A DNA stretch of 64,000 nucleotides from Porphyridium purpureum (lineage: Eukaryota > Rhodophyta > Bangiophyceae > Porphyridiales > Porphyridiaceae). The first letter of the stretch is position 1. Every line of letters starts with the position of its first letter. The stretch covers positions 191,892-255,891 of the forward strand of contig VRMN01000018.1 of the NCBI GenBank assembly GCA_008690995.1, given 5' to 3'. Shown here piece by piece: positions 1-64,000 of this stretch. The notes below the pieces were generated by a model. That model saw only the letters and a list, made by a program, of their open reading frames with translations, had not been told where the DNA came from and searched no databases. The position numbers and the translations under genes are program-made.

Positions 1-159
1 ACGCGTTGGTGGTTGGGTGTGTGGAATGAAGTGAATCGAGTGTGGGAGAGATAGGGAGAGCGGGGAGAGGGAGAGAGCGGATTAGAAGAGGGGAAGGGGA
101 AGGGGAGGGGGGGGGGGAGGGTGTGTGTGTGTGTGTGTGTGTGTGTGGGAGAGGCAGGG
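1..159. other. Upstream region with purine-rich tract and GT microsatellite
   Basis: This stretch precedes the first gene. It holds a G/A-rich tract (about 45-120) followed by an uninterrupted (GT)n run at about 120-147 that ends 12 bp before the chosen ATG. The downstream reading frame stays open through the GT run, reading alternating Cys and Val, but only from a GTG codon, so I treat it as 5' untranslated DNA. No other element is visible. Confidence 0.6.
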
Positions 160-2340
160 ATGGTTCGAGGGGATTCGAGCGCCAGCGATGTGTCGCTGCA
201 GTCGGCGCCCAAGCTGGGCGGCGCGAGCTCGACGACGTCGTCCCGCTCGGTGTCGCGGCAGAGCTCCTCCGCGAGCGTGAAGAGCTCCGCGTCCAGCACC
301 GTCGCGCCGCCAAAGATTCAGCCGCCAAAGTCGACTGCTGCCGCGGGCGCGGCAGTGGCGAGGCAGAACTCGCAGGTGCAGAACAGCGCCGAGGTCGTGT
401 CTGGCCCGCCGCCGCCGATGCGCGATAGCCAGGGGGACCTCGTCTCAAATGTAAAGGCCGCGCCAAGGCCGGGCGGCTCGCAGGCGAGCTCCAAGAACGT
501 CTCGCGCTCGAACTCGCAGCAGAGCAGCCGCGCGGTATCGCGGCAGAACTCGAGCGCGTCGCAGCAGGCCGCGCGCTCGGGCACAGGGAGTCGTCAGCTG
601 TCGAGGCAAAACTCAAATGCATCGCAGCAGGGCGCGGCGTCGGGCATGCCGCCCCGCTCCAAGAGCCAGATGGCCGCGAGTGCCGCGGCTGCCACGGCGG
701 GCACGAGCGTGATCGAGAATGAACAGAGAGTGATGGGCGGCGCAGACCTGTCGAAGTCGAAGAGCCAACGCGAGCGCAAGATTCAAATGGGCATGGAGTG
801 GAACGAGGAAGACCAGGAGTGGATGTTCATTCCGCGCCAGGCAAGCTACCAGGTGAACCAAGAGTTGGACGACATTATTCTCATGGTGAAGAAGGGCGAG
901 ATAGACGTGTCTGAGGACGCGCGCCGCCCTTCGGTCATACGTATGGACTCGACAGCGTCTTCCATCACGTCTGGGCCCCGCCCGTCGATGGACCGACGCA
1001 AGGTGCATCTGCCCGACTTCATTGCCGGAAGCGGGCGCCCGATGATTCCCTTTGCCTCTTACGGAGAAAAGTGGCCGCTCGACGTGTTCTCTCTTGCACA
1101 TAATGGCATTCGCAAGGAGCTCCAGGACTGCTACGAGATCATGATGTACTTTGAGATCAATTGGAAGGAGGCGCTCGATGATGAGGTTCGCCGTTTCTTT
1201 GCGTGGTGGGATATCTTTTTCCAGTTTGTGCTTCACTACTTTGAGGCCGAGGAGCAGGTGCTGTTCCCGTGGTTGCTGGAGAAGGCCTTTTTACCGGATC
1301 CATTCCTGGAAGGGCCACGCAACGATCGCAAGTACAAAATGGCAAGAGTCCTGAAAGGCATCGCAAACTCTGAAAGGACTTTTATGAAGAAGGAAATGCG
1401 CTCGGAGCTGGTGACAAGCCTGAAGTATTCGGTGGATCGGTTGTCGGTCATGATCCTGGATTACTTTGGCGAGCAGGAGATAATCCTGCCTCCAATTGTG
1501 TTTAAGAATTTCACGCTTGAGGACAAGAAGCAGTACGATAAGAAGCTGGTGGACTTTTTCCTCAAGTGCCCGCAGTCTGGGATGGACATTATCATGCTGT
1601 CGCGTTGGCAGTTGGGCTGGGAAAATCACGACTCGAGTAAGAGAAAACAGCGCGAGTTGAACGAGCGCGCGGTGCAGGAGTGGAGGTACGATAACCTGCA
1701 CCACTTTAAGTGGGCGTCGTATGCGCTGTGGGAAAAGTCGTACTTTGAAAAGCAGGTGAAAACGGTCATGTACTTTCGAGATCAGAGGGCGATTGCCCAG
1801 AAGCGGCTTGATATGGAAGCCATGGCCATTGCAAATAGCAAGCGAGGCAAGAACGTGCGGTGGAACGCGGAGGTGCAGTCGATGACGATCACACCGCGCA
1901 ATGTGAACGGAAGCCAGCACGGCACGCCAGTGACCACACCGAGAACCCAGCAGTCCTTCGCGAGGACCAAGAGCGACGACGCCCGCATGCCTTCGAATCT
2001 GACTGTCGTGCCAGGCGGACCCAGCTCGGTGTACGCGCCATCGCGCGGGGTGTCGACCATGACCACGGCATCCGGTAAGCACCAGCCCGTCAAAGAAAGC
2101 AGGATTCCCTACCAGCTGGAACCAAAGAACCAGGCCATCTTCTTAAACATGGACGACGCGCTCGAGTCACGCAAGGGCAGCACGGTCAAGAGTGTGAACT
2201 CGGCGGCGTCCAGTCGCAAGTCTTCGTTCAAGTCGGGCGCCTCGTCAGCCGCGTCGTCTCGGCGCGCGTCCAGTGTAGGCCCATCTTCGCGCGCCGCGTC
2301 GTCACACTGGTCGGAGTTTGAGTTTGAGGACGCTTACTGA
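160..2340 (+). CDS. Hemerythrin/HHE-like domain protein with Ser-rich low-complexity ends
   Basis: This 726-residue protein has three parts. Residues 1-200 are rich in Ser, Arg and Gln, with recurring SRQNS/SRQSS motifs. A helical core at about 300-480 resembles the hemerythrin HHE cation-binding fold. The tail is again Ser/Arg-rich (SSRKSS, SSRRASS) and ends in an acidic EFEFEDAY. In the core, H314 lies in LAHNGIRKEL, and H359 with E362 and E364/365 lies in LHYFEAEEQ. The second half has YFGEQE where the fold usually has a His ligand, so metal binding may be altered. Proteins of this fold bind di-iron or sense oxygen or redox state; a role here is inference. ATG at 160 follows the GT repeat. 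The Arg-x-x-Ser-like motifs suggest phosphorylation, and the convergent neighbour is a kinase that carries the same SRQNS motif. Confidence 0.6.
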   Translation: MVRGDSSASDVSLQSAPKLGGASSTTSSRSVSRQSSSASVKSSASSTVAPPKIQPPKSTAAAGAAVARQNSQVQNSAEVVSGPPPPMRDSQGDLVSNVKAAPRPGGSQASSKNVSRSNSQQSSRAVSRQNSSASQQAARSGTGSRQLSRQNSNASQQGAASGMPPRSKSQMAASAAAATAGTSVIENEQRVMGGADLSKSKSQRERKIQMGMEWNEEDQEWMFIPRQASYQVNQELDDIILMVKKGEIDVSEDARRPSVIRMDSTASSITSGPRPSMDRRKVHLPDFIAGSGRPMIPFASYGEKWPLDVFSLAHNGIRKELQDCYEIMMYFEINWKEALDDEVRRFFAWWDIFFQFVLHYFEAEEQVLFPWLLEKAFLPDPFLEGPRNDRKYKMARVLKGIANSERTFMKKEMRSELVTSLKYSVDRLSVMILDYFGEQEIILPPIVFKNFTLEDKKQYDKKLVDFFLKCPQSGMDIIMLSRWQLGWENHDSSKRKQRELNERAVQEWRYDNLHHFKWASYALWEKSYFEKQVKTVMYFRDQRAIAQKRLDMEAMAIANSKRGKNVRWNAEVQSMTITPRNVNGSQHGTPVTTPRTQQSFARTKSDDARMPSNLTVVPGGPSSVYAPSRGVSTMTTASGKHQPVKESRIPYQLEPKNQAIFLNMDDALESRKGSTVKSVNSAASSRKSSFKSGASSAASSRRASSVGPSSRAASSHWSEFEFEDAY

Positions 2341-2598
2341 TTTGGACAGAGATTTTTCGCAGTGCAGCTGGTGGCTAGTCTTCTGAGATTTTCGTATATT
2401 AATTTTTTTTTTTTTTTTTTTAATCTTTCCCTCTTAAAGCGACGGCTTTGGGACCGCTGGCGTCTCGAAGACAAGGCGCTAGGTGTGCATGATGCTCGAC
2501 GAGCTCGCTGTACAGGTCGCACGCGCAGTAGGCGTGTCTATCTAATTTCATTCTTTTCACGAGTGGTTACTCGTTTTGTTTCCACGGCGCACTCCACT
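2341..2598. other. Convergent intergenic region with long T tract
   Basis: This 258-bp gap separates two converging genes. It contains a run of about 18 T at 2404-2422. No gene was recognised. Confidence 0.5.
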
Positions 2599-5061
2599 TC
2601 ATTGCGGTTCTTCGTCCTTGCTCATTTCATGCTCAGGCTCCTTAGGCTCAGCAAACAAGACGAGCGAAGAGCGCGCATCTAATGATGGTGCAATCTCCCC
2701 TCGCCCTTCAAACAAATTCTCCGTAGGCTTTCGCACAGCTTGCAGGAAGGGTTCTGGTCCTGACTTGGATTTCCGTAACCGCCGTGCAACCCCGCTCAGA
2801 GCGCGACCTAGGATAGAGCTACCGGTGCGGTGGGACATGCTGAAAGACACACCGCGAGAAGTCCTAGCGTCCGCTGGAGTCGAGCTGCCATCGTCTTCCT
2901 TTGTAGACGCCTTTCCTATAGAACCCAGCTTTTTCAACTGCTCACGCATGCTGCCGCCTGCCCTCAGTCCCCCCGATGCTGATCGCTCGTGCACCAAGGA
3001 AGGCTTGCCTGATTCCATGTCCCCGAGGACATGGCCCGACGGCGAGTTGGGCTGTTCGTCGTTAAAGTTTCCCACCAAAAGCCCAGACAGGCCGAGCAAA
3101 CGAGGTGTGATAGGATTGCTGCTGGAAAAGCCGTGATCATCCTGTGACGTTCCTCTTGTGGCTCTCTTCAGGACAGAGTGGCTGCGCGCTGCGCTAAAAA
3201 AGCGGTGCTTGAGAGCGGCGCGCGCACTTGGCCGCCGTCCAGGATCCCGTAGCAGAAGCTGTGACACGAGATCTTTCGCACTGGCCGACACATACACCCA
3301 CTCGCCCGATTCAAAGTCTAGCTCTCCCGACAGCACTTGTTTCATGGTCTCCAAATGGGTACGTCCTTGAAATGGTAGCTCACCCACGAGCAGCTCGGCC
3401 ATGATCACGCCCGCGCTCCACGTATCGACTTTGAAGCCATAGTTTTCCGAGCACAAAATTTCTGGCGACGTGTACTCCGGTGTGCCGTACGCGCCGCTTG
3501 TGTATCGCTTTCGCCAAGGGAAACGCTCTGGGAACAAATAGGACATGTTGAAGTCGATAATCTTGAGCGTAGGGAGCGACGCAGCAATGTCGTCCAAATC
3601 AACATCGGCTTCGAGCATGAGATTTTCGGGCTTGATGTCACGATGAATGATCCCATTCGCGCTCAGAAATAAAAGGCCTTCGAACAGCTGCAACATGATG
3701 CCCATCACGGTTTCTTCCGGGATCCGAACGGGCGCTAAGGAGCCCGGACTTTGGCGCCGTACCAGCGCGCTTCTCAAATTCGGACCTTGCAGGTACTCCA
3801 TCACAAGAAACACAGACGGGGTCAGCATGCGCTCTCGCACGGGGTGGAGGCTGCCCGAGGCCTCTGCAGAATATGTGTCTTGCGTGTGCACGACATCGGG
3901 CGTACTTGGAGTCGCGTCCTTTGACCAAGAAGCCACATACCTTTCCAGCTGCGAATCCTGGGAAGAAGAATAATGAACGAGTCGAGGCAGGTCTGGGCTG
4001 CATTCGTCGCAGGACACAAAGTACTCAAGGTACTCCACAATATTGCGATGAGTCAGTTTCTTACGCGCAACTTCTGCCTCGCGCAACATACACTCCATCT
4101 CACTGACAATCGCCTGCTTTTCAGAGCCGAGCGTGCTGAGGTCAATGCTATTCGACAGGAGGACATTATCCTTCCGGCTCGACCGAGTGGGCGCCATGTC
4201 TGAATTTAGCCCTTTCGAATTCCCCATTACTGCACGAACAATGACTTCCTCGACAGGCACCCCTTGCCAAGTTTTGACGACGACCAAGTCCGAGTGTGCA
4301 GTTGCGCGGCTGCTGGCTGTGGGCGGCGCACTGGCCAGTTTCGCGGTTTCCTTTAGCTCAAGCTCATAGGCAACGCCACCTCCACTACCAGCACCATTGC
4401 TGGACGCGTGCGGGAAAAAGGAATAGCTGTTCAACGGCCGCGCGGTGTAAACACTTCCGTACACGCCTGCGCTAAGGCATTGCTCGAGCTGATACGCGTC
4501 CTTGAATCGCGCGCCTGGTGCCGACTGCCGGAACAAGCTGAACGCTCTGCCAGCCGGGCGCACATTGCTGTTCTGTCGGCTTCCCGTGCTCATGGCCAAG
4601 GTCTGTTGTCCACCAGACGTGCTCAAGCGTGCCACACATTCGCTCGACGCGACATCTGGCGTATTTCCCACGCGCGTCACCGAATGACGGCGACTAGAGC
4701 TTCTACTGCTCATCTGCCTGTGCGATGTGTCTGGGGACCGTACCTTATTTGGCGAGCGCAGCCGTTGGTGAACTGAGGTGTCTAGCGACCTGGCAACGCC
4801 AGTTTCCAACTCGAAGAAACCCTGCGCGCCTGCCATCTCTTCGTTGCCAATATTATTGTCTCCATACGAAGCAGTGAGGCTCCGCTCCATAGGAATGACC
4901 GGCGCTTGCGCCGCATCCTGCTGAGCGTGCAGCAGTCCGTAGCCGGCGGCTCCCATGTTTGCCGACGAGCTCCTCCGAAACCCCACATTGGCGCCGCGAG
5001 CCACAACCGCGTCCTCGGACGCGGAGGGACGCATGGGCAGTCCGCCCGACACCGCGGCCAT
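2599..5061 (-). CDS. Ser/Thr protein kinase with DFN in place of DFG
   Basis: This 820-residue protein has a Ser/Arg-rich N-terminus, a kinase domain (about 190-625) and a low-complexity tail. Visible motifs are a glycine loop SAGVYGSVY (197-205), VVK lysine K263, a candidate alpha-C Glu near 328-330, HRDIKPEN (473-480), DFN (503-505), GTPEYTSPE (526-534) and DTWSAGV (546-552). The loop has Ala where the first Gly usually sits, and the Mg-binding DFG is DFN. HRD, its Asp and the downstream Asn are intact, so activity is possible. Large insertions lie between the lysine and alpha-C, and before the hinge. The family phosphorylates Ser/Thr, and the layout is closest to CAMK/AGC-type kinases; a subfamily cannot be assigned. 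The frame is open to 5256, but the ATG at 5061 is followed by MAAVSGG and seems the likelier start. Confidence 0.85.
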   Translation of the reverse strand: MAAVSGGLPMRPSASEDAVVARGANVGFRRSSSANMGAAGYGLLHAQQDAAQAPVIPMERSLTASYGDNNIGNEEMAGAQGFFELETGVARSLDTSVHQRLRSPNKVRSPDTSHRQMSSRSSSRRHSVTRVGNTPDVASSECVARLSTSGGQQTLAMSTGSRQNSNVRPAGRAFSLFRQSAPGARFKDAYQLEQCLSAGVYGSVYTARPLNSYSFFPHASSNGAGSGGGVAYELELKETAKLASAPPTASSRATAHSDLVVVKTWQGVPVEEVIVRAVMGNSKGLNSDMAPTRSSRKDNVLLSNSIDLSTLGSEKQAIVSEMECMLREAEVARKKLTHRNIVEYLEYFVSCDECSPDLPRLVHYSSSQDSQLERYVASWSKDATPSTPDVVHTQDTYSAEASGSLHPVRERMLTPSVFLVMEYLQGPNLRSALVRRQSPGSLAPVRIPEETVMGIMLQLFEGLLFLSANGIIHRDIKPENLMLEADVDLDDIAASLPTLKIIDFNMSYLFPERFPWRKRYTSGAYGTPEYTSPEILCSENYGFKVDTWSAGVIMAELLVGELPFQGRTHLETMKQVLSGELDFESGEWVYVSASAKDLVSQLLLRDPGRRPSARAALKHRFFSAARSHSVLKRATRGTSQDDHGFSSSNPITPRLLGLSGLLVGNFNDEQPNSPSGHVLGDMESGKPSLVHERSASGGLRAGGSMREQLKKLGSIGKASTKEDDGSSTPADARTSRGVSFSMSHRTGSSILGRALSGVARRLRKSKSGPEPFLQAVRKPTENLFEGRGEIAPSLDARSSLVLFAEPKEPEHEMSKDEEPQ

Positions 5062-5876
5062 TCTTTCTCGCGCGGCCGTCCACGTCCGGACAGGCACAGC
5101 TCGAGCGCACTGTTTGTCGCATGTGAGGCACGAACACGCGCGTCGTCCGCTGGGTGCCCGCACGCACGCGAGCTTTACCGCGACCTTTACCCGCTGCTTG
5201 CTCGTGTCCCACTTGCAGCAACATCGCCGCAAGTACAGTCCAAGCACAATGTACACCCACTGTACCTCATCTACCCTGCAACTGAACCCCGAAGCGGCGC
5301 AGCTTGAGAGGAATCCCGGCAGCCAGCTGACCGCACCAACGTTGGACGCCTTGCCCTTCTTCAGCTGGCACTCGTTCCGTGCCCACAGTCACGATACCCA
5401 CGCCATACACCGAGCCTGATCCGCAGTTTACCTGCTTACCAACACACAGCCTCTTCACACCTTTCGCCACATATTCCTCGAAATTCACTCCCACCATCAA
5501 TCTCACGTCCGCAACCAAGTTTCTTATCAGTTACCGGTTACTCGCCAGCCGTTAGTCGCTAGCCGTTAGCCGTTACTCGCTAGCCGTTAGTCGCTAGCCG
5601 TTAGTCGCTACCCGTTAGTCGCTACCCGTTAGTCGTTAGCCGGTCACTTTTTAGTGTACACCGGCGCTGACCCACATTTGTGTAGTGTACAGCGATGATG
5701 GGGTGGTGGTGTACAGTTATCACTTCGCAGTAGTGTACAGTTCACGAAAACGCAAGCGGCTGGAGCAGGCGCGGATCGAACAAAGTGGGCGGCTTGAAGG
5801 CGAGGTGAAGATGGGGAAGAGAAAGTCCATGGTGGCGGCAGGGTGGTGGTGGTGAGGTAGGAAAGGGTCTTTGGCG
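5062..5876. promoter_or_regulatory. Divergent promoter region, kinase / NDUFB11
   Basis: This 815-bp head-to-head gap contains GTACAGT at 5233-5239, 5711-5717 and 5735-5741, and ACTGTAC at 5259-5265. The related TAGTGTAC core occurs at 5652-5659, 5683-5690 and 5731-5738. A 14-bp tandem repeat lies at 5549-5643. No further gene was recognised. Confidence 0.55.
5549..5643. repeat. Tandem repeat, 14-bp unit
   Basis: About six and a half copies of CCGTTAGTCGCTAG, with variants ending CTAC or TTAG and a 7-bp half unit CCGTTAG between the first and second full copies. Slightly diverged copies continue upstream to about 5533. It sits in the middle of the divergent promoter. Confidence 0.9.
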
Positions 5877-6245
5877 ATGAGTCAGCTGCGTCGCTTATTT
5901 GGGCGATCGACAGGGCTTCGCGTGGCGCTTCGAGGGGACAAGCATGAAGAGGTGTTCAATGAGCCGGGCGGGCGTTTGTTTGGCGAACCGCTGCGGAAGC
6001 CCGGTGAGAAGCGCAAGTGGGACGACTGGGAATTGCCCACGTACGTGTGGATAGTGGGCACCGTGGTCATGTGGTGGGGGTTCAAGCTCGTGCCGAGGGA
6101 AGAGTCGTTCCAGGATTGGGCCCTCGTCGAGGCAAAGGCGCGCCTCAAGGAGCGGGAGGCAAGGCTGGTCGAAAAAAAGAAGGCGCGCGAAGAGACCGAG
6201 CGCCAGTCTACCTATTTTATGGGCCCGAAGGAAGAACTGGAATAG
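5877..6245 (+). CDS. Mitochondrial complex I subunit NDUFB11/ESSS
   Basis: This 122-residue protein matches the ESSS subunit of mitochondrial NADH:ubiquinone oxidoreductase. This is a single-pass accessory subunit of the membrane arm. A short Arg-rich N-terminus (RRLFGRSTGLRVALRG) could be a mitochondrial presequence. It is followed by LFGEPL and the family signature RKWDDWELPTYV (46-57), one membrane segment (about 56-70), and a charged helix with FQDWALVEAKARLKERE. In plant ESSS proteins, as I recall them, the same order RKWEDWELP, membrane helix, then a W-A-x-x-x-A-x-x-R-L helix is seen. The start is ATG at 5877; a TTG two codons upstream was ignored. The 3' end is 35 bp from the convergent gene. 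Confidence 0.75.
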   Translation: MSQLRRLFGRSTGLRVALRGDKHEEVFNEPGGRLFGEPLRKPGEKRKWDDWELPTYVWIVGTVVMWWGFKLVPREESFQDWALVEAKARLKEREARLVEKKKAREETERQSTYFMGPKEELE

Positions 6246-6280
6246 ATCGTACTTTATCGGACTGCGCGGAGCGTTTCGTT

Positions 6281-7042
6281 TTACTCTTCGTTCTCTTCGC
6301 TCAAGTAAATATCTTCCGGCACATCGCCGACGAGAATCGGTACCAGCACCGCGATTTTGTGCACGAGGATGCCGAGAATGGTCGGCAGAAGGGACAACTC
6401 GTCTGGATTCTTGGCCACAATAAGCAGCGTAATGGCAAAGACGCCGATGCGCGTCGCACTCCCCGAGCTCGCACCACCCGTGCCCTCGCTCGCACTCACA
6501 GCGAGACTGTTCACTGATCGACCCAGCAGGACCGTATAAAGCACGCTGGCGGATGCGCCAAGCCCAAAACTCAGCGCCGCCATCGATCCCGCAAATGCGA
6601 ACACGCCCGCGCCACCAAGCGCGCCCAGCGTCATTGTGTCCAGAATCAGCTGCTTCCGGCTCCGGTCGTACGCCTCCAAATCGCGGGCACGCTGGCGCTC
6701 CTTGTCCAGTGCGTTCGAGCTCATCTGCGCCGCACGCCCAAACTTCTTCTCCGCCGACGCAACTGTCACGCTCTTACCCTGGTCTCTCCATGGAGTCGAC
6801 GCCGACTCTTCGCGCTGTAGCGCGGCGTAAGCCTCGCGCACCAGTGCCTTGCTGCGCTTCAGTTCTTCGACCTCGTCGTCCGCTTCTTCCGTCGGCTGCG
6901 CGCTCTTGTCATACATTCGGATGCCTCCGCGAGCTCGTCCCGCACATCTCGGCGTTGCCACGCACGACGAGCATGTCGCGCGCAACCCGAGTGCCCCTAC
7001 TTTACGGCTGGCCTCCACCCAACCCGAGCCCGCAAACGCCAT
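6281..7042 (-). CDS. CGL160/AtpI-like plastid membrane protein
   Basis: This 253-residue protein has an N-terminus of transit-peptide character (rich in Ala, Arg, Ser and Cys, about 1-42), a charged soluble part (43-130) and a C-terminal membrane part with about four hydrophobic segments. The pattern GASASVLYTVLLGRSVNSLA resembles the AtpI/CGL160 domain (G-A-G-x-x-x-x-x-Y-x-R-x-L-G-x-S-V). A final segment near ILVHKIAVLVPILVG precedes an acidic tail. In Arabidopsis, CGL160 helps assemble the membrane part of the chloroplast ATP synthase. That role for this protein is inference from similarity and topology. The start is a true ATG. The upstream neighbour is divergent, with only 72 bp between the start codons. 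Confidence 0.6.
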   Translation of the reverse strand: MAFAGSGWVEASRKVGALGLRATCSSCVATPRCAGRARGGIRMYDKSAQPTEEADDEVEELKRSKALVREAYAALQREESASTPWRDQGKSVTVASAEKKFGRAAQMSSNALDKERQRARDLEAYDRSRKQLILDTMTLGALGGAGVFAFAGSMAALSFGLGASASVLYTVLLGRSVNSLAVSASEGTGGASSGSATRIGVFAITLLIVAKNPDELSLLPTILGILVHKIAVLVPILVGDVPEDIYLSEENEE

Positions 7043-7114
7043 TCCACGACTTGCTTCGATTGTTCCCGTCCAACTTCCGAGACGACCGGTTTGCGGCGAC
7101 AGAAAGTGTCAAGT
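7043..7114. promoter_or_regulatory. 72-bp shared divergent promoter
   Basis: Only 72 bp separate the ATGs of the CGL160-like gene (-) and the pseudouridine synthase gene (+), so the two must share their promoter. No GTACAGT motif is present. Confidence 0.45.
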
Positions 7115-8242
7115 ATGGAGCTTCATCAGGCATTTATATGTGCGGCTTGGACGGTGAGTGCATCCCGTCCGTCCGACCGCGCGAGCATTAGCGACCGCAC
7201 AACAGTGGGTATGCGGCAAAGGCTGCCAGCCGATGCCTTGAGCCTGTTTGGCGACGCGAGTACGGTGCGCGCGGAGCGGTTTCTGAACACTTTGAACGTG
7301 ACGCTGTCACGCAGCGAGTCCGGTGGCAAGAAAGGCGCGGAGCTACTGAGAAGGCGTGTGCTGGAGATTCACTACGCAGCGATTGGAGCAGGTAGCAACG
7401 AGGTGCATCGCGTCAAATCGCCGAAAGACAAGATTCCATTGAAGCACTTTCTGTTGGACGTGCCACGTCGCGGCGACGATGAAAGCGAGGCAGAGCATCG
7501 AGAAGCGTGGCAGAAAGCAGAGGACGCACGCGCACGATCAATTACGCTGGATGGTGTGCCCGTCGGAGATTTGGTGCGCCCAATCCATGTCGCGCTCTAC
7601 AAGCCTGTAGGCTACGTCTGCTCGCGCACGAGCGAACCAGTGTCGCGCGCGGACACAGATTTGGCGGCTGCAGCGGCCCCCGCTGAAACAATATATTCGC
7701 TCTTGCCAGACTTTGCCCAACCAGGAAATGAGCGGAACGGGCTCAAAATGCCAATTGCGTCGATCGGGCGTCTGGACAAGATGGCGAGCGGGTTGGTCCT
7801 GCTAACACAAAGCGGTGGATTGAACCATCTCCTCACATCACCTAGCAGGCACGCGCCCAAGTGCTATCGTGTGGAGCTCGCAGATCCGGTTGAGCCGACG
7901 GATGCGGCGAAGATGTGCCAGGCTTTTGAGAGCGGGAGTGTCGAAATCTTGGAACGTGGGAGAGGCGGCCAGGAGCCGTGCAAGCCGGCTCCATGCACGC
8001 AGCTTGCACGACATGTTTTCGAAGTACTTTTGTACGAAGGAAAGTATCACCAGCTACGGCGCATGTTCGGCTCGTTCGGGCACAAGGTTATAGGCATTCA
8101 TCGGGAATGGATTGGAACCAAACACCACAATCTTGCGATGTGGAACCTCCAAAAGCCCGGCGACTGGAGCCTCGCAAGCATTTACGATCTCGCACTGCTT
8201 GCCGACGTACAAAACGGAGGTCAGCAACCTGACGCCGTCTGA
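7115..8242 (+). CDS. RsuA/RluB-family pseudouridine synthase
   Basis: This 375-residue protein converts uridine to pseudouridine in structured RNA, by family. The catalytic block is visible as IGRLDKMASGLVLLTQSG, whose GRLD Asp is the expected nucleophile. The entry strand VALYKPVGYVCSR and the C-terminal YHQLRRMFGSFGHKVIGIHRE are both typical of the RsuA/RluB/E/F subfamily. The region ERFLNTLNVTLSRSESGGKKGAELLRRR may be a degenerate S4-like RNA-binding part. The family is bacterial in origin and usually acts on organellar rRNA in eukaryotes, so a plastid or mitochondrial target is likely but not shown. ATG at 7115 is the first in-frame ATG; ATG at 7211 is an alternative that would drop 32 residues. 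Confidence 0.85.
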   Translation: MELHQAFICAAWTVSASRPSDRASISDRTTVGMRQRLPADALSLFGDASTVRAERFLNTLNVTLSRSESGGKKGAELLRRRVLEIHYAAIGAGSNEVHRVKSPKDKIPLKHFLLDVPRRGDDESEAEHREAWQKAEDARARSITLDGVPVGDLVRPIHVALYKPVGYVCSRTSEPVSRADTDLAAAAAPAETIYSLLPDFAQPGNERNGLKMPIASIGRLDKMASGLVLLTQSGGLNHLLTSPSRHAPKCYRVELADPVEPTDAAKMCQAFESGSVEILERGRGGQEPCKPAPCTQLARHVFEVLLYEGKYHQLRRMFGSFGHKVIGIHREWIGTKHHNLAMWNLQKPGDWSLASIYDLALLADVQNGGQQPDAV

Positions 8243-8499
8243 AACAAGTTTCTGGCAAGGGGCGGAGACGTAGCCTTGTGCATGGATGCGCGTCGCGTTT
8301 CACCGTGTCTATCGCAGGCCTGCATCATTCGCGAGCAAGTTTCGATCAAACTCTTCTTGCATGTACAGTTCACACCCGTTGGTAACTTGCACGAGAGTTC
8401 CGAATCTTCGGCCAGAGACAACGTGATCTGTAGCCGACAGCTCTCGATATTCCGGGAAAATTTAAGCAGCGATCCAAATCGAAACGACCGCACGCAGAG
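8243..8499. other. Convergent intergenic region
   Basis: This 257-bp gap holds one GTACAGTTCAC (8363-8373), the extended form of the recurrent motif. No gene was recognised. Confidence 0.4.
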
Positions 8500-9270
8500 C
8501 TAACGCTTGTGTAGCACTACAATAGCGCTAATATCTGACTGGGGTGTCGTACACACCCGCAGCACACACAAATCCTGGTCTAAATATACTACAACAAACG
8601 AACCGCACGTGGCGCTTGATTCTTCGACGTGGACTCGGAAATAGTCTCTATTTTGCTTGCGCAGACGGTACTTTGGCACCGGAGCGGCAACTGGCGCATC
8701 AAGTGTCATTGTTAAAGCCTTGCTTTCAACGTCAAATTGAAACTCAATGCCCACCTCAGCGGATCGAGCGCCACCGCTCGTGGACGCGCTGGTACATAAA
8801 TAAGACACGATATCAAGCGACGACTGACTGCCACGATCTTCGCTGACTGTCGGATAAAACATGCGCCATCGCCCGTCCAACAAGTCTGGATGCGCCGTGT
8901 GATGCAGCCGAGTTGGCGAGACAGCCGCGAGCTTGTCGACCACACTGGCAATGGCATCTTCATCACGATGCCGTTCAGACGAGGCGCGCTGTTCATTCTG
9001 CGGGTCCACGAGCGCGATCAAGCTCTTCTTCGCTGCACGGAGCGCCGCGACATACTCCCTCAAGCTCTCGCGATTTCCCGACGCGCCTTTCTGCACTTCA
9101 ACCGATGCCTGTGCGTACAACTCGTCCAAACCGATAGCCCGCATATCCACCTTTCTCGTCACGCGCGCGCACGGAGCTGGGCAAGCCACGCTCGCCAATC
9201 TCGGCCCGCGCGCGCGCGCCTTTGCAAGCCCACAGAGCGCCGCATCACACGCAGCCGGAGGAACAAACAT
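8500..9270 (-). CDS. PAP/fibrillin-like plastid lipid-associated protein
   Basis: This 256-residue protein has an Ala/Arg-rich N-terminus of about 40 residues that looks like a plastid transit peptide. The mature part starts with a helix (LDELYAQASVEV) and then shows LLDGRWRMFYPT, which corresponds to the L-x-G-x-W-x-L-x-Y-T entry strand of the PAP/fibrillin lipocalin-like fold. It ends with VVVYLDQDLCVLRV, matching the conserved Y-L-D-x-D-L-R-I-x-R strand. Fibrillins associate with plastoglobules and thylakoids and handle lipophilic compounds; which ligand applies here is unknown. The start is a true ATG, 433 bp from the divergent eS8 gene. Confidence 0.6.
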   Translation of the reverse strand: MFVPPAACDAALCGLAKARARGPRLASVACPAPCARVTRKVDMRAIGLDELYAQASVEVQKGASGNRESLREYVAALRAAKKSLIALVDPQNEQRASSERHRDEDAIASVVDKLAAVSPTRLHHTAHPDLLDGRWRMFYPTVSEDRGSQSSLDIVSYLCTSASTSGGARSAEVGIEFQFDVESKALTMTLDAPVAAPVPKYRLRKQNRDYFRVHVEESSATCGSFVVVYLDQDLCVLRVCTTPQSDISAIVVLHKR

Positions 9271-9703
9271 GTCGAGAGCGTATGTATGCTTGTGTAAACT
9301 TGTGTGTGCTCGTCTCTTCCTCTACACCATGTGCACCACCTCCACATCCACTTGAGGGTTCTTACACAAACCCTGTATCTAACTCGAGATCGCAGTTATA
9401 TCTAGGGTTTACTTTCACGGCGTGCGGTACAGTGATCGTCAGCTTGGTTTGCGCGTGCAAGCTTGATATGGAAACCACTGGGGTGTGAACTGTACCATTG
9501 ACAAAATGGCTGCTTTTATAGATGGAGGCGACGGCGGCACTCACGACATGGTCGGCGGCTTGGGGAGCAGGGAGACTTATGCGATGCGGGTTGGGTAAGG
9601 AAAGGTTTGGGGACGAGAAGGTGTAGGGGGAAGGAGTTGCGGGCGTGGGAGTGAGGCCCGTGCGTGGTAGGAGGTGGGATCTGGAACGTGTCTGGTTTGA
9701 ATC
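9271..9703. promoter_or_regulatory. Divergent promoter, fibrillin-like / eS8
   Basis: This 433-bp gap contains GTACAGT at 9427-9433 and, 55 bp on, ACTGTAC at 9489-9495 within GTGAACTGTAC. A TATA-like TATAAAAGCA on the minus strand lies at 9511-9520. The region before the eS8 ATG is G/A-rich. Confidence 0.5.
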
Positions 9704-10321
9704 ATGGGTATCAGCCGTGACTCGAAGCACAAGCGCCGCCTGACGGGCGGCAAGCAAGCGTATTATCGCAAGAAGCGAAAGTTCTGCTTGGCTCGGCAGC
9801 CGGCGATGACCAAGCTGGGCACAAAGTTGGTGCGTCCGGTCCGTGTGCGCGGTGGAAATATCAAGCTGCGTGGCCTCAGGTTAGAGACGGGCAACTTCTC
9901 GTGGCCGTCCGAGGCAGTCTCGCACAAGACGCGCGTGTTGGGTGTGGTTTACAACGCGTCGAACAACGAGTTGGTGCGCACAAATACGCTCGTCAAGGGC
10001 GCGATCGTGCAGATTGACGCGACGCCGTTCAAGACTTGGTACCTGAATCATTACGGACAGGAGCTGGGCAAGAAGAAGACCCCGGAAGAGGTCGGCGAGG
10101 TCGAGAAGAAAAGCGACGCTGTGCTGAAAAAGATTGCGGCGCGAGCTGAGGGACATGTCATGGATCGCACGCTCGCTGAGGAGTTTATGTCGGGGCGATT
10201 GTACGCGTGCGTGAGCTCGCGACCTGGTCAATCTGGCCGATGCGACGGATACATTCTCGAGGGCAAGGAGCTCGAATTTTACAAGAAGCAGTTGATGAAG
10301 AAGAAGAAGTCTGGTAAGTGA
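9704..10321 (+). CDS. RPS8: 40S ribosomal protein eS8
   Basis: This 205-residue protein is eukaryotic ribosomal protein eS8 of the small subunit. The N-terminal [18 protein letters not shown] is the family hallmark and fixes the start. It is followed by [34 protein letters not shown], the [20 protein letters not shown] core, and the C-terminal [23 protein letters not shown] with a Lys-rich end. The length matches the family. A eukaryote-specific insertion between the two conserved halves is present. No intron is seen, although ribosomal protein genes often carry one. Confidence 0.97.
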
Positions 10322-10786
10322 TGGATTCGGCGAGTTGGGTTTAGACTCATACAATCAAATGAAGATTTTCTACTAGCTTATCTCTCGCGCAATATTTTAG
10401 ACGGCGCTCTGTTACTACCGGCGGAGCTGCGCGGGCTGTACTTTGCCCCACGAAGAGAGGTGGAAGCTAGACCGCGGAAATCTAGTCATCACTGCCTATC
10501 CTCACTCCATTCATTCGCCTACCCACACCGAGATCTCAAACAATATGCGATAGCCACTGAAGCCGCTTCAAGTCTTGCTCGCTGGACCAGACAGACGGCA
10601 GCGACCCCGCAGATATTATCACCAGAGACCACATGAAGAGATAAACGAAGACAGCAGGACGTTGGGCAGTACGGCCCAGCGCCTTCTTACCATTAACGAA
10701 ACAACGTGATCTAGTTCCTAACAAAGTGACCTTCGCAGACCCGTCCAGCACTTGGCTGCCGTACGTCATGACACTTCTCCTACATG
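10322..10786. other. Convergent intergenic region
   Basis: This 465-bp gap lies between eS8 and RPB1. A 77-codon minus-strand frame at 10536-10769 has no recognisable features. I looked for tRNA A and B boxes and found none. Confidence 0.4.
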
Positions 10787-13700
10787 CTAACCTTGTGGAC
10801 TGTATCGATCGCCACGCTGAGGAGTTTTGGCTTCCTCATCAGCACGGTTGCTTGGACTGAACTGCGGGCTTGACGGACTGTACATGGGGGAGCTTGGACT
10901 CATGCTGCCACCAAAGGCCGGCGATGCTGGACTATACGCTGCCGGCGAACTGGGGCTGTACATCGGCGAGCTCGGACTCTGATTGTACGCGTTCGGAGAA
11001 CTCGGGCTGTACATCGGCGAGCTCGGACTCAAGTTACCGCCAAAGGCAGGCGATGCCGGACTATACGCATTCGGTGAGCTCGGACTGTACATGGGCGAGC
11101 TCGGACTTCCACCATACGCATTCGGCGAGCTTGGGCTGTACATAGGTGAGCTTGGACTCCCACCGTATGCATTGGGAGAACTCGGGCTGTACTGCGGCGA
11201 GCTCGGACTCCCACCGTATGCATTGGGAGAACTCGGGCTGTACTGCGGCGAGCTCGGACTCATGTTTCCGCCAAAGGCAGGCGACGCTGGGCTGTAAGCG
11301 GCTGGTGAACTGGGTGAATACTGCGGACTCGATGGCCCGCCAAAAGCCGGACTGGTTGGACTGAATGCAGCCGGCGACGTTGGGCTGTAGCCCGGGCTCG
11401 TCGGACTCATACCGCTGCCATAAGCCGGACTCATGCCGCCGCCATAGGCCGGGCTCGTCGCACTCCCGTAATTCATCCCCGCAGCCATGCCAGCGCCAAG
11501 CCCTCCCGCCATATCACTGCTGTACCCGGGATACGATGGATACCCCTGGCCTCCACCACGGACATCCGGTGAAAAGAAGCCATCCTCCGCACTGTCCACG
11601 TACGGCGAAAAGGCATTACCAGCACCGAATCCACTGTACCCGCCGGGCGTCTGGATGCCCTGATAAGACGGGGTCCTCATGACGTCTGGCCCGGGTGTCT
11701 GCGGCATCATGGGCATCATACCATTTCCGGTCGCTCCCACAACCCCGAACCCTCCGAGCCCCGTGCTGAGTGACGAACCTGCCGCCCCAAACCCGCCGAA
11801 GCGATCAATGCGTTGGGTCTCCTCAGTGCCCTTGATACCAACTACGTCTGACTCTTGCAAAAACAAACCAAACGAACCGGTCCCGAGATTGGCCAACTGC
11901 CCGAGCAGAATATTCTCAGACACGCCCCGCAGACGATCTCGCTCGGCATACATTGCGGCGTCCAGAAGAATCTCGGTGGTCTCCTCAAAGGTGGCCCGCA
12001 TAATGGGACCCGTGTCCGCGCGATTGATACCGTGGCGCGTGATAGACATCAGGTGGCCTCGATAAGTCATGACATCGCATAGGATACCAAGGTGGCGGTA
12101 GTTGACGTACGCACCGTCAAATGAGATCACGTTACGGACCTCGTTGAGCAGCGCTGCGCGCACCGCCTCCACCCCCAATACCTCAAACATCTCCACCACA
12201 TCGTTCGACATGGTCCGCGTGTGATCTACGTCCTCGTGCGCCATAACAGTCAGCAAGTTCACGCCGTCAGTGTCCAACACCCACTCCTTCCCTGTACAAA
12301 AGGCACCCGTTGACTCATCTATGACCGAGATGTTTGGCTCACGCATGAACACCTTTTTGATGGACGGGATCCCACCAAGCGTAAAGTCACCCAACAGAAC
12401 TGCTTCGACCTTCCGCAAGAACAACTCGTCCATATCAGCCTCATCTAGATCACCAGGCGCCACTACGGCTTGTTCACCGCCATCGCCCATCTCTCCTTCC
12501 TCCACGCCGTCCACGTTTTCCTGCTTATGCAAAGTAGAGGTCTTCGGAAGCCGAATGCGAAGCACAAGATTTTCTGCGTTTTCTTCAGACGACATCACGT
12601 GCAAGTCGCCAGCAAAAACGTCAACAATCTTATTTTTGAGAAGGCGCATACTGAGCTTTCGATCCATGAGGGAAACCTTGCTCACCTCAATGCGAAGTAC
12701 CCAGGGACTTAGCTTCGACGCATCTTCATCATCTTCAAACTCATAAAACATGGACACCATTTCCTGATCGGCGCGAATTACCGTGTTCCTGGGGTCTGGA
12801 TCAAAGAAAATCTCGGTGCACTTGACGACATGCACCAGCGTGGTATGCTGCAGTTCTGCCTGGACTTGCTTCGCCTTCTCCGTGTCACGTGCCGCGTGCT
12901 CCTTCAGAAAGACCGTCAGTGAGGGCGTCTTGGGATTCTTAGCAATGTTAATAATTTCCTTCAAGCGGGGCACACCAAGCGTCACGTTCTTGGCTGAGAC
13001 ACCCGCAAAATGGAACGTGTTGAGCGTCATTTGTGTTGCAGGCTCACCGATGCTTTGCGCAGCAACCGCACCAATCATCTCACCCGGGTGCACACGAGCA
13101 TGCGTGAACCGATTCTGGATTTCGCCCAAAACCCACTGAAAGGCGACGCGCGACAACCGATGTTTCACGATCAGCTCCTTGGCGCACAACATCGCGCGCA
13201 AATGAATACGGAAAAGCAATGTTGCATTTTCCTGCGCTTCTTTAGCGAGTACCTGCATATCAGCAAACACTTTCATTCGCCTGGTGAGCGTCACTGCGTC
13301 CACGTCGCCGGGTTCCTCGTCTTCTTCCAGTGCCCAGTTCGGATCTTCTACGTCTTCGCGCGTTTGCTCGTCTACGATGCGCCGCTTTTTGAGGTCTTCA
13401 ATGATCACGCACTTTTCGCACAGTGAAGTCACACTGTCAATAACCTCTTTTGGGCTCAGATCCGACACGGCGTTCTGGCCGATGCTAAAGCGACGCTTGG
13501 CGTTCCACAGCACACGATCCACGTTGACAGCGAGCGGCCATTTAGGCTCACCTGACTTGGAGATCTCTTTCCTCAAAATGGCACGATCAAGCTGGAGGCG
13601 TTTAAATTCGGCCTCGCACGCCGCTTTCACTTCTGGATCGTCGCGCAACTCGTCGATCATGTTAGGTGGGAGATAAGGACGGCCGTGGTGCGAGCCGAAA

Positions 13701-16384
13701 TGTGGGTCGCTGACACTGAGGCGAAAACGATCCTCGAACGCATGATCTGGCAATCGCAGAGAGCTCAGTGTCTGACCTTCGACGCGCGATCCGTCCAAAC
13801 CGTCCTCGCCGTACAAAAATTGAATCACGTCTCCGACGCTGTTGCGCACCGTGCCGTCGTACCGCACCATCAGGTCTTCCATCGCCTTGATCAGGCGTCG
13901 CTGGATGTAGCCTGTCTCGGCTGTTTTGACCGCAGTGTCAATGAGACCCTCACGGCCGCCCATTGCGTGGAAGAAAAACTCGGTGGGCGTCAGGCCGCGC
14001 AAGTATGAGTTCTCCACAAAGCCGCGGGACTCTGGTCCAAGGTCGTCCTTGTGAAAATGAGGCAGCGTACGGCGCGTAAAGCCGTACGCAATGCGCTTAC
14101 CTTCCACGTTCTGCTGGCCTACGCACGCACAAATCTGAGAAATGTTGATAAAGGAGCCTTTCGAACCCGCTGTCACCATCCGCTTCACATTGTTACTCGG
14201 CAGCAGCGATTTCTGGGCGTACGAGCCAGACTTATCGCGCGCCCCGTTCAGTACTTTGTTAACCTCTGCCTCAAACGTCTCCATCATCGTCTTGCCCGGA
14301 AGCGTCTCAAGCTCTCCATTTGTGGTCTTCACAATGAGCTCGTCCACTTCCGCTTTGCTGGACTCAATCGTCTGAATCACTCGGTCCATGGTCGCATCGT
14401 CTGCCACCGCGTCACCGATGCCTATCGAGAAGCCTCGGTGCAGGATGAAATGGTTCACAAGTACTTGAATATTAGAAATTAACTCGCAGGTCACCTGCGG
14501 GCCGAGCTCCTTCCAGGTCACATGAATCAGGGACCCTGGCGCCGCGCCGACAGTTCGCTTATCCACGATGCCACTAATCAGTTCGCCCTTGCTGATGAGT
14601 ACCTTGGTATCACCGGGGGACATCGGTGTGTCTTCGTCATCCGGGTGTGTATTCGAAAAGCGGATTAAGTTCACGTCAGGCAAAATCAAAGAAAACAGCT
14701 GCTTGCCTGTCCAAAGCGGCTTTGGCAGTAGAATGGCCGACGTTGGCACGACGCCATCCCATCCTTTTACGTGCAGCAGCAGGTTAAACACAAAATCGCG
14801 CTCGAAAAACGTGTCACGCTGCGTGAAGAGCATACACGCCAGTAGAGAGTCTTGCACAATACCCATGACTGGCTTATTTCCCTGTGGCGACACAATGCAC
14901 CGCGGCACCATCATGAGCTCGAGGATCTCTGCGCGGGTCAGCGTCGACTGGGGCACGTGCATATTCATCTCGTCACCATCAAAATCCGCGTTGTAAGGCG
15001 ACGTCACCGAAAGATTGAGTCGGAACGTGCTATAGGGAAGAACACGTACGCGATGACCCATGATACTCATTTTGTGCAGCGACGGTTGGCGATTGAACAT
15101 CACGCAGTCGCCATCGCGAATATGCCGCACAACCTTCATGCCATACTGGAGATCAAAGTCGCTGCGATTGCGATAGTACGCAAGGTCGATTTGCGTGCCG
15201 TCGTCACGCACGACGTACTTGGCGCCAGGATACTCGTCCGGGCCATTCACCACAAGTCGCATCATCTCTTCATAGTTGAATCGCGTCACGACTTCTGGAT
15301 AAGTCAGGTTCATGGCGATCGTCTTCGGTACGCCGACCTCGTCCAACATCAAGTTGGGGTCAGCCGTAATGACCGTGCGCGCCGAGAAATTGACACGCTT
15401 ACCCATGATATTACCGCGCACGCGACCTTCTTTGCCCTTCAATCGCTGGTTGATGGACTTGATGGGGCGCCCGCCCTTTTGCTCAGCGCGCGGCAGTCCA
15501 GGCATTTCATTATTCATGTACGTGGCCACGTGGTACTGCAAGAGATCAATTTGTTCATTGATGCGGTGCAGCGGGGCGCCGTTAAGCTCCAAATGTCGTA
15601 GCGCATTGTTGTTCTTCACAATGTCGCCGAGCTTGTGCGTCAGGTCGTCCTCGCCACGCATCGTGGCATCCATCATGATCGAAGGCCGCACGGGTGGCGG
15701 TGGTACAGGAAACGCCGACAACACCAGGTATTCTGGTCGGGTGTAGCGTGGGTCTAAGCCTAGCACGTCCGCGTCCGAGTCCGATATTTGCTTGAAGATA
15801 GACAGCACGCGCTCCGCCGTAATGATCTGCTTGCGATCGGCCGTGTCTTCTGGAGCGTCCACAAATTCTGCCCTAATTTTGAGGGCACCTTCCTTGGAAA
15901 ACTTTGGCTGCACAGCGCCACAGCCCTCCTCTGGGTCGCACTTGCTCTTTCCCTCACACAGCTTGCTGATCGCCTGCAAACGACTCGAGCGCTTCTGAAT
16001 GCGCGATGCACGCTCAAACTTGGCGTCCTTCTTGGAGCCTTTCAACCGGGAGCAGTAAAAACACACGCTCTTCAGAACTCGCATCGTTACGCCGAAGAAA
16101 CCCGGATGGAACACCGGTTTGGTAAACTCAATGTGACCAAAGTGTCCTGCACAGTTTGACTCGTCACACGCACAGGTTTCGCACGGAAAGTCGCGCCCAA
16201 TCGCGCCCAGGCGCTGATCCATGAGTCCATCTACTTTTGGAATCCCTGCTTCGAACGCTGTTTCCACCTTGATCTCGACCACGCTCATGCGGCGGATCTC
16301 ATCCGGACCCAGCACGCCAAACTGCACCAGCCCGACCTTTTTGGTCTCTGCCGAGCTGTACATGAAGCCCTTATTGAAATTCAT
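10787..16384 (-). CDS. RPB1: RNA polymerase II largest subunit RPB1
   Basis: This 1,865-residue protein is the catalytic subunit of RNA polymerase II. The N-terminal zinc region includes CETCACDESNCAGHFGHIE. The active-site loop NADFDGDEMNMHVPQS provides the three Asp that hold catalytic Mg. The trigger loop reads TQMTLNTFHFAGVSAKNVT, followed by GVPRLKEIINI. The last 215 residues (about 1651-1865) are the C-terminal domain. It contains YSPTSP and YSPSSP hexamers embedded in 17- and 26-residue superunits (YSPSSPNAYGGSPSSPM and longer forms with YSPASPAFGG) rather than continuous heptads. The ATG at 16384 gives MNFNKGFMYSSAE; the frame opens further upstream only through GTG. No intron interrupts 5.6 kb. 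Confidence 0.98.
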   Translation of the reverse strand: MNFNKGFMYSSAETKKVGLVQFGVLGPDEIRRMSVVEIKVETAFEAGIPKVDGLMDQRLGAIGRDFPCETCACDESNCAGHFGHIEFTKPVFHPGFFGVTMRVLKSVCFYCSRLKGSKKDAKFERASRIQKRSSRLQAISKLCEGKSKCDPEEGCGAVQPKFSKEGALKIRAEFVDAPEDTADRKQIITAERVLSIFKQISDSDADVLGLDPRYTRPEYLVLSAFPVPPPPVRPSIMMDATMRGEDDLTHKLGDIVKNNNALRHLELNGAPLHRINEQIDLLQYHVATYMNNEMPGLPRAEQKGGRPIKSINQRLKGKEGRVRGNIMGKRVNFSARTVITADPNLMLDEVGVPKTIAMNLTYPEVVTRFNYEEMMRLVVNGPDEYPGAKYVVRDDGTQIDLAYYRNRSDFDLQYGMKVVRHIRDGDCVMFNRQPSLHKMSIMGHRVRVLPYSTFRLNLSVTSPYNADFDGDEMNMHVPQSTLTRAEILELMMVPRCIVSPQGNKPVMGIVQDSLLACMLFTQRDTFFERDFVFNLLLHVKGWDGVVPTSAILLPKPLWTGKQLFSLILPDVNLIRFSNTHPDDEDTPMSPGDTKVLISKGELISGIVDKRTVGAAPGSLIHVTWKELGPQVTCELISNIQVLVNHFILHRGFSIGIGDAVADDATMDRVIQTIESSKAEVDELIVKTTNGELETLPGKTMMETFEAEVNKVLNGARDKSGSYAQKSLLPSNNVKRMVTAGSKGSFINISQICACVGQQNVEGKRIAYGFTRRTLPHFHKDDLGPESRGFVENSYLRGLTPTEFFFHAMGGREGLIDTAVKTAETGYIQRRLIKAMEDLMVRYDGTVRNSVGDVIQFLYGEDGLDGSRVEGQTLSSLRLPDHAFEDRFRLSVSDPHFGSHHGRPYLPPNMIDELRDDPEVKAACEAEFKRLQLDRAILRKEISKSGEPKWPLAVNVDRVLWNAKRRFSIGQNAVSDLSPKEVIDSVTSLCEKCVIIEDLKKRRIVDEQTREDVEDPNWALEEDEEPGDVDAVTLTRRMKVFADMQVLAKEAQENATLLFRIHLRAMLCAKELIVKHRLSRVAFQWVLGEIQNRFTHARVHPGEMIGAVAAQSIGEPATQMTLNTFHFAGVSAKNVTLGVPRLKEIINIAKNPKTPSLTVFLKEHAARDTEKAKQVQAELQHTTLVHVVKCTEIFFDPDPRNTVIRADQEMVSMFYEFEDDEDASKLSPWVLRIEVSKVSLMDRKLSMRLLKNKIVDVFAGDLHVMSSEENAENLVLRIRLPKTSTLHKQENVDGVEEGEMGDGGEQAVVAPGDLDEADMDELFLRKVEAVLLGDFTLGGIPSIKKVFMREPNISVIDESTGAFCTGKEWVLDTDGVNLLTVMAHEDVDHTRTMSNDVVEMFEVLGVEAVRAALLNEVRNVISFDGAYVNYRHLGILCDVMTYRGHLMSITRHGINRADTGPIMRATFEETTEILLDAAMYAERDRLRGVSENILLGQLANLGTGSFGLFLQESDVVGIKGTEETQRIDRFGGFGAAGSSLSTGLGGFGVVGATGNGMMPMMPQTPGPDVMRTPSYQGIQTPGGYSGFGAGNAFSPYVDSAEDGFFSPDVRGGGQGYPSYPGYSSDMAGGLGAGMAAGMNYGSATSPAYGGGMSPAYGSGMSPTSPGYSPTSPAAFSPTSPAFGGPSSPQYSPSSPAAYSPASPAFGGNMSPSSPQYSPSSPNAYGGSPSSPQYSPSSPNAYGGSPSSPMYSPSSPNAYGGSPSSPMYSPSSPNAYSPASPAFGGNLSPSSPMYSPSSPNAYNQSPSSPMYSPSSPAAYSPASPAFGGSMSPSSPMYSPSSPQFSPSNRADEEAKTPQRGDRYSPQG
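10860..11434 (-). repeat. Coding tandem repeat of the RPB1 C-terminal domain
   Basis: This is imperfect tandem DNA that encodes the RPB1 tail. The clearest part (about 11040-11250) repeats a 51-bp unit that encodes YSPSSPNAYGGSPSSPM. Longer 78-bp units insert YSPASPAFGG. The DNA-level similarity between copies suggests recent homogenisation by unequal exchange. Confidence 0.85.
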
Positions 16385-17099
16385 TTTGATCGCCTTGATT
16401 CCCAGTCTTCGTTCTCCCGTGCCACGTCTCACCTATTCTACCCCGTTCGTGTCCACGTCCCGCACGCGCTTTTACCTCTCACGCCGCAATACGTCCACCG
16501 TGACGCAATCCCTCCGCCCCGCTGTCCGTACACAAGCCACCGCTCAAGCATGCCACAGGTATTCGGAATCGCACACCGTCAACCCCTCGCCTCACGTAAG
16601 CGGACGCCCTCACGCCGCCTCGGAGCACACCGCGCACTCGCTCATACACATACACACACGCACGCACTCGACCGTAGATGCTTGGGCAGCATAAACAGCA
16701 GCAGCGGCGGCGGCGGCGGCGGCGGTGGCGGTGGGGGGTGGTGGTAAAAACAGGAACAGAACAGCGCACGCGTCCACGTCCTCTTCCGTTCCCCACGTCC
16801 CTTCGTCTTTGGTGACGGCGCGTCCCCCTCGCTTCCCCCGCGCGCGTCCGAAATCATCGACCTGTTCCATCGTGCAGCGACTCATCATCGCCACGCACGC
16901 ATGCCTTCAGGCATTACCATCTTTATTGTAAAATCGCCCTGTTTACGTAGAACGCAAAGCACGTCGCACGATGAGGTACAGTGTGACACCGCCACGCGGA
17001 GCACTGTACACGTATCACTGAGTACAGTGAGAAAAGGTACAGTGTTCGCATTAATTTAATACATTTTTTATACTCGTACAATTTTCAGCGGGAGCCCAT
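16385..17099. promoter_or_regulatory. RPB1 upstream region with four clustered GTACAGT motifs
   Basis: This 715-bp gap lies between the RPB1 start (-) and the MYB stop (-). GTACAGT occurs at 16977-16983, 17022-17028 and 17038-17044, and ACTGTAC at 17003-17009, all within 68 bp. A GGC-rich microsatellite lies at 16703-16733. The motif cluster may belong to the MYB 3' region or act as a distal RPB1 element. Confidence 0.5.
16703..16733. repeat. GGC triplet microsatellite
   Basis: An almost uninterrupted run of GGC triplets with one or two GGT changes, in the RPB1 5' region. Confidence 0.85.
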
Positions 17100-18785
17100 T
17101 CAGGCGCGCTTGGTCGGAGATAAATGCACGCCCGAAGCAGATTCCGAGATGTTGCGGCTTGTATCTCGAGCCGCAGCTGGCGTTGCAGGGTCATATGGCG
17201 CTCTGCCAGCGGGCGTGTGCGGTCGCGACTGGGATCCAGAGGCCGAGCGCGACTGCGGCAATCCTCCCGCGCCGCCAGCGTCGGAACTGCCGCCTGCCGG
17301 GGCATCCGGGTAGTGATTCTGAGCCTCGTTTTCTGACTGAGTCTTGTCAGACTCGCGCTGCAGACGCAAAAAGTATTTCTGCATGTGCGAACGTACCTGC
17401 ACAATCGAGCGGGTGCGGACGTGCCCAGCAATTGCGCGCGCGTCTCGGGATCCGTACAGCTCCAATGCTTCGAGGAATCGGTCGTGCTCCATGGGAGACC
17501 AATATCGCGTCTGACCTTCCACAAACTTGCCATTGTGGTCCTTGACCCGCGAGAAGCGCGAGTGCGTGTGGCTTTCAGACGGATCTGTCGCCGCCGCATG
17601 TCCGGCCGGCCGGGAAGGCGCCAAAGAGTTCGCGTCAGGCGGGTGCAGCTGGACAGCTTGCAGGTTTCCAGCACTCGGGTTCACCGGCGCGCCGTACGCG
17701 ACGTTGCCGGTCGGCTGCTGCTGCTGTTGTTGTGGCTGATACTGCGGCGCCAGAGTTGAGACAGCTTGCGGAATATAATTGCTCATCATGTATTGGCTTT
17801 GCTGGATGAGAGCATTCTTCAGCATATGCGCTTCTTGAAGCTCCACGCGCAGGCGCGCGTTTTCTGCCCTTAGCTCCATCAGCTGCTGGTACGGATCTAC
17901 CAGCAAGTCTTCGCGCGAGGCCGCGGCATGACCCCGGCTCAGTGCGTCCGCCGAGCGCACTTTATGCAGCACGTGCTGCGACATCGGATACATCGGTTCC
18001 GGATTCAGATAATTACCCGCATGCATCCGATAAGAGCCTATACCTCCGGGCGGCATGCCCAACCCAAAATTGTAAGAATTTTGTGTTCCACCGCCTTCGC
18101 GCGCTGACGACACGCCAGGCAATGCAAGCGAGTCTCTGCGGCTGTGAAGCACGGCGTCGCTTGAGTTGCCCGGGGCACCCACCACCGTTCCACTGTTGTA
18201 TGGTGATGGACGCGACGCAGTTAGCGCAGCTGTAGCCATGGCCTCATCATGGTTTCCCACAAGCGATGAAATGGACACCGAAGAGAGCGCCGCTCGCTGG
18301 TTTTGTGCGTACAATGAGTGAACCGGCGCACGCTGTTGTCCCGGTGTCACAAAATTGAACGAGAACGGCGGCTGCGCGGCCTCGTGAAGAAGCGCAGCAG
18401 TCGACGCTGACAAAATTGCAGGAGCTCGGACCGGCAACGCGTGGTCCGTGCCGACTTCAACAAACGAAGTCATTCCAGGCAGCGCGCCGCTGCCCCTTTC
18501 GCGGTCCGAGTCACCAAGCGCAGCGCTTCGAGGTGCGCCTGCAGCATAGATGTGCGCCTCGGGTTCGTACAATCGTACCCGCTTGGGCGCACGACTGTCG
18601 CCGACAAAGTCCACGGCGGTGCGGGCGTCGGAGGGATCGTGCCGAAGCTCTCCGCCGCGGGCTCGCGCGTTGTCTGCCCCTGCGGAGGGCCGCGCTATTT
18701 CTGCCCGTGATCCATCAGCCGCGGCGTCCGCAGCGCCCTGTGGCCGCTTCGACCCCGCGGGCTGCTGGGGATCGGCGTTTTCCAT
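17100..18785 (-). CDS. SHAQKYF-class MYB-like DNA-binding protein
   Basis: This 561-residue protein is a probable transcription factor. A single MYB-like domain at about 418-477 reads TRYWSPMEHDRFLEALELYG, then ARAIAGHVRTRSIVQVRSHMQKYF. The third helix motif SHMQKYF is a variant of the SHAQKYF/SHLQKYF signature found in plant and algal one-repeat MYBs (CCA1-like or GARP-type). Upstream there is a predicted leucine-rich helix (LMELRAENARLRVELQEAHML, in two parts, about 295-320) that could dimerise, then a glutamine run (PQQQQQQP). The rest is low complexity. The start is a true ATG. The target genes are unknown. It lies downstream of the densest GTACAGT cluster in the window. Confidence 0.85.
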   Translation of the reverse strand: MENADPQQPAGSKRPQGAADAAADGSRAEIARPSAGADNARARGGELRHDPSDARTAVDFVGDSRAPKRVRLYEPEAHIYAAGAPRSAALGDSDRERGSGALPGMTSFVEVGTDHALPVRAPAILSASTAALLHEAAQPPFSFNFVTPGQQRAPVHSLYAQNQRAALSSVSISSLVGNHDEAMATAALTASRPSPYNSGTVVGAPGNSSDAVLHSRRDSLALPGVSSAREGGGTQNSYNFGLGMPPGGIGSYRMHAGNYLNPEPMYPMSQHVLHKVRSADALSRGHAAASREDLLVDPYQQLMELRAENARLRVELQEAHMLKNALIQQSQYMMSNYIPQAVSTLAPQYQPQQQQQQPTGNVAYGAPVNPSAGNLQAVQLHPPDANSLAPSRPAGHAAATDPSESHTHSRFSRVKDHNGKFVEGQTRYWSPMEHDRFLEALELYGSRDARAIAGHVRTRSIVQVRSHMQKYFLRLQRESDKTQSENEAQNHYPDAPAGGSSDAGGAGGLPQSRSASGSQSRPHTPAGRAPYDPATPAAARDTSRNISESASGVHLSPTKRA

Positions 18786-19647
18786 CGGATGCGTGTGCAG
18801 GCCTTCTGGTTCGACGTTTGAACCTGGCGTTGTGCCTTACACCGTCATTCTCTCCTTTGCGCACTGGCAAACCGTCTTCCCCTGGTCCCCGCAATCCAAC
18901 GCACGCCACAGCCGGCGTTCCTAGAAGCAGACCTATGCCGTGCTTTGCCTCAATGCCACCCGCCGTATCGCAGACTGGCGCAGTGCGCAGAACGCAGTCC
19001 CAGTACACTCCCCAACCTGTCGCGTCGCGCCTTCCACGGCCCGGTTCTGCGATGATTCCAACGAGTGCTGGTCTGCTCCGACCCCCAGTGCGGCGCTCGC
19101 TTCCTAATCACCTGCAACGCCTCTTTCTCCTCCCTCCTTCAGCGTCTGCTTCCCTCGATTCCTTGTCTCCGTCGGTCGTTTCTTCTTCCATGCCACAAAA
19201 CCCGCAAAACTTAAAAACACTGGCACTGAACCTTAAAATAAAATGAAACCCCACAAAACCAAAACCCCAAAAACTGCCGGATGCGCACAGAAGCGCCGTG
19301 TTCCGTTGACGGATGGCTGTAAAAACGCCTGCGTCCCGCCACGCAAAAATGACTCGGTTTCGTCATTTTTCGTCATTTTTCCTTCGGCGCGCTGCGGCAT
19401 CGTGACGTGGTGGCGGTACTGCGCACTGTACTTCTGTAACACGGGGGGTTGTTTAGCGATGATCGAGCGCTCACGACTGTATGGTTCACAGTACCCTGGG
19501 GGTACACTCGATATTTGTGGGAAGTGAGATAAAAGGTGGGTGTGGTGCGGGAGATAAATTGGGTGGCGCGCTGGCCGGTGTGTGGTTTGGGACGGAAGGG
19601 TGAGAGAAGGAGGAGCACACGCGCGCGTCGCGAACACGCAGCTGGCC
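18786..19647. promoter_or_regulatory. Divergent promoter, MYB / amidase
   Basis: This 862-bp gap contains an A/C-rich part (19195-19275), a direct repeat of TTTCGTCATT (about 19357-19380), ACTGTAC at 19425-19431, and a partial relative (TTCACAGTACC) near 19486. No gene was recognised. A frame that crosses the region has no family signature. Confidence 0.45.
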
Positions 19648-21450
19648 ATGGACGCGGATGATATGCAGGACCAGTACTCACTCAAGACGCTGCAGGCGCC
19701 CGTGCTTTCTGGATGGCAGCTCAGATGGTTTGTCAGGCTCGTCGAGACGTTCGAGCTGCCGCTTCGGTTTGTGGTGAGGCGGTCTGGCTTCAACCGCTTG
19801 CTTGAGCTGCAGAGGGACTCCGACCTCGTGCAGATTCCAGTGCATGACGTGCTCGCCGCGCAGCAGGGCAACATGACCGACCAGCAGCGCGCCGACTTTG
19901 TCAAAGAAATGGACGCCGTCTTCTCCGAATTGTTCGAAATGGATTCAGCACGGTCAAGGACCTCTCGCTCTGTGTGGGATTATGTGCAAATGTATCGAGC
20001 GGCGTCGAGCACCCCTCTGCAGGTCGTGGCTGACTTGTTGGACCTTGTCAAGGCGCAGGACCCGCGCCCATTCGACTACGTGGAGCACAAGCACGGTGCC
20101 ACGCCTTGTTCTACCGCGCTAAACTGCTTCTCACAAATTGACGAGGAGCAGGCTTTGGACGCCGCGCGGCAGTCCACAGAGCGATGGCAAAGCGGACACC
20201 CCATTTCGCTGCTGGACGGCGTACCCGTCGCCATCAAGGAATGCTTCAAAGTTCGCAACTATCGCACCACATGTGGACTCGGGAGCGTCAGAAACAGTTC
20301 GCGGTCGCTTGAGCAAGATGACGCTCCACTTGTAGCCGTGCTTCGAGACCTCGGCTGTGTCGTGGTGGGCCTCACCACGATGGACGAAAATGGGCTGGGC
20401 GTGCGCGGGTTTAATGCAAGCTGGGGGCAAGTGCGAAACAGCGTGAACCCTCAATTTGTGTCCGGCGGCTCAAGTGCCGGCAGTGGTGCGTGCGTGGGTG
20501 CAGGGATGTGCCCAATTGCCGTTGGAGTGGACGGAGGCGGTTCGATTCGAATTCCCGCGGGCTTCAACGGCATTGTTGGTGTCAAGCCGACGTATGGCCG
20601 CGTAAATGGGACGGGATGCTTTCCACCTGGAGCGAAGGCGACCTCGCACTCTGGTCCAATGGCGTCGTGCGTCCTTGATGCGGCGCTTGAATTCTACGCC
20701 ATGCTTCTCGCTGGTCCAGACCCAGGGTTGCCTGACCCGCATCCGCAACTGCCCCGTCCCAAGGAACTGCTCGACCTGGTCAAAACAGGGAGCATCAAAT
20801 CGCTCAAGCTAGGCGTCTTTTGGCCGTGGTTTAATGATTGCGCGCCCCAGATTCGCGATGCGTGCGCGGCATTTGTGGAGAAGATGCAGCAAGATGGCGG
20901 GGCCACCGTGATTCCTATCACCATCCCCAACCTAGAGGACATGCGCGTCGCGCACAGCTGCCAAATCATCACCGAGCATGCCTCCAGCCTTGTGGATCAC
21001 GGCCTGGAATCGTTGCGTGATGAAATGGGACTGGACTTTCGCGCGAAACTGCAAGCGGCAATGTATCTGCGGCAGAACCCACAGTTTGTGCGCGGCTCTT
21101 ACGCGATCCGAGCTGACGCCATGGCGCTCTTCCGGAAACTGTTTGAAGACGAGCATCTAGACGCCATCGTGACCCCAACGACTGCTATTTTGCCGCCGCG
21201 CGTACCTTCGAATGTGGTCACTGGGGAGCTGAATGGCCAACTGGATTCACTGATCATGCGGTATGCCTTTGTTGGCAACTTTGTCGGCCTGCCAGCGGGC
21301 ACGGTGAATATCGGTCTGGGACCTGCGCCAGACTGTCTACCGATTGGAATGCAGTTCATGTGCGCGCCTTGGGCAGAAGCAAAGCTGCTCCATCTCATGT
21401 TCTGGTGCGAGCAGCGCGCTCCGCAGCGTGCTCGTGCAGAAGCACCGTAA
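19648..21450 (+). CDS. Amidase-signature hydrolase (FAAH/GatA-like)
   Basis: This 600-residue protein belongs to the amidase signature family, which hydrolyses amides with a Lys-cisSer-Ser triad. The triad can be read as K197 in VAIKECFK, S275 in the SGGSSAGSG loop, and S299 in DGGGSIRIPAG. The last two are exactly 24 residues apart, as in mammalian FAAH (217 and 241). The C-terminal part includes IVTPTTAILPPRVP and FVGNFVGLPAGTVNIG. An N-terminal extension of about 130 residues precedes the catalytic part, which recalls FAAH-type enzymes rather than GatA. The substrate is not determined. ATG at 19648 was chosen because upstream extension needs a GTG start. Confidence 0.88.
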   Translation: MDADDMQDQYSLKTLQAPVLSGWQLRWFVRLVETFELPLRFVVRRSGFNRLLELQRDSDLVQIPVHDVLAAQQGNMTDQQRADFVKEMDAVFSELFEMDSARSRTSRSVWDYVQMYRAASSTPLQVVADLLDLVKAQDPRPFDYVEHKHGATPCSTALNCFSQIDEEQALDAARQSTERWQSGHPISLLDGVPVAIKECFKVRNYRTTCGLGSVRNSSRSLEQDDAPLVAVLRDLGCVVVGLTTMDENGLGVRGFNASWGQVRNSVNPQFVSGGSSAGSGACVGAGMCPIAVGVDGGGSIRIPAGFNGIVGVKPTYGRVNGTGCFPPGAKATSHSGPMASCVLDAALEFYAMLLAGPDPGLPDPHPQLPRPKELLDLVKTGSIKSLKLGVFWPWFNDCAPQIRDACAAFVEKMQQDGGATVIPITIPNLEDMRVAHSCQIITEHASSLVDHGLESLRDEMGLDFRAKLQAAMYLRQNPQFVRGSYAIRADAMALFRKLFEDEHLDAIVTPTTAILPPRVPSNVVTGELNGQLDSLIMRYAFVGNFVGLPAGTVNIGLGPAPDCLPIGMQFMCAPWAEAKLLHLMFWCEQRAPQRARAEAP

Positions 21451-21842
21451 AAAGTGCAACACACAAAAAAATGGTCCATTGACGAAAACTGGCAATGGCA
21501 ATTGTAGTTCGTGAGCATTACGTTTGTATGTGTAAAAGTGGCTTGATAATACATAGTGTGTCCGCATTGCAAACGAATGACAAACCCAATGTGCGCTTTC
21601 GCGCGTAGGGCACCGGCATGACATCTGTCATGCCGGCTTTCCTTTAAAGGGCCGCACCGTGTCGGCGTCTGGACGCGGGTTGCACTGCCATGTTGCGCCG
21701 AGTCGTCGTATTCGCGCGTCCGGGCCCGTCGCGTCGACGAGAACAAAGGCTCGCGAACACACTTCGGTAGCGTCCATGTGCAGTAGGTGATTCCGACCTA
21801 GCACGCCGCCTATACTCCTTTGCGCAGGGCAATAACTTCGCA
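21451..21842. other. Intergenic region with perfect hairpin
   Basis: This 392-bp gap between two plus-strand genes contains a perfect inverted repeat at 21613-21636 (see the separate entry) and the palindrome CCTTTAAAGG at 21641-21650. No GTACAGT motif and no gene were seen. Confidence 0.45.
21613..21636. repeat. Perfect 11-bp inverted repeat with 2-bp spacer
   Basis: The left arm is CCGGCATGACA and the right arm is TGTCATGCCGG, with TC between them. It lies 163 bp after the amidase stop and 207 bp before the glycosyltransferase ATG. It could be a dimer binding site or an RNA hairpin. Confidence 0.85.
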
Positions 21843-24149
21843 ATGAATGCGTTCGTGCAAAGATCGACTGGCGCTTGCGAGAAACCGCAAAAGTCGAATC
21901 TGGTCAAGGCTGTGATATTCACGTTGCTCGCAGGTCTTGTGCTGGTGTGCGTCTTGTACGAACATCATGCGTCACCAGAAGAGCAGGATATTGGGCTCCG
22001 CGCTGGCTCGATGGGTAATCGGAAGTTGCTTTCTATACGTAAGCTGAGCGCTCTACATCCAGAAGCGCTTGCGTCTCGTGGCACCGAAGACGCTCTGAAT
22101 CGAGAGGAGGACTTTACACAAAGGACGCACGTGACTCGTGGCTCGGAAGACGCCCTGAGACGAGCAGATGGCCCCCGTCAGAAGGATCAGGCGCCGCGGG
22201 GCGCAACAGAAACCTTTTCCGTTTCGCCAGCGCTGCGCGAGATTGCTCGGCTCGATCGCGCGAGACAAAGTGTCGAGAAGTATGCAGCGCGCTCGCACGA
22301 GGTTGACACTGAGCCGGAAGCGTTCCAGCCGCAGCTGCATGGCCGCTCGTCCCGGACGCGCTGGCGCCACGAGCATGACGATCAAGCTAGCGGTCTGCAG
22401 TCACACGGCGAAGCTCATCTTTCGTCTCTCTCGACATTGTCTTCGCTTTCCACGGTAAGAGCATCAAGCGTGGCCGCGGCGCAGCACGCTTCCGATTCGG
22501 AACGTGCACATTCACTCGTGGCAGATCAGCCATTTGATGAGCACGGGAACTTTTATCAAGGCAAGAGCGACGAGTCTCGGCTTCCTTCACACTTGAATCT
22601 CGGGCGCCACAAGGTTGGGCAGTCACTGTTGATGCAACAGCATGCTTTGAAAATGCTTGGTAGCAAGGTGGAGATTTGGCGGTACCCAGACGCGCCCGGT
22701 AAGTTTCTGTGTCGTCTGAGCCCACTTGCTCGAACTGGCGATGGAGCGGTCCTGCTGGACGAAGGGTTGGAAATTTATTCAGACATGCTGGCGTCCATCT
22801 GTGGGCTCGACCAGGACGACGTCGAATACGTTCTGCGACAGAGTGGCTCTGGCAAATCGTGGACGGCGACACGCGGCGGGCGAACTCTTGAGCTCGACAC
22901 CACGTACGCCGACTCGGCGGACTTGGCGCAGATCGGCTTGCCGCCGCATGATAGCACGCGTTTCGCACGTTCGGCCGTGGAAATATTGCACCACATGGAC
23001 TTGTTTATTCGACAACGCCTGGAGCGGCTCGTTGACTACCAGTGCATCTCAACGGAGCGAAGCCGATGCATTGGTAGCCGGGGTGAACCGCTGGAAGGCG
23101 GAAGCGTCGAGCATTACACTGATTTTCGGCCGCTCATTTTGCTTCGCTCGATGACCGCAGACGCGGCGTACAACGAATGGATTCCTTCCTTTATACGCAT
23201 GCTTCGAATGTCAGCATTGTCCGAGCGCTTTGATTCTGTGAACGAAGACTACTTGTTCGGTCACCAAATGCTGTCCAAAGGCGCCCTGTTTCGTTCAGGT
23301 CTCTTATCGCACTACGCGGACGACGCCCCTGTTCAACTGGACGCGTCCAACTTCTTTTTCGAGGCGAACCGTATGGATCGCCTGGCACGCTTGCTTGAGG
23401 AGCGTGAGGATCAGGCGGGCACTTGCCACGTGCGCATGCTGGTGCTCAAGTCGAGGAGCACCGATCAGCCAGGGCTGGTCGAGAGAAGCTTAGACGCTTC
23501 TACCGTGCTTGTGCAAAAGCATCTCGAGGCGCCGCTGACACTGGACGCCTCCAGCGTCTTTGTCGAGGACATCACGTACCCCGAACTGGTCAACCTGGCG
23601 GCAAGCGCCGACATTCTTGTCGCTGCACACAATGCCGGTGGTCAGAATGTACTCTTCCAGCGTGCCGACGCAGTGTTTATTGAGATTCTACCATTCGGTT
23701 TTTATCAACATTCCCAGCTGACGAGCGTCGCTGCATCACTGCAAGTGGTGCACGACCGCGTCATGGCCCATCCAGACGATCTTGGCTTTCGCAAGTGCCT
23801 TTCCGAGACCGTTCGAGACGGAAGCATTCGCGCAACAATCGTGGACGGTTGGGTCGAGGAGGTCAACGCCTACTTGACGGCTAGCAAGGATCGCAGCGTC
23901 CAGCAGGCATTCGAAGTCCATCCTCGCGGCCGCAGCTGCGCCGCGCGCCAGCGCCTCGATGTTTCGCCGATCGAGCTTGCCGCACGCATTGTGCGCCACT
24001 CGAGTCGGCTCTGCTCGACACCTGAGCTTGAACAGACCGGGACCATTCCACCTGAGGACGCCACACCCGCGGCTGTCCCCGCGCAGGTAGTTCCAGAAGA
24101 CGGTGCAAGTTCACTGGATGCTCTTACGAAGGAAGCGCTAGCGATTTGA
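21843..24149 (+). CDS. GT61-like type II membrane glycosyltransferase
   Basis: This 768-residue protein starts with a short cytosolic part and one signal anchor (about 22-39, VKAVIFTLLAGLVLVCVLY), the topology of a Golgi enzyme. A variable stem of about 200 residues follows. The C-terminal region contains ITYPELVNLAASADILVAAH, then NAGGQNVLFQRADAVFIEILPFGFY. This resembles the GT61/DUF563 pattern of a helix, D-V-L-V-G-x-H-G-A-G, and a final V-I-E-L-x-P stretch. GT61 enzymes transfer xylose, arabinose or GlcNAc in the secretory pathway. The donor is not predictable here. The stem has near-repeated segments (SRGTEDALNR, TRGSEDALRR, PRGATETFS). The start is a true ATG. Confidence 0.55.
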   Translation: MNAFVQRSTGACEKPQKSNLVKAVIFTLLAGLVLVCVLYEHHASPEEQDIGLRAGSMGNRKLLSIRKLSALHPEALASRGTEDALNREEDFTQRTHVTRGSEDALRRADGPRQKDQAPRGATETFSVSPALREIARLDRARQSVEKYAARSHEVDTEPEAFQPQLHGRSSRTRWRHEHDDQASGLQSHGEAHLSSLSTLSSLSTVRASSVAAAQHASDSERAHSLVADQPFDEHGNFYQGKSDESRLPSHLNLGRHKVGQSLLMQQHALKMLGSKVEIWRYPDAPGKFLCRLSPLARTGDGAVLLDEGLEIYSDMLASICGLDQDDVEYVLRQSGSGKSWTATRGGRTLELDTTYADSADLAQIGLPPHDSTRFARSAVEILHHMDLFIRQRLERLVDYQCISTERSRCIGSRGEPLEGGSVEHYTDFRPLILLRSMTADAAYNEWIPSFIRMLRMSALSERFDSVNEDYLFGHQMLSKGALFRSGLLSHYADDAPVQLDASNFFFEANRMDRLARLLEEREDQAGTCHVRMLVLKSRSTDQPGLVERSLDASTVLVQKHLEAPLTLDASSVFVEDITYPELVNLAASADILVAAHNAGGQNVLFQRADAVFIEILPFGFYQHSQLTSVAASLQVVHDRVMAHPDDLGFRKCLSETVRDGSIRATIVDGWVEEVNAYLTASKDRSVQQAFEVHPRGRSCAARQRLDVSPIELAARIVRHSSRLCSTPELEQTGTIPPEDATPAAVPAQVVPEDGASSLDALTKEALAI

Positions 24150-24359
24150 TAAGAACAGAAAAGTGCAGTTCAAGACAATGGAGAGATCGAAGACTAAGCC
24201 GAACGCCACAATATCCTGTGCATCTCAGAGGTCAAAGTTAAGAGATTTCATCATCTTGGGTCACAAGACCCTTCAGGTGAAGAAATTCAAATGATTGCTC
24301 ATCATCGATGCCGGGTTTCGTATGGCCATGACATAAGAGAACGGACGGCCTTGTCAAAC
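24150..24359. other. Convergent intergenic region
   Basis: A 210-bp gap between the glycosyltransferase and VAP genes. No element was recognised. Confidence 0.35.
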
Positions 24360-25091
24360 TCAAAAAGAAGACTCGCCTCTTGGGATAAATAAAATGATCG
24401 ACATTATACTGAGGAGGAGCATGATGATACACTGCTCGATCGGAATCCCGACCAGCTCACCACCCTCTGCCTTCTTTGCCTCCAGCTCCACCAACTCCTG
24501 TTCGTGCGCCAAGAGAGCGTCGACTTGTTTTTGTACTTTTGCCTTCTCAACTGCCAACCGCTGGAGCCTTTTCTCTATCGCATCAAACTCTTGCTGTGCC
24601 TGAGGATCCAGGTCCGCCCGCGCTGCGCCGGCAAACTCGACTTTTGTGGTGGCCGGCGCAGGCTCCGGTAGCTCTGGTTCTGCCTTTGCCGGCGCTTTCA
24701 GGGCGACGGCCACTTTCTTCGACATGATAAGCTCCGCCGGAATATCCTTCCACGCCTGCCTGATCTGCTCCTCGGTAGCGTCTGCGGGGAGCGAGTCGGG
24801 CGCCTTGACGGCCTGCACCATAAACTTGTGCTTTCTGACATCGATAGCTTCCGGAGCAACACCCACGCCCACCCCCGTCATGCCGAGCACCAGCTCCAGA
24901 CTCTGGCGCGCCTGCAACAACCCTGCGGTGGGGCGCGCCTCGTACTGATCTGGCGCGGTGGTCTTGACCTTGAACAGCACGCGCTCGCGCAGCTGCGACT
25001 CGAGCATCATCCGCGACACCACCTCCTTGCCGCTCGCGTCCAGCTCGAACGTCACCACGTCCGCCGGCGACATCACCACGATGTCGTCCAT
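24360..25091 (-). CDS. VAP (VAMP-associated) ER membrane protein
   Basis: This 243-residue protein has the three-part VAP layout. An MSP domain (about 1-125) starts MDDIVVMSPADVVTFELDAS and includes VLFKVKTTAPDQYEARPTAG. A coiled coil (about 165-212) follows, and a C-terminal membrane anchor (CIIMLLLSIMSIILFI) ends the protein. VAPs sit in the ER membrane and tether it to other organelles by binding FFAT motifs in partner proteins. The start is ATG at 25091; an upstream extension (MWLWWWGA) depends on a non-ATG codon. It is divergent from the FYVE-EHD gene, another membrane-traffic gene. Confidence 0.85.
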   Translation of the reverse strand: MDDIVVMSPADVVTFELDASGKEVVSRMMLESQLRERVLFKVKTTAPDQYEARPTAGLLQARQSLELVLGMTGVGVGVAPEAIDVRKHKFMVQAVKAPDSLPADATEEQIRQAWKDIPAELIMSKKVAVALKAPAKAEPELPEPAPATTKVEFAGAARADLDPQAQQEFDAIEKRLQRLAVEKAKVQKQVDALLAHEQELVELEAKKAEGGELVGIPIEQCIIMLLLSIMSIILFIPRGESSF

Positions 25092-25131
25092 GGCTCCCCA
25101 CCACCACAACCACAACCACCCCTCACTACCC

Positions 25132-25166
<35 letters not shown>

Positions 25167-25499
25167 CTCGCCTCCTTCTCAACCTCCGCCAGTTTTAATC
25201 CACCAGCATGAAATAAATAAATTAAAATAATTTTATGTTTATCACCTTCGCTCACTTTTTTAACGGCGAGTGGAGGTTCAGTTGTTTGAGTTGTTTGGAA
25301 AATCATAAAGGAGGGTTGTTTGTATAGTGTACAGTGATCTTGAGAGGTGGGGAGGAGGGGGGAAAGAGAGAAAGGGGGAAAGGAAGACGTACGTGCAAGG
25401 CGTGGTGCGTGGCTGCTGGTGGTGGGGAGGGGTGGCCCGCCGAGTGTGTGGCGTGTGAGGTGGATGTTGATCGGGTGATTGGATGTGGACAGGAGGAGA
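25092..25499. promoter_or_regulatory. Divergent promoter, VAP / FYVE-EHD
   Basis: This 408-bp gap holds a CT microsatellite (about 25134-25165), an AT-rich core (25200-25270) and GTACAGT at 25329-25335 in the context GTGTACAGTGATC. The same GTACAGTGATC occurs upstream of eS8. Confidence 0.5.
25134..25165. repeat. CT dinucleotide microsatellite
   Basis: A run of about 14 CT dinucleotides just upstream of the VAP start. Confidence 0.9.
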
Positions 25500-27674
25500 A
25501 TGGCATCCGGCCGCCCGGTCGTGAGCAAGGGAAATTCGTTGTTGGAATTCGGGGGCGACGATTTCGTGGATGATCAGGTCATCACGTTCTCGCGCTCGAA
25601 GAAGAACGTGGTCGCAGACACTGCTCCTGCTTCCGTTGCCGCTGGTGCTGGTGACGGTGGCGGAGGTTATGCCGGTGGGAAAGAGAAGAAGGTGAAAAAT
25701 AGCGCCGCGGCTCCGAGGCAGAGTCAGAGTCAGCAGGCAGGGTACTCGGTGGCGTTGGTGGATAGCAAGGGCAGGCCGCTGAAGATGACTTCCGTCGATA
25801 GTGGCGCCGCGCCACAGGGCGTGCCGCTGGAGGCGCTCGTAACTAAATCGAATGGTGGCGGCCCGCAGGCAACACACTGCGCCGGGTGCTCGTCGCCCTT
25901 TTCGTTCAGCAAGTCCAAGCACTTGTGTCGCTCGTGCAACAGCTATTTCTGCTCCAAGTGTTCACCCCACAAGAAGCTCATTCCCTCGCAAGGCGACGTG
26001 CCCGTGCGTGTGTGCGACGTATGTTTCCATGCAGACACCCGTCGCGACAGGATATGCACCGTGTCCTCTACGTCGTACTTCACCGACCCGCAGACGCTCC
26101 ACCGCAAGGAGCGCCACGCTGCTGCCATGGAGGCGCTCAACCGCGTGTACAAGGCCAAGATCAAGCCCATTGAACAGGCGTTCAAGTTTTCGTCCTTTTA
26201 TGCGTCTGAACTGACTGACGGTGATTTCGACTCGCGACCCATGATCCTTCTTGTGGGCCAGTACTCGGTGGGCAAGACGTCATTTATCAAATACTTGTTG
26301 GAGCGCGACTTTCCAGGGCAACGCATAGGGCCCGAACCGACCACCGATCGCTTTCTTGCTATCACCAATGGCCCCGTGGAGCGCGTCGTGCCTGGGAACG
26401 CTGCGGCTGTGGACCCGAATCGGCCCTTCTCTTCATTGACCAAGTTTGGCACCGCCTTTCTCAACCGCTTTGAAGTTTCTGAAATGCCGAGCCCCATCCT
26501 GGACAACGTGACCATGGTAGACACACCTGGCATTTTGTCTGGTGAGAAGCAGCGCGTCGAGCGCGGCTACGAGTTTGAGGATGTAGTTCAGTGGTTCGCG
26601 GAGCGCTCAGACCGCATTTTGATCCTGTTTGATGCGCACAAACTAGATATTTCTGATGAGCTGAAGCGCACGATCGAAGTGCTCAAGCCGCACGAGGACA
26701 AGATCCGCATTGTACTCAACAAAGCGGACTTGGTGGGCCCTCAGCAACTCATGCGCATCTACGGGGCGCTCATGTGGTCGCTTGGTAAAGTGGTGCGTTC
26801 GCCTGAAGTCCTGCGCGTGTACATCGGCTCGTTCTGGGACGAGCCGCTCAACGAGAAGGGCGCTTTGAACTCGACCTTGTTTGAAGCTGAGAAGCAGGAT
26901 CTGCTGTCTGATCTGCGCGCCCTGCCGCGCAATGCCGCCGTTCGGAAAGTGAACGAGCTTATCAAGCGCGCGCGGCTGGCTAAAGTGCATGCGCTGCTTA
27001 TCAACCATTTGCGCGCCAAGATGCCCATGCTGTGGGGCAGCAAGGAAAAGCAAAAGAAGCTGGCGGGCCGGCTGGAGGAAGAGTACCTGAAGGTGCAGAG
27101 GGAACACAACCTCGCGCTTGGCGACTTCCCGAATCCGGAAAAATTTCGCGCCGGGCTGAGCGTACACAACCTGAGCGACTTTCCCAAGCTCAGCAACCGT
27201 CAAATGGACGTCATGGAGGGTGGGCTGAGCAAGGATATTCCCAAGATCATGATGGAATTACAAGAAAGCTCGGACGCGATAGACGACTTTGAGACGGACA
27301 TGATTGGTTCGGTGCGACTTGAAGACAAGTCCAACCCATTTGCCGCCACGCTCGACTACGCGAGCCGCGAGGCATGGGTTGTGGATAGCAACAGCAAAGC
27401 CAAGTGGGACAACTTGTTTTACAGCTTGAGCCCGACCGGGAACCCCAAAGTGCTCTCGGGTACCCAGGCACGCGGCGTCATGCTCAACTCGGGCCTGGCG
27501 AGTGATACGCTGAGGAAGATTTGGGATCTGTCGGACATTGATCAGGACGGCGTGCTGGACGCGGACGAATTTGCGCTCGCCATGCATCTGATATCGATGG
27601 CACGCAACATGGGCGGGGCGTCAGTGCCGGACGAATTGCCTTTGTCTCACATACCGCCTTCCAAAAGATCGTGA
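25500..27674 (+). CDS. FYVE zinc finger - EHD ATPase - EH domain fusion protein
   Basis: This 724-residue protein combines modules not usually joined. A FYVE-type zinc finger at about 125-176 has the Cys pairs CAGC, CRSC, CSKC and CDVC, with KSKHLCRSC in place of the classic RRHHCR core. It is followed by an EHD dynamin-like ATPase with GQYSVGKTSF (P-loop, 253-262), DTPG (switch II) and NKAD. The C-terminus is an EH domain (about 635-715) that includes a calcium-loop-like DIDQDGVLDADEF. EHD proteins tubulate and cut endosomal membranes, EH domains bind NPF motifs, and FYVE fingers bind PI3P. The fusion implies direct PI3P recruitment of the scission ATPase, which is inference. The start is ATG at 25500. 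Confidence 0.92.
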   Translation: MASGRPVVSKGNSLLEFGGDDFVDDQVITFSRSKKNVVADTAPASVAAGAGDGGGGYAGGKEKKVKNSAAAPRQSQSQQAGYSVALVDSKGRPLKMTSVDSGAAPQGVPLEALVTKSNGGGPQATHCAGCSSPFSFSKSKHLCRSCNSYFCSKCSPHKKLIPSQGDVPVRVCDVCFHADTRRDRICTVSSTSYFTDPQTLHRKERHAAAMEALNRVYKAKIKPIEQAFKFSSFYASELTDGDFDSRPMILLVGQYSVGKTSFIKYLLERDFPGQRIGPEPTTDRFLAITNGPVERVVPGNAAAVDPNRPFSSLTKFGTAFLNRFEVSEMPSPILDNVTMVDTPGILSGEKQRVERGYEFEDVVQWFAERSDRILILFDAHKLDISDELKRTIEVLKPHEDKIRIVLNKADLVGPQQLMRIYGALMWSLGKVVRSPEVLRVYIGSFWDEPLNEKGALNSTLFEAEKQDLLSDLRALPRNAAVRKVNELIKRARLAKVHALLINHLRAKMPMLWGSKEKQKKLAGRLEEEYLKVQREHNLALGDFPNPEKFRAGLSVHNLSDFPKLSNRQMDVMEGGLSKDIPKIMMELQESSDAIDDFETDMIGSVRLEDKSNPFAATLDYASREAWVVDSNSKAKWDNLFYSLSPTGNPKVLSGTQARGVMLNSGLASDTLRKIWDLSDIDQDGVLDADEFALAMHLISMARNMGGASVPDELPLSHIPPSKRS

Positions 27675-27745
27675 GATTCTATTGATGGGGATAAGGAAAG
27701 AGAGAAAAGAGCATCCAAACAGAAGCGCGGGTTTTGTTTTCAAAA
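27675..27745. other. Convergent 71-bp gap
   Basis: A short 3'-3' gap between the EHD and helicase genes. No separate element was recognised. Confidence 0.4.
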
Positions 27746-30700
27746 TCACAAGTCGATCGTTATTACGTCTGCCTGCGGGATTTTTGCTTGTTCGACGTCT
27801 TGGCTCCCATTCTCTTCCGCCGCGGCACGACAAAGAGACTCCTCGACATTCCTACTGAAAGTCGCGCGTAGCGTCGCGTTCACAAAGGAAGAGAGTGATT
27901 TTGCTAGCCCTCGTGCGCGTGACAAACCCACGTGCATGAGAATTCGAGCACATGCCTCGCACAGCTCGCGAAATGCGGCTTGAAAAGCCGCGTCCTCTAT
28001 TGTAGCGCTAGAAGCTGAGCCAGAGCCAGCTACCATGGAGCCAATCAGTTCACGGATGGCCTTCAACTTGGCCTCCAACGCAGTGTACCGCTCGTCGCCG
28101 AGCGCGCTCTTGGCGTCTCGCACCACTGCTTGCGCTCGCATGAGGTTTAGCTTGGTGATGAAAACGCTCTGCAGGGCCGGTGGGAGCGTGTCCGGCAGAA
28201 CCGCCAGGGCGCGTGCGTCCGCGCCGAATGCATCCACAAGTATCTGCACTACCGTGCGAATGGCAATCTGGGCTTCCGATGGAACCTGAGTCGAATCAGC
28301 GCTCGGCACCAAACCTTTCGCGCGTCGAAGTGCAGCCGCGACTTCCGCGTAACGATCGCCCAGCTTAAATTTCAGATGCGTGTGTACGTTGTCCTGTGTA
28401 AGCGTGGCGCTCGCTTTCGGAAGTACTTGGGCCTCGGGGCGAACGGTTGTTTCTGCTATCTGCGCTGGCCTTGCAGGTCGCTCGTCCTCCCAAATCGACG
28501 ACGACGTGGCTTGATTATTTCGTCTGGGAAGCAACTTGGCAACTTTTTCTCGATGCGCAGTTTCTTCGTCCGATCTATACGGAGTTCGAAATTCGCGTTT
28601 CACGCCTGTGCGGCCCGCGCTGAGCGATGACGAGGTTTTGGCGTCCTCTTTCACCCTAACTCCATTTGATTGCTGGTCGCATGGCAAGCTTGCGCTAGAC
28701 TGCACATAGTAAGGCCCCTGTGCAATGAGCCGGAAAAAGGTCGAAAGACCTCTTTGGGCTAACCCAAAAGCCGAGTACACACTGACGTACGGCCGGATCC
28801 ACACGGATAGCCGCTCTTTCACGCCAGATTCAGCAAAGCGTTCGTCGCAAAGCAGCAGCGCACCATAGTCATTTCGGTGACGAATGACACGACCCAGAGC
28901 CTGGTTAATGGCTTTCGTTGCCTGCAGAGAATACCAGGTGTTGCCATTTATCTGCGAGTTGCCCATGGCCACCATGCGGTCCATATACTCGCGCTTGAGT
29001 CGCACCTTGGCATCCATCAGCTGCGGGTAAGGAATGCCAGTCACCAAGACGCCTCGGCCGTCCGCGTCTGCAAAATCAATTCCTTCAGAAACCTTCCCGC
29101 GACACACAGCCATGAAGCAGCCAGCGCCGCGATACTTGACGTTTGCCTTGTGCTCACGCATCGCCATCACAAATTCCTCCGGGTTCTTCGGCTCCACGAC
29201 CAGTGGCTTCTTTTTGTCCAATTGCTGCCAGATCGTGTCCAAATCGCGCTGTCCGGCACTTTGCGGGCGCCCGTTGCCGCAAAAGGTCTTCCAATACTCG
29301 ATGTTGTTATTCATGACAGCGTAGGAAGGAAAGAAGACTAGGATCCCGTCCGGTACTGAGCTGGCAAAGTTGACAAGCGTGCGCCCCAGGTCAAGCCGGT
29401 AGTTGTCGGAATCACGGTTTTTGAAGGAGCTGTTCAGGGTCACACCTGACGGACCTTTCATCAACACGCCACCCCACACCTGCTCTTTAGTGACCACGTG
29501 CGGGTTTTCCAGTCGCACGTTGAACGGAATCCGCAGCTCCGCTGCCATGCCTTCCAGAGGGCTCAGCGTACCGCTGGTCAAGAGAATGCTACGCACGCCA
29601 AGGTTCTGAAGATCCTGCATGGCCAAGTGCGCGGTCAGGCACCAAAAGCCAAGCACCCGCTTTGCGGTAGCGTCTTCTTGTTTTTGCTGTGGCTGCTGTT
29701 GCTCATTAAGACCCTGCTTCTTGCGAAATCGATCGTTGGACTTGAATTTTGGCTGCTCATCGCGGATGCAAACACGGTAGTCGATACTCATTTGCTGCGG
29801 AGTCATAGAGGCCCGGAATACGGTTGACAGTGCAAATTTCAGGTAATCAAGCGAAACAGTTGACTCGAATGACTCGGGTCCACCATTGCCGCGGTCCCTT
29901 TTATCTCCGCCACCGCCACCTTTGCCGTTCAATTTTTCAATGACGGCATCGAGCTTGCTTACCACCGAGCTGGCCGTATCCTGAGTGATGCCAATCCCGC
30001 GGAAAAGCTCTAATATGTAGCTGCCGTCTTTGACGACTTCCTTTCCTTCCGGAACAAAAAGCCGCTTCAGCTGCTCTTGCAGTGAGCGTACCAGCGTAAT
30101 TAGAAGCGTACAATCTTCGCCACATATCGATGCGCTTCCAGGTGCGCCCGGCCGTCCGGCAGCTTTTGAACCCGTTGCGGCATCCGCCGAGGTCGTAAAC
30201 TTGGATGTTCTGCTCCTCGCACGTATGAGCTCCCGCACTGCCCCCTCGAGAATGGCCGGTGCAAGGTCGAAGGACACGGCCTCCTCGCAGACTGAATCCA
30301 CGTTGTGCGCTTCGTCCAAGATGATGACGTCGTTTGCAAAGTCAGACTTGAGCGCATCACGTACGCTTGGGTCAATCAAATAATTGTACGGAAGGAGGAT
30401 AATCTCGGCCTCCTTTTCAATCTTTCTGCTCAAGTAGTAAGGGCAGGCGCGATGCGAACGACCAATATCTACGAGCTCTTCAATGTCGGCCATACCAACA
30501 ATCGCCTCTTCGGTGGCATTCTTGCCGGCTTCACCATCCACTGCATTTCGATAGCTGCACTTTCGCTGGCTGACTATTTTGCGGCACTCGTGCCTCATCA
30601 TGGGCCCCTTGAGTTTGGAGACTGTCTCGTGGATGCATGTCTGCTCACGGGAGCCCAGCACAGACAAGCGCGGACGGTACGACGTGTTGCGCAACTCTGA

Positions 30701-31213
30701 AACCACTTTCTGAAGTTGCGAGTGTGTCCGGGATGAGTAGATTATTCGCGGAATCGGGTTCTTCGTCTCTTTTGGGTGCTGGCTTTGCGTCATGGTCCCG
30801 TGAACACCATCTTTGTTGGCGGCACGTTCCGACACCAGCGACGCAAGTTGGCTCGAAACGGCCATATTAGATATTATTTCATCCTCCTTCTTTTGACTCG
30901 CCTGTGCCTGTGCTGCCTCTGCCAGCTCGTCCATGCTGACGCCACACTTGCGTGCATGTTCCTGAGTAATTTCGCTGGCCGCGCCGTGGGAGCAGAACGC
31001 AGCAAAGGCAGCCACGTAGGCCTCGCGCCAAGCTAAGCTCGCGCATAGAAGGCAAAGCGTTTTCCCCGTGCCCGTCGGCGACTCTAGCAGTGCGTTTTGC
31101 CGATTGCATAGCGCTTCGAGCACACTCTCCATGTACTTCTTCTGACATTCGTACGGCTCGAAGGGGAACTCGATTTTCAGCCCGGACGCGGTCACAAAGC
31201 TGTACAGGGGCAT
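27746..31213 (-). CDS. RTEL1: RTEL1-like iron-sulfur DEAH DNA helicase
   Basis: This 1,155-residue protein belongs to the XPD/FANCJ/RTEL1 helicase family. Visible parts are the Q-motif-like FPFEPYECQKKYMESV, Walker A ESPTGTGKT (44-52), the cysteines of the iron-sulfur domain between about 185 and 265 (CIHET, CRKIVSQRKC, CPYYL), and DEAHNVDSVCEEAVSFDL (near 297). Later motifs are SGTLSPLEGMAAEL, VCRGKVSEGIDFADADGRGV and QALGRVIRHRNDYG. A C-terminal helical region (FKLGDRYAEVAAALRRAKGL and a second similar stretch) resembles the harmonin-N-like repeats of RTEL1 and favours RTEL1 over FANCJ. RTEL1 dismantles D-loops, T-loops and G-quadruplexes and protects telomeres. TERT lies 30 kb away. The start is a true ATG. 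Confidence 0.85.
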   Translation of the reverse strand: MPLYSFVTASGLKIEFPFEPYECQKKYMESVLEALCNRQNALLESPTGTGKTLCLLCASLAWREAYVAAFAAFCSHGAASEITQEHARKCGVSMDELAEAAQAQASQKKEDEIISNMAVSSQLASLVSERAANKDGVHGTMTQSQHPKETKNPIPRIIYSSRTHSQLQKVVSELRNTSYRPRLSVLGSREQTCIHETVSKLKGPMMRHECRKIVSQRKCSYRNAVDGEAGKNATEEAIVGMADIEELVDIGRSHRACPYYLSRKIEKEAEIILLPYNYLIDPSVRDALKSDFANDVIILDEAHNVDSVCEEAVSFDLAPAILEGAVRELIRARSRTSKFTTSADAATGSKAAGRPGAPGSASICGEDCTLLITLVRSLQEQLKRLFVPEGKEVVKDGSYILELFRGIGITQDTASSVVSKLDAVIEKLNGKGGGGGDKRDRGNGGPESFESTVSLDYLKFALSTVFRASMTPQQMSIDYRVCIRDEQPKFKSNDRFRKKQGLNEQQQPQQKQEDATAKRVLGFWCLTAHLAMQDLQNLGVRSILLTSGTLSPLEGMAAELRIPFNVRLENPHVVTKEQVWGGVLMKGPSGVTLNSSFKNRDSDNYRLDLGRTLVNFASSVPDGILVFFPSYAVMNNNIEYWKTFCGNGRPQSAGQRDLDTIWQQLDKKKPLVVEPKNPEEFVMAMREHKANVKYRGAGCFMAVCRGKVSEGIDFADADGRGVLVTGIPYPQLMDAKVRLKREYMDRMVAMGNSQINGNTWYSLQATKAINQALGRVIRHRNDYGALLLCDERFAESGVKERLSVWIRPYVSVYSAFGLAQRGLSTFFRLIAQGPYYVQSSASLPCDQQSNGVRVKEDAKTSSSLSAGRTGVKREFRTPYRSDEETAHREKVAKLLPRRNNQATSSSIWEDERPARPAQIAETTVRPEAQVLPKASATLTQDNVHTHLKFKLGDRYAEVAAALRRAKGLVPSADSTQVPSEAQIAIRTVVQILVDAFGADARALAVLPDTLPPALQSVFITKLNLMRAQAVVRDAKSALGDERYTALEAKLKAIRELIGSMVAGSGSASSATIEDAAFQAAFRELCEACARILMHVGLSRARGLAKSLSSFVNATLRATFSRNVEESLCRAAAEENGSQDVEQAKIPQADVITIDL

Positions 31214-31611
31214 TTTCGATGAGTGCTAAGCTCTGTGCACGAGGCTAGAGCGTCGCAACAAAGCTCGCTCTTCTCAAAAGTGCTCTGAGCTGCTGCAAGC
31301 ACGTTGCACGGCTTCGGGCAAGCACTCTGACGGGCATCACCATGCAACCGTGCTTCTTAACCCGTGCACACACGCACATGCACCACCGCAGCGCTCTCCA
31401 CCGCGACGCTGTGAGTCGCGCGGACCCCCCAGGCACTTTTTTCCCCGCCTCTTCGGGATCGACTCCCGTGTGCAGGTCTCTGACGCCGCCGACCCCCGAC
31501 GTGCCCACTTTTACTGCCGGCTTTTCTTTTTCTGGCGCCAAAAAAAAAGAGACCGGAATGCATTACAAAGTAATTTCTATTTCTAGTGTGGTTGCAAGCG
31601 GTCGAACGTGG
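31214..31611. other. Intergenic region upstream of the helicase
   Basis: This 398-bp gap lies between the RTEL1-like start (-) and the stop of the next minus-strand gene. It has no GTACAGT motif, and I saw no convincing gene or repeat in it. Confidence 0.4.
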
Positions 31612-32721
31612 TCAGGTGGAGGGCGTGCTTGCGTTTGAAACAAGCGCCAGGTCCAATTGAATGGCAATGGCGGTTGGCTTGTACTTGGTAAAGTCGCGCT
31701 GAAAGGTGTCGTCCATGTAGAACTCTTCCGACTCTGTGGCGATGCCGCAGCGTTGCAGATAAACGCGCAGCATCTCGCCGAGGAAGATGGGCGCGAGGTC
31801 GTTGAAGGACTCGCCGGCAAGGACCTGGGCAGCAGGCATCAGAGCGATTGAATCGGCAAAGACCGATACACTGGTGCGCCCTTCGTCAACCCACTCTTCC
31901 TGCTGCGTGATCGGGAACTCGATCTTGTACGTGGAACAGAGGCCCGTCGCCTGGAACGCCGCGAGAATATGATCAATGCCGGCGGTCCACTGGTCGATGC
32001 GCGGTCCCAGAGGAACATTGGCGAGGCTGAATCTGGGTGCATGGTCGAGGATATACTGAGAGATCTCGAGCATTAGTTGGCGGCGCTGGTTTCTGTATGT
32101 CGCACGCTCGCAAATGAGATGCATTCGCACGTATAAAAGCCACGACAATGTGCGTGAGTCCCTAATGTCTGACTCATCTGGTACCAAGCTTTGGATACTC
32201 TTGCGGGTCAAACTGGAGCGCTCTTCATATTCTGGCGACTCGAGGAAGAAGCTCTGAGCACGAGGCCGCAGACGTTCCTCGCTCGCCTTCAACTCATCGG
32301 CCGAAATGATTTTCATGCGCTGTGCGACAACCAAAGGGGCATTCAACAGCACCTGTGCGGTGGTTGGGTCCACCGGCATGGGCTCATAAAAGCGCTGCCC
32401 AGACACGAGGCCGAGCTTTTCGTCCAAGTAGTCGAGCGCGAGATCCAATTCACGCTGGAAGAAGAGCTTGGTGCCTGCCCACACACTCAACGATCCAAGC
32501 ACGACGCCAAACACGCGCCGAGAGACATTGAACGCGACCAACTGCTCCTCCTCAACGTCGTCGTCGTTCTTTCGGTCCAACAGGAACCAGGCGCTCCTTC
32601 CAACACTCGACGACCGCTTCGCCCTCGGGTTCGGCGCACAGTGACATTTCGCACTTCCGGCAAAGCAGCCGGCGGCTGTCTGCGCCCCAGCCCACCGCGC
32701 GGGCACTACAAAGGCCTCCAT
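31612..32721 (-). CDS. Conserved-looking protein, probably plastid-targeted, function unknown
   Basis: I do not recognise this 369-residue protein. The first 50 residues are rich in Ala, Arg, Ser and Cys with few acids (MEAFVVPARWAGAQTAAGCF, then AKRSSSVGRSAW), as in a plastid transit peptide. A single hydrophobic stretch follows (FGVVLGSLSVWAGTKLFF, about 70-87) and may anchor it in a membrane. The remainder is a soluble, mostly helical region with no catalytic motif that I can name. It ends with a hydrophobic strand (IAIQLDLALV). The start is a true ATG and 129 bp separates it from the divergent RGG gene. Plastid location is inference from composition. Confidence 0.65.
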   Translation of the reverse strand: MEAFVVPARWAGAQTAAGCFAGSAKCHCAPNPRAKRSSSVGRSAWFLLDRKNDDDVEEEQLVAFNVSRRVFGVVLGSLSVWAGTKLFFQRELDLALDYLDEKLGLVSGQRFYEPMPVDPTTAQVLLNAPLVVAQRMKIISADELKASEERLRPRAQSFFLESPEYEERSSLTRKSIQSLVPDESDIRDSRTLSWLLYVRMHLICERATYRNQRRQLMLEISQYILDHAPRFSLANVPLGPRIDQWTAGIDHILAAFQATGLCSTYKIEFPITQQEEWVDEGRTSVSVFADSIALMPAAQVLAGESFNDLAPIFLGEMLRVYLQRCGIATESEEFYMDDTFQRDFTKYKPTAIAIQLDLALVSNASTPST

Positions 32722-32850
32722 GGCGCCGAAAACACAATCGAAGCCACTGCCACGACTTCCGTCATGTCACGGTGAAACGAGGTGGCGCTCAGAACGTGGT
32801 GACGATCAGGGGAGGGACGGAGCAGCGGTAGTAAGAGCGACGAGGGCGCG
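32722..32850. promoter_or_regulatory. 129-bp divergent promoter
   Basis: A short head-to-head gap between the plastid-type unknown gene and the RGG-protein gene. No recurrent motif was found. Confidence 0.4.
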
Positions 32851-33333
32851 ATGCCAGGGGAGGAAAAATCAGCAACGCCCAAGGCGGCGGGCGGCGTCCA
32901 GAAAAAGGTGATCAAGCTGTCGGATTATGGGCAAACTCGTGGAGGGCGAGGAGGGCGCGGCGGGCGTGGTGGGTCGAAACGTGACTCATGGAAGAGTGGT
33001 ACAGGATCCGGAGGCAAAGGACGCGAGGCGCCTTCGTCCAAGTACGACGAGGAAATGAAGTTGTTCGACCTGGACATGGACCTGCGTGTGTACAACGCGG
33101 AGAAACAGGGCAAGAGCGTCGAGGCGGTGAAGGAAGAGGTCGCCAAGCTGAAAGCCGAGAAGCGCGCCGAAATTAGAAAGAAGCAGGAAGAGGATAAGAT
33201 GACCAAGTTGGACGAAGAGCTCAAGGCGTATTTCAGCAAGAAGTCGGAAACGAAGGAGGCGGCTCCCGAAGCGGATGGCACAGAGGCGGAGGGAAAAGTA
33301 CCAGCGGAGGAGGCAAAGAAATCGGAAGAATAA
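32851..33333 (+). CDS. Small RGG-box protein with FoP-duplication-like C-terminus
   Basis: This 160-residue basic protein has a UAP56-binding-like N-terminal segment (KVIKLSDYGQ), an RGG box (RGGRGGRGGRGG, about 30-41) and a helical region that ends MTKLDEELKAYFSKK. The L-D-E-E-L-x-x-Y-x-x-K pattern resembles the FoP duplication of CHTOP and related mRNA export adaptors. Such adaptors bind RNA through the arginines, which PRMTs methylate, and hand mRNA to the export receptor. The assignment is tentative; it could be another RNA-binding adaptor. The terminal stop overlaps AATAAA (AATAAATG), a potential polyadenylation signal. The next gene converges with only 20 bp between stops. Confidence 0.45.
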   Translation: MPGEEKSATPKAAGGVQKKVIKLSDYGQTRGGRGGRGGRGGSKRDSWKSGTGSGGKGREAPSSKYDEEMKLFDLDMDLRVYNAEKQGKSVEAVKEEVAKLKAEKRAEIRKKQEEDKMTKLDEELKAYFSKKSETKEAAPEADGTEAEGKVPAEEAKKSEE

Positions 33334-33353
33334 ATGATGGCTTACTTGACGGC

Positions 33354-34802
33354 TTACTTGACGGCTGCTTCTCGCTCGGCGCGCGTAAAGCCCGTAAAGA
33401 ACGTGAGCGGTGCGAAGTCTTCCCGCGTGGACGTCGCAGGAGGGAACTGAAAAGTGTAGCGGATCGACTTGTCCCTGCTCATGTCCGAAAGGCTGTCAAA
33501 CGAAAGCCCCTGGCTCTCCTCCTCATCGGCGAGGAGCGGTGATTCTTCGTTCGCTGTCGATGACGACGCGGAGGACCGAGCATTGTACATCACTTCCGCA
33601 ATCACTCCTCGAATTGAAGGCCGTGTCGTCCGGCCGATCGAGAACACCGCGCCGGACGTATCCGCGGCGCGCGTGACGAATCCTTCCCATGGAAACTCAT
33701 CGATCCAGCAGCGAAATGGATTCGCCAGCGCATCAGCGACCAAAAGCCATCCAACGAACAGCAGGTACTCGAGCGCGTACGCGACCAAGACCCAGTAGAG
33801 ATCAGGATCTGGCCACATGCTGAGAGCACTGCTCTGCTTGATTTTGTCCAGACCTAGAGACTCTCTGTTCTCCACCACGCTGGATGAAAAGCCAGCCAAG
33901 ATGACCAGAATTGTGCAGTACGATCGCACGGTGGCCTGGACCAATTGTCGATACATGAGCGGGACGGGCGTGTTTTTGATTGCCACCTGGTGCGCGATGG
34001 CGCTGCGCATGCGCGACGGGTTCTCATTCAGCGACTGGACGTCCATAGCTGTGACACCAAAGCGCGGGTCAAGGGACAGCTCCTTGACAAGAGACGAGTA
34101 CCACGTTAGCGGCAACGCATACTTTGCATTCGCCAGCGCCGGGGGCGCAGCTTCTAAAATATGCTTCTCTGCATGCGTGAGCAAGCCGCGGTCGACCAAT
34201 TGGTTCAAGTTTGCCAAGAAAGAAGCGCGTTTTTCGTACAGCAAGCCGCAACCCAGCGCATGTGCCAGATTAATCCACCGTATGAGCGTAAACTGTACGG
34301 CGGCGACATCGTTTTCACTGAGCGCGGCGGGTGGTTTGGTGTCTGGCTTGATCTCGTCCAATGAAGTTTGACTGAACTCGTGTGTACCGCGGACGTCTTC
34401 GGACGCCCAGAAGGACTCTCGAACCGCATGCGCTGCTGAAATCAACGAGGATACTTGCAACGAGGTGTTGAGCACGACCCCTATCACTTTCCCCTCGGTC
34501 TGCCGCACATCTTGCCAACGACTGAACATGGTACTGGTGTAGAAGCCGAGCATGAGCCCTATTGCAGCCTGGAAGCGAGTATATAGGTGCTGGGTGACAT
34601 CCATCAACGGCAGCGACGCTGCGTTCAACACAAAGTCCGGGAACAATGCCCACGTCAATGTAATCGACAGCGCGCCCAGCAGAATCAGCATGAGCCACTC
34701 CAGCCACAGCACCTGCCAAATACTGCCGCGCCACTGGCGCACCATTCGCCACCAGCGCAGTTTCCATGGCGGACCGTACGGATCCGTATATGTCACTGCC
34801 AT
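33354..34802 (-). CDS. Bestrophin-family anion channel
   Basis: This 482-residue membrane protein belongs to the bestrophin/UPF0187 family of pentameric anion channels. The N-terminus MAVTYTDPYGPPW matches the compact bestrophin start. The first hairpin has LMLILLGALSITLTWAL, and RFQAAIGLMLGFYTSTMFSR carries the conserved aromatic/Arg end of the second helix. Later hydrophobic pairs are near YCTILVILAGFSSS and YALEYLLFVGWLLVA. They are followed by the family motif NPFRCWIDEFPW (compare N-P-F-G-x-D-x-x-D). The C-terminus is Ser-rich and hydrophilic. Algal and plant bestrophins carry chloride or bicarbonate across thylakoid or plasma membranes. No obvious transit peptide is seen. ATG at 34802 was chosen over an upstream GTG. 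Confidence 0.85.
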   Translation of the reverse strand: MAVTYTDPYGPPWKLRWWRMVRQWRGSIWQVLWLEWLMLILLGALSITLTWALFPDFVLNAASLPLMDVTQHLYTRFQAAIGLMLGFYTSTMFSRWQDVRQTEGKVIGVVLNTSLQVSSLISAAHAVRESFWASEDVRGTHEFSQTSLDEIKPDTKPPAALSENDVAAVQFTLIRWINLAHALGCGLLYEKRASFLANLNQLVDRGLLTHAEKHILEAAPPALANAKYALPLTWYSSLVKELSLDPRFGVTAMDVQSLNENPSRMRSAIAHQVAIKNTPVPLMYRQLVQATVRSYCTILVILAGFSSSVVENRESLGLDKIKQSSALSMWPDPDLYWVLVAYALEYLLFVGWLLVADALANPFRCWIDEFPWEGFVTRAADTSGAVFSIGRTTRPSIRGVIAEVMYNARSSASSSTANEESPLLADEEESQGLSFDSLSDMSRDKSIRYTFQFPPATSTREDFAPLTFFTGFTRAEREAAVK

Positions 34803-35380
34803 CGCCACTGCTCCCAGAGGTCCCCACTTGTTTTTTCTCCTCCACAACACCTCAACCTCGCACCTACCTCACCGGCAACCACAAAAAACAACCACCTCCG
34901 ATTACTCGCGACTGTACTCACCGGTACCGAATCTCGAGCTTTCATGACATTGCAATGCAAATTTACTCTTGATGATGCCATAAGAATGATCATTTCTGTT
35001 TAATGCTGCCATTTGAATGCGCATTTCATCTTGTTCATGCCATTGGAATGAGCATTCCGTTGAATAATGACATACAAATGGATATTTTACCTGGTAAATG
35101 ACATTGAAATAAGCATTTCGTCTTGATAATGACATGTGAATGAGCATTTCACCTCAGTGATGTCAATACAATGCAGCATTTCATGGACGTTTGTGAAAGC
35201 GCGCCAAAAGACGGCCCGAACGATTTCTGGAGCTGGGTGGTTTCGGGGCGCGGGCTGGAGACGGGGTCGTGTTGATTGGGAGACAAACGTGAGCGTGTTG
35301 GAGAGAGGTATAGCCACACGGAGGGACAGAGAACGAGGCGCACACGCGTCGGATTCTCCGGAGCCTGCAGATACTTCGTG
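34803..35380. promoter_or_regulatory. Divergent promoter, bestrophin / RAD21, with 31-bp array
   Basis: This 578-bp gap contains ACTGTAC at 34911-34917 and an eight-copy 31-bp repeat array at 34941-35189. The remaining 190 bp before the RAD21 ATG shows no further element. Confidence 0.55.
34941..35189. repeat. Eight-copy degenerate tandem array, 31-bp period
   Basis: The ATGACAT-like element begins at 34944, 34975, 35006, 35037, 35067, 35098, 35129 and 35160, giving spacings of 31, 31, 31, 30, 31, 31 and 31 bp. Each unit carries ATGACAT, then a GAATGAGCATTTC-like part with dyad character, and then a variable CTTGA end. The array is AT-rich in a GC-rich genome. The first copy contains ACATTGCAATGC, which recurs exactly at 44256-44267. 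Confidence 0.9.
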
Positions 35381-37264
35381 ATGTTTTACTCGTCACACAT
35401 TCTGACGAAAAAGGGCGCGCTGTCAAAAGTATGGCTCGCGGCGCACATGCAGCACAAGCTGACAAAGGGCATGGTCACGTCGGTGGATGTGGAGCAGTCC
35501 TGCACGAGCATTGTGCAGCCGGAAGCACCCTTGGCGTTGCGCTTGTCGAGTAACTTGATGTTGGGCGTCGTGAGAATTTACTCCAAGAAAACCAAGTACT
35601 TGCTCTCTGACTGCACCGAGGCAATGGCCAAGCTGAGGACGATGTTGCGGCCGGGTGCCGGGTTCGAATGGCGCGACGATGACAATGTGGCAGCGCCATA
35701 TGCCGCTATTACATTAGCAGACCCCGCGGCGCACGCAGGCGCCGGGCACGGCGCGTTGATGGCAATCAACGTCGAGCCCATCGAAGACGACGGCAACACC
35801 ATGTTAATGGACCTCGACTTTCTAGAGAACGACTCGGCCTCTGCGTCGCTGATGCAACACTCGCTGTCGCGGGCACTTTCGCAAAGCGGGTTCCAGGCGA
35901 GTGAGCGCGACATCACCATGGACGACCATTCATCACTCACCGGCGAAGACTCGTACCAGTCGGGCGGGCATCTTTCCGGCATGTCGCTGGACCTGGCCGC
36001 GGCGGCCGACATTGATGAGCAGCAGCCATTGCCTTTTGTTCCATCCAGGCAACGCAGCGCCTCTCCAGCAGAGCCCGAGCAATTGCGCCGAGACAGAGAC
36101 CGGCTCCACGCCGTGGCACCCGAACTTTCGCTCTCCCCGACTGTTGAGCCTCTCCAGCCATTTGAGTTTGAGCCGGAGCACCACGCCGCGGACCAACGCA
36201 CTGGTCTCCCGGTACCGCTCCCTCTCGAGGAGGATCAAGACAGGTTGCGACAGGCCTCGCAGGATTCAGAATCGGACGTGCAAGTGGCGCCGCCCGTGCA
36301 GACTGCCGACGAAGACAAGCCGCGGATAAAGCGGCGTATGGTCACCGCGACAGCAATAGACATTGAAACTGAGCTCCCGGCCCGGCAGATTCGCGCACAG
36401 CTTGCCCGAACAGATGATATTGTGTTACCGCTCGTTACTCAAGTGCCCTTAAGGGATGAGGTCATTGTGCGAAACTCGTCCACAATCGGTGTTCTGATGC
36501 CTCTTGGTGGAGGTCCGCTGCACGACTTTGTCTCGAAGTGCATGGAGTCTTTAGATACAAATATTCTGAGACCTCCGGCAGGTCGTGATTTGCATGCAGG
36601 TCCAGGAACTGCCACTGAAACCGAAGAGATTGAGATCATGCGTGCGGCGACGCCGGGCTCGGCTGATGCACAGCTGCCCATGCACATACTCAGCCCATTT
36701 GTTAGTCCAAACCAGGACAAGGCCATTCCGCATGCCGTGGAGCACGAGGACGATAGAGTCCAGGAAGAGAGTCCCGACTTTGACTTTGGATCGCTCGGCT
36801 CGACGTCAGCATCAAGCGTGGCACCCGGACCGGCACCGGCGACATACGCTGGCTCCTCGCCTCCGCGCCCAGTCACGCTGCGTATGCCGTTGGGCCGCAT
36901 TTCACTGATGGAAGTGGCAGCGACACCCATTCACTCGCTAGCCGGTGCTCCCGACTTGTCGTCCGGCGATCCACTGGTGAACGAGCGGACCACGAAAATG
37001 TGCTTGCTGTTGGAAGACCGCTTCTACGGCGACCGCGCGCCCAAAGCGGGCGAGCAGGGCGCACGAGGCACGGCAGCTTTATACGACCTGACCGCTGATT
37101 TGAAGGCCGAGGGCGCCACCCGGCGGAGCGCTGCACGCGCATTCTACGAGGTGCTGAACTTGAGCACGCGCAAGCTGATTCATCTGGACCAGGCGCAGCC
37201 GTATGGCGCTATCCATCTCACACCGACAGCCGCGTTCAACACGGCTCTCGTGGCATCGCAATAG
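35381..37264 (+). CDS. RAD21: RAD21/SCC1 cohesin kleisin subunit
   Basis: This 627-residue protein is an alpha-kleisin. The N-terminal domain (1-100) begins MFYSSHILTKKGALSKVWLA and includes RLSSNLMLGVVRIYSKKTKY, the part that closes on the SMC3 head. The C-terminal winged-helix domain (about 545-627) reads LYDLTADLKAEGATRRSAAR, then FYEVLNLSTRKLIHLDQAQPYG, the part that binds SMC1. The middle is acidic and disordered, as in other kleisins, and would hold separase and STAG contacts. I did not identify a firm separase site. A meiotic REC8 paralogue is the alternative. ATG at 35381 restores the exact family start (MFYS). Confidence 0.92.
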   Translation: MFYSSHILTKKGALSKVWLAAHMQHKLTKGMVTSVDVEQSCTSIVQPEAPLALRLSSNLMLGVVRIYSKKTKYLLSDCTEAMAKLRTMLRPGAGFEWRDDDNVAAPYAAITLADPAAHAGAGHGALMAINVEPIEDDGNTMLMDLDFLENDSASASLMQHSLSRALSQSGFQASERDITMDDHSSLTGEDSYQSGGHLSGMSLDLAAAADIDEQQPLPFVPSRQRSASPAEPEQLRRDRDRLHAVAPELSLSPTVEPLQPFEFEPEHHAADQRTGLPVPLPLEEDQDRLRQASQDSESDVQVAPPVQTADEDKPRIKRRMVTATAIDIETELPARQIRAQLARTDDIVLPLVTQVPLRDEVIVRNSSTIGVLMPLGGGPLHDFVSKCMESLDTNILRPPAGRDLHAGPGTATETEEIEIMRAATPGSADAQLPMHILSPFVSPNQDKAIPHAVEHEDDRVQEESPDFDFGSLGSTSASSVAPGPAPATYAGSSPPRPVTLRMPLGRISLMEVAATPIHSLAGAPDLSSGDPLVNERTTKMCLLLEDRFYGDRAPKAGEQGARGTAALYDLTADLKAEGATRRSAARAFYEVLNLSTRKLIHLDQAQPYGAIHLTPTAAFNTALVASQ

Positions 37265-37313
37265 CACACAATTAAAAATAGTTCACTTCATACAGGTTAC
37301 TAAAGACTGTTTG
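37265..37313. other. Convergent 49-bp gap
   Basis: Very short 3'-3' spacing between RAD21 and the Patched-like gene; the 3' untranslated regions probably overlap. Confidence 0.5.
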
Positions 37314-40187
37314 CTACACTTGCGTTTCCTGCTCGTCGCGTAATTCTGAGGCAGAGCCTGCACGTGAGCTATCCTTTGACGACTGCGACAATACCTTTCC
37401 CACTTCGTCTTCGTCGCTCGTGCGGAACTTGTCTCGCAACTGGTTCTCATGCTCCTCGAGCTGCTCCTCGTTATCCCAAAAGCTGGCCGGGCCCAGAATA
37501 GACAGGAGCGCAGGCACCAGCACAAAGCCGTGGGTCATGCCGAGCACAATAATCAGGAAGAACATCTTGAAGAACACCTGGAAAATGAAGCTCTTGGCGC
37601 CCGCAATCACAATGACCGCGAGGAATGTGGATGCACCGGCGTGGAAGACTGGCGGGCCCAGATTCTTGAGTGCGAGAATCACGCGCCCGCGACGGTCATG
37701 CGTGTCAGGCGCGTCCATGAATGCCTTGGCAATGTGCACAGTAAAGTCGACGCTCAGACCGACTGCCAACGCCAAGCAGATAACCGACACTGATGAAATC
37801 CCGACACCCCAAAAGTAAGTCAGACCCATCACGTCCACAACGCTGAAGCCCAAACTGAAAAGCACAATGAGCGCCGTGAACGGGCTTCCGACCAAAAACA
37901 GAGTGACGACGAGAACCATGGCGAGACTCAGACCCACGGCAAGCAGCGCCTCCTCCCGAATGACCGCATACTGCTCGTAGAAGATGAACCCGAAGAAGAA
38001 TGGGAACGAATCAGGCAGATCTGAATTGTCCACTGTATCTCGGAGGCTCTGCATCGAGTTCACTTGATCTTCGTTGTTCGAAAGGGGCACATACTCGGCA
38101 GAAAAGCGAGACGCCAGAATCTGCGTGCTCGTCAGGTTGAAGTCGCTGGTGAATCGCGCGCCGTCGCTGGCGAGAAAGTCTTGCAACTGGCTGAAGAACG
38201 TGTTCTCCGGGAAAACCTGACCGTCAGGCAGATTGTAAAACTGGCGCATGCTATGGTACCAGCACTGCACCGTATCTTGTTGAATGTACTCATTCTGTGC
38301 CACCAGACCAGTGACCGGCGTGCAAAGCTCAAGCAGTGCGTTCTGGTTGGCTGCCGTTCCGTACTCAATTGCGCCAGTGTAAATTCTCACTACCGCGCCC
38401 AAATCTCCAAAAGTCTCCTGCTCCACATCGTAGTACAAGCGCTGCCGCGAGCCATCTGGATAGAAGTAACTAAAGTCAAAGTCCAGCTTCAGCTGCGTTG
38501 TGCCCCATACAGACACGCCGAAGAGCGCAGTAAGCAGCGCGATGAACAAAAGTCGCATCCATTTGTGCGTCACCAATGGGCCCCACTTGCTTTCGAAAAA
38601 GCGTTCCATCACCCCCGGATACTTGCCAAAGACATTGGTTTCCTTGGGCGTTTCAACAGTCTTGCAGCAAAGGATGTCCATGCGCTTGGCGTCACGACGC
38701 CGTTCGTCGATGGTCAAGTAGGCCACAAACATGGTGGTGGTGAAAATAAAGTCAAAGACGACCGCAATACCAGCCCACAACGCGAATGTGCGAAGCGCCG
38801 GCAGCTTGGTGATAGCGGAGATGAAGAAAACGCACGCGTTTGTCAGCGATGTCACCGTGACTGCCGTGCCAGCGTCCGCAAGCGCCGTTGCTACCCGCTG
38901 GCGAGCAGGGGCCTCTGGGTGTCTTTCGTTGGCCTGGTCAAGCGCCCGCACAATCACGAAACCATCGTCTGCACCAATGCCCAGGACCAGCAGGGGCAAA
39001 ACCTGGTGCACAGGACCAAAGAAGATACCACACAGACTGGAGAACCCAAAAGTGGCGCCCAGGGCAAAACCAATGGAGATGAAGAGCATCAGGCCGGCAA
39101 CAACACGCGAGTAGACAACGTGCCACATACCCAAGAAGATCAGCGTGTAAATAATAAGCAGCACAAAGCCGATTGTGAAGAGCGAAATGTCACCGAACAG
39201 CGCTTCGGAGAGCGAATCGCTCTGGGTTTGGGCAGACTGCCATACAAACGAGAAGGCGTCGGTTTCGTACGCAACCATGTTATCGTCCCATTCTGTTTCG
39301 AACGCCTTGGCGCGCGGGTCCATCACTTCACCGTCACGTGTAAACTCCTGTTGCTCAAGCAGCTGCGTCACTCGAAAGGCACCAATAAAGAGCGAATCGC
39401 CGGCGCCAGTTACCTGCGCTACAACATTAGCCTTGTTCATATTTGCGCCGTTCCAGGTCACGTACGGGCCGACCGTCAGCTTCTCCTTGATCTCAGAATC
39501 GCTGAGCGTCTCGACAAACGCCCTGACGGTGGCCAAAAAGTCGTACTCGTCGCTGCTGCCCGCCACCGGTACCAGGAACGCCTCGTTGTAGAACAAGTTT
39601 AGCACCGAAAATTGCGTGCAAAACTGGATCCCTTGCGAGTTTGAGGAGTAAAAACACGCCGAGCACAGCGACACGCTCTGATTAGCGCCATCCTCAGCAA
39701 TGTAAGTCGTTTCCGTATCATATGACACTTGCACCAAATCAATCAGTGCGAGGATCCCAGACTTGGTCGCCATGTTGATGCTGTTGTCCGGACTGTATGT
39801 GATGGTGTCGAACAGGCGAACTTGCGACGTAAAGTAGGTGTCCACAAACTCCTTGTCATCGAGCGCCTGCGTGCCTTGCGGCACCCACAAATAATCCTCC
39901 CGCGACTCGGTCGTGTACCGCGCAATTCCTGCCATGACCAGCCCACCAAACAGCGCCATGATCAGAATGGTAAGCAGCGGGCGCCCAGCCACCATCCATC
40001 CCAGCCGATAGTAAAAGCTATTCATGCCTCTTTCAATCGCGAGCGCCAACCTTCGCAGCACATTCTTCTTCTTCGCGGGCTGCGCCTGCTCCGCGAGCTG
40101 TCCCGACGCGCCCTTCTCCGTCTCTCCGAGCTCCACACGCTCGAGGCGTTCCTCATCCGCATCCTCTGCGGCCACTGCTGTCTCCAT
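37314..40187 (-). CDS. Patched/NPC1-like RND transporter with sterol-sensing domain
   Basis: This 957-residue protein has the RND layout of two halves, each a lone helix, a large lumenal loop and a five-helix bundle. The first helix is near LLTILIMALFGGLVMAGIA. The sterol-sensing domain follows the first loop (LGIGADDGFVIVRALDQANE, then SLTNACVFFISAITKLPALR). The second half has LALAVGLSVDFTVHIAKAF and ends with FFLIIVLGMTHGFVLVPALL. The GADD and SVDFT-type motifs in matching helices are those of Patched, NPC1 and Dispatched. The cytosolic tails are short and charged. The cargo is probably a sterol or other lipid, which is inference. A TATA-like element lies 127 bp upstream on the minus strand. 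The start is a true ATG. Confidence 0.85.
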   Translation of the reverse strand: METAVAAEDADEERLERVELGETEKGASGQLAEQAQPAKKKNVLRRLALAIERGMNSFYYRLGWMVAGRPLLTILIMALFGGLVMAGIARYTTESREDYLWVPQGTQALDDKEFVDTYFTSQVRLFDTITYSPDNSINMATKSGILALIDLVQVSYDTETTYIAEDGANQSVSLCSACFYSSNSQGIQFCTQFSVLNLFYNEAFLVPVAGSSDEYDFLATVRAFVETLSDSEIKEKLTVGPYVTWNGANMNKANVVAQVTGAGDSLFIGAFRVTQLLEQQEFTRDGEVMDPRAKAFETEWDDNMVAYETDAFSFVWQSAQTQSDSLSEALFGDISLFTIGFVLLIIYTLIFLGMWHVVYSRVVAGLMLFISIGFALGATFGFSSLCGIFFGPVHQVLPLLVLGIGADDGFVIVRALDQANERHPEAPARQRVATALADAGTAVTVTSLTNACVFFISAITKLPALRTFALWAGIAVVFDFIFTTTMFVAYLTIDERRRDAKRMDILCCKTVETPKETNVFGKYPGVMERFFESKWGPLVTHKWMRLLFIALLTALFGVSVWGTTQLKLDFDFSYFYPDGSRQRLYYDVEQETFGDLGAVVRIYTGAIEYGTAANQNALLELCTPVTGLVAQNEYIQQDTVQCWYHSMRQFYNLPDGQVFPENTFFSQLQDFLASDGARFTSDFNLTSTQILASRFSAEYVPLSNNEDQVNSMQSLRDTVDNSDLPDSFPFFFGFIFYEQYAVIREEALLAVGLSLAMVLVVTLFLVGSPFTALIVLFSLGFSVVDVMGLTYFWGVGISSVSVICLALAVGLSVDFTVHIAKAFMDAPDTHDRRGRVILALKNLGPPVFHAGASTFLAVIVIAGAKSFIFQVFFKMFFLIIVLGMTHGFVLVPALLSILGPASFWDNEEQLEEHENQLRDKFRTSDEDEVGKVLSQSSKDSSRAGSASELRDEQETQV

Positions 40188-40313
40188 CGGTCCTTCAACC
40201 TGTCCCTGTCGTACTCACACCTCTTGTTCCTTCTCCTCCTTGCGAGCTCTTGCTGGCCTCCAGTCCTGCCTGCCAGCTTGTTCCTCGACCAGTCTGCGCC
40301 GTCAAACTCAGCC

Positions 40314-40321
40314 TTTATATA
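40314..40321 (-). promoter_or_regulatory. TATA-like element upstream of the Patched-like gene
   Basis: TATATAAA on the minus strand, 127 bp before the ATG of the Patched-like gene. It stands out in a GC-rich stretch. Function as a TATA box is inferred. Confidence 0.35.
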
Positions 40322-40468
40322 ACCTGGGCGCGCCACGTACGGCCACGCTACGGCTCCGTTGGGTCACTTTATCCGCCTCGTCCCGCCGGCATCGCTTCAC
40401 GTCCGCTCTCTTGCAACCGCCTACATTCACCTGCTTTCCACCCCATCCACCCGCACCACTACACGAAA

Positions 40469-40543
40469 ATGGCTCACTTGCAAATAACCCTTGTGCTCGG
40501 TTTTCTATGTATCGGGGTGTTTTTGATATGGAACCGGAAGTGA
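40469..40543 (+). CDS. Candidate 24-residue single-span membrane microprotein
   Basis: The ORF encodes MAHLQITLVLGFLCIGVFLI followed by WNRK and a stop. The ATG has a good context (AAAATGG, with A at -3 and G at +4). The product is one uninterrupted hydrophobic helix capped by a basic Trp-Asn-Arg-Lys end, the shape of tiny membrane-complex subunits such as OST4-like or respiratory or TOM small subunits. I cannot match it to a named family. It lies in a large gap with no other gene, but a frame this short could arise by chance. Confidence 0.3.
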   Translation: MAHLQITLVLGFLCIGVFLIWNRK

Positions 40544-41439
40544 GCCGGGCGTGAAACGGCACGCACTTTGCATGGCCAGAAACGCGTGCTGACGCCAACT
40601 CGAGATGAATCGGTGTGGAGCCGGAGCAGCACAAGGCAGCGAGGTGAGGCGGGCAGGCGCATCATCCCCTTCGATCCTCATGATACGATTGGATGGATGG
40701 ATATCTAGTGCAACACGTGCGCGCGACATTCAGTTCACTGGTACGTGAGTGGATGGATCGATCGATAGATGTTACGGGCGCGACATCATGTTGAATGGCA
40801 GACGTGGCTGACGAGCTGACGCGCGGTTGTGGGAGGGATGGATGCGCGCGCTGGAGTTGCGTCCCGCAAGTCGCCTCCACCAGAGTGTGGAATTCGGGAT
40901 TGGCCCAGTAGGCGTGCCGTGGTCGACCCGCTCGGAAAATGAGCGCGCGTGCGTGTACGGAGTCGGTGTGATTTGTGTCCTCGCAACGGGTTGGAATAAA
41001 TAGGATGTGGCGTAGTGAGTTTAAAGTTGTGCGAATGTGCGCGTCCACGTGCCAACGGCAATGTGCCGTGTAAGCCGCGTAAACTCTCAGGCCAGACTGA
41101 AGCGGAGCAGAACAGGAGCGGCATCGGAGACGCACAGGCAGAGAGTTGGGCGGCGCATGCGCAAACCCGCTCTCCTAGCCGCTCACGACTGTAAGCTCAT
41201 GCATGCTGCGCGCATCCACCACACGCACGGACACATGCCAGCCCTTCGCGCCTGGACAATACCTTACCGACCTGGTCAAGTCGCACATTATCATGCAAAC
41301 CGCAGCACTTTACTCATAGGAAGAACGAAGCCAGACTTGAGGCCCCTGTGACTGCGTGCGGACGTATCCAAGCACTTGCTTTCGGCTTGCGTTTTGTTGC
41401 TTCTTTCCATAGGCTTGCTCGTTCCTGCAAAAAGGCTCG

Positions 41440-43845
41440 CTACAACAAGGGGCGCAGCGCTCGCGGCACCGGAATGAGGATGGCAAAGCCGATCGCTAGC
41501 AAGAGCATACTGCCCAGCGTCCGCTTTGCGTCTGGCGGCGTCAGCTCGTCTTGGCACGGTGTGTCGTGCACAAATGGCGTCACCAGGAGGCCGACCAGCA
41601 TGACAAAGCCCGAAATACTCTTAAAATTGGACCACAGCGCGCTCAGGACTACCGCCGTCCAAGTCACGCGGTTGATCCACAAGCTTGTGCGCCTGCCATA
41701 CAGCGCACGGACAAGTCGTCCGCCGTCCAGCTGCGGAAGCGGAATCAGGTTCACTGCACACAAAAGCATGCCGTACATGCCGCCCATGGCGAGAGGGTGC
41801 AGTCCAAACAAGGCGCCGTCGAGGGACTGCAGCACGCGGTTGCGGAAAACCCGCCCAAGCCCGACACCGATCAGCATACTTCGCTGAGCTTGAATCACAG
41901 GCATCCGAATTGCAAACGTCGGGTTCAACGTCATGTACATCCCGACAACAAAGAGCGCAAGTGAGGCCAGAAGCATTGAGCCAGCGCCCACGCCCACAAT
42001 GTCGCACATAACATTGCGCGACGCCGCCGGGCTGTCAGTGTGTGACGAGATCGGAATTTCGCTGAAGCTCGGCGACAGGATGGAAAGCCCCACGCGCACG
42101 CCGTGACGGCGAGCAGCCACACGCTGCGCCACTTCACGCACGCAAATGAGCATCAGGATCAGCAGAAGCATTTGAAACTCTGACGCGGGGAACGGACCAC
42201 GAGCGCGAGCCGCACTTATCCCGTATGGTCGTCCGTACAAGAAATAGTTTGACACATAGAGCTCATTGAAACGCACCCACTGTGCCCCCAGCACCAAAAA
42301 CGAGGCCCAGATCACATTAATGTTGCGTCCAGGGACCGGCAATAAGTTCCGCCAAGTGTTCATGACCAGCACAGCTGGCCGCCCGTCGAGCTCGTCCTCA
42401 ATCAGGCAGAGCGTGAACTTGTCGCCACAAGCTTCTGATAATCTTTGCTCCATTTTCAAGCGGGACTTCGTCGGATCTCCACGAAGGTTACCACGGAAAA
42501 GCACGCCGTCAGACCGGAGCACAGTTTGGCTCGCAAAGAACGTATCGGGCCCAAAAATCTTCTTGATCTTGGTCAAATCCTTGTCGCTTGAGATACCATT
42601 CCCAAATAAAAGCGCAAAGGGTACATTGCGCCCACGCTCGACCTTTTCCGCTTCCGCTTTTTTGCCGTCGAGTTCTTCGCCCGCCCATCGCCGCAACGTG
42701 CTCATCGCTCTCTTTCTTCGCGACGTGTGTGACTCGGACGCAGAGCTTTCTTTCTTACGAGTCTCCTCAGACGCAAGTAAAGCTTTCTGCTTTTCCTCAG
42801 CTTCGAGTGCTGGACGTGCTTCGTCGGGACGCAAATCTGCCGTGTGAAGCTGTTCTTCGCTCGGGCTACTCACCCCATTCTCGACATGCGTGCTCGTCGT
42901 ACTACCACTGCTGCGATCGACTTTTGAGCTCCTTCTCAGTCGGATCTCGCGCAAGGCTTCGGTGGGTTTGCCTCTCGATTTGACTCGCTTTCTGGGTTGA
43001 CGAGAATGACCAGCTTGGTCGCTTTCATCGTCATCCGAAAGGTACGATTCACATCGTGCCATCCACCGATCAAAAATAGAAAGACCTCCCCATTCGCGCT
43101 CTGTCAGTTCTCCTCTATTGTCTTCATCCTCTTCCTCACAAGGCCGCAGGTCACTGCTCTTTCTCTTCAAAAACGGTAGCCGCTTGTAACCCAGCTCGAT
43201 TTCGCGATCAGTGAATGGTACTTTCAAGCGAGTCTTGTTCAGTGGCCGGTCCTGGTCTTTCTTGCGCAATCGGCCCACTTCCTCCCTTTGCTCACTCTCC
43301 GTAAGGCGCGTAGCATCTTGTGTCTCTGATTTCGACAGGCCGTGCTGAGGTGGCACGTTGTCCGAGCCGGTCTGCATTGGGGAAGCGTTGAGTGCCTCAT
43401 TTCCATTCTGGGACACCTGATCTCGAGAGCTCTGTGGTCGTCTCTTCAAAATCCTGGGAAACGCGTGTACAAACATGCGGACAAGCGTCCGGGAGCGCTG
43501 CTTGCGCCTCAACTCAGTTCTTCGCTTCTCCCAGCGAGAACTATGCTTTCTTTCGGGCGCCAGGCCAGGAGGCAGACGCGCGTCCAGGCGCTTTTTTTCC
43601 TGTCCATCCTGGACGGACGGGACCGCACTGATTTGCGGAATGTCAGCAGCACGATGACTTTGGGCCTCGCCGGCCGCCGCGTTGTCGTCGAACGGTGTTC
43701 TCTGCGCGCACATTTCCCTGTGATATCCCCGGCGCCTGCCGGCGACTGTTGCCGCGTGCGACCCCAGTCCAGCACCCACAAAACAAATGCTGCCGGCATA
43801 GTGCCCTTGCGTCGGGCGGTCCCTACTTGAGCAGAGCGCATTCAT
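41440..43845 (-). CDS. EGY-like M50/S2P family membrane protein lacking the HExxH motif
   Basis: This 801-residue protein has a long charged N-terminal half and a C-terminal membrane half that follows plant EGY proteins. Matching parts are FFASQTVLRSDGVLFRGNLR with GDKFTLCLIEDELDGRP (the GEF-type soluble domain), FGLHPLAMGGMYGMLLCAVN, LIPLPQLDGGRLVRALYGRR, and the ending HDTPCQDE. The zinc-binding helix, HExxH in active proteases, reads REVAQ (near 42120-42140): both His are lost, although the Glu and the later DGGR Asp remain. Arabidopsis EGY3 also lacks the motif. Active EGYs act in plastid membranes; this one is more likely a pseudoprotease. ATG at 43845 starts MNALCSSRDR. Confidence 0.8.
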   Translation of the reverse strand: MNALCSSRDRPTQGHYAGSICFVGAGLGSHAATVAGRRRGYHREMCAQRTPFDDNAAAGEAQSHRAADIPQISAVPSVQDGQEKKRLDARLPPGLAPERKHSSRWEKRRTELRRKQRSRTLVRMFVHAFPRILKRRPQSSRDQVSQNGNEALNASPMQTGSDNVPPQHGLSKSETQDATRLTESEQREEVGRLRKKDQDRPLNKTRLKVPFTDREIELGYKRLPFLKRKSSDLRPCEEEDEDNRGELTEREWGGLSIFDRWMARCESYLSDDDESDQAGHSRQPRKRVKSRGKPTEALREIRLRRSSKVDRSSGSTTSTHVENGVSSPSEEQLHTADLRPDEARPALEAEEKQKALLASEETRKKESSASESHTSRRKRAMSTLRRWAGEELDGKKAEAEKVERGRNVPFALLFGNGISSDKDLTKIKKIFGPDTFFASQTVLRSDGVLFRGNLRGDPTKSRLKMEQRLSEACGDKFTLCLIEDELDGRPAVLVMNTWRNLLPVPGRNINVIWASFLVLGAQWVRFNELYVSNYFLYGRPYGISAARARGPFPASEFQMLLLILMLICVREVAQRVAARRHGVRVGLSILSPSFSEIPISSHTDSPAASRNVMCDIVGVGAGSMLLASLALFVVGMYMTLNPTFAIRMPVIQAQRSMLIGVGLGRVFRNRVLQSLDGALFGLHPLAMGGMYGMLLCAVNLIPLPQLDGGRLVRALYGRRTSLWINRVTWTAVVLSALWSNFKSISGFVMLVGLLVTPFVHDTPCQDELTPPDAKRTLGSMLLLAIGFAILIPVPRALRPLL

Positions 43846-44419
43846 CCTCGTCTCCTTCTCTCTCACACACTGGCGAAAGCACTGCGCCACACGCAACCAC
43901 CACCCCGAGGTCACGTACCCCCAAAAGGGGAGTCACGGACCGCCGCAGCGCGCGAGTTCGGCGCGCAGCAAGAGAAGAAGAGGACGCGAGCCGAGACACA
44001 ACCCGAATGCCTGCACGTTTCAACGCTGGGGCGGCGGCGCTTTCTCTCCACGCCGCAAGCCCATCAACGCCAATCGCAGCAACCCACAAACCGAACAAAC
44101 GCCGCGCGCCTACCAGCGCAACCTCCAGCGAGTTTCTAGCAAAACGCGCTCGTTTAGAAGGAGCGATGCAACAGTACACTGGACGGACTGAACATAGCGC
44201 TGTACACCTATGCATGTACAGTAGACTCATAAATGGTACAGTTGGTGCTCTAATTACATTGCAATGCGTATTGCGTGAGTACAGTCTGGAGATTGATCGG
44301 ACTGCGTCGAGATCGCCCGTGCGTGTGGCGTGGCCGGTGCGGCGCATGGAGTTGTTGCGCTGGCGACGCGTTGGTGGCAGTTGGAGAGGGAGGAACGAAG
44401 GCTTTGGAGGGCGCCCGGC
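43846..44419. promoter_or_regulatory. Divergent promoter, EGY-like / CPP1-like
   Basis: This 574-bp gap between two plastid-type genes holds GTACAGT at 44216-44222, 44236-44242 and 44279-44285. ACATTGCAATGC at 44256-44267 is shared exactly with the first unit of the 31-bp array. Confidence 0.55.
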
Positions 44420-45232
44420 ATGGCCTTTTTAGCCCTGAGTGGCCCGGTGGTCCGGCGGGCCCGGGGAGTCAGTTTACGCGGCTCGAGCGTGCCGCGTGAC
44501 GGTCATTGGGCGAGACCGCGTGCGCCGAAATGCGGCCGCGTAGTCGTGATGGGCTCGTCCGCGGCGGCGTCTGGGGGCGCGAGTGAGAACCCGTATCGAG
44601 CTCTGGGTGTTGCAGAGGATTGTTCGCATGAGGAGGTGGAAGCGGCGTTCGCGCGGTTGAAAGCCAAGCACGAGGATGACGAAACCAAGCTGGCGTACTA
44701 TGAGGCGCTCAAAGACAGGATATTTGCGGACAAGCTACAAAAGCGATTGTCTGGTGCTGTGACAGCACGCTTCACATCATCGCCGGACGACCGCAAGAAG
44801 CCCAAGAAAAAGTTCGTGTGGCCTGACTGGGTCAAGAAGCTCGTGAAGAAACCGGAAGCGCATGAGCTCAAGCGTGTAGGATTCCTGATGATTGCGATTC
44901 TGATCGGCTGCGCGGCCGCTCCACCCATGAGCCAAACGTGGATAGGCTCCTCTGCGGTCATTTGCGGCGGCGCTCTGTACCAGCGCGGCGCACCGGAGCC
45001 CGTGCGCGATGAGTTTGGAAACATTGGCGAGGTGCAGGACATCAAGCGCAACGTGATGATTCGCACCATCGTCATCATGTTATTAGCCACAGCACTGGGC
45101 TTTGGCATCTCCAACCTCATTCTTTACACCCTGCCGTTACCACTGTGGATCAATCCGAACGTCTTTTCTGCATGGATCATGATCGCGTTCCAATACCTGG
45201 CATCCGTCATCTTCTACACGCAAGACATCTAG
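44420..45232 (+). CDS. CPP1-like (DUF3353) plastid J-like membrane protein
   Basis: This 270-residue protein has an Arg/Ser-rich transit-like N-terminus (1-50), then a J-domain-like helix pair starting NPYRALGVAEDCSHEEVEAA (about 58-77), which lacks the HPD of true J proteins. Three to four membrane segments complete it (RVGFLMIAILIGCAAAPP, TIVIMLLATALGFGISNLIL, FSAWIMIAFQYLASVIFY). This order matches CPP1/CDF1, a chaperone-like protein of the plastid envelope and thylakoid that stabilises protochlorophyllide oxidoreductase in plants. A role in chlorophyll synthesis here is inference. ATG at 44420 was chosen over the upstream GTG-led extension. Confidence 0.75.
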   Translation: MAFLALSGPVVRRARGVSLRGSSVPRDGHWARPRAPKCGRVVVMGSSAAASGGASENPYRALGVAEDCSHEEVEAAFARLKAKHEDDETKLAYYEALKDRIFADKLQKRLSGAVTARFTSSPDDRKKPKKKFVWPDWVKKLVKKPEAHELKRVGFLMIAILIGCAAAPPMSQTWIGSSAVICGGALYQRGAPEPVRDEFGNIGEVQDIKRNVMIRTIVIMLLATALGFGISNLILYTLPLPLWINPNVFSAWIMIAFQYLASVIFYTQDI

Positions 45233-45405
45233 CGCGCGCCGTGCACCAATGTCGTCCAACAAGTAGAACATGCTGAGCGAAGATACACGGAAAAAAAAGT
45301 TTTCAGCCACGAAGCGCCCTGTGTCAGTCCTAGTCCGCGGCCCGAAGGCGCGTGCGGGGAGGTTTGTTCGGAGAAGGCCCCGTCTGGCCGGAACCGCGGT
45401 CGGCG
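45233..45405. other. Short tandem-gene gap
   Basis: A 173-bp gap between two plus-strand genes. No recurrent motif was found. Confidence 0.35.
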
Positions 45406-46353
45406 ATGCGACGCAAGCTTGGGTTACTTGTGCTTGCGGTTGTGGTGGTGGCGTCGGCATCACTTTTGCGGGAGGGGCGGTGCGGTGAACCATCCAGGAC
45501 CGGCGGATTGCGGCGTGCTCGCGGCGTCGCTGGGTTCGGTAGCGTCCTCGGGGATGGAGAGGCCTCGTTGGTGAAGAAGGATGCGGATCGGAAGGCGTCA
45601 AGAAAGATCCACTTACGGATTCGTGCGCGCGAGGCGCGCTGCGTGTTTGAAAAGTTTGGGATTGGGACCAAGGTGCAAGGCGAAATCGCCATGTTAAGCA
45701 ACGGGGTGGGGGCCATGCGCATCGACTTGCTCGTGGTCAATTCACGCAACGAAAAGCTGTTTGAAAAGAAGGACTTGACGGAGCAGCTGGTGTACTCATT
45801 TGTGGTGAAGGCCGCAGACGACATAGAAGCGGCGTCACGTGCGGGTCGGGGCAGGCGCGCGCCCGAGCTAGATTCCTTGTCTTCTCAATCTGTATCAGCA
45901 AACGAGGTGCCGGATGATTTCGGTGCGCTAGGCTTGCGCCTGTCTGCACCACAGCCACCTGACTCTGACATGGTCCAAATCTGTCTCGTACACCATTTCC
46001 TAGCATTCGACTACGACCTGAACAGCCGGCGTGACGTGGTGCTATGGTTTCAAGCCGGTCCCAATGTCGAGGCGGCCGGCACCGAGAGGCAAATGCACTT
46101 CCTGCAAGCGACGGTGGCCAAACTTTCCGCTGCGATGCTGCAGCTGCAGACCGACATCAGCACGCAGAACGAGCTCGCTTCCGAGTCACACCTGCGTGAA
46201 AGCCGCCGCGCGTTGCTTCACCTGCTCCTCTGTGCTGTGCCAATCGCTATCCAGGTCCTTGTGTTCATTCTGCTGACGGCGTGCCGAAAGCCAGGTCACC
46301 CACCAGCTGCCACATTCGCATCCACGTCCGCCCCAGCCAAGAGACCGGCCTAA
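45406..46353 (+). CDS. p24/TMED (GOLD-domain) cargo receptor
   Basis: This 315-residue type I membrane protein has a clear signal peptide (MRRKLGLLVLAVVVVASASL). The GOLD domain includes LRIRAREARCVFEKFG (the conserved first Cys and F-E-x-F), and a later TEQLVYSFVVKAADDIEAAS. A coiled coil (ERQMHFLQATVAKLSAAMLQ) precedes one membrane helix (LLLCAVPIAIQVLVFILLTA) and a short tail. p24 proteins pack cargo, including GPI proteins, into COPI and COPII vesicles. The tail (CRKPGHPPA... AKRPA) lacks the usual FF and KKxx signals, which is unusual. An insertion between the GOLD strands (about 150-195) makes it longer than typical family members. ATG at 45406 gives the signal peptide directly. Confidence 0.78.
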   Translation: MRRKLGLLVLAVVVVASASLLREGRCGEPSRTGGLRRARGVAGFGSVLGDGEASLVKKDADRKASRKIHLRIRAREARCVFEKFGIGTKVQGEIAMLSNGVGAMRIDLLVVNSRNEKLFEKKDLTEQLVYSFVVKAADDIEAASRAGRGRRAPELDSLSSQSVSANEVPDDFGALGLRLSAPQPPDSDMVQICLVHHFLAFDYDLNSRRDVVLWFQAGPNVEAAGTERQMHFLQATVAKLSAAMLQLQTDISTQNELASESHLRESRRALLHLLLCAVPIAIQVLVFILLTACRKPGHPPAATFASTSAPAKRPA

Positions 46354-46841
46354 CCTTTTTTTAACTGCCGAATTGTTAAATTGCTGTTTATATGAAAATA
46401 ACCCATTCTTATCATGTTGTGAACTGTACCAGAGGAACCCTAGACAAGCGCCAACTCGGGCGCGGTGTGCAAGTTGCGCGTGCGGGGCTGAGGGGAAGCG
46501 GGAGGAGTGGTTCGACGTCGACGACGACCACGATACTGACGACGACGACAGCAGCAACCGTCGCGACGACGAGCGCGGGCGCGGCGAGCGACAAAGGGGA
46601 ACGAGTTGCACGCGCGGGGAAACGAGCTCAGCCAGTGCGTTGACGTGGCTGTACAGGTACGCCCGACATTGAATTGTCGGAAAAGACGGATACTGGCTGA
46701 GCGTGGCGAGGCGCGAGACGACGTTGTTGGGTTTGGGCGGAACGCGCGCGGAAAGGCTCTCCTTGTCTGCGGAAGGGCCATGCGTCTTTATGGGAGACAA
46801 GTTGGACCGGTGATTAATTATTGGAGCTCTCGCTCGTGATC
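46354..46841. promoter_or_regulatory. Intergenic region upstream of protein kinase
   Basis: This 488-bp gap has an AT-rich start and GTGAACTGTAC at 46419-46429, the minus-strand form of the extended motif GTACAGTTCAC. The centre is rich in CGACGA-type triplets. No gene was recognised. Confidence 0.45.
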
Positions 46842-48515
46842 ATGCTCCCCGAGATTGACGGGTACAAAGTGATTCGCGCGCTCGGTGCAGGCCGGTCAGG
46901 TACTACCTACCTGGCTGTTCGCGATGGTAAGGAGGTCGCGGCAAAGTGTATATCGCGAGGCGACCGCGTGGATGAACATGCGGAGCGAGAGATTTTCATT
47001 CAGCGCGCGCTGAGATCAAGGCGCACCGTCAAACTGCAACGCGTGATCCTCACACAGACTCATCTCGTTCTCATTCTAGACGTCTGCTTGGGCGGCGACT
47101 TGTTTTCGTTGCTCAAGGAGCGTGCTAATGCAAGCGAGGACACGGTGCTTGCCGAGTCACAAGCATGGAAGCTGCTCCGAGAAGTTCTGCTCTCCCTGCG
47201 GTACCTTCATAGAAGAAGAATAGCGCACCGCGATATCAAGCCCGAGAACATTCTTCTCACCACCGGAAACATTGACATGGACGACCACGCGATCAAGCTC
47301 TGCGATTTTGGGTTTTCAGTTGTGTACGAAGGAGAAGAGACCGAAGCAACGGCAAAGTCGCCGTCTTCTGCATCATCAAGCCGCTCGTCGTCCAAATCAG
47401 CGTTGGGCGACGGCACGTTTGACGTCGAAGGTGTGGAGCCGGTCAAGTCGCTCGCGGCAGTGGGCACAACAGCGTACGTGGCTCCGGAGGTCTTAGACGA
47501 CGACCTACCGGACTACGATCCGTTTGCTGCAGATATTTGGAGCGTTGGTGTTTTGTTTTATACCATGCTTTCACCGTGCCTGCCTTTCCAGGATCCATTA
47601 GATATGGGGAAAAACTACAAGGGCATGGTGGAGCGCATCAAGCAAGGGCGGTACCGGCGGTTGCGGCGCGGGAAATACTCGGACGCAGCGGAAGAAGTGA
47701 TCCGTCGATCATTTGAAGTCGATCCTGCGCAAAGAATAAGCCTTGGCGAGATGCTGCAGATTGCGCAACGCCAAATTAATCGATGTCTGAGCGACGACAT
47801 TGAGCGATTGCGCCGTGCCAAAGAGTTGACGCCCGTGCCACAGGTTCCCGACGCCTTGCTACTGCGCCGCAAGCTCTCCAAAGTAGAGCAACAGAGGCGC
47901 ATGTTCAACGAGCTCCGGATAGGTTTGGCGAAGGCGCACCTGGAGAAGCTGGGCGCCACGGACATGGAAAGTAGGCTTGAAAGCCCCGACTCGGATCCAT
48001 CGCATCACGGCGCAGGTGAAGTGGCGAGCGAGTCGGACACGCCGCGGAGTATGCCGGGATTGAACAGAATGACCCTTGGTGACGCCAGTGGGGAACGTGG
48101 TTTTGGCACGGAACCGCCGTCGCCATCCTCCATGGCGCCGGTCGGCCGCGGGACGATCATTGCTGGCGACGGTCTGGTGCACGAAGCAGGCTCTCCGAAC
48201 GCAGCCTCTAGTCGGGCCGAATGCGCGCCCCCCATTTATGACTTTACGAACGACGATGTGGATGAGGAGGACGTGGAGTCTTCATGCTGCACGCAGAGTG
48301 TGGAGGAGCTGCGCGCGCTGGTTGGCGAAAGTCGCACGCGCGTCGTGCGCAAGCGCGCGCTGCCCGCCGCGCGACCGCCGATCACTGCCGCGGCGCCTCC
48401 CGTGCCGCACGACGCCGGCGTCGCCGTACACGCCGGCGGCGCGCCGTCTGCCGCCGCTTCAGACCCAACCAACCTGTTTGCCACCATGATGGCCGGCATG
48501 GCCAAACCGAGATAA
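46842..48515 (+). CDS. Ser/Thr protein kinase (CAMK-like) with activation-segment insert
   Basis: This 557-residue protein has an N-terminal kinase domain (about 7-310). It shows GAGRSGTTY (15-23), AAK lysine K35, HRDIKPEN (129-136), DFGFSV (155-160), GTTAYVAPE (208-216) and DIWSVGVLFY. All core catalytic residues are intact. Between DFG and APE there is a Ser-rich insert of about 40 residues (165-205, SSASSSRSSSKSALGDG), so the activation segment is unusually long and may be regulated by phosphorylation. The C-terminal 240 residues are low complexity with no recognised domain. Substrates are unknown. ATG at 46842 puts the glycine loop 15 residues in, normal for a kinase without an N-terminal extension. 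Confidence 0.88.
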   Translation: MLPEIDGYKVIRALGAGRSGTTYLAVRDGKEVAAKCISRGDRVDEHAEREIFIQRALRSRRTVKLQRVILTQTHLVLILDVCLGGDLFSLLKERANASEDTVLAESQAWKLLREVLLSLRYLHRRRIAHRDIKPENILLTTGNIDMDDHAIKLCDFGFSVVYEGEETEATAKSPSSASSSRSSSKSALGDGTFDVEGVEPVKSLAAVGTTAYVAPEVLDDDLPDYDPFAADIWSVGVLFYTMLSPCLPFQDPLDMGKNYKGMVERIKQGRYRRLRRGKYSDAAEEVIRRSFEVDPAQRISLGEMLQIAQRQINRCLSDDIERLRRAKELTPVPQVPDALLLRRKLSKVEQQRRMFNELRIGLAKAHLEKLGATDMESRLESPDSDPSHHGAGEVASESDTPRSMPGLNRMTLGDASGERGFGTEPPSPSSMAPVGRGTIIAGDGLVHEAGSPNAASSRAECAPPIYDFTNDDVDEEDVESSCCTQSVEELRALVGESRTRVVRKRALPAARPPITAAAPPVPHDAGVAVHAGGAPSAAASDPTNLFATMMAGMAKPR

Positions 48516-49260
48516 ATATAAACCCGCCTCCCGCCTCGCTCCCAAGAACGCAACGCCGCGGTACAGTATACACTGTACCTTCCCCCCTTCTCTAAAAATA
48601 GGCGCAGTACAGCTCGTTCCACAGCGCGGTGTCAAGACGCGCGCGCCGTTACAAACCGTCGACACCCCCCGCGGGTCGCATGTTGGCGTATTGGCGTATT
48701 GGCGCGCACACTCACGGTCCTGACGAATCGACCACGTTGGCACGTTGAGGCACGTGAAACAAAAAAAAACCCACGCACGTTCATGAAGTACTTGTCCAAA
48801 ACGCGCCAACAACGTGAAAAATTAAAACAAAAGCAAAAAAACAAAAAAGCAAGCAGCAGGAGGCCGGTTTCGGAACGTGGGTCACGGAGCGTGAGTGTGA
48901 GCACAGCGTGAACACAAAAAACCATGCAAAGAAATTAAGGGCCAGGGGGGGAAATGGCCTGTGACCAAATTTGGGTGGAGTGGTGTGCGTCCGATTTGAA
49001 TTTATTGGCCAGGCGGCTTGTGGTCAAAATCATAAAGCGGACAAGGTGGCCGTGGTGGGATTTCGCACGCGGGGTGACGGAATGTACTTAAGCACGGAGG
49101 ACGTCGATCCGGTTTAAATTCGTATGAGGGATGTGAGGCGGAGAAAGACGTAGGCAAGGTGGGGAGGTGGGGAGGTGACCTGTTGCCGTGCGGTGCGGTG
49201 GAGCAGCAGCGGCGGGGGCGGGGGTTGCCGGGTGTGGACGTGTGGCTGTGTGGGGGAAAG
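48516..49260. promoter_or_regulatory. Intergenic region with paired GTACAGT palindrome
   Basis: This 745-bp gap contains the paired motif at 48560-48579, an A-rich run with many AAAAC/AAAAA blocks (48760-48855), and a G/T-rich stretch before the next ATG. A 70-codon Lys/Arg-rich frame at 48699-48911 was not accepted as a gene. Confidence 0.5.
48560..48579. promoter_or_regulatory. Inverted GTACAGT pair, 4-bp spacer
   Basis: GGTACAGTATACACTGTACC: eight-base arms GGTACAGT and ACTGTACC flank ATAC. It lies 45 bp after the kinase stop. It could be a dimeric protein site or an RNA hairpin in the 3' untranslated region. Confidence 0.6.
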
Positions 49261-50289
49261 ATGGTGCGTGATGATGCGCGCAGAGTTCAGCCGCGCCGGC
49301 TGGTGGGGGCGCTGCCGCTGATGATCTTGCTCGTGGTTGCCGCGTGCAGCACGCACGCGCACGCGCAGTGCGCGCCAGGCTTTCAGCTGTTCCCGTACGT
49401 CATTTCGAGGTGGGGAGACACGAGCACGGACGTCCAGAATTGCAATCAAGTGTATATCCAGCGGCAATGGGAAAAGATGGACCTCGGAATGGAAGTCGGT
49501 GGCTTCACTTTCCCGCCCACAAACTGGTTCGCTACCGATTTTGATGACTCCTCGTGGGGGGCGGGCATCTTACCATTTGCAGGCAGTATCCAATGCGAGG
49601 AAGAGTTTGCGGTGGCCGTGCCGGGCTTCCCTAACATCGGCGTGGCGAACACGGTCTGGGATGCAAATGACGACAACAACCCAAACGACGGTCGTAACAG
49701 TTACTTGGCCGTGCGCCTCAAGTTTTTCCTGGCGCCAAATCTTTTCTTCCGGACCGAGTTCTTCTCGCTGGCGTTCATCGTGGACAATGATCTCATTGAA
49801 ATTTATGTTAACGGGCAAAGCCAAACGTTTGATGGCGCGGTCGGGCGCGAGGGATGCTCTGGAGTGACCCAAATCGTATCAAACCAACTGGATAGTTCGT
49901 TTCTCGTACCGGAAAATAATGTCATTGCCTTTTTGGCCGAAGACCGAGGTTCGCAAAGCTATCTTAACTACGAGCTCGTGGTGAGCGTATGCGAGCTGGC
50001 ACCCGTGGCGAACTTCACGTGTTCACTGACCACACCTCCTGCTCAGCCGTGCATGAGACCGTGCTCATCGGATACATCGCAGTGTGAGCTTCAACCAGAC
50101 TGCTTGCTAGAAGGCCTGGTTGCGGACGAAAACGGAAACTGCCTGTGCGAATTGGTGGACGAAGTTATCTGCCCGTCAATCGAGCCAGGCTTTATCCCTG
50201 GTGTTTGCTACCCCAAGACCACGAGACAGAGCATCAGGCTTCTTTCGTGCGACAACACCGGGACTGAGTTATGTCGCGCGCCGTCCTAA
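49261..50289 (+). CDS. Secreted protein with jelly-roll-like domain and Cys-rich C-terminus
   Basis: I do not recognise a named family for this 342-residue protein. It starts with a basic n-region and a hydrophobic core (LVGALPLMILLVVAACS) ending AHAQC, a good signal peptide. The main part (about 70-240) has FATDFDDSSWGAGILPFAG and, later, FSLAFIVDNDLIEIYVNGQ. These recall galactose-binding jelly-roll folds, in which D-D-S-x-W and I-Y-V-N-G are typical. The last 90 residues hold many Cys (CSLTTPPAQPCMRPCSS, CLLEGLVADENGNCLC), which suggests disulfides. No transmembrane helix follows, so it is probably secreted or a cell-wall/matrix protein. The start is ATG at 49261. Confidence 0.6.
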   Translation: MVRDDARRVQPRRLVGALPLMILLVVAACSTHAHAQCAPGFQLFPYVISRWGDTSTDVQNCNQVYIQRQWEKMDLGMEVGGFTFPPTNWFATDFDDSSWGAGILPFAGSIQCEEEFAVAVPGFPNIGVANTVWDANDDNNPNDGRNSYLAVRLKFFLAPNLFFRTEFFSLAFIVDNDLIEIYVNGQSQTFDGAVGREGCSGVTQIVSNQLDSSFLVPENNVIAFLAEDRGSQSYLNYELVVSVCELAPVANFTCSLTTPPAQPCMRPCSSDTSQCELQPDCLLEGLVADENGNCLCELVDEVICPSIEPGFIPGVCYPKTTRQSIRLLSCDNTGTELCRAPS

Positions 50290-50433
50290 ACCGGCCTTTG
50301 CTCTCATTCCACTGTGGCCGACAAAGATGGGAAAGGCCACCTCAGAAATTAACATGTATTTCACAAAGTCCCAGAAAGTAAAAAAAATTATATTAACCAA
50401 CTCTCGAGTGCGTGCATTCGATCCTTCCAAAAC
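50290..50433. other. Convergent intergenic gap
   Basis: A 144-bp 3'-3' gap containing an A-rich run (about 50380-50395). No gene was seen. Confidence 0.4.
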
Positions 50434-53244
50434 TCACGCCTTGAGTCTCCCGCCTGCAAGTCTTTTCTTCATCGACTCAACCTTACTAAGCGGCTCTGCC
50501 GCGTACTGAGCCCGTCCGTCCTTCTCGGGCGTCACAAGCTCGGCGGCGGCATCCAGTGCTTCATTAACCGGCATGCTGGGTTTCTTGTCCACCGCAGCGG
50601 TTCCACCTGCCTGGTCACTCCTTCGCGTTCGCCGTTGTGGGGCGGGCTTGAGCGCGCGTGTTTGGCTCAGGCGAATGATGCGGTCTGCGAGCAGCGTCTG
50701 ATTGTAGTGCATTGCAAGCTTGTAGGCCACATCGATGCTCTTCGGCATGTTCAGTCGGGCGGCCAACTCTAGCGCGCGCGTGCCGCGGGCCGTCTGGCAC
50801 GCCTCTTCAATCAGTTTGAGCAGGCACTTGTCCACTTGCAGCTCAGCATCCGTAAGTTCGTCTCCAATGTCCAGGTAGGCTGGATGATCTTCACCAAACA
50901 CGCCCTTGGCGTACGTAAGGACGGACTGAGCCCGAGAGACGTCACCGCGCAGGCGCATCAGTTGGCTCGACAGGCGCGCCGTACCATCGATGCTAGGCGC
51001 TTCAAACCCAATTGTTGTGAGAAGCGGGCGAGTCAGAGCAGATGGATACCTTTCAATGCCATGGCACTTGACCCCGACCGCCAGCCCTTCTTGCTTGAAT
51101 GCGAGAGGCCAGAAGTAGTCTGCTTGAGCTAGCTTGGCGGCATTGTCGAGCAGAATGCGCCAGCGATAACCCAATGGGGCTTGCGACAACGCACATGCGC
51201 GGCCGAGATTGTCGTACAACACCAAGTCGGAGCGCATAATCTTGTCGGACAAGCTGCGCGGTGGCCCTCGTGTTTCAGCAAATCCTGCCCAAACCAAGAG
51301 CGACTCTGGGCTCGTCGAAACGGGGCCGTGGAATAGTTCGCCCGCGATGGTTTGGTATGCGTCGAGTTCGAGCACAACGACGCTGATCGCTGCATCCGGC
51401 GTGCAGTACACAACTGCCAGACGGTCATCCCGGGCTGTCAGGGTTACGGCAGGACCAGGTATTGGCATCGAGTCGGTCTGCACGCCAGTATGTGTGAATA
51501 CGCGAAGCATACGAGCACTCGACACACATGCGACAAAGTCGGAACTGATTGCTATTGCTTTGCTCTGCTCTGATTGCGGTAAGTTCACAGACCAGTCTGC
51601 CTTCTTGGACCACGATCCGAGCGCATGATAGAAAAGCACGCTCGGGTGCTCTGCTGTTTTGGTGCTCGCGAAGAACGCGCCTGCCGTGCCCAGACAGCCT
51701 TGGATGAATCCGTAGTGATCCTTGAATCGGACGCTCGGCTGATTTCCGTCTGCAAAGCTGATCTCAATGTTGTGGTGGATGCTTTCATCTTCACTCGTCA
51801 CCACTCCACGCAGGTTCCAGCACAGAATGCGGCGCTTGCCACGTAGTGGCGTCGAGCTCGGCATAAACGCGTCCGGCAGCGCCACTCTTCTTCGCGCGAC
51901 TCCTCCATGGCTCCGGCGGCGCTTCTTCAGCGCAGCACCATATGAAACGTTGTTTGCCATCGAGTGTTCCTGCTCGTCTTCATCTGAGCCCGACACATCT
52001 TCGCCTTCGTCGGTGTCTTCCTCTCCAAGACTTTCCCCAGCGTCCTCGTCCTCGTCCTCATCCCTTCCATTGTTCCGGTCGTCTTCACCGACACGCTTTT
52101 CTTCGTGCTCGTGCTTTGTTTTGCGCTTGGCTCGCTGCTCCTGCTCCGCCACCTCTTCATCTTTGAAGAGATCCTCAAGAGAAGCCTGATTTGCGCGTTC
52201 GGCCTGTTTCGCCGCTGAGCCTTCCACGGTCGCGTGCGGAGACACGAATTGCAGCGGAACAACTTCATCGAGTAGTCCGTACTGACCCATCTTGTCCATG
52301 ACGACACCGTGGTTGAACACGGGGTTCCACACCACACTCTGGATTCCAAATTCTGCGCGCCAGCGATCCAGCGGCTCACGCTTTGACACTTCCCACAGCA
52401 CCACAATACCTTCGTCGTCCGAACTGAGCAGGTACTGGGCATTTGAGCTCCACGACACGCTCAAGACGGTCGCATTCCTTGCATGACCTCCGCTAAGCGA
52501 AACCGCAAGCTTCTGAGTGCGTCGCGAAACTATCGAAAGGCCCGCAGTCGACCCGGCGGCTATCCAGTCTCCGCATGGCGACCATTCCGCACAGCGCGCC
52601 ATTCCCGGCCCAAAGTCGAGATCGTTCATGTAGCAGTCGGCATCGATGCCCCACAGACTGAGCGCGCCGTGTCGTGCTCCTACAGACAGTACAAAGTCGC
52701 CCTGCGGGTCGTAGGCCAGCTGCTTAATGGCATCGCCGCCCTTGTGCGGATTGGATGAGCGCAAAATGGACATTTGCGACGGATTGGCTGTGCTTACAAG
52801 TTTGATAACGCCCGGCTCATCTCCCGCACAAGCCAGCAGGCCGCCGCTAGGCGCGAAGGCTAACGCACGCACGGGTGCTTGGAATCGCGTGACGATGCCT
52901 TGAAAATCAATACTTCCACTGGTGTGCCAACCGACGTCCTTCTTCGGCTTGAACAAGCGGACGTTTGCGTCATCATCACCTGTCGCCAGAAACGAGCCGG
53001 AAGGCGTCATCGCAAGCACTGACACGCCCACATCTGCCTTGTGGTACTGACAAACATCCGGCAGCAGCTCGCGTTTCTTCTCCTGAAGGGTGGCATGATC
53101 CGACGCGCCCAGCTCTTCCAAACTGATCGCACACACCGTTCCATCTGCGCCACTCGTCAGCACCACAGTCCCAGACCCATGCACCACAACCCCGCACTTT
53201 CCGGAGCCATGCCCACTTTTCAACTTGATCCTTCGGCCAACCAT
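50434..53244 (-). CDS. WDHD1/AND-1/Ctf4 replisome adaptor
   Basis: This 936-residue protein has the Ctf4 order: N-terminal WD40 repeats (about 1-330, for example DGTVCAISLEEL and GDDDANVRLFKPKK), an acidic linker (about 375-430), and the SepB-type second propeller. That propeller starts RRILCWNLRGVVTSEDESIH and includes IEISFADGNQPSVRFKDHYG. The C-terminal helical bundle is near ARLNMPKSIDVAYKLAMHYN. Ctf4 trimers link the CMG helicase to polymerase alpha and other factors. The animal C-terminal HMG box is absent, as in fungi. The start is a true ATG. Several basic stretches near the C-terminus (QRRTRRSDQ) may help DNA binding. Confidence 0.88.
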   Translation of the reverse strand: MVGRRIKLKSGHGSGKCGVVVHGSGTVVLTSGADGTVCAISLEELGASDHATLQEKKRELLPDVCQYHKADVGVSVLAMTPSGSFLATGDDDANVRLFKPKKDVGWHTSGSIDFQGIVTRFQAPVRALAFAPSGGLLACAGDEPGVIKLVSTANPSQMSILRSSNPHKGGDAIKQLAYDPQGDFVLSVGARHGALSLWGIDADCYMNDLDFGPGMARCAEWSPCGDWIAAGSTAGLSIVSRRTQKLAVSLSGGHARNATVLSVSWSSNAQYLLSSDDEGIVVLWEVSKREPLDRWRAEFGIQSVVWNPVFNHGVVMDKMGQYGLLDEVVPLQFVSPHATVEGSAAKQAERANQASLEDLFKDEEVAEQEQRAKRKTKHEHEEKRVGEDDRNNGRDEDEDEDAGESLGEEDTDEGEDVSGSDEDEQEHSMANNVSYGAALKKRRRSHGGVARRRVALPDAFMPSSTPLRGKRRILCWNLRGVVTSEDESIHHNIEISFADGNQPSVRFKDHYGFIQGCLGTAGAFFASTKTAEHPSVLFYHALGSWSKKADWSVNLPQSEQSKAIAISSDFVACVSSARMLRVFTHTGVQTDSMPIPGPAVTLTARDDRLAVVYCTPDAAISVVVLELDAYQTIAGELFHGPVSTSPESLLVWAGFAETRGPPRSLSDKIMRSDLVLYDNLGRACALSQAPLGYRWRILLDNAAKLAQADYFWPLAFKQEGLAVGVKCHGIERYPSALTRPLLTTIGFEAPSIDGTARLSSQLMRLRGDVSRAQSVLTYAKGVFGEDHPAYLDIGDELTDAELQVDKCLLKLIEEACQTARGTRALELAARLNMPKSIDVAYKLAMHYNQTLLADRIIRLSQTRALKPAPQRRTRRSDQAGGTAAVDKKPSMPVNEALDAAAELVTPEKDGRAQYAAEPLSKVESMKKRLAGGRLKA

Positions 53245-53843
53245 CGTTCACGCCAGCCTGTCTTCAAGTCTTCGTGTCCTCGTGTCCTGTTGTCCTCGTG
53301 TCTTCTTGTTTTTTCCCCGTGTCCGCGGGACCGAACAAATGACCCTCGAAACTGCTCAGACCGAATCCTCTCTCGCTCTACTCTTGACCACACCAGAAGT
53401 CTCTTTCTGTCTGTCTCTGTTTCAAGCTGCGTCTGCTCTGCTCCGTGCCGCCACAACCGCGTCGTGCTCGCCGCTCGCCTTCCTCCTCCACCGTCTCGCG
53501 CCCAACATGCACACACACACGCACACCTGCCTCAGGTTCTCCGCACAACCTTTTCCATTTCGCGCGCCGTTTTCGTTCGCGCCAAAAAATGGAAAACGGC
53601 GCGGCGGCGCAAACCGAACCGGAAAGTACAGTGCAATGGTGTACCTCTGTTTAGCGCCCCAGTTTATGAAGATGCGTATATCATGCGGCATTGTTTATGT
53701 ACAGTGAGATACTGTACCTGAGGGGTTGAAGCCGAAGTGCGCGCGACGGCGGACGTGTGCGGGGGTATGAGACAGAGAGAGAGAGAGAGGAAGGGGAGGA
53801 AGGAGGGAAGGCAGAGAGTGAGGAAGGTGGTGAGGCAGAAAGG
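53245..53843. promoter_or_regulatory. Divergent promoter, WDHD1 / eIF3d
   Basis: This 599-bp gap holds GTACAGT at 53626-53632 and a tight inverted pair at 53699-53717. A TC-rich stretch with repeated CGTGTCCT (about 53270-53310) lies near the WDHD1 start, and a purine-rich run (53765-53840) precedes the eIF3d ATG. Confidence 0.5.
53699..53717. promoter_or_regulatory. Inverted GTACAGT pair, 5-bp spacer
   Basis: GTACAGTGAGATACTGTAC: perfect 7-base arms around GAGAT, 127 bp upstream of the eIF3d ATG. It has the same architecture as 48560-48579, here clearly in a promoter position. Confidence 0.6.
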
Positions 53844-55547
53844 ATGGAGTTCAAGACGCCTGTGATTCATGACAACCCGCAAGGGTTTGGTCCGCCGCTG
53901 GACCTCTACCCAGACCGTTTCGTGAGCATGCCGTACGCGCCGTTCAGCAAGTCGGATCGGCTCGGGCGTGCTGCCGATTGGTTCTCGACGCAGGGCGCTC
54001 GGTATCCGTACCAGTCTGGCGGAGGGGAGGCGGGCGATGAGGTCGGAGATGATGGCGGGTCGTTCACCACTGTGGATCAGCGCGTGGTGTCCTCGCAGCA
54101 GGATCGCCGCTTTGGGGGCGCGCGAGGAGGCAAGTTTGGTCCGGCCACGGGCGGGCGTGTCGCGCAGTTCTCGTCGAATCGCAAGCTTATGGACGAGCGC
54201 GGAGAAATGCAGAATCGGCGCGGGGATGGTAGAAATCGCGGCGGCTTTCGCGGCGGCTTCCGCGGCGGTGGGTATCGCGGCGGCTTCCGTGGCGGGTGGC
54301 GTGATGGCGGGCGCTGGGAGGATCGGCTGCCGCAGAATATGAAGGAAGCGTCCGTGACCGTGGGCGACGACTGGGAGTTCGTGGCTGAAATATCCTATAC
54401 AATGCTTTCCAAGGCCAGGTACGAAAAGGTGGTGGAAGGAAAGGATTTGCTGAGCATGGGCAAGGTCAACTACTACGACAAGAACATCGACCGTGTGAAC
54501 ACACGCGCCCCAAGGATGGTTGAAAAGTTCCCGGATCGTGAATTCCACTACGTGACCACGACAGATGACCCCATCATTCGAAAGCTGGCCAGCCAGGGGG
54601 AGGGAAATATTTTCGCCACGAGCTCGATTATCTCTCTTCTCATGACTGCGCCGCGATCCTCGTTCAGCTGGGACATCGTCGTGCAGCGCGTTGGAGACAA
54701 GCTGTTCTTTGACAAGCGCGAGGGCTCGATGATTGACTTTTTGACCGTGGGAGAGAATAACATGGAGCTGCTCATGGACGAGCGCAACGTGTCGCCCACG
54801 TCGATGAACAACCCGCGCGCAATGTCGCTCGAGGCCACCGCACTCAATCAGAACTTTTCTCAGAGCGTGCTGCGCAAGGACGGCGCATGCGTTGCGTTTC
54901 CAGATGGGCCGGACCCGCTGCGGGAAGACGAGGAAGGCCAGGAACAGGGCAGCAGTCATGCAGCAAACATCGGTTACAAATACAGAAAGTGGGAGTTCCC
55001 GGACAACATGAATGTCGTCGTGCGCTGCGAAGTCGACGCAGCGCTAGAAGGTACTGACCGGCCGCTGATGGTGAGCGTCAAGTCGCTCTGCGAGCATCCG
55101 GACAGCAAGTCGCAGTGGCGCACCAAGCTGGATGCCCAGCGCGGCGCGATCTTTGCAACGGAAATTAAGAACAATGCTGGCAAGCTCGCGCGCTTCACGG
55201 CGGGCGCGCTGCTGGCAGATGTGGATCAGATCAAGTTTGGATTTTGCACCCGAGCCAATCCAAAGGTCAACACGTCGCACCAGCTCTTGTCTACACAGAC
55301 GTACAAGCCGCGCGAATTTGCGGCCCAGATTGCGCTGACACCTGCCAACATGTGGGGCGTCTTTATTCACATGGTACGTCTCTGCTACCGTTACATGGAG
55401 CCTGCGAGCAAGGCGGTCATTCTCAAAGACCCCAACGAGCCAATCGTCCGCATGTACCGTGTGCCTGAGGACGCATTCGACGAAGAATCAGATGACGAAG
55501 AAGAGCAGGGCGAGGGGCACGCATCACGGGGCGTTGATGAAGAGTAG
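53844..55547 (+). CDS. EIF3D: Translation initiation factor eIF3 subunit d
   Basis: This 567-residue protein is eIF3d (Moe1 in fission yeast), the cap-binding subunit of eIF3. The N-terminus reads NPQGFGPPLDLYPDRFVSMP, then PYAPFSKSDRLGRAADW, which is diagnostic. A Gly/Arg/Phe-rich box (GGFRGGFRGGGYRGGFRGG, about 133-151) matches the basic RNA-binding stretch of the family. The cap-binding core includes the sequence around FATSSIISLLMTAPRSSFSW, and the later LARFTAGALLADVDQIKFGF and GVFIHMVRLCYRYMEPASKA are conserved. The C-terminus is acidic. ATG at 53844 starts MEFKTPVIHDN; the open frame upstream is a purine-rich leader that starts from GTG. Confidence 0.95.
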   Translation: MEFKTPVIHDNPQGFGPPLDLYPDRFVSMPYAPFSKSDRLGRAADWFSTQGARYPYQSGGGEAGDEVGDDGGSFTTVDQRVVSSQQDRRFGGARGGKFGPATGGRVAQFSSNRKLMDERGEMQNRRGDGRNRGGFRGGFRGGGYRGGFRGGWRDGGRWEDRLPQNMKEASVTVGDDWEFVAEISYTMLSKARYEKVVEGKDLLSMGKVNYYDKNIDRVNTRAPRMVEKFPDREFHYVTTTDDPIIRKLASQGEGNIFATSSIISLLMTAPRSSFSWDIVVQRVGDKLFFDKREGSMIDFLTVGENNMELLMDERNVSPTSMNNPRAMSLEATALNQNFSQSVLRKDGACVAFPDGPDPLREDEEGQEQGSSHAANIGYKYRKWEFPDNMNVVVRCEVDAALEGTDRPLMVSVKSLCEHPDSKSQWRTKLDAQRGAIFATEIKNNAGKLARFTAGALLADVDQIKFGFCTRANPKVNTSHQLLSTQTYKPREFAAQIALTPANMWGVFIHMVRLCYRYMEPASKAVILKDPNEPIVRMYRVPEDAFDEESDDEEEQGEGHASRGVDEE

Positions 55548-55883
55548 GGCCCAAATTGTGGTGAGACGCAAATTTATCATAAAGCAAATGAATATACACG
55601 TTAAATGCTCTTACCCCTGAATCTCAGGACAAGTGGAAGTGGCCATCGGACTGCCCCGCTTCCTTGCCTGTGTGCGGTTTGATTGTGCACTCCTGCACTA
55701 TAGCGCTGAACCCAAGCATGCTCTAATTTCCGAGCATGCTCGCGAATGACATCCCACGTTAGCGTTAAAGTCTCAAAAGTTTTAGAAGGTGGACACAACA
55801 AGTCCAACCCGTTGGTACTTGCTCCTCCCCGTGCTGTCCCGCGGGGCCGAAATTCTGCAAGGTGCAGTGGCCGTTCCGAATAA
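55548..55883. other. Convergent intergenic region
   Basis: This 336-bp gap has AGCATGCTC twice (55715-55723 and 55733-55741), 18 bp apart. I considered a tRNA-like GGTTTGATT box near 55674 and found no partner A box. No gene was recognised. Confidence 0.4.
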
Positions 55884-57827
55884 TTACGTGCACGGCTCTA
55901 GCGCTAGCATAGACTTACCGCATGTGGTGCAAAGAAGCTTCTTGTTCCTGATGCTCATGTCGACGAGCGCATGCCTAACATCCGCGAGCGCAAAAAGTAC
56001 GCGTGAAATCGACGGGTGGAGAACGTCCATCAGGCGGCGCGACTTGAGCAAGGCGACCTCGACATGCTTTTTCCACAGCTCCACAATACCTTTCCACGAC
56101 CTCGGCACAAAGCGCGGTTCAGCCACAAACGGCCCCTCAAAGTCGTGCGTGCGGTACGTGAAGCAACCAGCGGCTTGAAGATCTGGCTTGCCGCAGCATC
56201 CCCACCGACCTCCCCGCAATGACTGTTCATCCTCGATCACAAAGGATTCCACAGCCATGTGCACCACGCAGGGGCCGTCTGTACTGCCAAACTCGTCAAC
56301 AAAGCCACAACGAAGACACCGCCTCGCGCCGATCGAGCAGCTCTCCCTTTCTGCGCATTTCCAGAGTTCAGATTGCCCGCAGCAGCTAAACGCTTCGTCT
56401 GGATACTTTTCCACTGCTCCAGTGTCTGACAGAATGAGGCGAGTAAAAGCAATGTTGATACCCTCGTGAAAATGGCAGCTCCGCTGTCGCCGCAATCCCA
56501 CGACCTCATGGGATCCATCTGGTAAGTTTGTCACGCGGACCAGGCCTTTGCACCTGGCACAAGCAAGCTTTGCCTCAGATTCCATCTCTCGAAACAAGGC
56601 CCGGAATAGGTCCGTAATACGCATCTTCACTGGAAAGCCGGTATCGCGAACTGCGCTCCCTTGGATCAGCGTCAGATAACCCATGATCTTGTCCACCATT
56701 TTCATTACATCCAGCAGAGTCTGCGTGCCAATTTGATCTGCTTCAACGCGTTGCTGCGTTGGTATGTATGATGGCGGTATGTCATCAGCAAAGGTATGGC
56801 TCCTGCTGCTCTGTCCAGCCCGCACAGCATATTCCCCTTCGGACACGCGTTCTGGTGTGGCGGTTCCCGGTCGCCCTGATTCCAGGGGGTCATCAAATGG
56901 TTCCGGTGCATGTGAATACGGCATCGGCTCACGAAATCTTTGGCCCGAGGAGTGCATTTCCCTCTCTGCTCTTTGCTCGAAGAACTCAGCATCCACATCG
57001 TGCTCCCCAGGCACCCACATTCCAGTGCCATGGCTTCTACGCGTCGCATGCGTAAATGGACCGTACGCGTTCTCGTAGCCCGGAAGCACGCCACTTACGA
57101 AAGCTCGAGCATTCCCGTTTGACTCGCGGTCGGCTGTCTCGCTTTCGTGGTACTCGGGGCGGTACTCGGGGCGGTACTCGGGGTGGTACCCGGGGCGGTA
57201 CTCAGTGTGGTACTCGGTGGGAGCCGAAAGAGCTTCATCTGGGTGCATGTAGCGCATTTGGTCACGACTGAAACCCCCATCCCAGGCCTGGGAGGAGCCA
57301 CGACTCGTTTCAGCGTCGTAATGCCGTGCATTCTCATGCGCCCGCGCTTGATAAGGATATCTGCGAATCCGGCCTCCTCCAAGGATTCCGGTGGGCGTAT
57401 GTGACTCATCGTGCCGCCCGACCGACGGCCCACACAGCGGGACCGCAGCAGAAGATCTCGAGGTCACATGATAGTCGCGAGCGCCACGGTGATCTAGCAG
57501 ATCATAATTGTCTGTGGAGCTGAATTCTGCTCGTTCATTCCAATCATCATACCGCTGCATCACTCGTGCACTCTCGTCAGGCACACGAAACGGCCTTGTC
57601 CGAGCCCGCCAAGACTCCCGCTGCAGTTCGGGCCCGGCAAGATACTCAGTTTCCCTGCTTCTGTCTGGATAATTCCGCACCCTTTTGTCGCCGCTGGTGT
57701 GGCCAGCTTGCCCCACTTGGAAGGCCTCACCCGCTCGCGCATGGTGGCTGACCGGACGCGGTTCTCGCCTGTCACGTACAATGGCTCCACGAAGCGGACC
57801 GTGGCCGCGGTAAGGGCCGGATTGCAT
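55884..57827 (-). CDS. Cys/His-rich protein with PEYR repeats, family unknown
   Basis: I do not recognise a family for this 647-residue protein. The N-terminal two thirds are Arg/Tyr/Gly-rich and disordered, with short tandem repeats YRPGYHPEYRPEYRPEYH. The C-terminal 250 residues carry paired Cys and His: CARCKG, CHFHEG, FSCCGQSELWKC, CLRCGFVDEF, CVVH, RWGCCGKPDLQAAGC, and a terminal CTTCGKS. The pattern C-x-x-H, W/F-x-C-C-G, C repeats and recalls CHORD-like zinc modules, but the spacing does not match well enough to name. The frame stays open to an ATG at 58172, but that would overlap the divergent YchJ-like gene. ATG at 57827 avoids overlap and is my choice; 58010 is an alternative. Confidence 0.55.
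   Translation of the reverse strand: MQSGPYRGHGPLRGAIVRDRREPRPVSHHARAGEAFQVGQAGHTSGDKRVRNYPDRSRETEYLAGPELQRESWRARTRPFRVPDESARVMQRYDDWNERAEFSSTDNYDLLDHRGARDYHVTSRSSAAVPLCGPSVGRHDESHTPTGILGGGRIRRYPYQARAHENARHYDAETSRGSSQAWDGGFSRDQMRYMHPDEALSAPTEYHTEYRPGYHPEYRPEYRPEYHESETADRESNGNARAFVSGVLPGYENAYGPFTHATRRSHGTGMWVPGEHDVDAEFFEQRAEREMHSSGQRFREPMPYSHAPEPFDDPLESGRPGTATPERVSEGEYAVRAGQSSRSHTFADDIPPSYIPTQQRVEADQIGTQTLLDVMKMVDKIMGYLTLIQGSAVRDTGFPVKMRITDLFRALFREMESEAKLACARCKGLVRVTNLPDGSHEVVGLRRQRSCHFHEGINIAFTRLILSDTGAVEKYPDEAFSCCGQSELWKCAERESCSIGARRCLRCGFVDEFGSTDGPCVVHMAVESFVIEDEQSLRGGRWGCCGKPDLQAAGCFTYRTHDFEGPFVAEPRFVPRSWKGIVELWKKHVEVALLKSRRLMDVLHPSISRVLFALADVRHALVDMSIRNKKLLCTTCGKSMLALEPCT
57145..57215 (-). 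repeat. 12-bp coding tandem repeat (PEYR)
   Basis: About six imperfect copies of GGTACTCGGGGC, which encode the PEYR/PEYH tetrapeptide repeats of the Cys/His-rich protein. Confidence 0.8.
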
Positions 57828-57946
57828 TCTCTGTTTCACCAACCCACGAATCCACTTCAGTGGGTTGTCGTTAACACCTAAACTGCCTTGCCGAAACGAA
57901 TTCGACGAGTGTGCCGGGCTCTTGAACGTCCGAGTAGGAGCATAAG
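57828..57946. promoter_or_regulatory. 119-bp divergent promoter (if downstream starts are right)
   Basis: The gap between the chosen ATG of the Cys/His-rich gene and that of the YchJ-like gene. No recurrent motif was seen. The true promoter may be internal if the minus-strand gene starts further upstream. Confidence 0.35.
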
Positions 57947-58555
57947 ATGGCTCGGCACACAGCAGCTCTGGCCTTCTCTGTATTGTGGGCGCCGCACTCG
58001 GGCAGGCCATTAGCGCTTGGAAAGGCGGCTGTTGCGCGGAATATCGCCCAATCGCGGCCACGGCGTGCGCCTCTGAGCCTGAGCAGGCCAAGGCGGAGCG
58101 ACATCGTCGTGGGCGCGGCAAAAGGGTTTGGTGCGCCGCGAGTAAAGAACGTGTCTGTGGTGACGTGCCCATGTGGCGGGCCGCTCTACGCTGAATGTTG
58201 CGGGCGACTGCACACCGCGACTTCGCTGGCGGATTTGAGCGCGTTTGGTGCGGAGGAGATCATGCGCGCGCGTTATGCGGCTTTTGCGCTGGGTCTTCCG
58301 GACTTCATCATTCTCACGACGCACCCGGAAAACATATTTTTCCAAGCGGACATGAGCACGTGGAGGCGCGAGCTTAAGAGCTACCTCAAGAAAGTGCAGT
58401 ACACGGCGCTCGAGGTCTTGAACGTGACGGCCGACGCCGAAGAACCTGTGGTGCATTTTCGAGCGCACTCCAGCGAAGGCGTCCTGGAGGAGAAGAGCAA
58501 ATTCATGCGACACGACGGCGCATGGCTCTACAAAAGCGGTGAGCTTAAAGTTTAA
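57947..58555 (+). CDS. YchJ-like protein with SEC-C-type zinc motif, probably organellar
   Basis: This 202-residue protein has a presequence-like N-terminus (about 1-55, many Arg, Ala and Ser, no acids) followed by CPCGGPLYAECCGRLH, a SEC-C-like zinc-binding motif. The rest follows the YchJ/UPF0225 NTF2-like domain: AEEIMRARYAAFALGLPDFI, LTTHPENIF, then a beta-rich end with VVHFRAHSSEG and EKSKFMRHDGAWLYKSGEL. The family is common in bacteria, and its biochemical role is not settled. Bacterial ancestry plus the presequence suggests a plastid or mitochondrial location. ATG at 57947 is the only start upstream of the zinc motif. Confidence 0.75.
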   Translation: MARHTAALAFSVLWAPHSGRPLALGKAAVARNIAQSRPRRAPLSLSRPRRSDIVVGAAKGFGAPRVKNVSVVTCPCGGPLYAECCGRLHTATSLADLSAFGAEEIMRARYAAFALGLPDFIILTTHPENIFFQADMSTWRRELKSYLKKVQYTALEVLNVTADAEEPVVHFRAHSSEGVLEEKSKFMRHDGAWLYKSGELKV

Positions 58556-58604
58556 ATGGACTGTCATTTAGTCTCTATCTTCATCATCTATCTTTCCTCC
58601 TTTT

Positions 58605-58850
58605 TCAAGCGCTGGCGCTGACCTGCGCACGCACTGACTTGTCTGGTGAAACCTGCTCAAACTCGTCCTGGTCATAGATGACACGAATGGTCAACGAGCA
58701 GCTCGGGCAGGTTCCAATTTCCTCTCCCGCACGGAGCTCGTCCTTTGTGATTCGAAACACGTCGCCGCATGGACACGGGTAGGTGAACGCATTCAGTGCG
58801 TCGTCCCATTCCATGTCCTCGATTTCCACCTCATCATACACCGTCGCCAT
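58605..58850 (-). CDS. DPH3: DPH3/KTI11 CSL zinc-finger protein
   Basis: This 81-residue protein is DPH3 (KTI11). It supplies electrons for diphthamide synthesis on elongation factor 2 and is also needed for Elongator tRNA modification. The CSL zinc motif is complete: [20 protein letters not shown], then [15 protein letters not shown], giving four Cys ligands. Length and order match the family. The start is ATG at 58850 ([16 protein letters not shown]). The open frame upstream is longer but has no family similarity. It is convergent with the YchJ-like gene at a 49-bp distance. Confidence 0.95.
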
Positions 58851-59060
58851 CCTGCTGCTCCCTCCAGCCGCGCCGCGTCCTTCCCCCGCATTCACTTGCC
58901 GCGCTGCACAACACGCGTCGCGCCGACAACCAGAACAAAGAAGGCGCGACTTTCTGCGAGAAATACCTTGCTCGGATATGTACAGTGATGAGGTACAGTC
59001 CGTGCGGATCCATCGTTGCATTTTTTATTTTTTGTTTTGGTCTTTGGTGTTCGATGTTTC
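58851..59060. promoter_or_regulatory. DPH3 upstream region with two GTACAGT motifs
   Basis: This 210-bp gap carries direct copies of GTACAGT at 58980-58986 and 58993-58999, 13 bp apart and about 130-150 bp from the DPH3 ATG. Confidence 0.5.
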
Positions 59061-61421
59061 TCATCTGCGACGAAACAGTTTGGTCTTTGTGGCGAGACGG
59101 AATGGGGAGCCGCGTGCGTGCTCGTGCGCCTCGACGGAACGCGCCTGCTCAACAGAGGGCATGGAGATGCTCCTGCGCATGCCGCGCGAGACCATGGAGT
59201 CCTGCTCGTCTTCGAGCCCACGACGCATGTCCAGCGCGATCCGGTCGCGCCTTGTGTCCATCTTGTCGATGTGGTCAGGATCTGAGTCTGCGTTGGGATC
59301 TTCCTCTGTCTCGGTTTCATCCAACAGTAGAGTTCGCGCGGCTGCAACATCACGCACACGGTCGCTGATCGTGCGGTCGTGTTTTAGCACGGCCAGGCTG
59401 ACTGCGTCGGATGTGCTACCCATCTTCAGCAGCTTTGGCTCAGGCTGCGGCCGGTTCGGAGACAGGGGCTTCGCGGTCCTCGTTGATCCCGCGTGTACCA
59501 CCGGCGAGGAACTCAGCGGACTATTTGGGACCATTCTGCCTGCAGACAAAAGGGCATTCACTCTTGACTCGCTTGCCGGTGCCTGAGTCGCCGCGAGCAG
59601 GCTAGCGTCGCTGGACGTCAAGCGTGGAGGGTCCGATAAGCACAGACCGTGCCGTCGATTCGGCGTGTGCGCATCTTTCGCGTGTCCGTCGTCTTCCTCA
59701 TCATACTCTGGCACGATCAGAGGCGGTTGGTATGTGATAGGCTCCGTAGCTAAGCCACCAGCGGCTGCTTTCGTGGGTCCCCATTTCTTCAGTCCGCCGA
59801 GCTCCGCTATGCTCAATGAGATCCCCGGCTCCTTGTTGCTGCTGGACCGTTTGCTAAACGCAGGTATCTTGGCCCGGTTACCAGCACTGCCTTCACGCGA
59901 TAATAGCACACCAATGGGCTGGGCTCGACCGCGGGTCGCGCCGCGCGAGTCGGGTACCACAAAGCGCGGGCTTCTCGTCGATGAAGTATCTGGCGGAGAC
60001 AGAGCACCTCCTAGCTTGTATGGCGATTTTTCTCCCGCCAGAGTGTTGGTAATGGAGCGGAGCGCTGCTGTCTTCCACTCCTCCTTTCGTTTTTCTTCGG
60101 CAGCGACTTCGCGCGCCTTGCCCTCTGCCTCGTCGCGCTCCATCTCGTCGCGCTCCACCGACTCGCGTGCGTGCTGAATCGAGCGGCGTTGGCGACCATT
60201 ACGTGCGCTGCTGCTCGCCGAAATCAAGTACATGGCCATGTCAAGGCTGGCACGACTATTCGACCCAAACTCCTCCAGTGCGACCAGGTCTTCCTCAGTG
60301 GCCTGGATCCAAGGATGGCGCAAGGCATCCTCTGCAGAGCAGCGATATGATGAGTCAATCGTGAGCATTTTCTGAACAAGGTCCTTGGCGCCCTCACTGA
60401 TACTCGGCCACGGTTCGGCATCCATGTCCTGATTTCCCTCGAGAATGGCACGGATCACGTCCGGCACCCCGTGGCCTTCGAATGGCTGTCGGCCGGTCAA
60501 AAGCTGGTACATGGTCACACCCAGCGCCCACACGTCCACTTTCAAACCATATTTTTCCTTTCGACACTGTTCTGGAGAGATATAGTACCAGCTGCCCAGT
60601 GTCTCGGTAAAATACGCCACGTCCTCGTCGTCCAGGCTCAGCAACTCGGGGGGCAGGATCCCACCCAGCCCAAAGTCCGACAGCTTGGGCCCAAATGGGC
60701 GAGTGTCAGACTGGCAGAGCACATTTTCCGGCTTAATGTCCCGGTGTACAACCCCGACGGAGTGCAGGAATACAATGGCGCGCAGCAACGGACGCATGAG
60801 CTCACGGACCTCATCTTCAGAAAACGTGCCGTGGCGTTCGAGAATGTCGGCTAAAGTGCCAGCTTCCATATACTCCATGACCAGATAGACGCTCTCGAGC
60901 GTCTCAAAAATGTCGTAGGTGGCGATGAGGTCCGGATGGTTTGCTATCATCACGATTGCAGCCTCGCGCTCCAGCTGTTCCACCTCGTGCGGTGTGCAGT
61001 GTGACTTGTCAATGCACTTGATGGCGACAACCTCGGTCTCCTTCTCGGTGCGCGTGAATCCGCGGTACACAGTAGCAGACGCGCCCGCGTCCACCTTCCT
61101 GTCCTGCACATAGTAATCCTTTAGGCGTCGCGACGCCGCCTGCTGCAATGCGTTGCTCCATCTGTCAAAGGTGTACAAGTCGGCAAAGAAGAGCGTGAAT
61201 TTGTAGTCCTTGATTTCAATCTGCATCTTGCTCTTCCTCTCGACGATTGCGCAGTTGAAAATGCACAGCCGCAGCTCCGCCTGTGCGGATTCGTCCTCGC
61301 GCTCTTTCTGGATCAACATCACGCCGCGCAGCTGGAAAACCCGCTTCTTTCGGAACATGCCGCCCCGCGGCAGCCAGTCTCTGAGCTCATGGTACGCGCT
61401 ATTCCGCAGCAGCGTCCCCAT
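59061..61421 (-). CDS. PH-domain Ser/Thr protein kinase
   Basis: This 786-residue protein joins an N-terminal PH-like domain (about 20-100: RGGMFRKKRVFQLRGVML to FADLYTFDRWSNALQQAASR) to a kinase domain (about 103-365). The kinase shows a loop AGASATVYRG (112-121), VAIK lysine K135, HRDIKPEN (226-233), DFGLGG (249-254) and SWYYISPEQC (277-286). All catalytic residues are present. A long disordered tail (about 380-786) is Ser/Arg-rich. PH domains recruit proteins to phosphoinositides, so membrane-regulated signalling in the style of AKT or PDK1 is possible. The kinase sequence itself looks CAMK-like rather than AGC, so this is not AKT. The start is ATG at 61421. Confidence 0.85.
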   Translation of the reverse strand: MGTLLRNSAYHELRDWLPRGGMFRKKRVFQLRGVMLIQKEREDESAQAELRLCIFNCAIVERKSKMQIEIKDYKFTLFFADLYTFDRWSNALQQAASRRLKDYYVQDRKVDAGASATVYRGFTRTEKETEVVAIKCIDKSHCTPHEVEQLEREAAIVMIANHPDLIATYDIFETLESVYLVMEYMEAGTLADILERHGTFSEDEVRELMRPLLRAIVFLHSVGVVHRDIKPENVLCQSDTRPFGPKLSDFGLGGILPPELLSLDDEDVAYFTETLGSWYYISPEQCRKEKYGLKVDVWALGVTMYQLLTGRQPFEGHGVPDVIRAILEGNQDMDAEPWPSISEGAKDLVQKMLTIDSSYRCSAEDALRHPWIQATEEDLVALEEFGSNSRASLDMAMYLISASSSARNGRQRRSIQHARESVERDEMERDEAEGKAREVAAEEKRKEEWKTAALRSITNTLAGEKSPYKLGGALSPPDTSSTRSPRFVVPDSRGATRGRAQPIGVLLSREGSAGNRAKIPAFSKRSSSNKEPGISLSIAELGGLKKWGPTKAAAGGLATEPITYQPPLIVPEYDEEDDGHAKDAHTPNRRHGLCLSDPPRLTSSDASLLAATQAPASESRVNALLSAGRMVPNSPLSSSPVVHAGSTRTAKPLSPNRPQPEPKLLKMGSTSDAVSLAVLKHDRTISDRVRDVAAARTLLLDETETEEDPNADSDPDHIDKMDTRRDRIALDMRRGLEDEQDSMVSRGMRRSISMPSVEQARSVEAHEHARGSPFRLATKTKLFRRR

Positions 61422-61554
61422 GCTCACGCTCCCGGCTGCTCGAACATCAGCGTGTCCACATTTGTCGCCACCCGGCCTGCCTCCATCCTGTCCCAAACCG
61501 ATTTTTCTTTTTCGTTGGTTTACTTTCACTGTCTGCCTGGTCTGAGTGGGACAG
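61422..61554. other. 133-bp gap between kinase start and TERT stop
   Basis: Both genes are on the minus strand. The kinase promoter must lie here or within the 3' end of TERT. Confidence 0.35.
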
Positions 61555-64000
61555 TCAGAGCAGAGACAGAAGTTCCGGCGCAAGGATGGACACGGCCAGA
61601 CGATACGCGTAGGCGATTAGGTGAGCAGAGTAGGCAGTGGGGAACTCGAACTGGACTTGCTTGCGGAGCGCGCGCGAGCTGCGCAGCACGCGTCGCTCGA
61701 GCTCGCACAGCGTGGCGCGCTTCGCAGAGTCGAGCACCTGCCGCAGCGCAGCCACGCCATCGCGCTTCAGCCATGGGTTCCGAACGATAAGCGCCATCAA
61801 CTTGAGTGCACGCATGTAGCTGAATACGTGCATGTTGTTCGCGACTGCCACGAGGCTGTTCAGCCGCGTGTCAAACATGAACTCGTAGAAGCGGTCCCGC
61901 CACCCAACAAGGGCTCGGCGCTCCAAGAGTCGCAGTTTGGCGCTCCGCGTGGCACACGCGCCCATGTTTTCTGCACGTAAGAGCTGTGGCCAGCTTGTGC
62001 GCGAAGTATCCATGCCAACTTCCACTCGCCACGAGTCCACGCGAAATCCACACCAGGTCACGTGCCTCAACTCTTCTGGTCGCGGCGGGGTGTCCGAGTG
62101 CATTCGCTCAGCCATGTAGTTGCGCTTCAGTTTGGCTGGGTTCAGGTACTGGCCGTAAGCACGTGCTCCGCGAACCAAAGGGTCCAATGCGTGACTTTCA
62201 AGCGTGGCGCGATCCGAGCTCACTATCAAGTAGTCGTCCTGGAAGCGCATGGCGTGCACAAGAATATCGCCTTTCTCGCTCTCGCCCAGACTTGAAGGCG
62301 TGTAGGACGCCACGCTGAGCTGTGCAGCAATTGAGGTACCGAGCGCGAATGTGCGTCGCTCCATGTGTGCAAGATACAGCGAGGAAAGCAGTGGTGAGAG
62401 CATATGGCCTTGCGGAATCCCAGACCTCTGCTCCCACACCTGGCCACGGACAACAATGTACCGCGGAGACAGCCAGTCGTGAATATGTTTCATGATAGCG
62501 TCCCGATGCACGATGTACGGCTCCTTTGTGCAGCTCAGAATAGTGTTTGATCGCTTCTTCGCCAGGTCATGTTCAACGAGCCGGCCAAAGTGGGCCAGAC
62601 CCGCGGCATCCCGCACCACGTGGCGATACTCGGTCGGGTAGGTACCGCTCTTTCCGTACTTTTGCGGGAGCTGATAACGACACATGAGGTAGCTTGATTG
62701 TGTGAGAATCGATGGCAAGACCTCGGAGAGGAGCACATCTTTCTCAATCGTGTCGAATGCCTTGGAAACATCCCATACTGCCATGTAGAGTGCTGGTCGG
62801 CGACACGCATGCCACTTTGTCTTCAGGCAAAGGAAGCCATCATGAATTTCGTCCGGCGTCGCCACGAGCCGAACCAAAGGATCGGATTCCTGCAAGCGGC
62901 ATCTTTCATGGTTCAAAATTGCCAAAATGTCACGCAAAAACTCAGTGGCTTTGGCGTATGACAGCTTAAGTGTACGATTGGCCGGTTTGCTCAGCGTCCT
63001 TTGCGAAACCTTGGTCATCGTACTTGTGTCAAGCAAAGTCTGCAAGACGCGCACTCCTGAGGCCTTGGGCACGAGTCGGAGCGCAGCACTACGGTATGGA
63101 CTCACGTTGAGTGGATTTGCGCGTATGCCGTGACTGTGATCGCGACGAAACGCGCAGAGATACTCATCTATCGATGAAACACGCCGGCAACTGTCTCGAA
63201 GCAGAATCTGTGAAACGTGCTCCTCAATCGCACACCATACGTCCTTGCGATAGTATACCAATCCGTCGCGGCTCTTCTCCGACTCGGTGATGTAGAAGAA
63301 AAAGCGAATGACTTTGCTCACAATGTCAAAAAACAGCCACCGCAGAAAAAAGGCCATCTGCCGCTCACGCCAACGGAGGTCATGCACATTCGGCACACGT
63401 GTGCTGCGACGTACTTGACCAGATTGTTCTCTCCACAGCGCCTGGTCCAATTTCGTCCCGAGCCAGGGCACTTCGGTTAGATGAATGCGCTTCACAACGG
63501 TTTCAAGATCCAAGTCCTCCTGCGGGCCTAAGCGGACATACAGTGCGATGGCATTCCATAGAATACTCCAGTTGCGTGGGCCTCCGATGCATTGTCGCGG
63601 CAATATGTTGCCCACTAGCGCCATGACGAACTGCGAGACCTGCTCAGGTCGAGTCTCCAACGCCACCAAGTTACTCAGACAGAGTTCCGGGCATGCCATC
63701 GTCTGCCTTGCAGTTGTCCACTGCTCCCCGTCCAACTCATCCAACACATGGAGGGTCGAGTGCGGGGCGTGTTTGTGCGCACATCGCAGAGATATCGCTC
63801 CAGTTGCCGCCTCATCGAGAGCGCAGGTGGCAGTCCATACTGAGCGCACATTTTTCTCGTGCATGCGATGCAGCACAATTTTTAAAAAGTCAACAGCTGT
63901 CGCAAAGCGAGGCGAAAGCTCTGGTTGATGTCGTGCAGCTGATTCTGACTTTGTCTGTGCGTAATTTCCAGCTTTAACGCCGAGCTGTGCCAATCTATGC
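61555..64000 (-). CDS. TERT: Telomerase reverse transcriptase, 5' end beyond window
   Basis: At least 814 codons are present and the frame is still open at the window edge, with no convincing start ATG. The order is that of TERT. A QFP-like region comes first (FVMALVGNILPRQCIGGPRN, then LDLETVVKRIHLTEVPWLG). Motif T follows (WLFFDIVSKVIRFFFYITES with YYRKDVW), then motif 2 (RLVPKASGVR) and motif A (AVWDVSKAFDTI, catalytic Asp at 62770-62772). Next are motif B' (RSGIPQGHMLSPLLSSLYLA), motif C (MRFQDDYLIVS, Asp pair at 62233-62238), motif D (LNPAKLKRNY) and motif E (WCGFRVD). The T and QFP motifs separate it from retroelement RTs. Deviations are GIPQGH for GIPQGS and F-Q-D-D in motif C. It extends telomeres on an RNA template. 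Confidence 0.92.
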   Translation of the reverse strand, partial: HRLAQLGVKAGNYAQTKSESAARHQPELSPRFATAVDFLKIVLHRMHEKNVRSVWTATCALDEAATGAISLRCAHKHAPHSTLHVLDELDGEQWTTARQTMACPELCLSNLVALETRPEQVSQFVMALVGNILPRQCIGGPRNWSILWNAIALYVRLGPQEDLDLETVVKRIHLTEVPWLGTKLDQALWREQSGQVRRSTRVPNVHDLRWRERQMAFFLRWLFFDIVSKVIRFFFYITESEKSRDGLVYYRKDVWCAIEEHVSQILLRDSCRRVSSIDEYLCAFRRDHSHGIRANPLNVSPYRSAALRLVPKASGVRVLQTLLDTSTMTKVSQRTLSKPANRTLKLSYAKATEFLRDILAILNHERCRLQESDPLVRLVATPDEIHDGFLCLKTKWHACRRPALYMAVWDVSKAFDTIEKDVLLSEVLPSILTQSSYLMCRYQLPQKYGKSGTYPTEYRHVVRDAAGLAHFGRLVEHDLAKKRSNTILSCTKEPYIVHRDAIMKHIHDWLSPRYIVVRGQVWEQRSGIPQGHMLSPLLSSLYLAHMERRTFALGTSIAAQLSVASYTPSSLGESEKGDILVHAMRFQDDYLIVSSDRATLESHALDPLVRGARAYGQYLNPAKLKRNYMAERMHSDTPPRPEELRHVTWCGFRVDSWRVEVGMDTSRTSWPQLLRAENMGACATRSAKLRLLERRALVGWRDRFYEFMFDTRLNSLVAVANNMHVFSYMRALKLMALIVRNPWLKRDGVAALRQVLDSAKRATLCELERRVLRSSRALRKQVQFEFPTAYSAHLIAYAYRLAVSILAPELLSLL

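Follow-up and report, generated by a model that had tools for sequence, protein, structure and literature searches.

The heptamer GTACAGT very probably forms the core of a site, 9-10 bp long, at which one promoter-proximal, sequence-specific protein recognises double-stranded DNA, as judged from its distribution, flanks and spacing in the genome.

Abundance of GTACAGT in intergenic DNA

In the window (the whole 64-kb stretch of DNA analysed), GTACAGT displayed 29 exact matches over both strands, against a mean of 2.81 (sd 1.65, maximum 8) in 100 dinucleotide shuffles. Genes were called as intron-free ORFs picked by codon score (105 on the window's contig, C24, and 23 on stretches of C1), with one call swapped manually (55884-58172 in place of 57947-58555). 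By these calls, 25 of the matches are intergenic and four are coding, and the intergenic DNA amounts to 11,659 bp, close to the "roughly 11 kb" of gaps of the original prediction. All 25 intergenic copies that it had listed were found again, two of them shifted by one base (16977 to 16976 and 17038 to 17037), as were the four coding copies that it had named. The window is above the genome average in density (0.45 per kb, compared with 6320 matches in 22.16 Mb, or 0.29 per kb). An Rfam search of the window at the gathering threshold gave no match. The DNA is taken to be that of a porphyridiophyte red alga, probably Porphyridium purpureum. A protein search with RAD21 yielded no near named relative apart from the entry of the window itself, and one with eIF3d yielded Porphyridium aerugineum and Erythrolobus.

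A pooled 306-kb sample, made up of C24 with the window and of C1 stretches chosen where GTACAGT copies were already listed, contained 86 copies in 78.6 kb of intergenic DNA and 20 in 218 kb of coding DNA (1.09 and 0.09 per kb). The equal density in the two compartments that would have spoken against the original prediction was seen neither here nor on the contig outside the window (34 intergenic copies in 50.6 kb with retrotransposons masked, 10 coding copies in 120 kb), and the enrichment of upstream DNA makes GTACAGT a candidate transcription-factor site, as that prediction had proposed. The 20 coding copies match the expectation from synonymous shuffling (18.4); coding DNA is therefore taken as background. 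No other 7-mer of the pooled sample reached as high a z as GTACAGT, a rank that leans, like the positional peak described below, on the window and the chosen C1 stretches. On C24 outside the window, 41 intergenic copies were found where 3.5 were expected, and 34 where 3.0 were expected once the retrotransposon region was masked. There the word ranked third by z unmasked and fifth masked; simple repeats of CA and CT/GA scored higher, joined in the masked case by the overlapping GGTACAG.

Extended motif and placement relative to genes

The 86 intergenic copies define an extended site, A[G/A]GTACAGT[G/T]. At position -1, C is present in none of them; A occupies position -2 in 47, and position +7 is G or T in 70 (G, giving CACTGTAC, in 43 and T in 27). 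Beyond two or three bases the flanks are random, indicating that the copies do not derive from a copied repeat. Most single-base variants of the core drop to coding-like density. In combining a specific core with flanks that are degenerate and belong to no longer conserved repeat, GTACAGT resembles transcription-factor sites in general. The candidate sites in the window, and the coding copies that were set apart from them, are as follows.

5233 (+) and 5259 (-), within 5233..5265: two sites, 174 and 200 bp upstream of kinase ORF 2599-5061 (-)
5711..5741 (+): two direct copies, 139-163 bp upstream of doubtful ORF 5877-6245 (+) or else, at 652-676 bp, upstream of kinase ORF 2599-5061 (-)
8363..8369 (+): lone site in a convergent gap, the sole copy of the 25 not upstream of a called gene
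9427 (+) and 9489 (-), within 9427..9495: between a PAP-fibrillin ORF (-) and ribosomal protein S8e (+), with a telo-box-like AACCCTA at 9403
16976..17043 (mixed strands): four sites, 594-655 bp upstream of RPB1 ORF 10787-16384 (-)
19425..19431 (-): 220 bp upstream of an amidase ORF (+) and 642 bp upstream of a Myb-domain ORF (-)
25329..25335 (+): 168 bp upstream of an EHD/FYVE ORF (+) and 240 bp upstream of an MSP-domain ORF (-)
34911..34917 (-): 111 bp upstream of a bestrophin ORF (-) and 467 bp upstream of RAD21/REC8 (+)
44216..44285 (+): three direct copies, 138-201 bp upstream of a CPP1-like ORF (+) and 373-436 bp upstream of an M50-peptidase ORF (-)
46423..46429 (-): 416 bp upstream of a kinase ORF (+), with a telo-box-like AACCCTA at 46437
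48561..48578: inward-facing pair GTACAGT-N4-ACTGTAC (4-bp spacer), 686-697 bp upstream of ORF 49261-50289 (+)
53626..53717: three sites, 130-215 bp upstream of an eIF3d ORF (+) and 384-469 bp upstream of a CTF4/WDHD1 ORF (-); 53699-53717 is an inward-facing pair with a 5-bp spacer
58980..58999 (+): two direct copies with a 6-bp spacer, 810-823 bp upstream of ORF 55884-58172 (-)
10877, 11084 and 11633 (-), within 10877..11639: coding copies in the RPB1 C-terminal tail, excluded from the sites
34292..34298 (-): coding copy in the bestrophin ORF, excluded from the sites

Most copies had been placed in divergent promoters by the original prediction, which is right only in part: 15 of the 25 lie in divergent gaps if the doubtful ORF 5877-6245 (122 aa), which decides between divergent and tandem, is counted as a gene, and 11 if it is not. 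Tandem gaps hold 9 copies (13 without this ORF) and a convergent gap holds one (8363).

In the larger sample, orientation was indifferent to the gene (48 same-sense and 54 opposite gene-site pairs). Gaps that contain the core have 1-5 copies, and 85 of 129 intergenic stretches have none. Distances to the ATG are spread over more than 100 bp, with a minority of sites 400-820 bp from the nearest called ATG. Within-gap randomisation (75 sites, 119 gaps) revealed no site at 0-50 bp upstream of the ATG, where 8.3 were expected, and a commonest bin at 101-250 bp (35 sites, 22.5 expected, p 0.0005). In an independent subset (29 sites, 70 gaps), the corresponding values were 0 against 2.9 (p 0.04) and 11 against 7.4 (p 0.09), so that the peak is weaker there and is partly carried by the window. 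When sites were dealt across gaps, convergent gaps received 2 against 8.6 expected (p 0.005).

A site was found within 300 bp of the ATG in 25 of 86 genes. Codon-usage components and GC3 did not differ between genes with and without such a site (p 0.22-0.52 over the 86 genes); this comparison thus shows no link with expression level. TATA-like words in the host gaps were rare and at no fixed distance, with 4 downstream of the last site among 53 genes, and a TATA partner of the site in host genes was rejected on these grounds.

Spacing of site pairs and occurrence in LTRs

The sites are clustered: 32 pairs lie no more than 60 bp apart, where 10.0 were expected. Genome-wide, with retrotransposon copies and tandem arrays included in the counts, spacers of 0-30 bp separate 890 direct, 245 inward and 303 outward pairs, against 10, 4 and 1 for a reversed-word control. 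These counts are independent of the window and of the chosen C1 stretches, which is why confidence in the binding-site reading was kept. Spacers are not used evenly. Only 4 of the 303 outward pairs have a spacer of 0-4, all four of exactly 4, where about 49 would be expected if use were even. Spacers of 3-5 are found in 71 of the 245 inward pairs (about 24 expected), at least 8 of the first 50 such places sharing the sequence of one LTR family. Direct pairs have spacers of 0-6 in 338 of 890 cases. Among 100 direct close pairs listed, the spacer was 2 in 34, 0 in one and 1 in none, and just one had a start-to-start distance below 9 bp. The pairs follow packing rules, which would correspond to a monomer-sized footprint of about 9-10 bp.

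Three direct sites also occur in viral contigs, in at least 120 stretches; many of the matched lengths are divisible by three, which in-frame coding repeats would produce, and these loci are given no weight here.

Site pairs are present, upstream of a TATA-like box, in the LTRs of five retrotransposon families that were selected because they carry such pairs. The LTR pairs are 99-100% identical, and integrases lie between the LTRs in four families. In four families, the last site precedes the TATA-like box by 19, 66, 64 and 89 bp (start to start, in the sense of the element), and these four have no mutual similarity by blastn. In the fifth, for which the LTR ends are provisional, the distance is 28 or 137 bp. 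Of the families behind the scored integrase hits, the most frequent one (1198-aa ORF) has no exact site in its LTR as read on C24.

Interpretation and comparison with known systems

We propose that one protein with a monomer-sized footprint would bind A[G/A]GTACAGT[G/T] in either orientation, at promoter-proximal positions in a sizeable minority of genes. Neighbouring molecules, often two to five of them, would load without overlap, favouring spacings near one helical turn, and the bound protein would help transcription of the flanking gene or genes to start from a core promoter distinct from the site. The same site is carried by some LTR retrotransposons, where it precedes the TATA box. Binding and activation by the bound factor are what we infer from the site pattern. 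The factor is probably a general one, since the flanked genes have unrelated functions. As for its identity, a C2H2 zinc-finger or MYB-type protein is our guess.

A more specific version is tentative, and we would not count on it: a lineage-specific general factor of porphyridiophytes may serve a large share of their promoters and form cooperative, non-overlapping arrays with a spacing of about one helical turn, partly with a telo-box factor, and several LTR families may have recruited these arrays independently for their own promoters. Such a factor would perhaps be a three-finger C2H2 protein. The usual footprint of these proteins is 9 bp, which would match the 9-bp minimum spacing.

Among the alternatives, the strongest is an architectural or general regulatory factor site of the Reb1/Abf1/Rap1 or BEAF/M1BP type, which would clear nucleosomes or insulate divergent neighbours instead of activating directly. 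It is plausible, if short of probable; it overlaps the preferred reading and differs from it in mechanism. It would agree with a density that peaks in divergent gaps (35 sites over 22.0 kb, compared with 2 in 7.7 kb of convergent gaps), with clustering and with the absence of a TATA tie in host genes. Being free of orientation, enriched in promoters and depleted in convergent gaps, the sites behave in these respects as those of a general regulatory factor, with a positional preference that is weaker in the independent subset; such sites would also be expected to lie in nucleosome-free DNA and to bind an abundant factor.

It is rather unlikely that GTACAGT serves a condition-specific factor (responding to the cell cycle, light or nutrients, for example) with one large regulon. 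Many intergenic stretches do lack the core, and it lies within 600 bp of the ATG in only 44 of 121 called genes. However, roughly every third gene would be a lot for a regulon, and the nearest genes in the window are functionally unrelated (kinases, S8e, eIF3d, RPB1, amidase, bestrophin, CPP1-like).

The original prediction had also offered a core promoter element, in which the heptamer itself would position RNA polymerase II as a TATA box or initiator does. The excess in gene-upstream DNA and the empty 50 bp before the ATG would suit such an element, but sites in both orientations, up to five copies per gap, the wide spread of distances and, in the five LTR families, a TATA-like box of its own lying further downstream make it very unlikely. 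The reading was rejected for the lack of a prevailing orientation, the number of copies and this TATA-like box. An RNA-level signal (for splicing, polyadenylation or an RNA-binding protein) or a DNA-modification target is more improbable still. Words containing UGUA resemble some RNA-protein sites; yet the sites are strand-symmetric relative to genes and favour upstream over convergent gaps, coding DNA does not exceed its synonymous shuffle, and DNA modification would leave the avoidance of closely packed outward pairs unexplained. Dispersed repeats or retrotransposon debris can practically be dismissed: pairs do occur in LTRs of several families and the retrotransposon region holds 7 of the 86 intergenic copies, but beyond two or three bases the flanks are random, the excess persists on the masked contig and LTR families without blastn similarity share the site.

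Literature searches returned little on the promoter grammar of non-cyanidial red algae, and among the matches listed for GTACAGT no title concerned red algae. The available portion of PMC10866757, on Porphyridium promoters, mentions no promoter sequence motif ("motif" is used once, for HDEL, and "transcription start" does not occur). In GTACAGT, a transformable alga offers an element that is concrete, abundant and open to testing, and that could aid the design of better transgene promoters. This element raises the questions of which protein binds it, whether it organises promoters in general and how retrotransposons use it; the missing spacings predict a footprint and cooperativity.

Several known systems resemble this element. 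SBP-box and copper-response sites of green plants and algae have the same GTAC core and require a C before it. This C is absent from all 86 copies here, and the SBP-type word CGTACAGT occurs in the sample 8 times in coding and never in intergenic DNA; an SBP protein was rejected as the binder on this sequence rule (CGTAC). A PF03110 (SBP domain) search gave no match in the genome and was equally silent in all 14 control genomes. In the available text of PMC4827209, SBP is counted among the green-lineage-specific families.

On its opposite strand, the minor form GTACAGTT gives AACTGTAC and so resembles the MYB core, AACNG; the genome contains 111 Myb-domain matches. GTACAGT differs from that core in that the commoner base at +7 is G.

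The sites of yeast general regulatory factors (Reb1, Abf1, Rap1) and of animal housekeeping promoter factors share with GTACAGT a specific 7-10 bp core, use of either orientation, frequent clustering and abundance in divergent, TATA-poor promoters. They differ in sequence.

The plant telo box is linked to ribosomal genes. Here, a telo-box-like word, AACCCTA, often lies close to GTACAGT (77 places, 1 for the control). According to the part of PMC3022908 available, the promoters of cycling-cell genes in plants combine the telo box AAACCCTA with partner elements. The promoters described here resemble this arrangement in having AACCCTA beside the site, and differ from it in that the partner word is GTACAGT.

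Enrichment of GTACAGT and its extended form

The heptamer GTACAGT is a real and abundant site. Shuffled sequence gave 2.8 copies where the window has 29; every one of the 25 intergenic copies in the original prediction was recovered, two of them with coordinates off by one base. That prediction also set coding against intergenic density, and these proved unequal (0.09 and 1.09 copies per kb) in a 306-kb sample comprising contig C24, whose final stretch (positions 191892-255891) is the window, and 50 kb of contig C1, including stretches chosen for known GTACAGT copies. In this sample the word had the highest z of all 7-mers, with 86 intergenic and 20 coding copies, the latter close to a synonymous-codon shuffle (18.4). 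C24 outside the window is a fairer repeat of the enrichment test than the pooled sample. It contained 10 coding copies and 41 intergenic copies versus 3.5 expected, or 34 versus 3.0 with the retrotransposon region masked. There GTACAGT ranked third by z, outscored by CA and CT/GA simple repeats; with masking it ranked fifth, the overlapping GGTACAG then also scoring higher. CA and GA/CT simple repeats were likewise strongly over-represented in the intergenic DNA of the sample. Across the 22.16-Mb, 46-contig assembly, 6320 copies were counted versus 3088 for the reversed word, a control that is approximate since the counts take in coding sequence; AGGTACAGTG occurred 501 times versus 68 for its control.

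Alignment of the 86 intergenic copies extended the motif: A precedes by two bases in 47, the base immediately before is G (44), A (23) or T (19) and never C, and the base following is G in 43 or T in 27, with no clear preference farther out. Most single-base core variants fell to coding-like levels in the 306-kb sample, those retaining a mild excess including GTACAGC, GTACACT, GTACTGT and TTACAGT.

Position relative to genes and neighbouring words

Position was assayed on 75 sites in 119 gaps between called genes, excluding sample edges, N-containing gaps and the retrotransposon region. No site lay 0-50 bp upstream of an ATG (8.3 expected), and the 101-250 bp interval held 35 where 22.5 were expected (p 0.0005). 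An independent subset agreed in direction (0 versus 2.9, p 0.04; 11 versus 7.4, p 0.09), although it is weak alone. When sites were dealt across gaps, convergent gaps held 2 versus 8.6 expected (6 sites with the retrotransposon region kept). Orientation relative to the gene was free (48 versus 54 gene-site pairs). A site lay within 600 bp of 44 of 121 genes, that is, of 44 of the 94 having a gap of at least 150 bp.

In the window, 15 of 25 copies were 111-220 bp from an ATG, counting the doubtful ORF 5877-6245; those of RPB1, 46423, 48561/48572 and 58980/58993 were at 416-823 bp. The RPB1 tail (10787-12100) contains numerous YSPxSP-type repeats with spacers. ORF 25500-27674 encodes an EHD-type dynamin-like protein with an N-terminal FYVE zinc finger and EHD_N, dynamin, DUF5600 and EH domains, an unusual-looking FYVE-EHD fusion. 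The nearest protein relatives of the window's eIF3d are from Porphyridium aerugineum (54% identity over 93%) and Erythrolobus australicus (58% over 78%), which identifies the source as a porphyridiophyte red alga, probably P. purpureum.

In a post hoc scan of all 6-mers near sites, the telo-box-like ACCCTA stood out most among words that do not derive from the site sequence (9 versus 0.6). Of its 20 intergenic copies in the sample, ten begin no more than 40 bp from a site, and one or more of these overlap the site. Genome-wide, AACCCTA followed within 0-30 bp by GTACAGT was found at 77 places versus 1 for the reversed word; spacers of 0-1 were absent and those of 2-4 accounted for 15 of the 77. 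AACCCTA lies near sites in the window at:
9403
46437

Pair spacing and LTR retrotransposons

Sites tended to pair, 32 pairs lying within 60 bp in the sample (10 expected). Genome-wide, with spacers of 0-30 and including mobile copies and tandem arrays, direct pairs numbered 890 (10 for reversed words), inward-facing pairs 245 (4) and outward-facing pairs 303 (1). Direct pairs with spacers of 0-6 numbered 338; among the 100 matches listed, 34 had spacer 2, one had spacer 0 and none had spacer 1. Spacers of 3-5 occurred in 71 inward pairs, although a single LTR family supplied at least 8 of the first 50 places. The four outward pairs with spacers of 0-4 all had a spacer of exactly 4. Since base preferences strictly bar only outward spacer 0 (no C before the core), the missing spacers 1-3 are best read as a clash between putative bound proteins. 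From these counts, such proteins would reach 2-3 bases past GTAC on the A side and a shorter distance on the T side, with a probable footprint of about 9-10 bp and neighbours apparently favoured near one helical turn.

Tandem arrays carry the site in a 13-bp or 9-bp unit (C2:2243048-2243119, C1:2124919-2124952). Site pairs on contig C9 match those at about 625-675 kb of contig C2 in identical order, suggesting that part of C2 is duplicated, in rearranged form, as C9.

GTACAGT pairs are present in several LTR families: some repeat 6-12 kb apart, flanking integrases, within LTRs that are 99-100% identical. The LTRs of these families showed no similarity to one another by blastn. Start-to-start distances from the last site to the TATA-like box, with sites upstream in the element sense, were:
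family k, 19 bp
family i, 66 bp
family m, 64 bp
family j, 89 bp
family c, 28 or 137 bp, one end read

The five families were picked by their site pairs, so that five of five gives no frequency, and the one LTR examined of the abundant family n had no site. The strongest hint that the site may act as an upstream promoter element is its placement in the five families, where it lies upstream of the TATA box and is distinct from it. Near-identical LTR retrotransposon copies are numerous on C1, C2 and C24 (150 integrase matches scored of 231 candidates), suggesting recent activity.

Candidate binder and overall reading

GTACAGT is very probably a protein-binding promoter element, probably in general use, and may activate transcription. 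PMC4827209 reports 199 transcription factors for P. purpureum, with C2H2 fingers the largest family (30.2%) and AP2/ERF undetected, and counts SBP among green-lineage-specific families. The genome under study has 111 Myb-domain matches. Our guess is a C2H2 or MYB binder. A promoter-proximal factor site is a known kind of element; neither this motif nor its packing rules appears to have been described in the literature searched.
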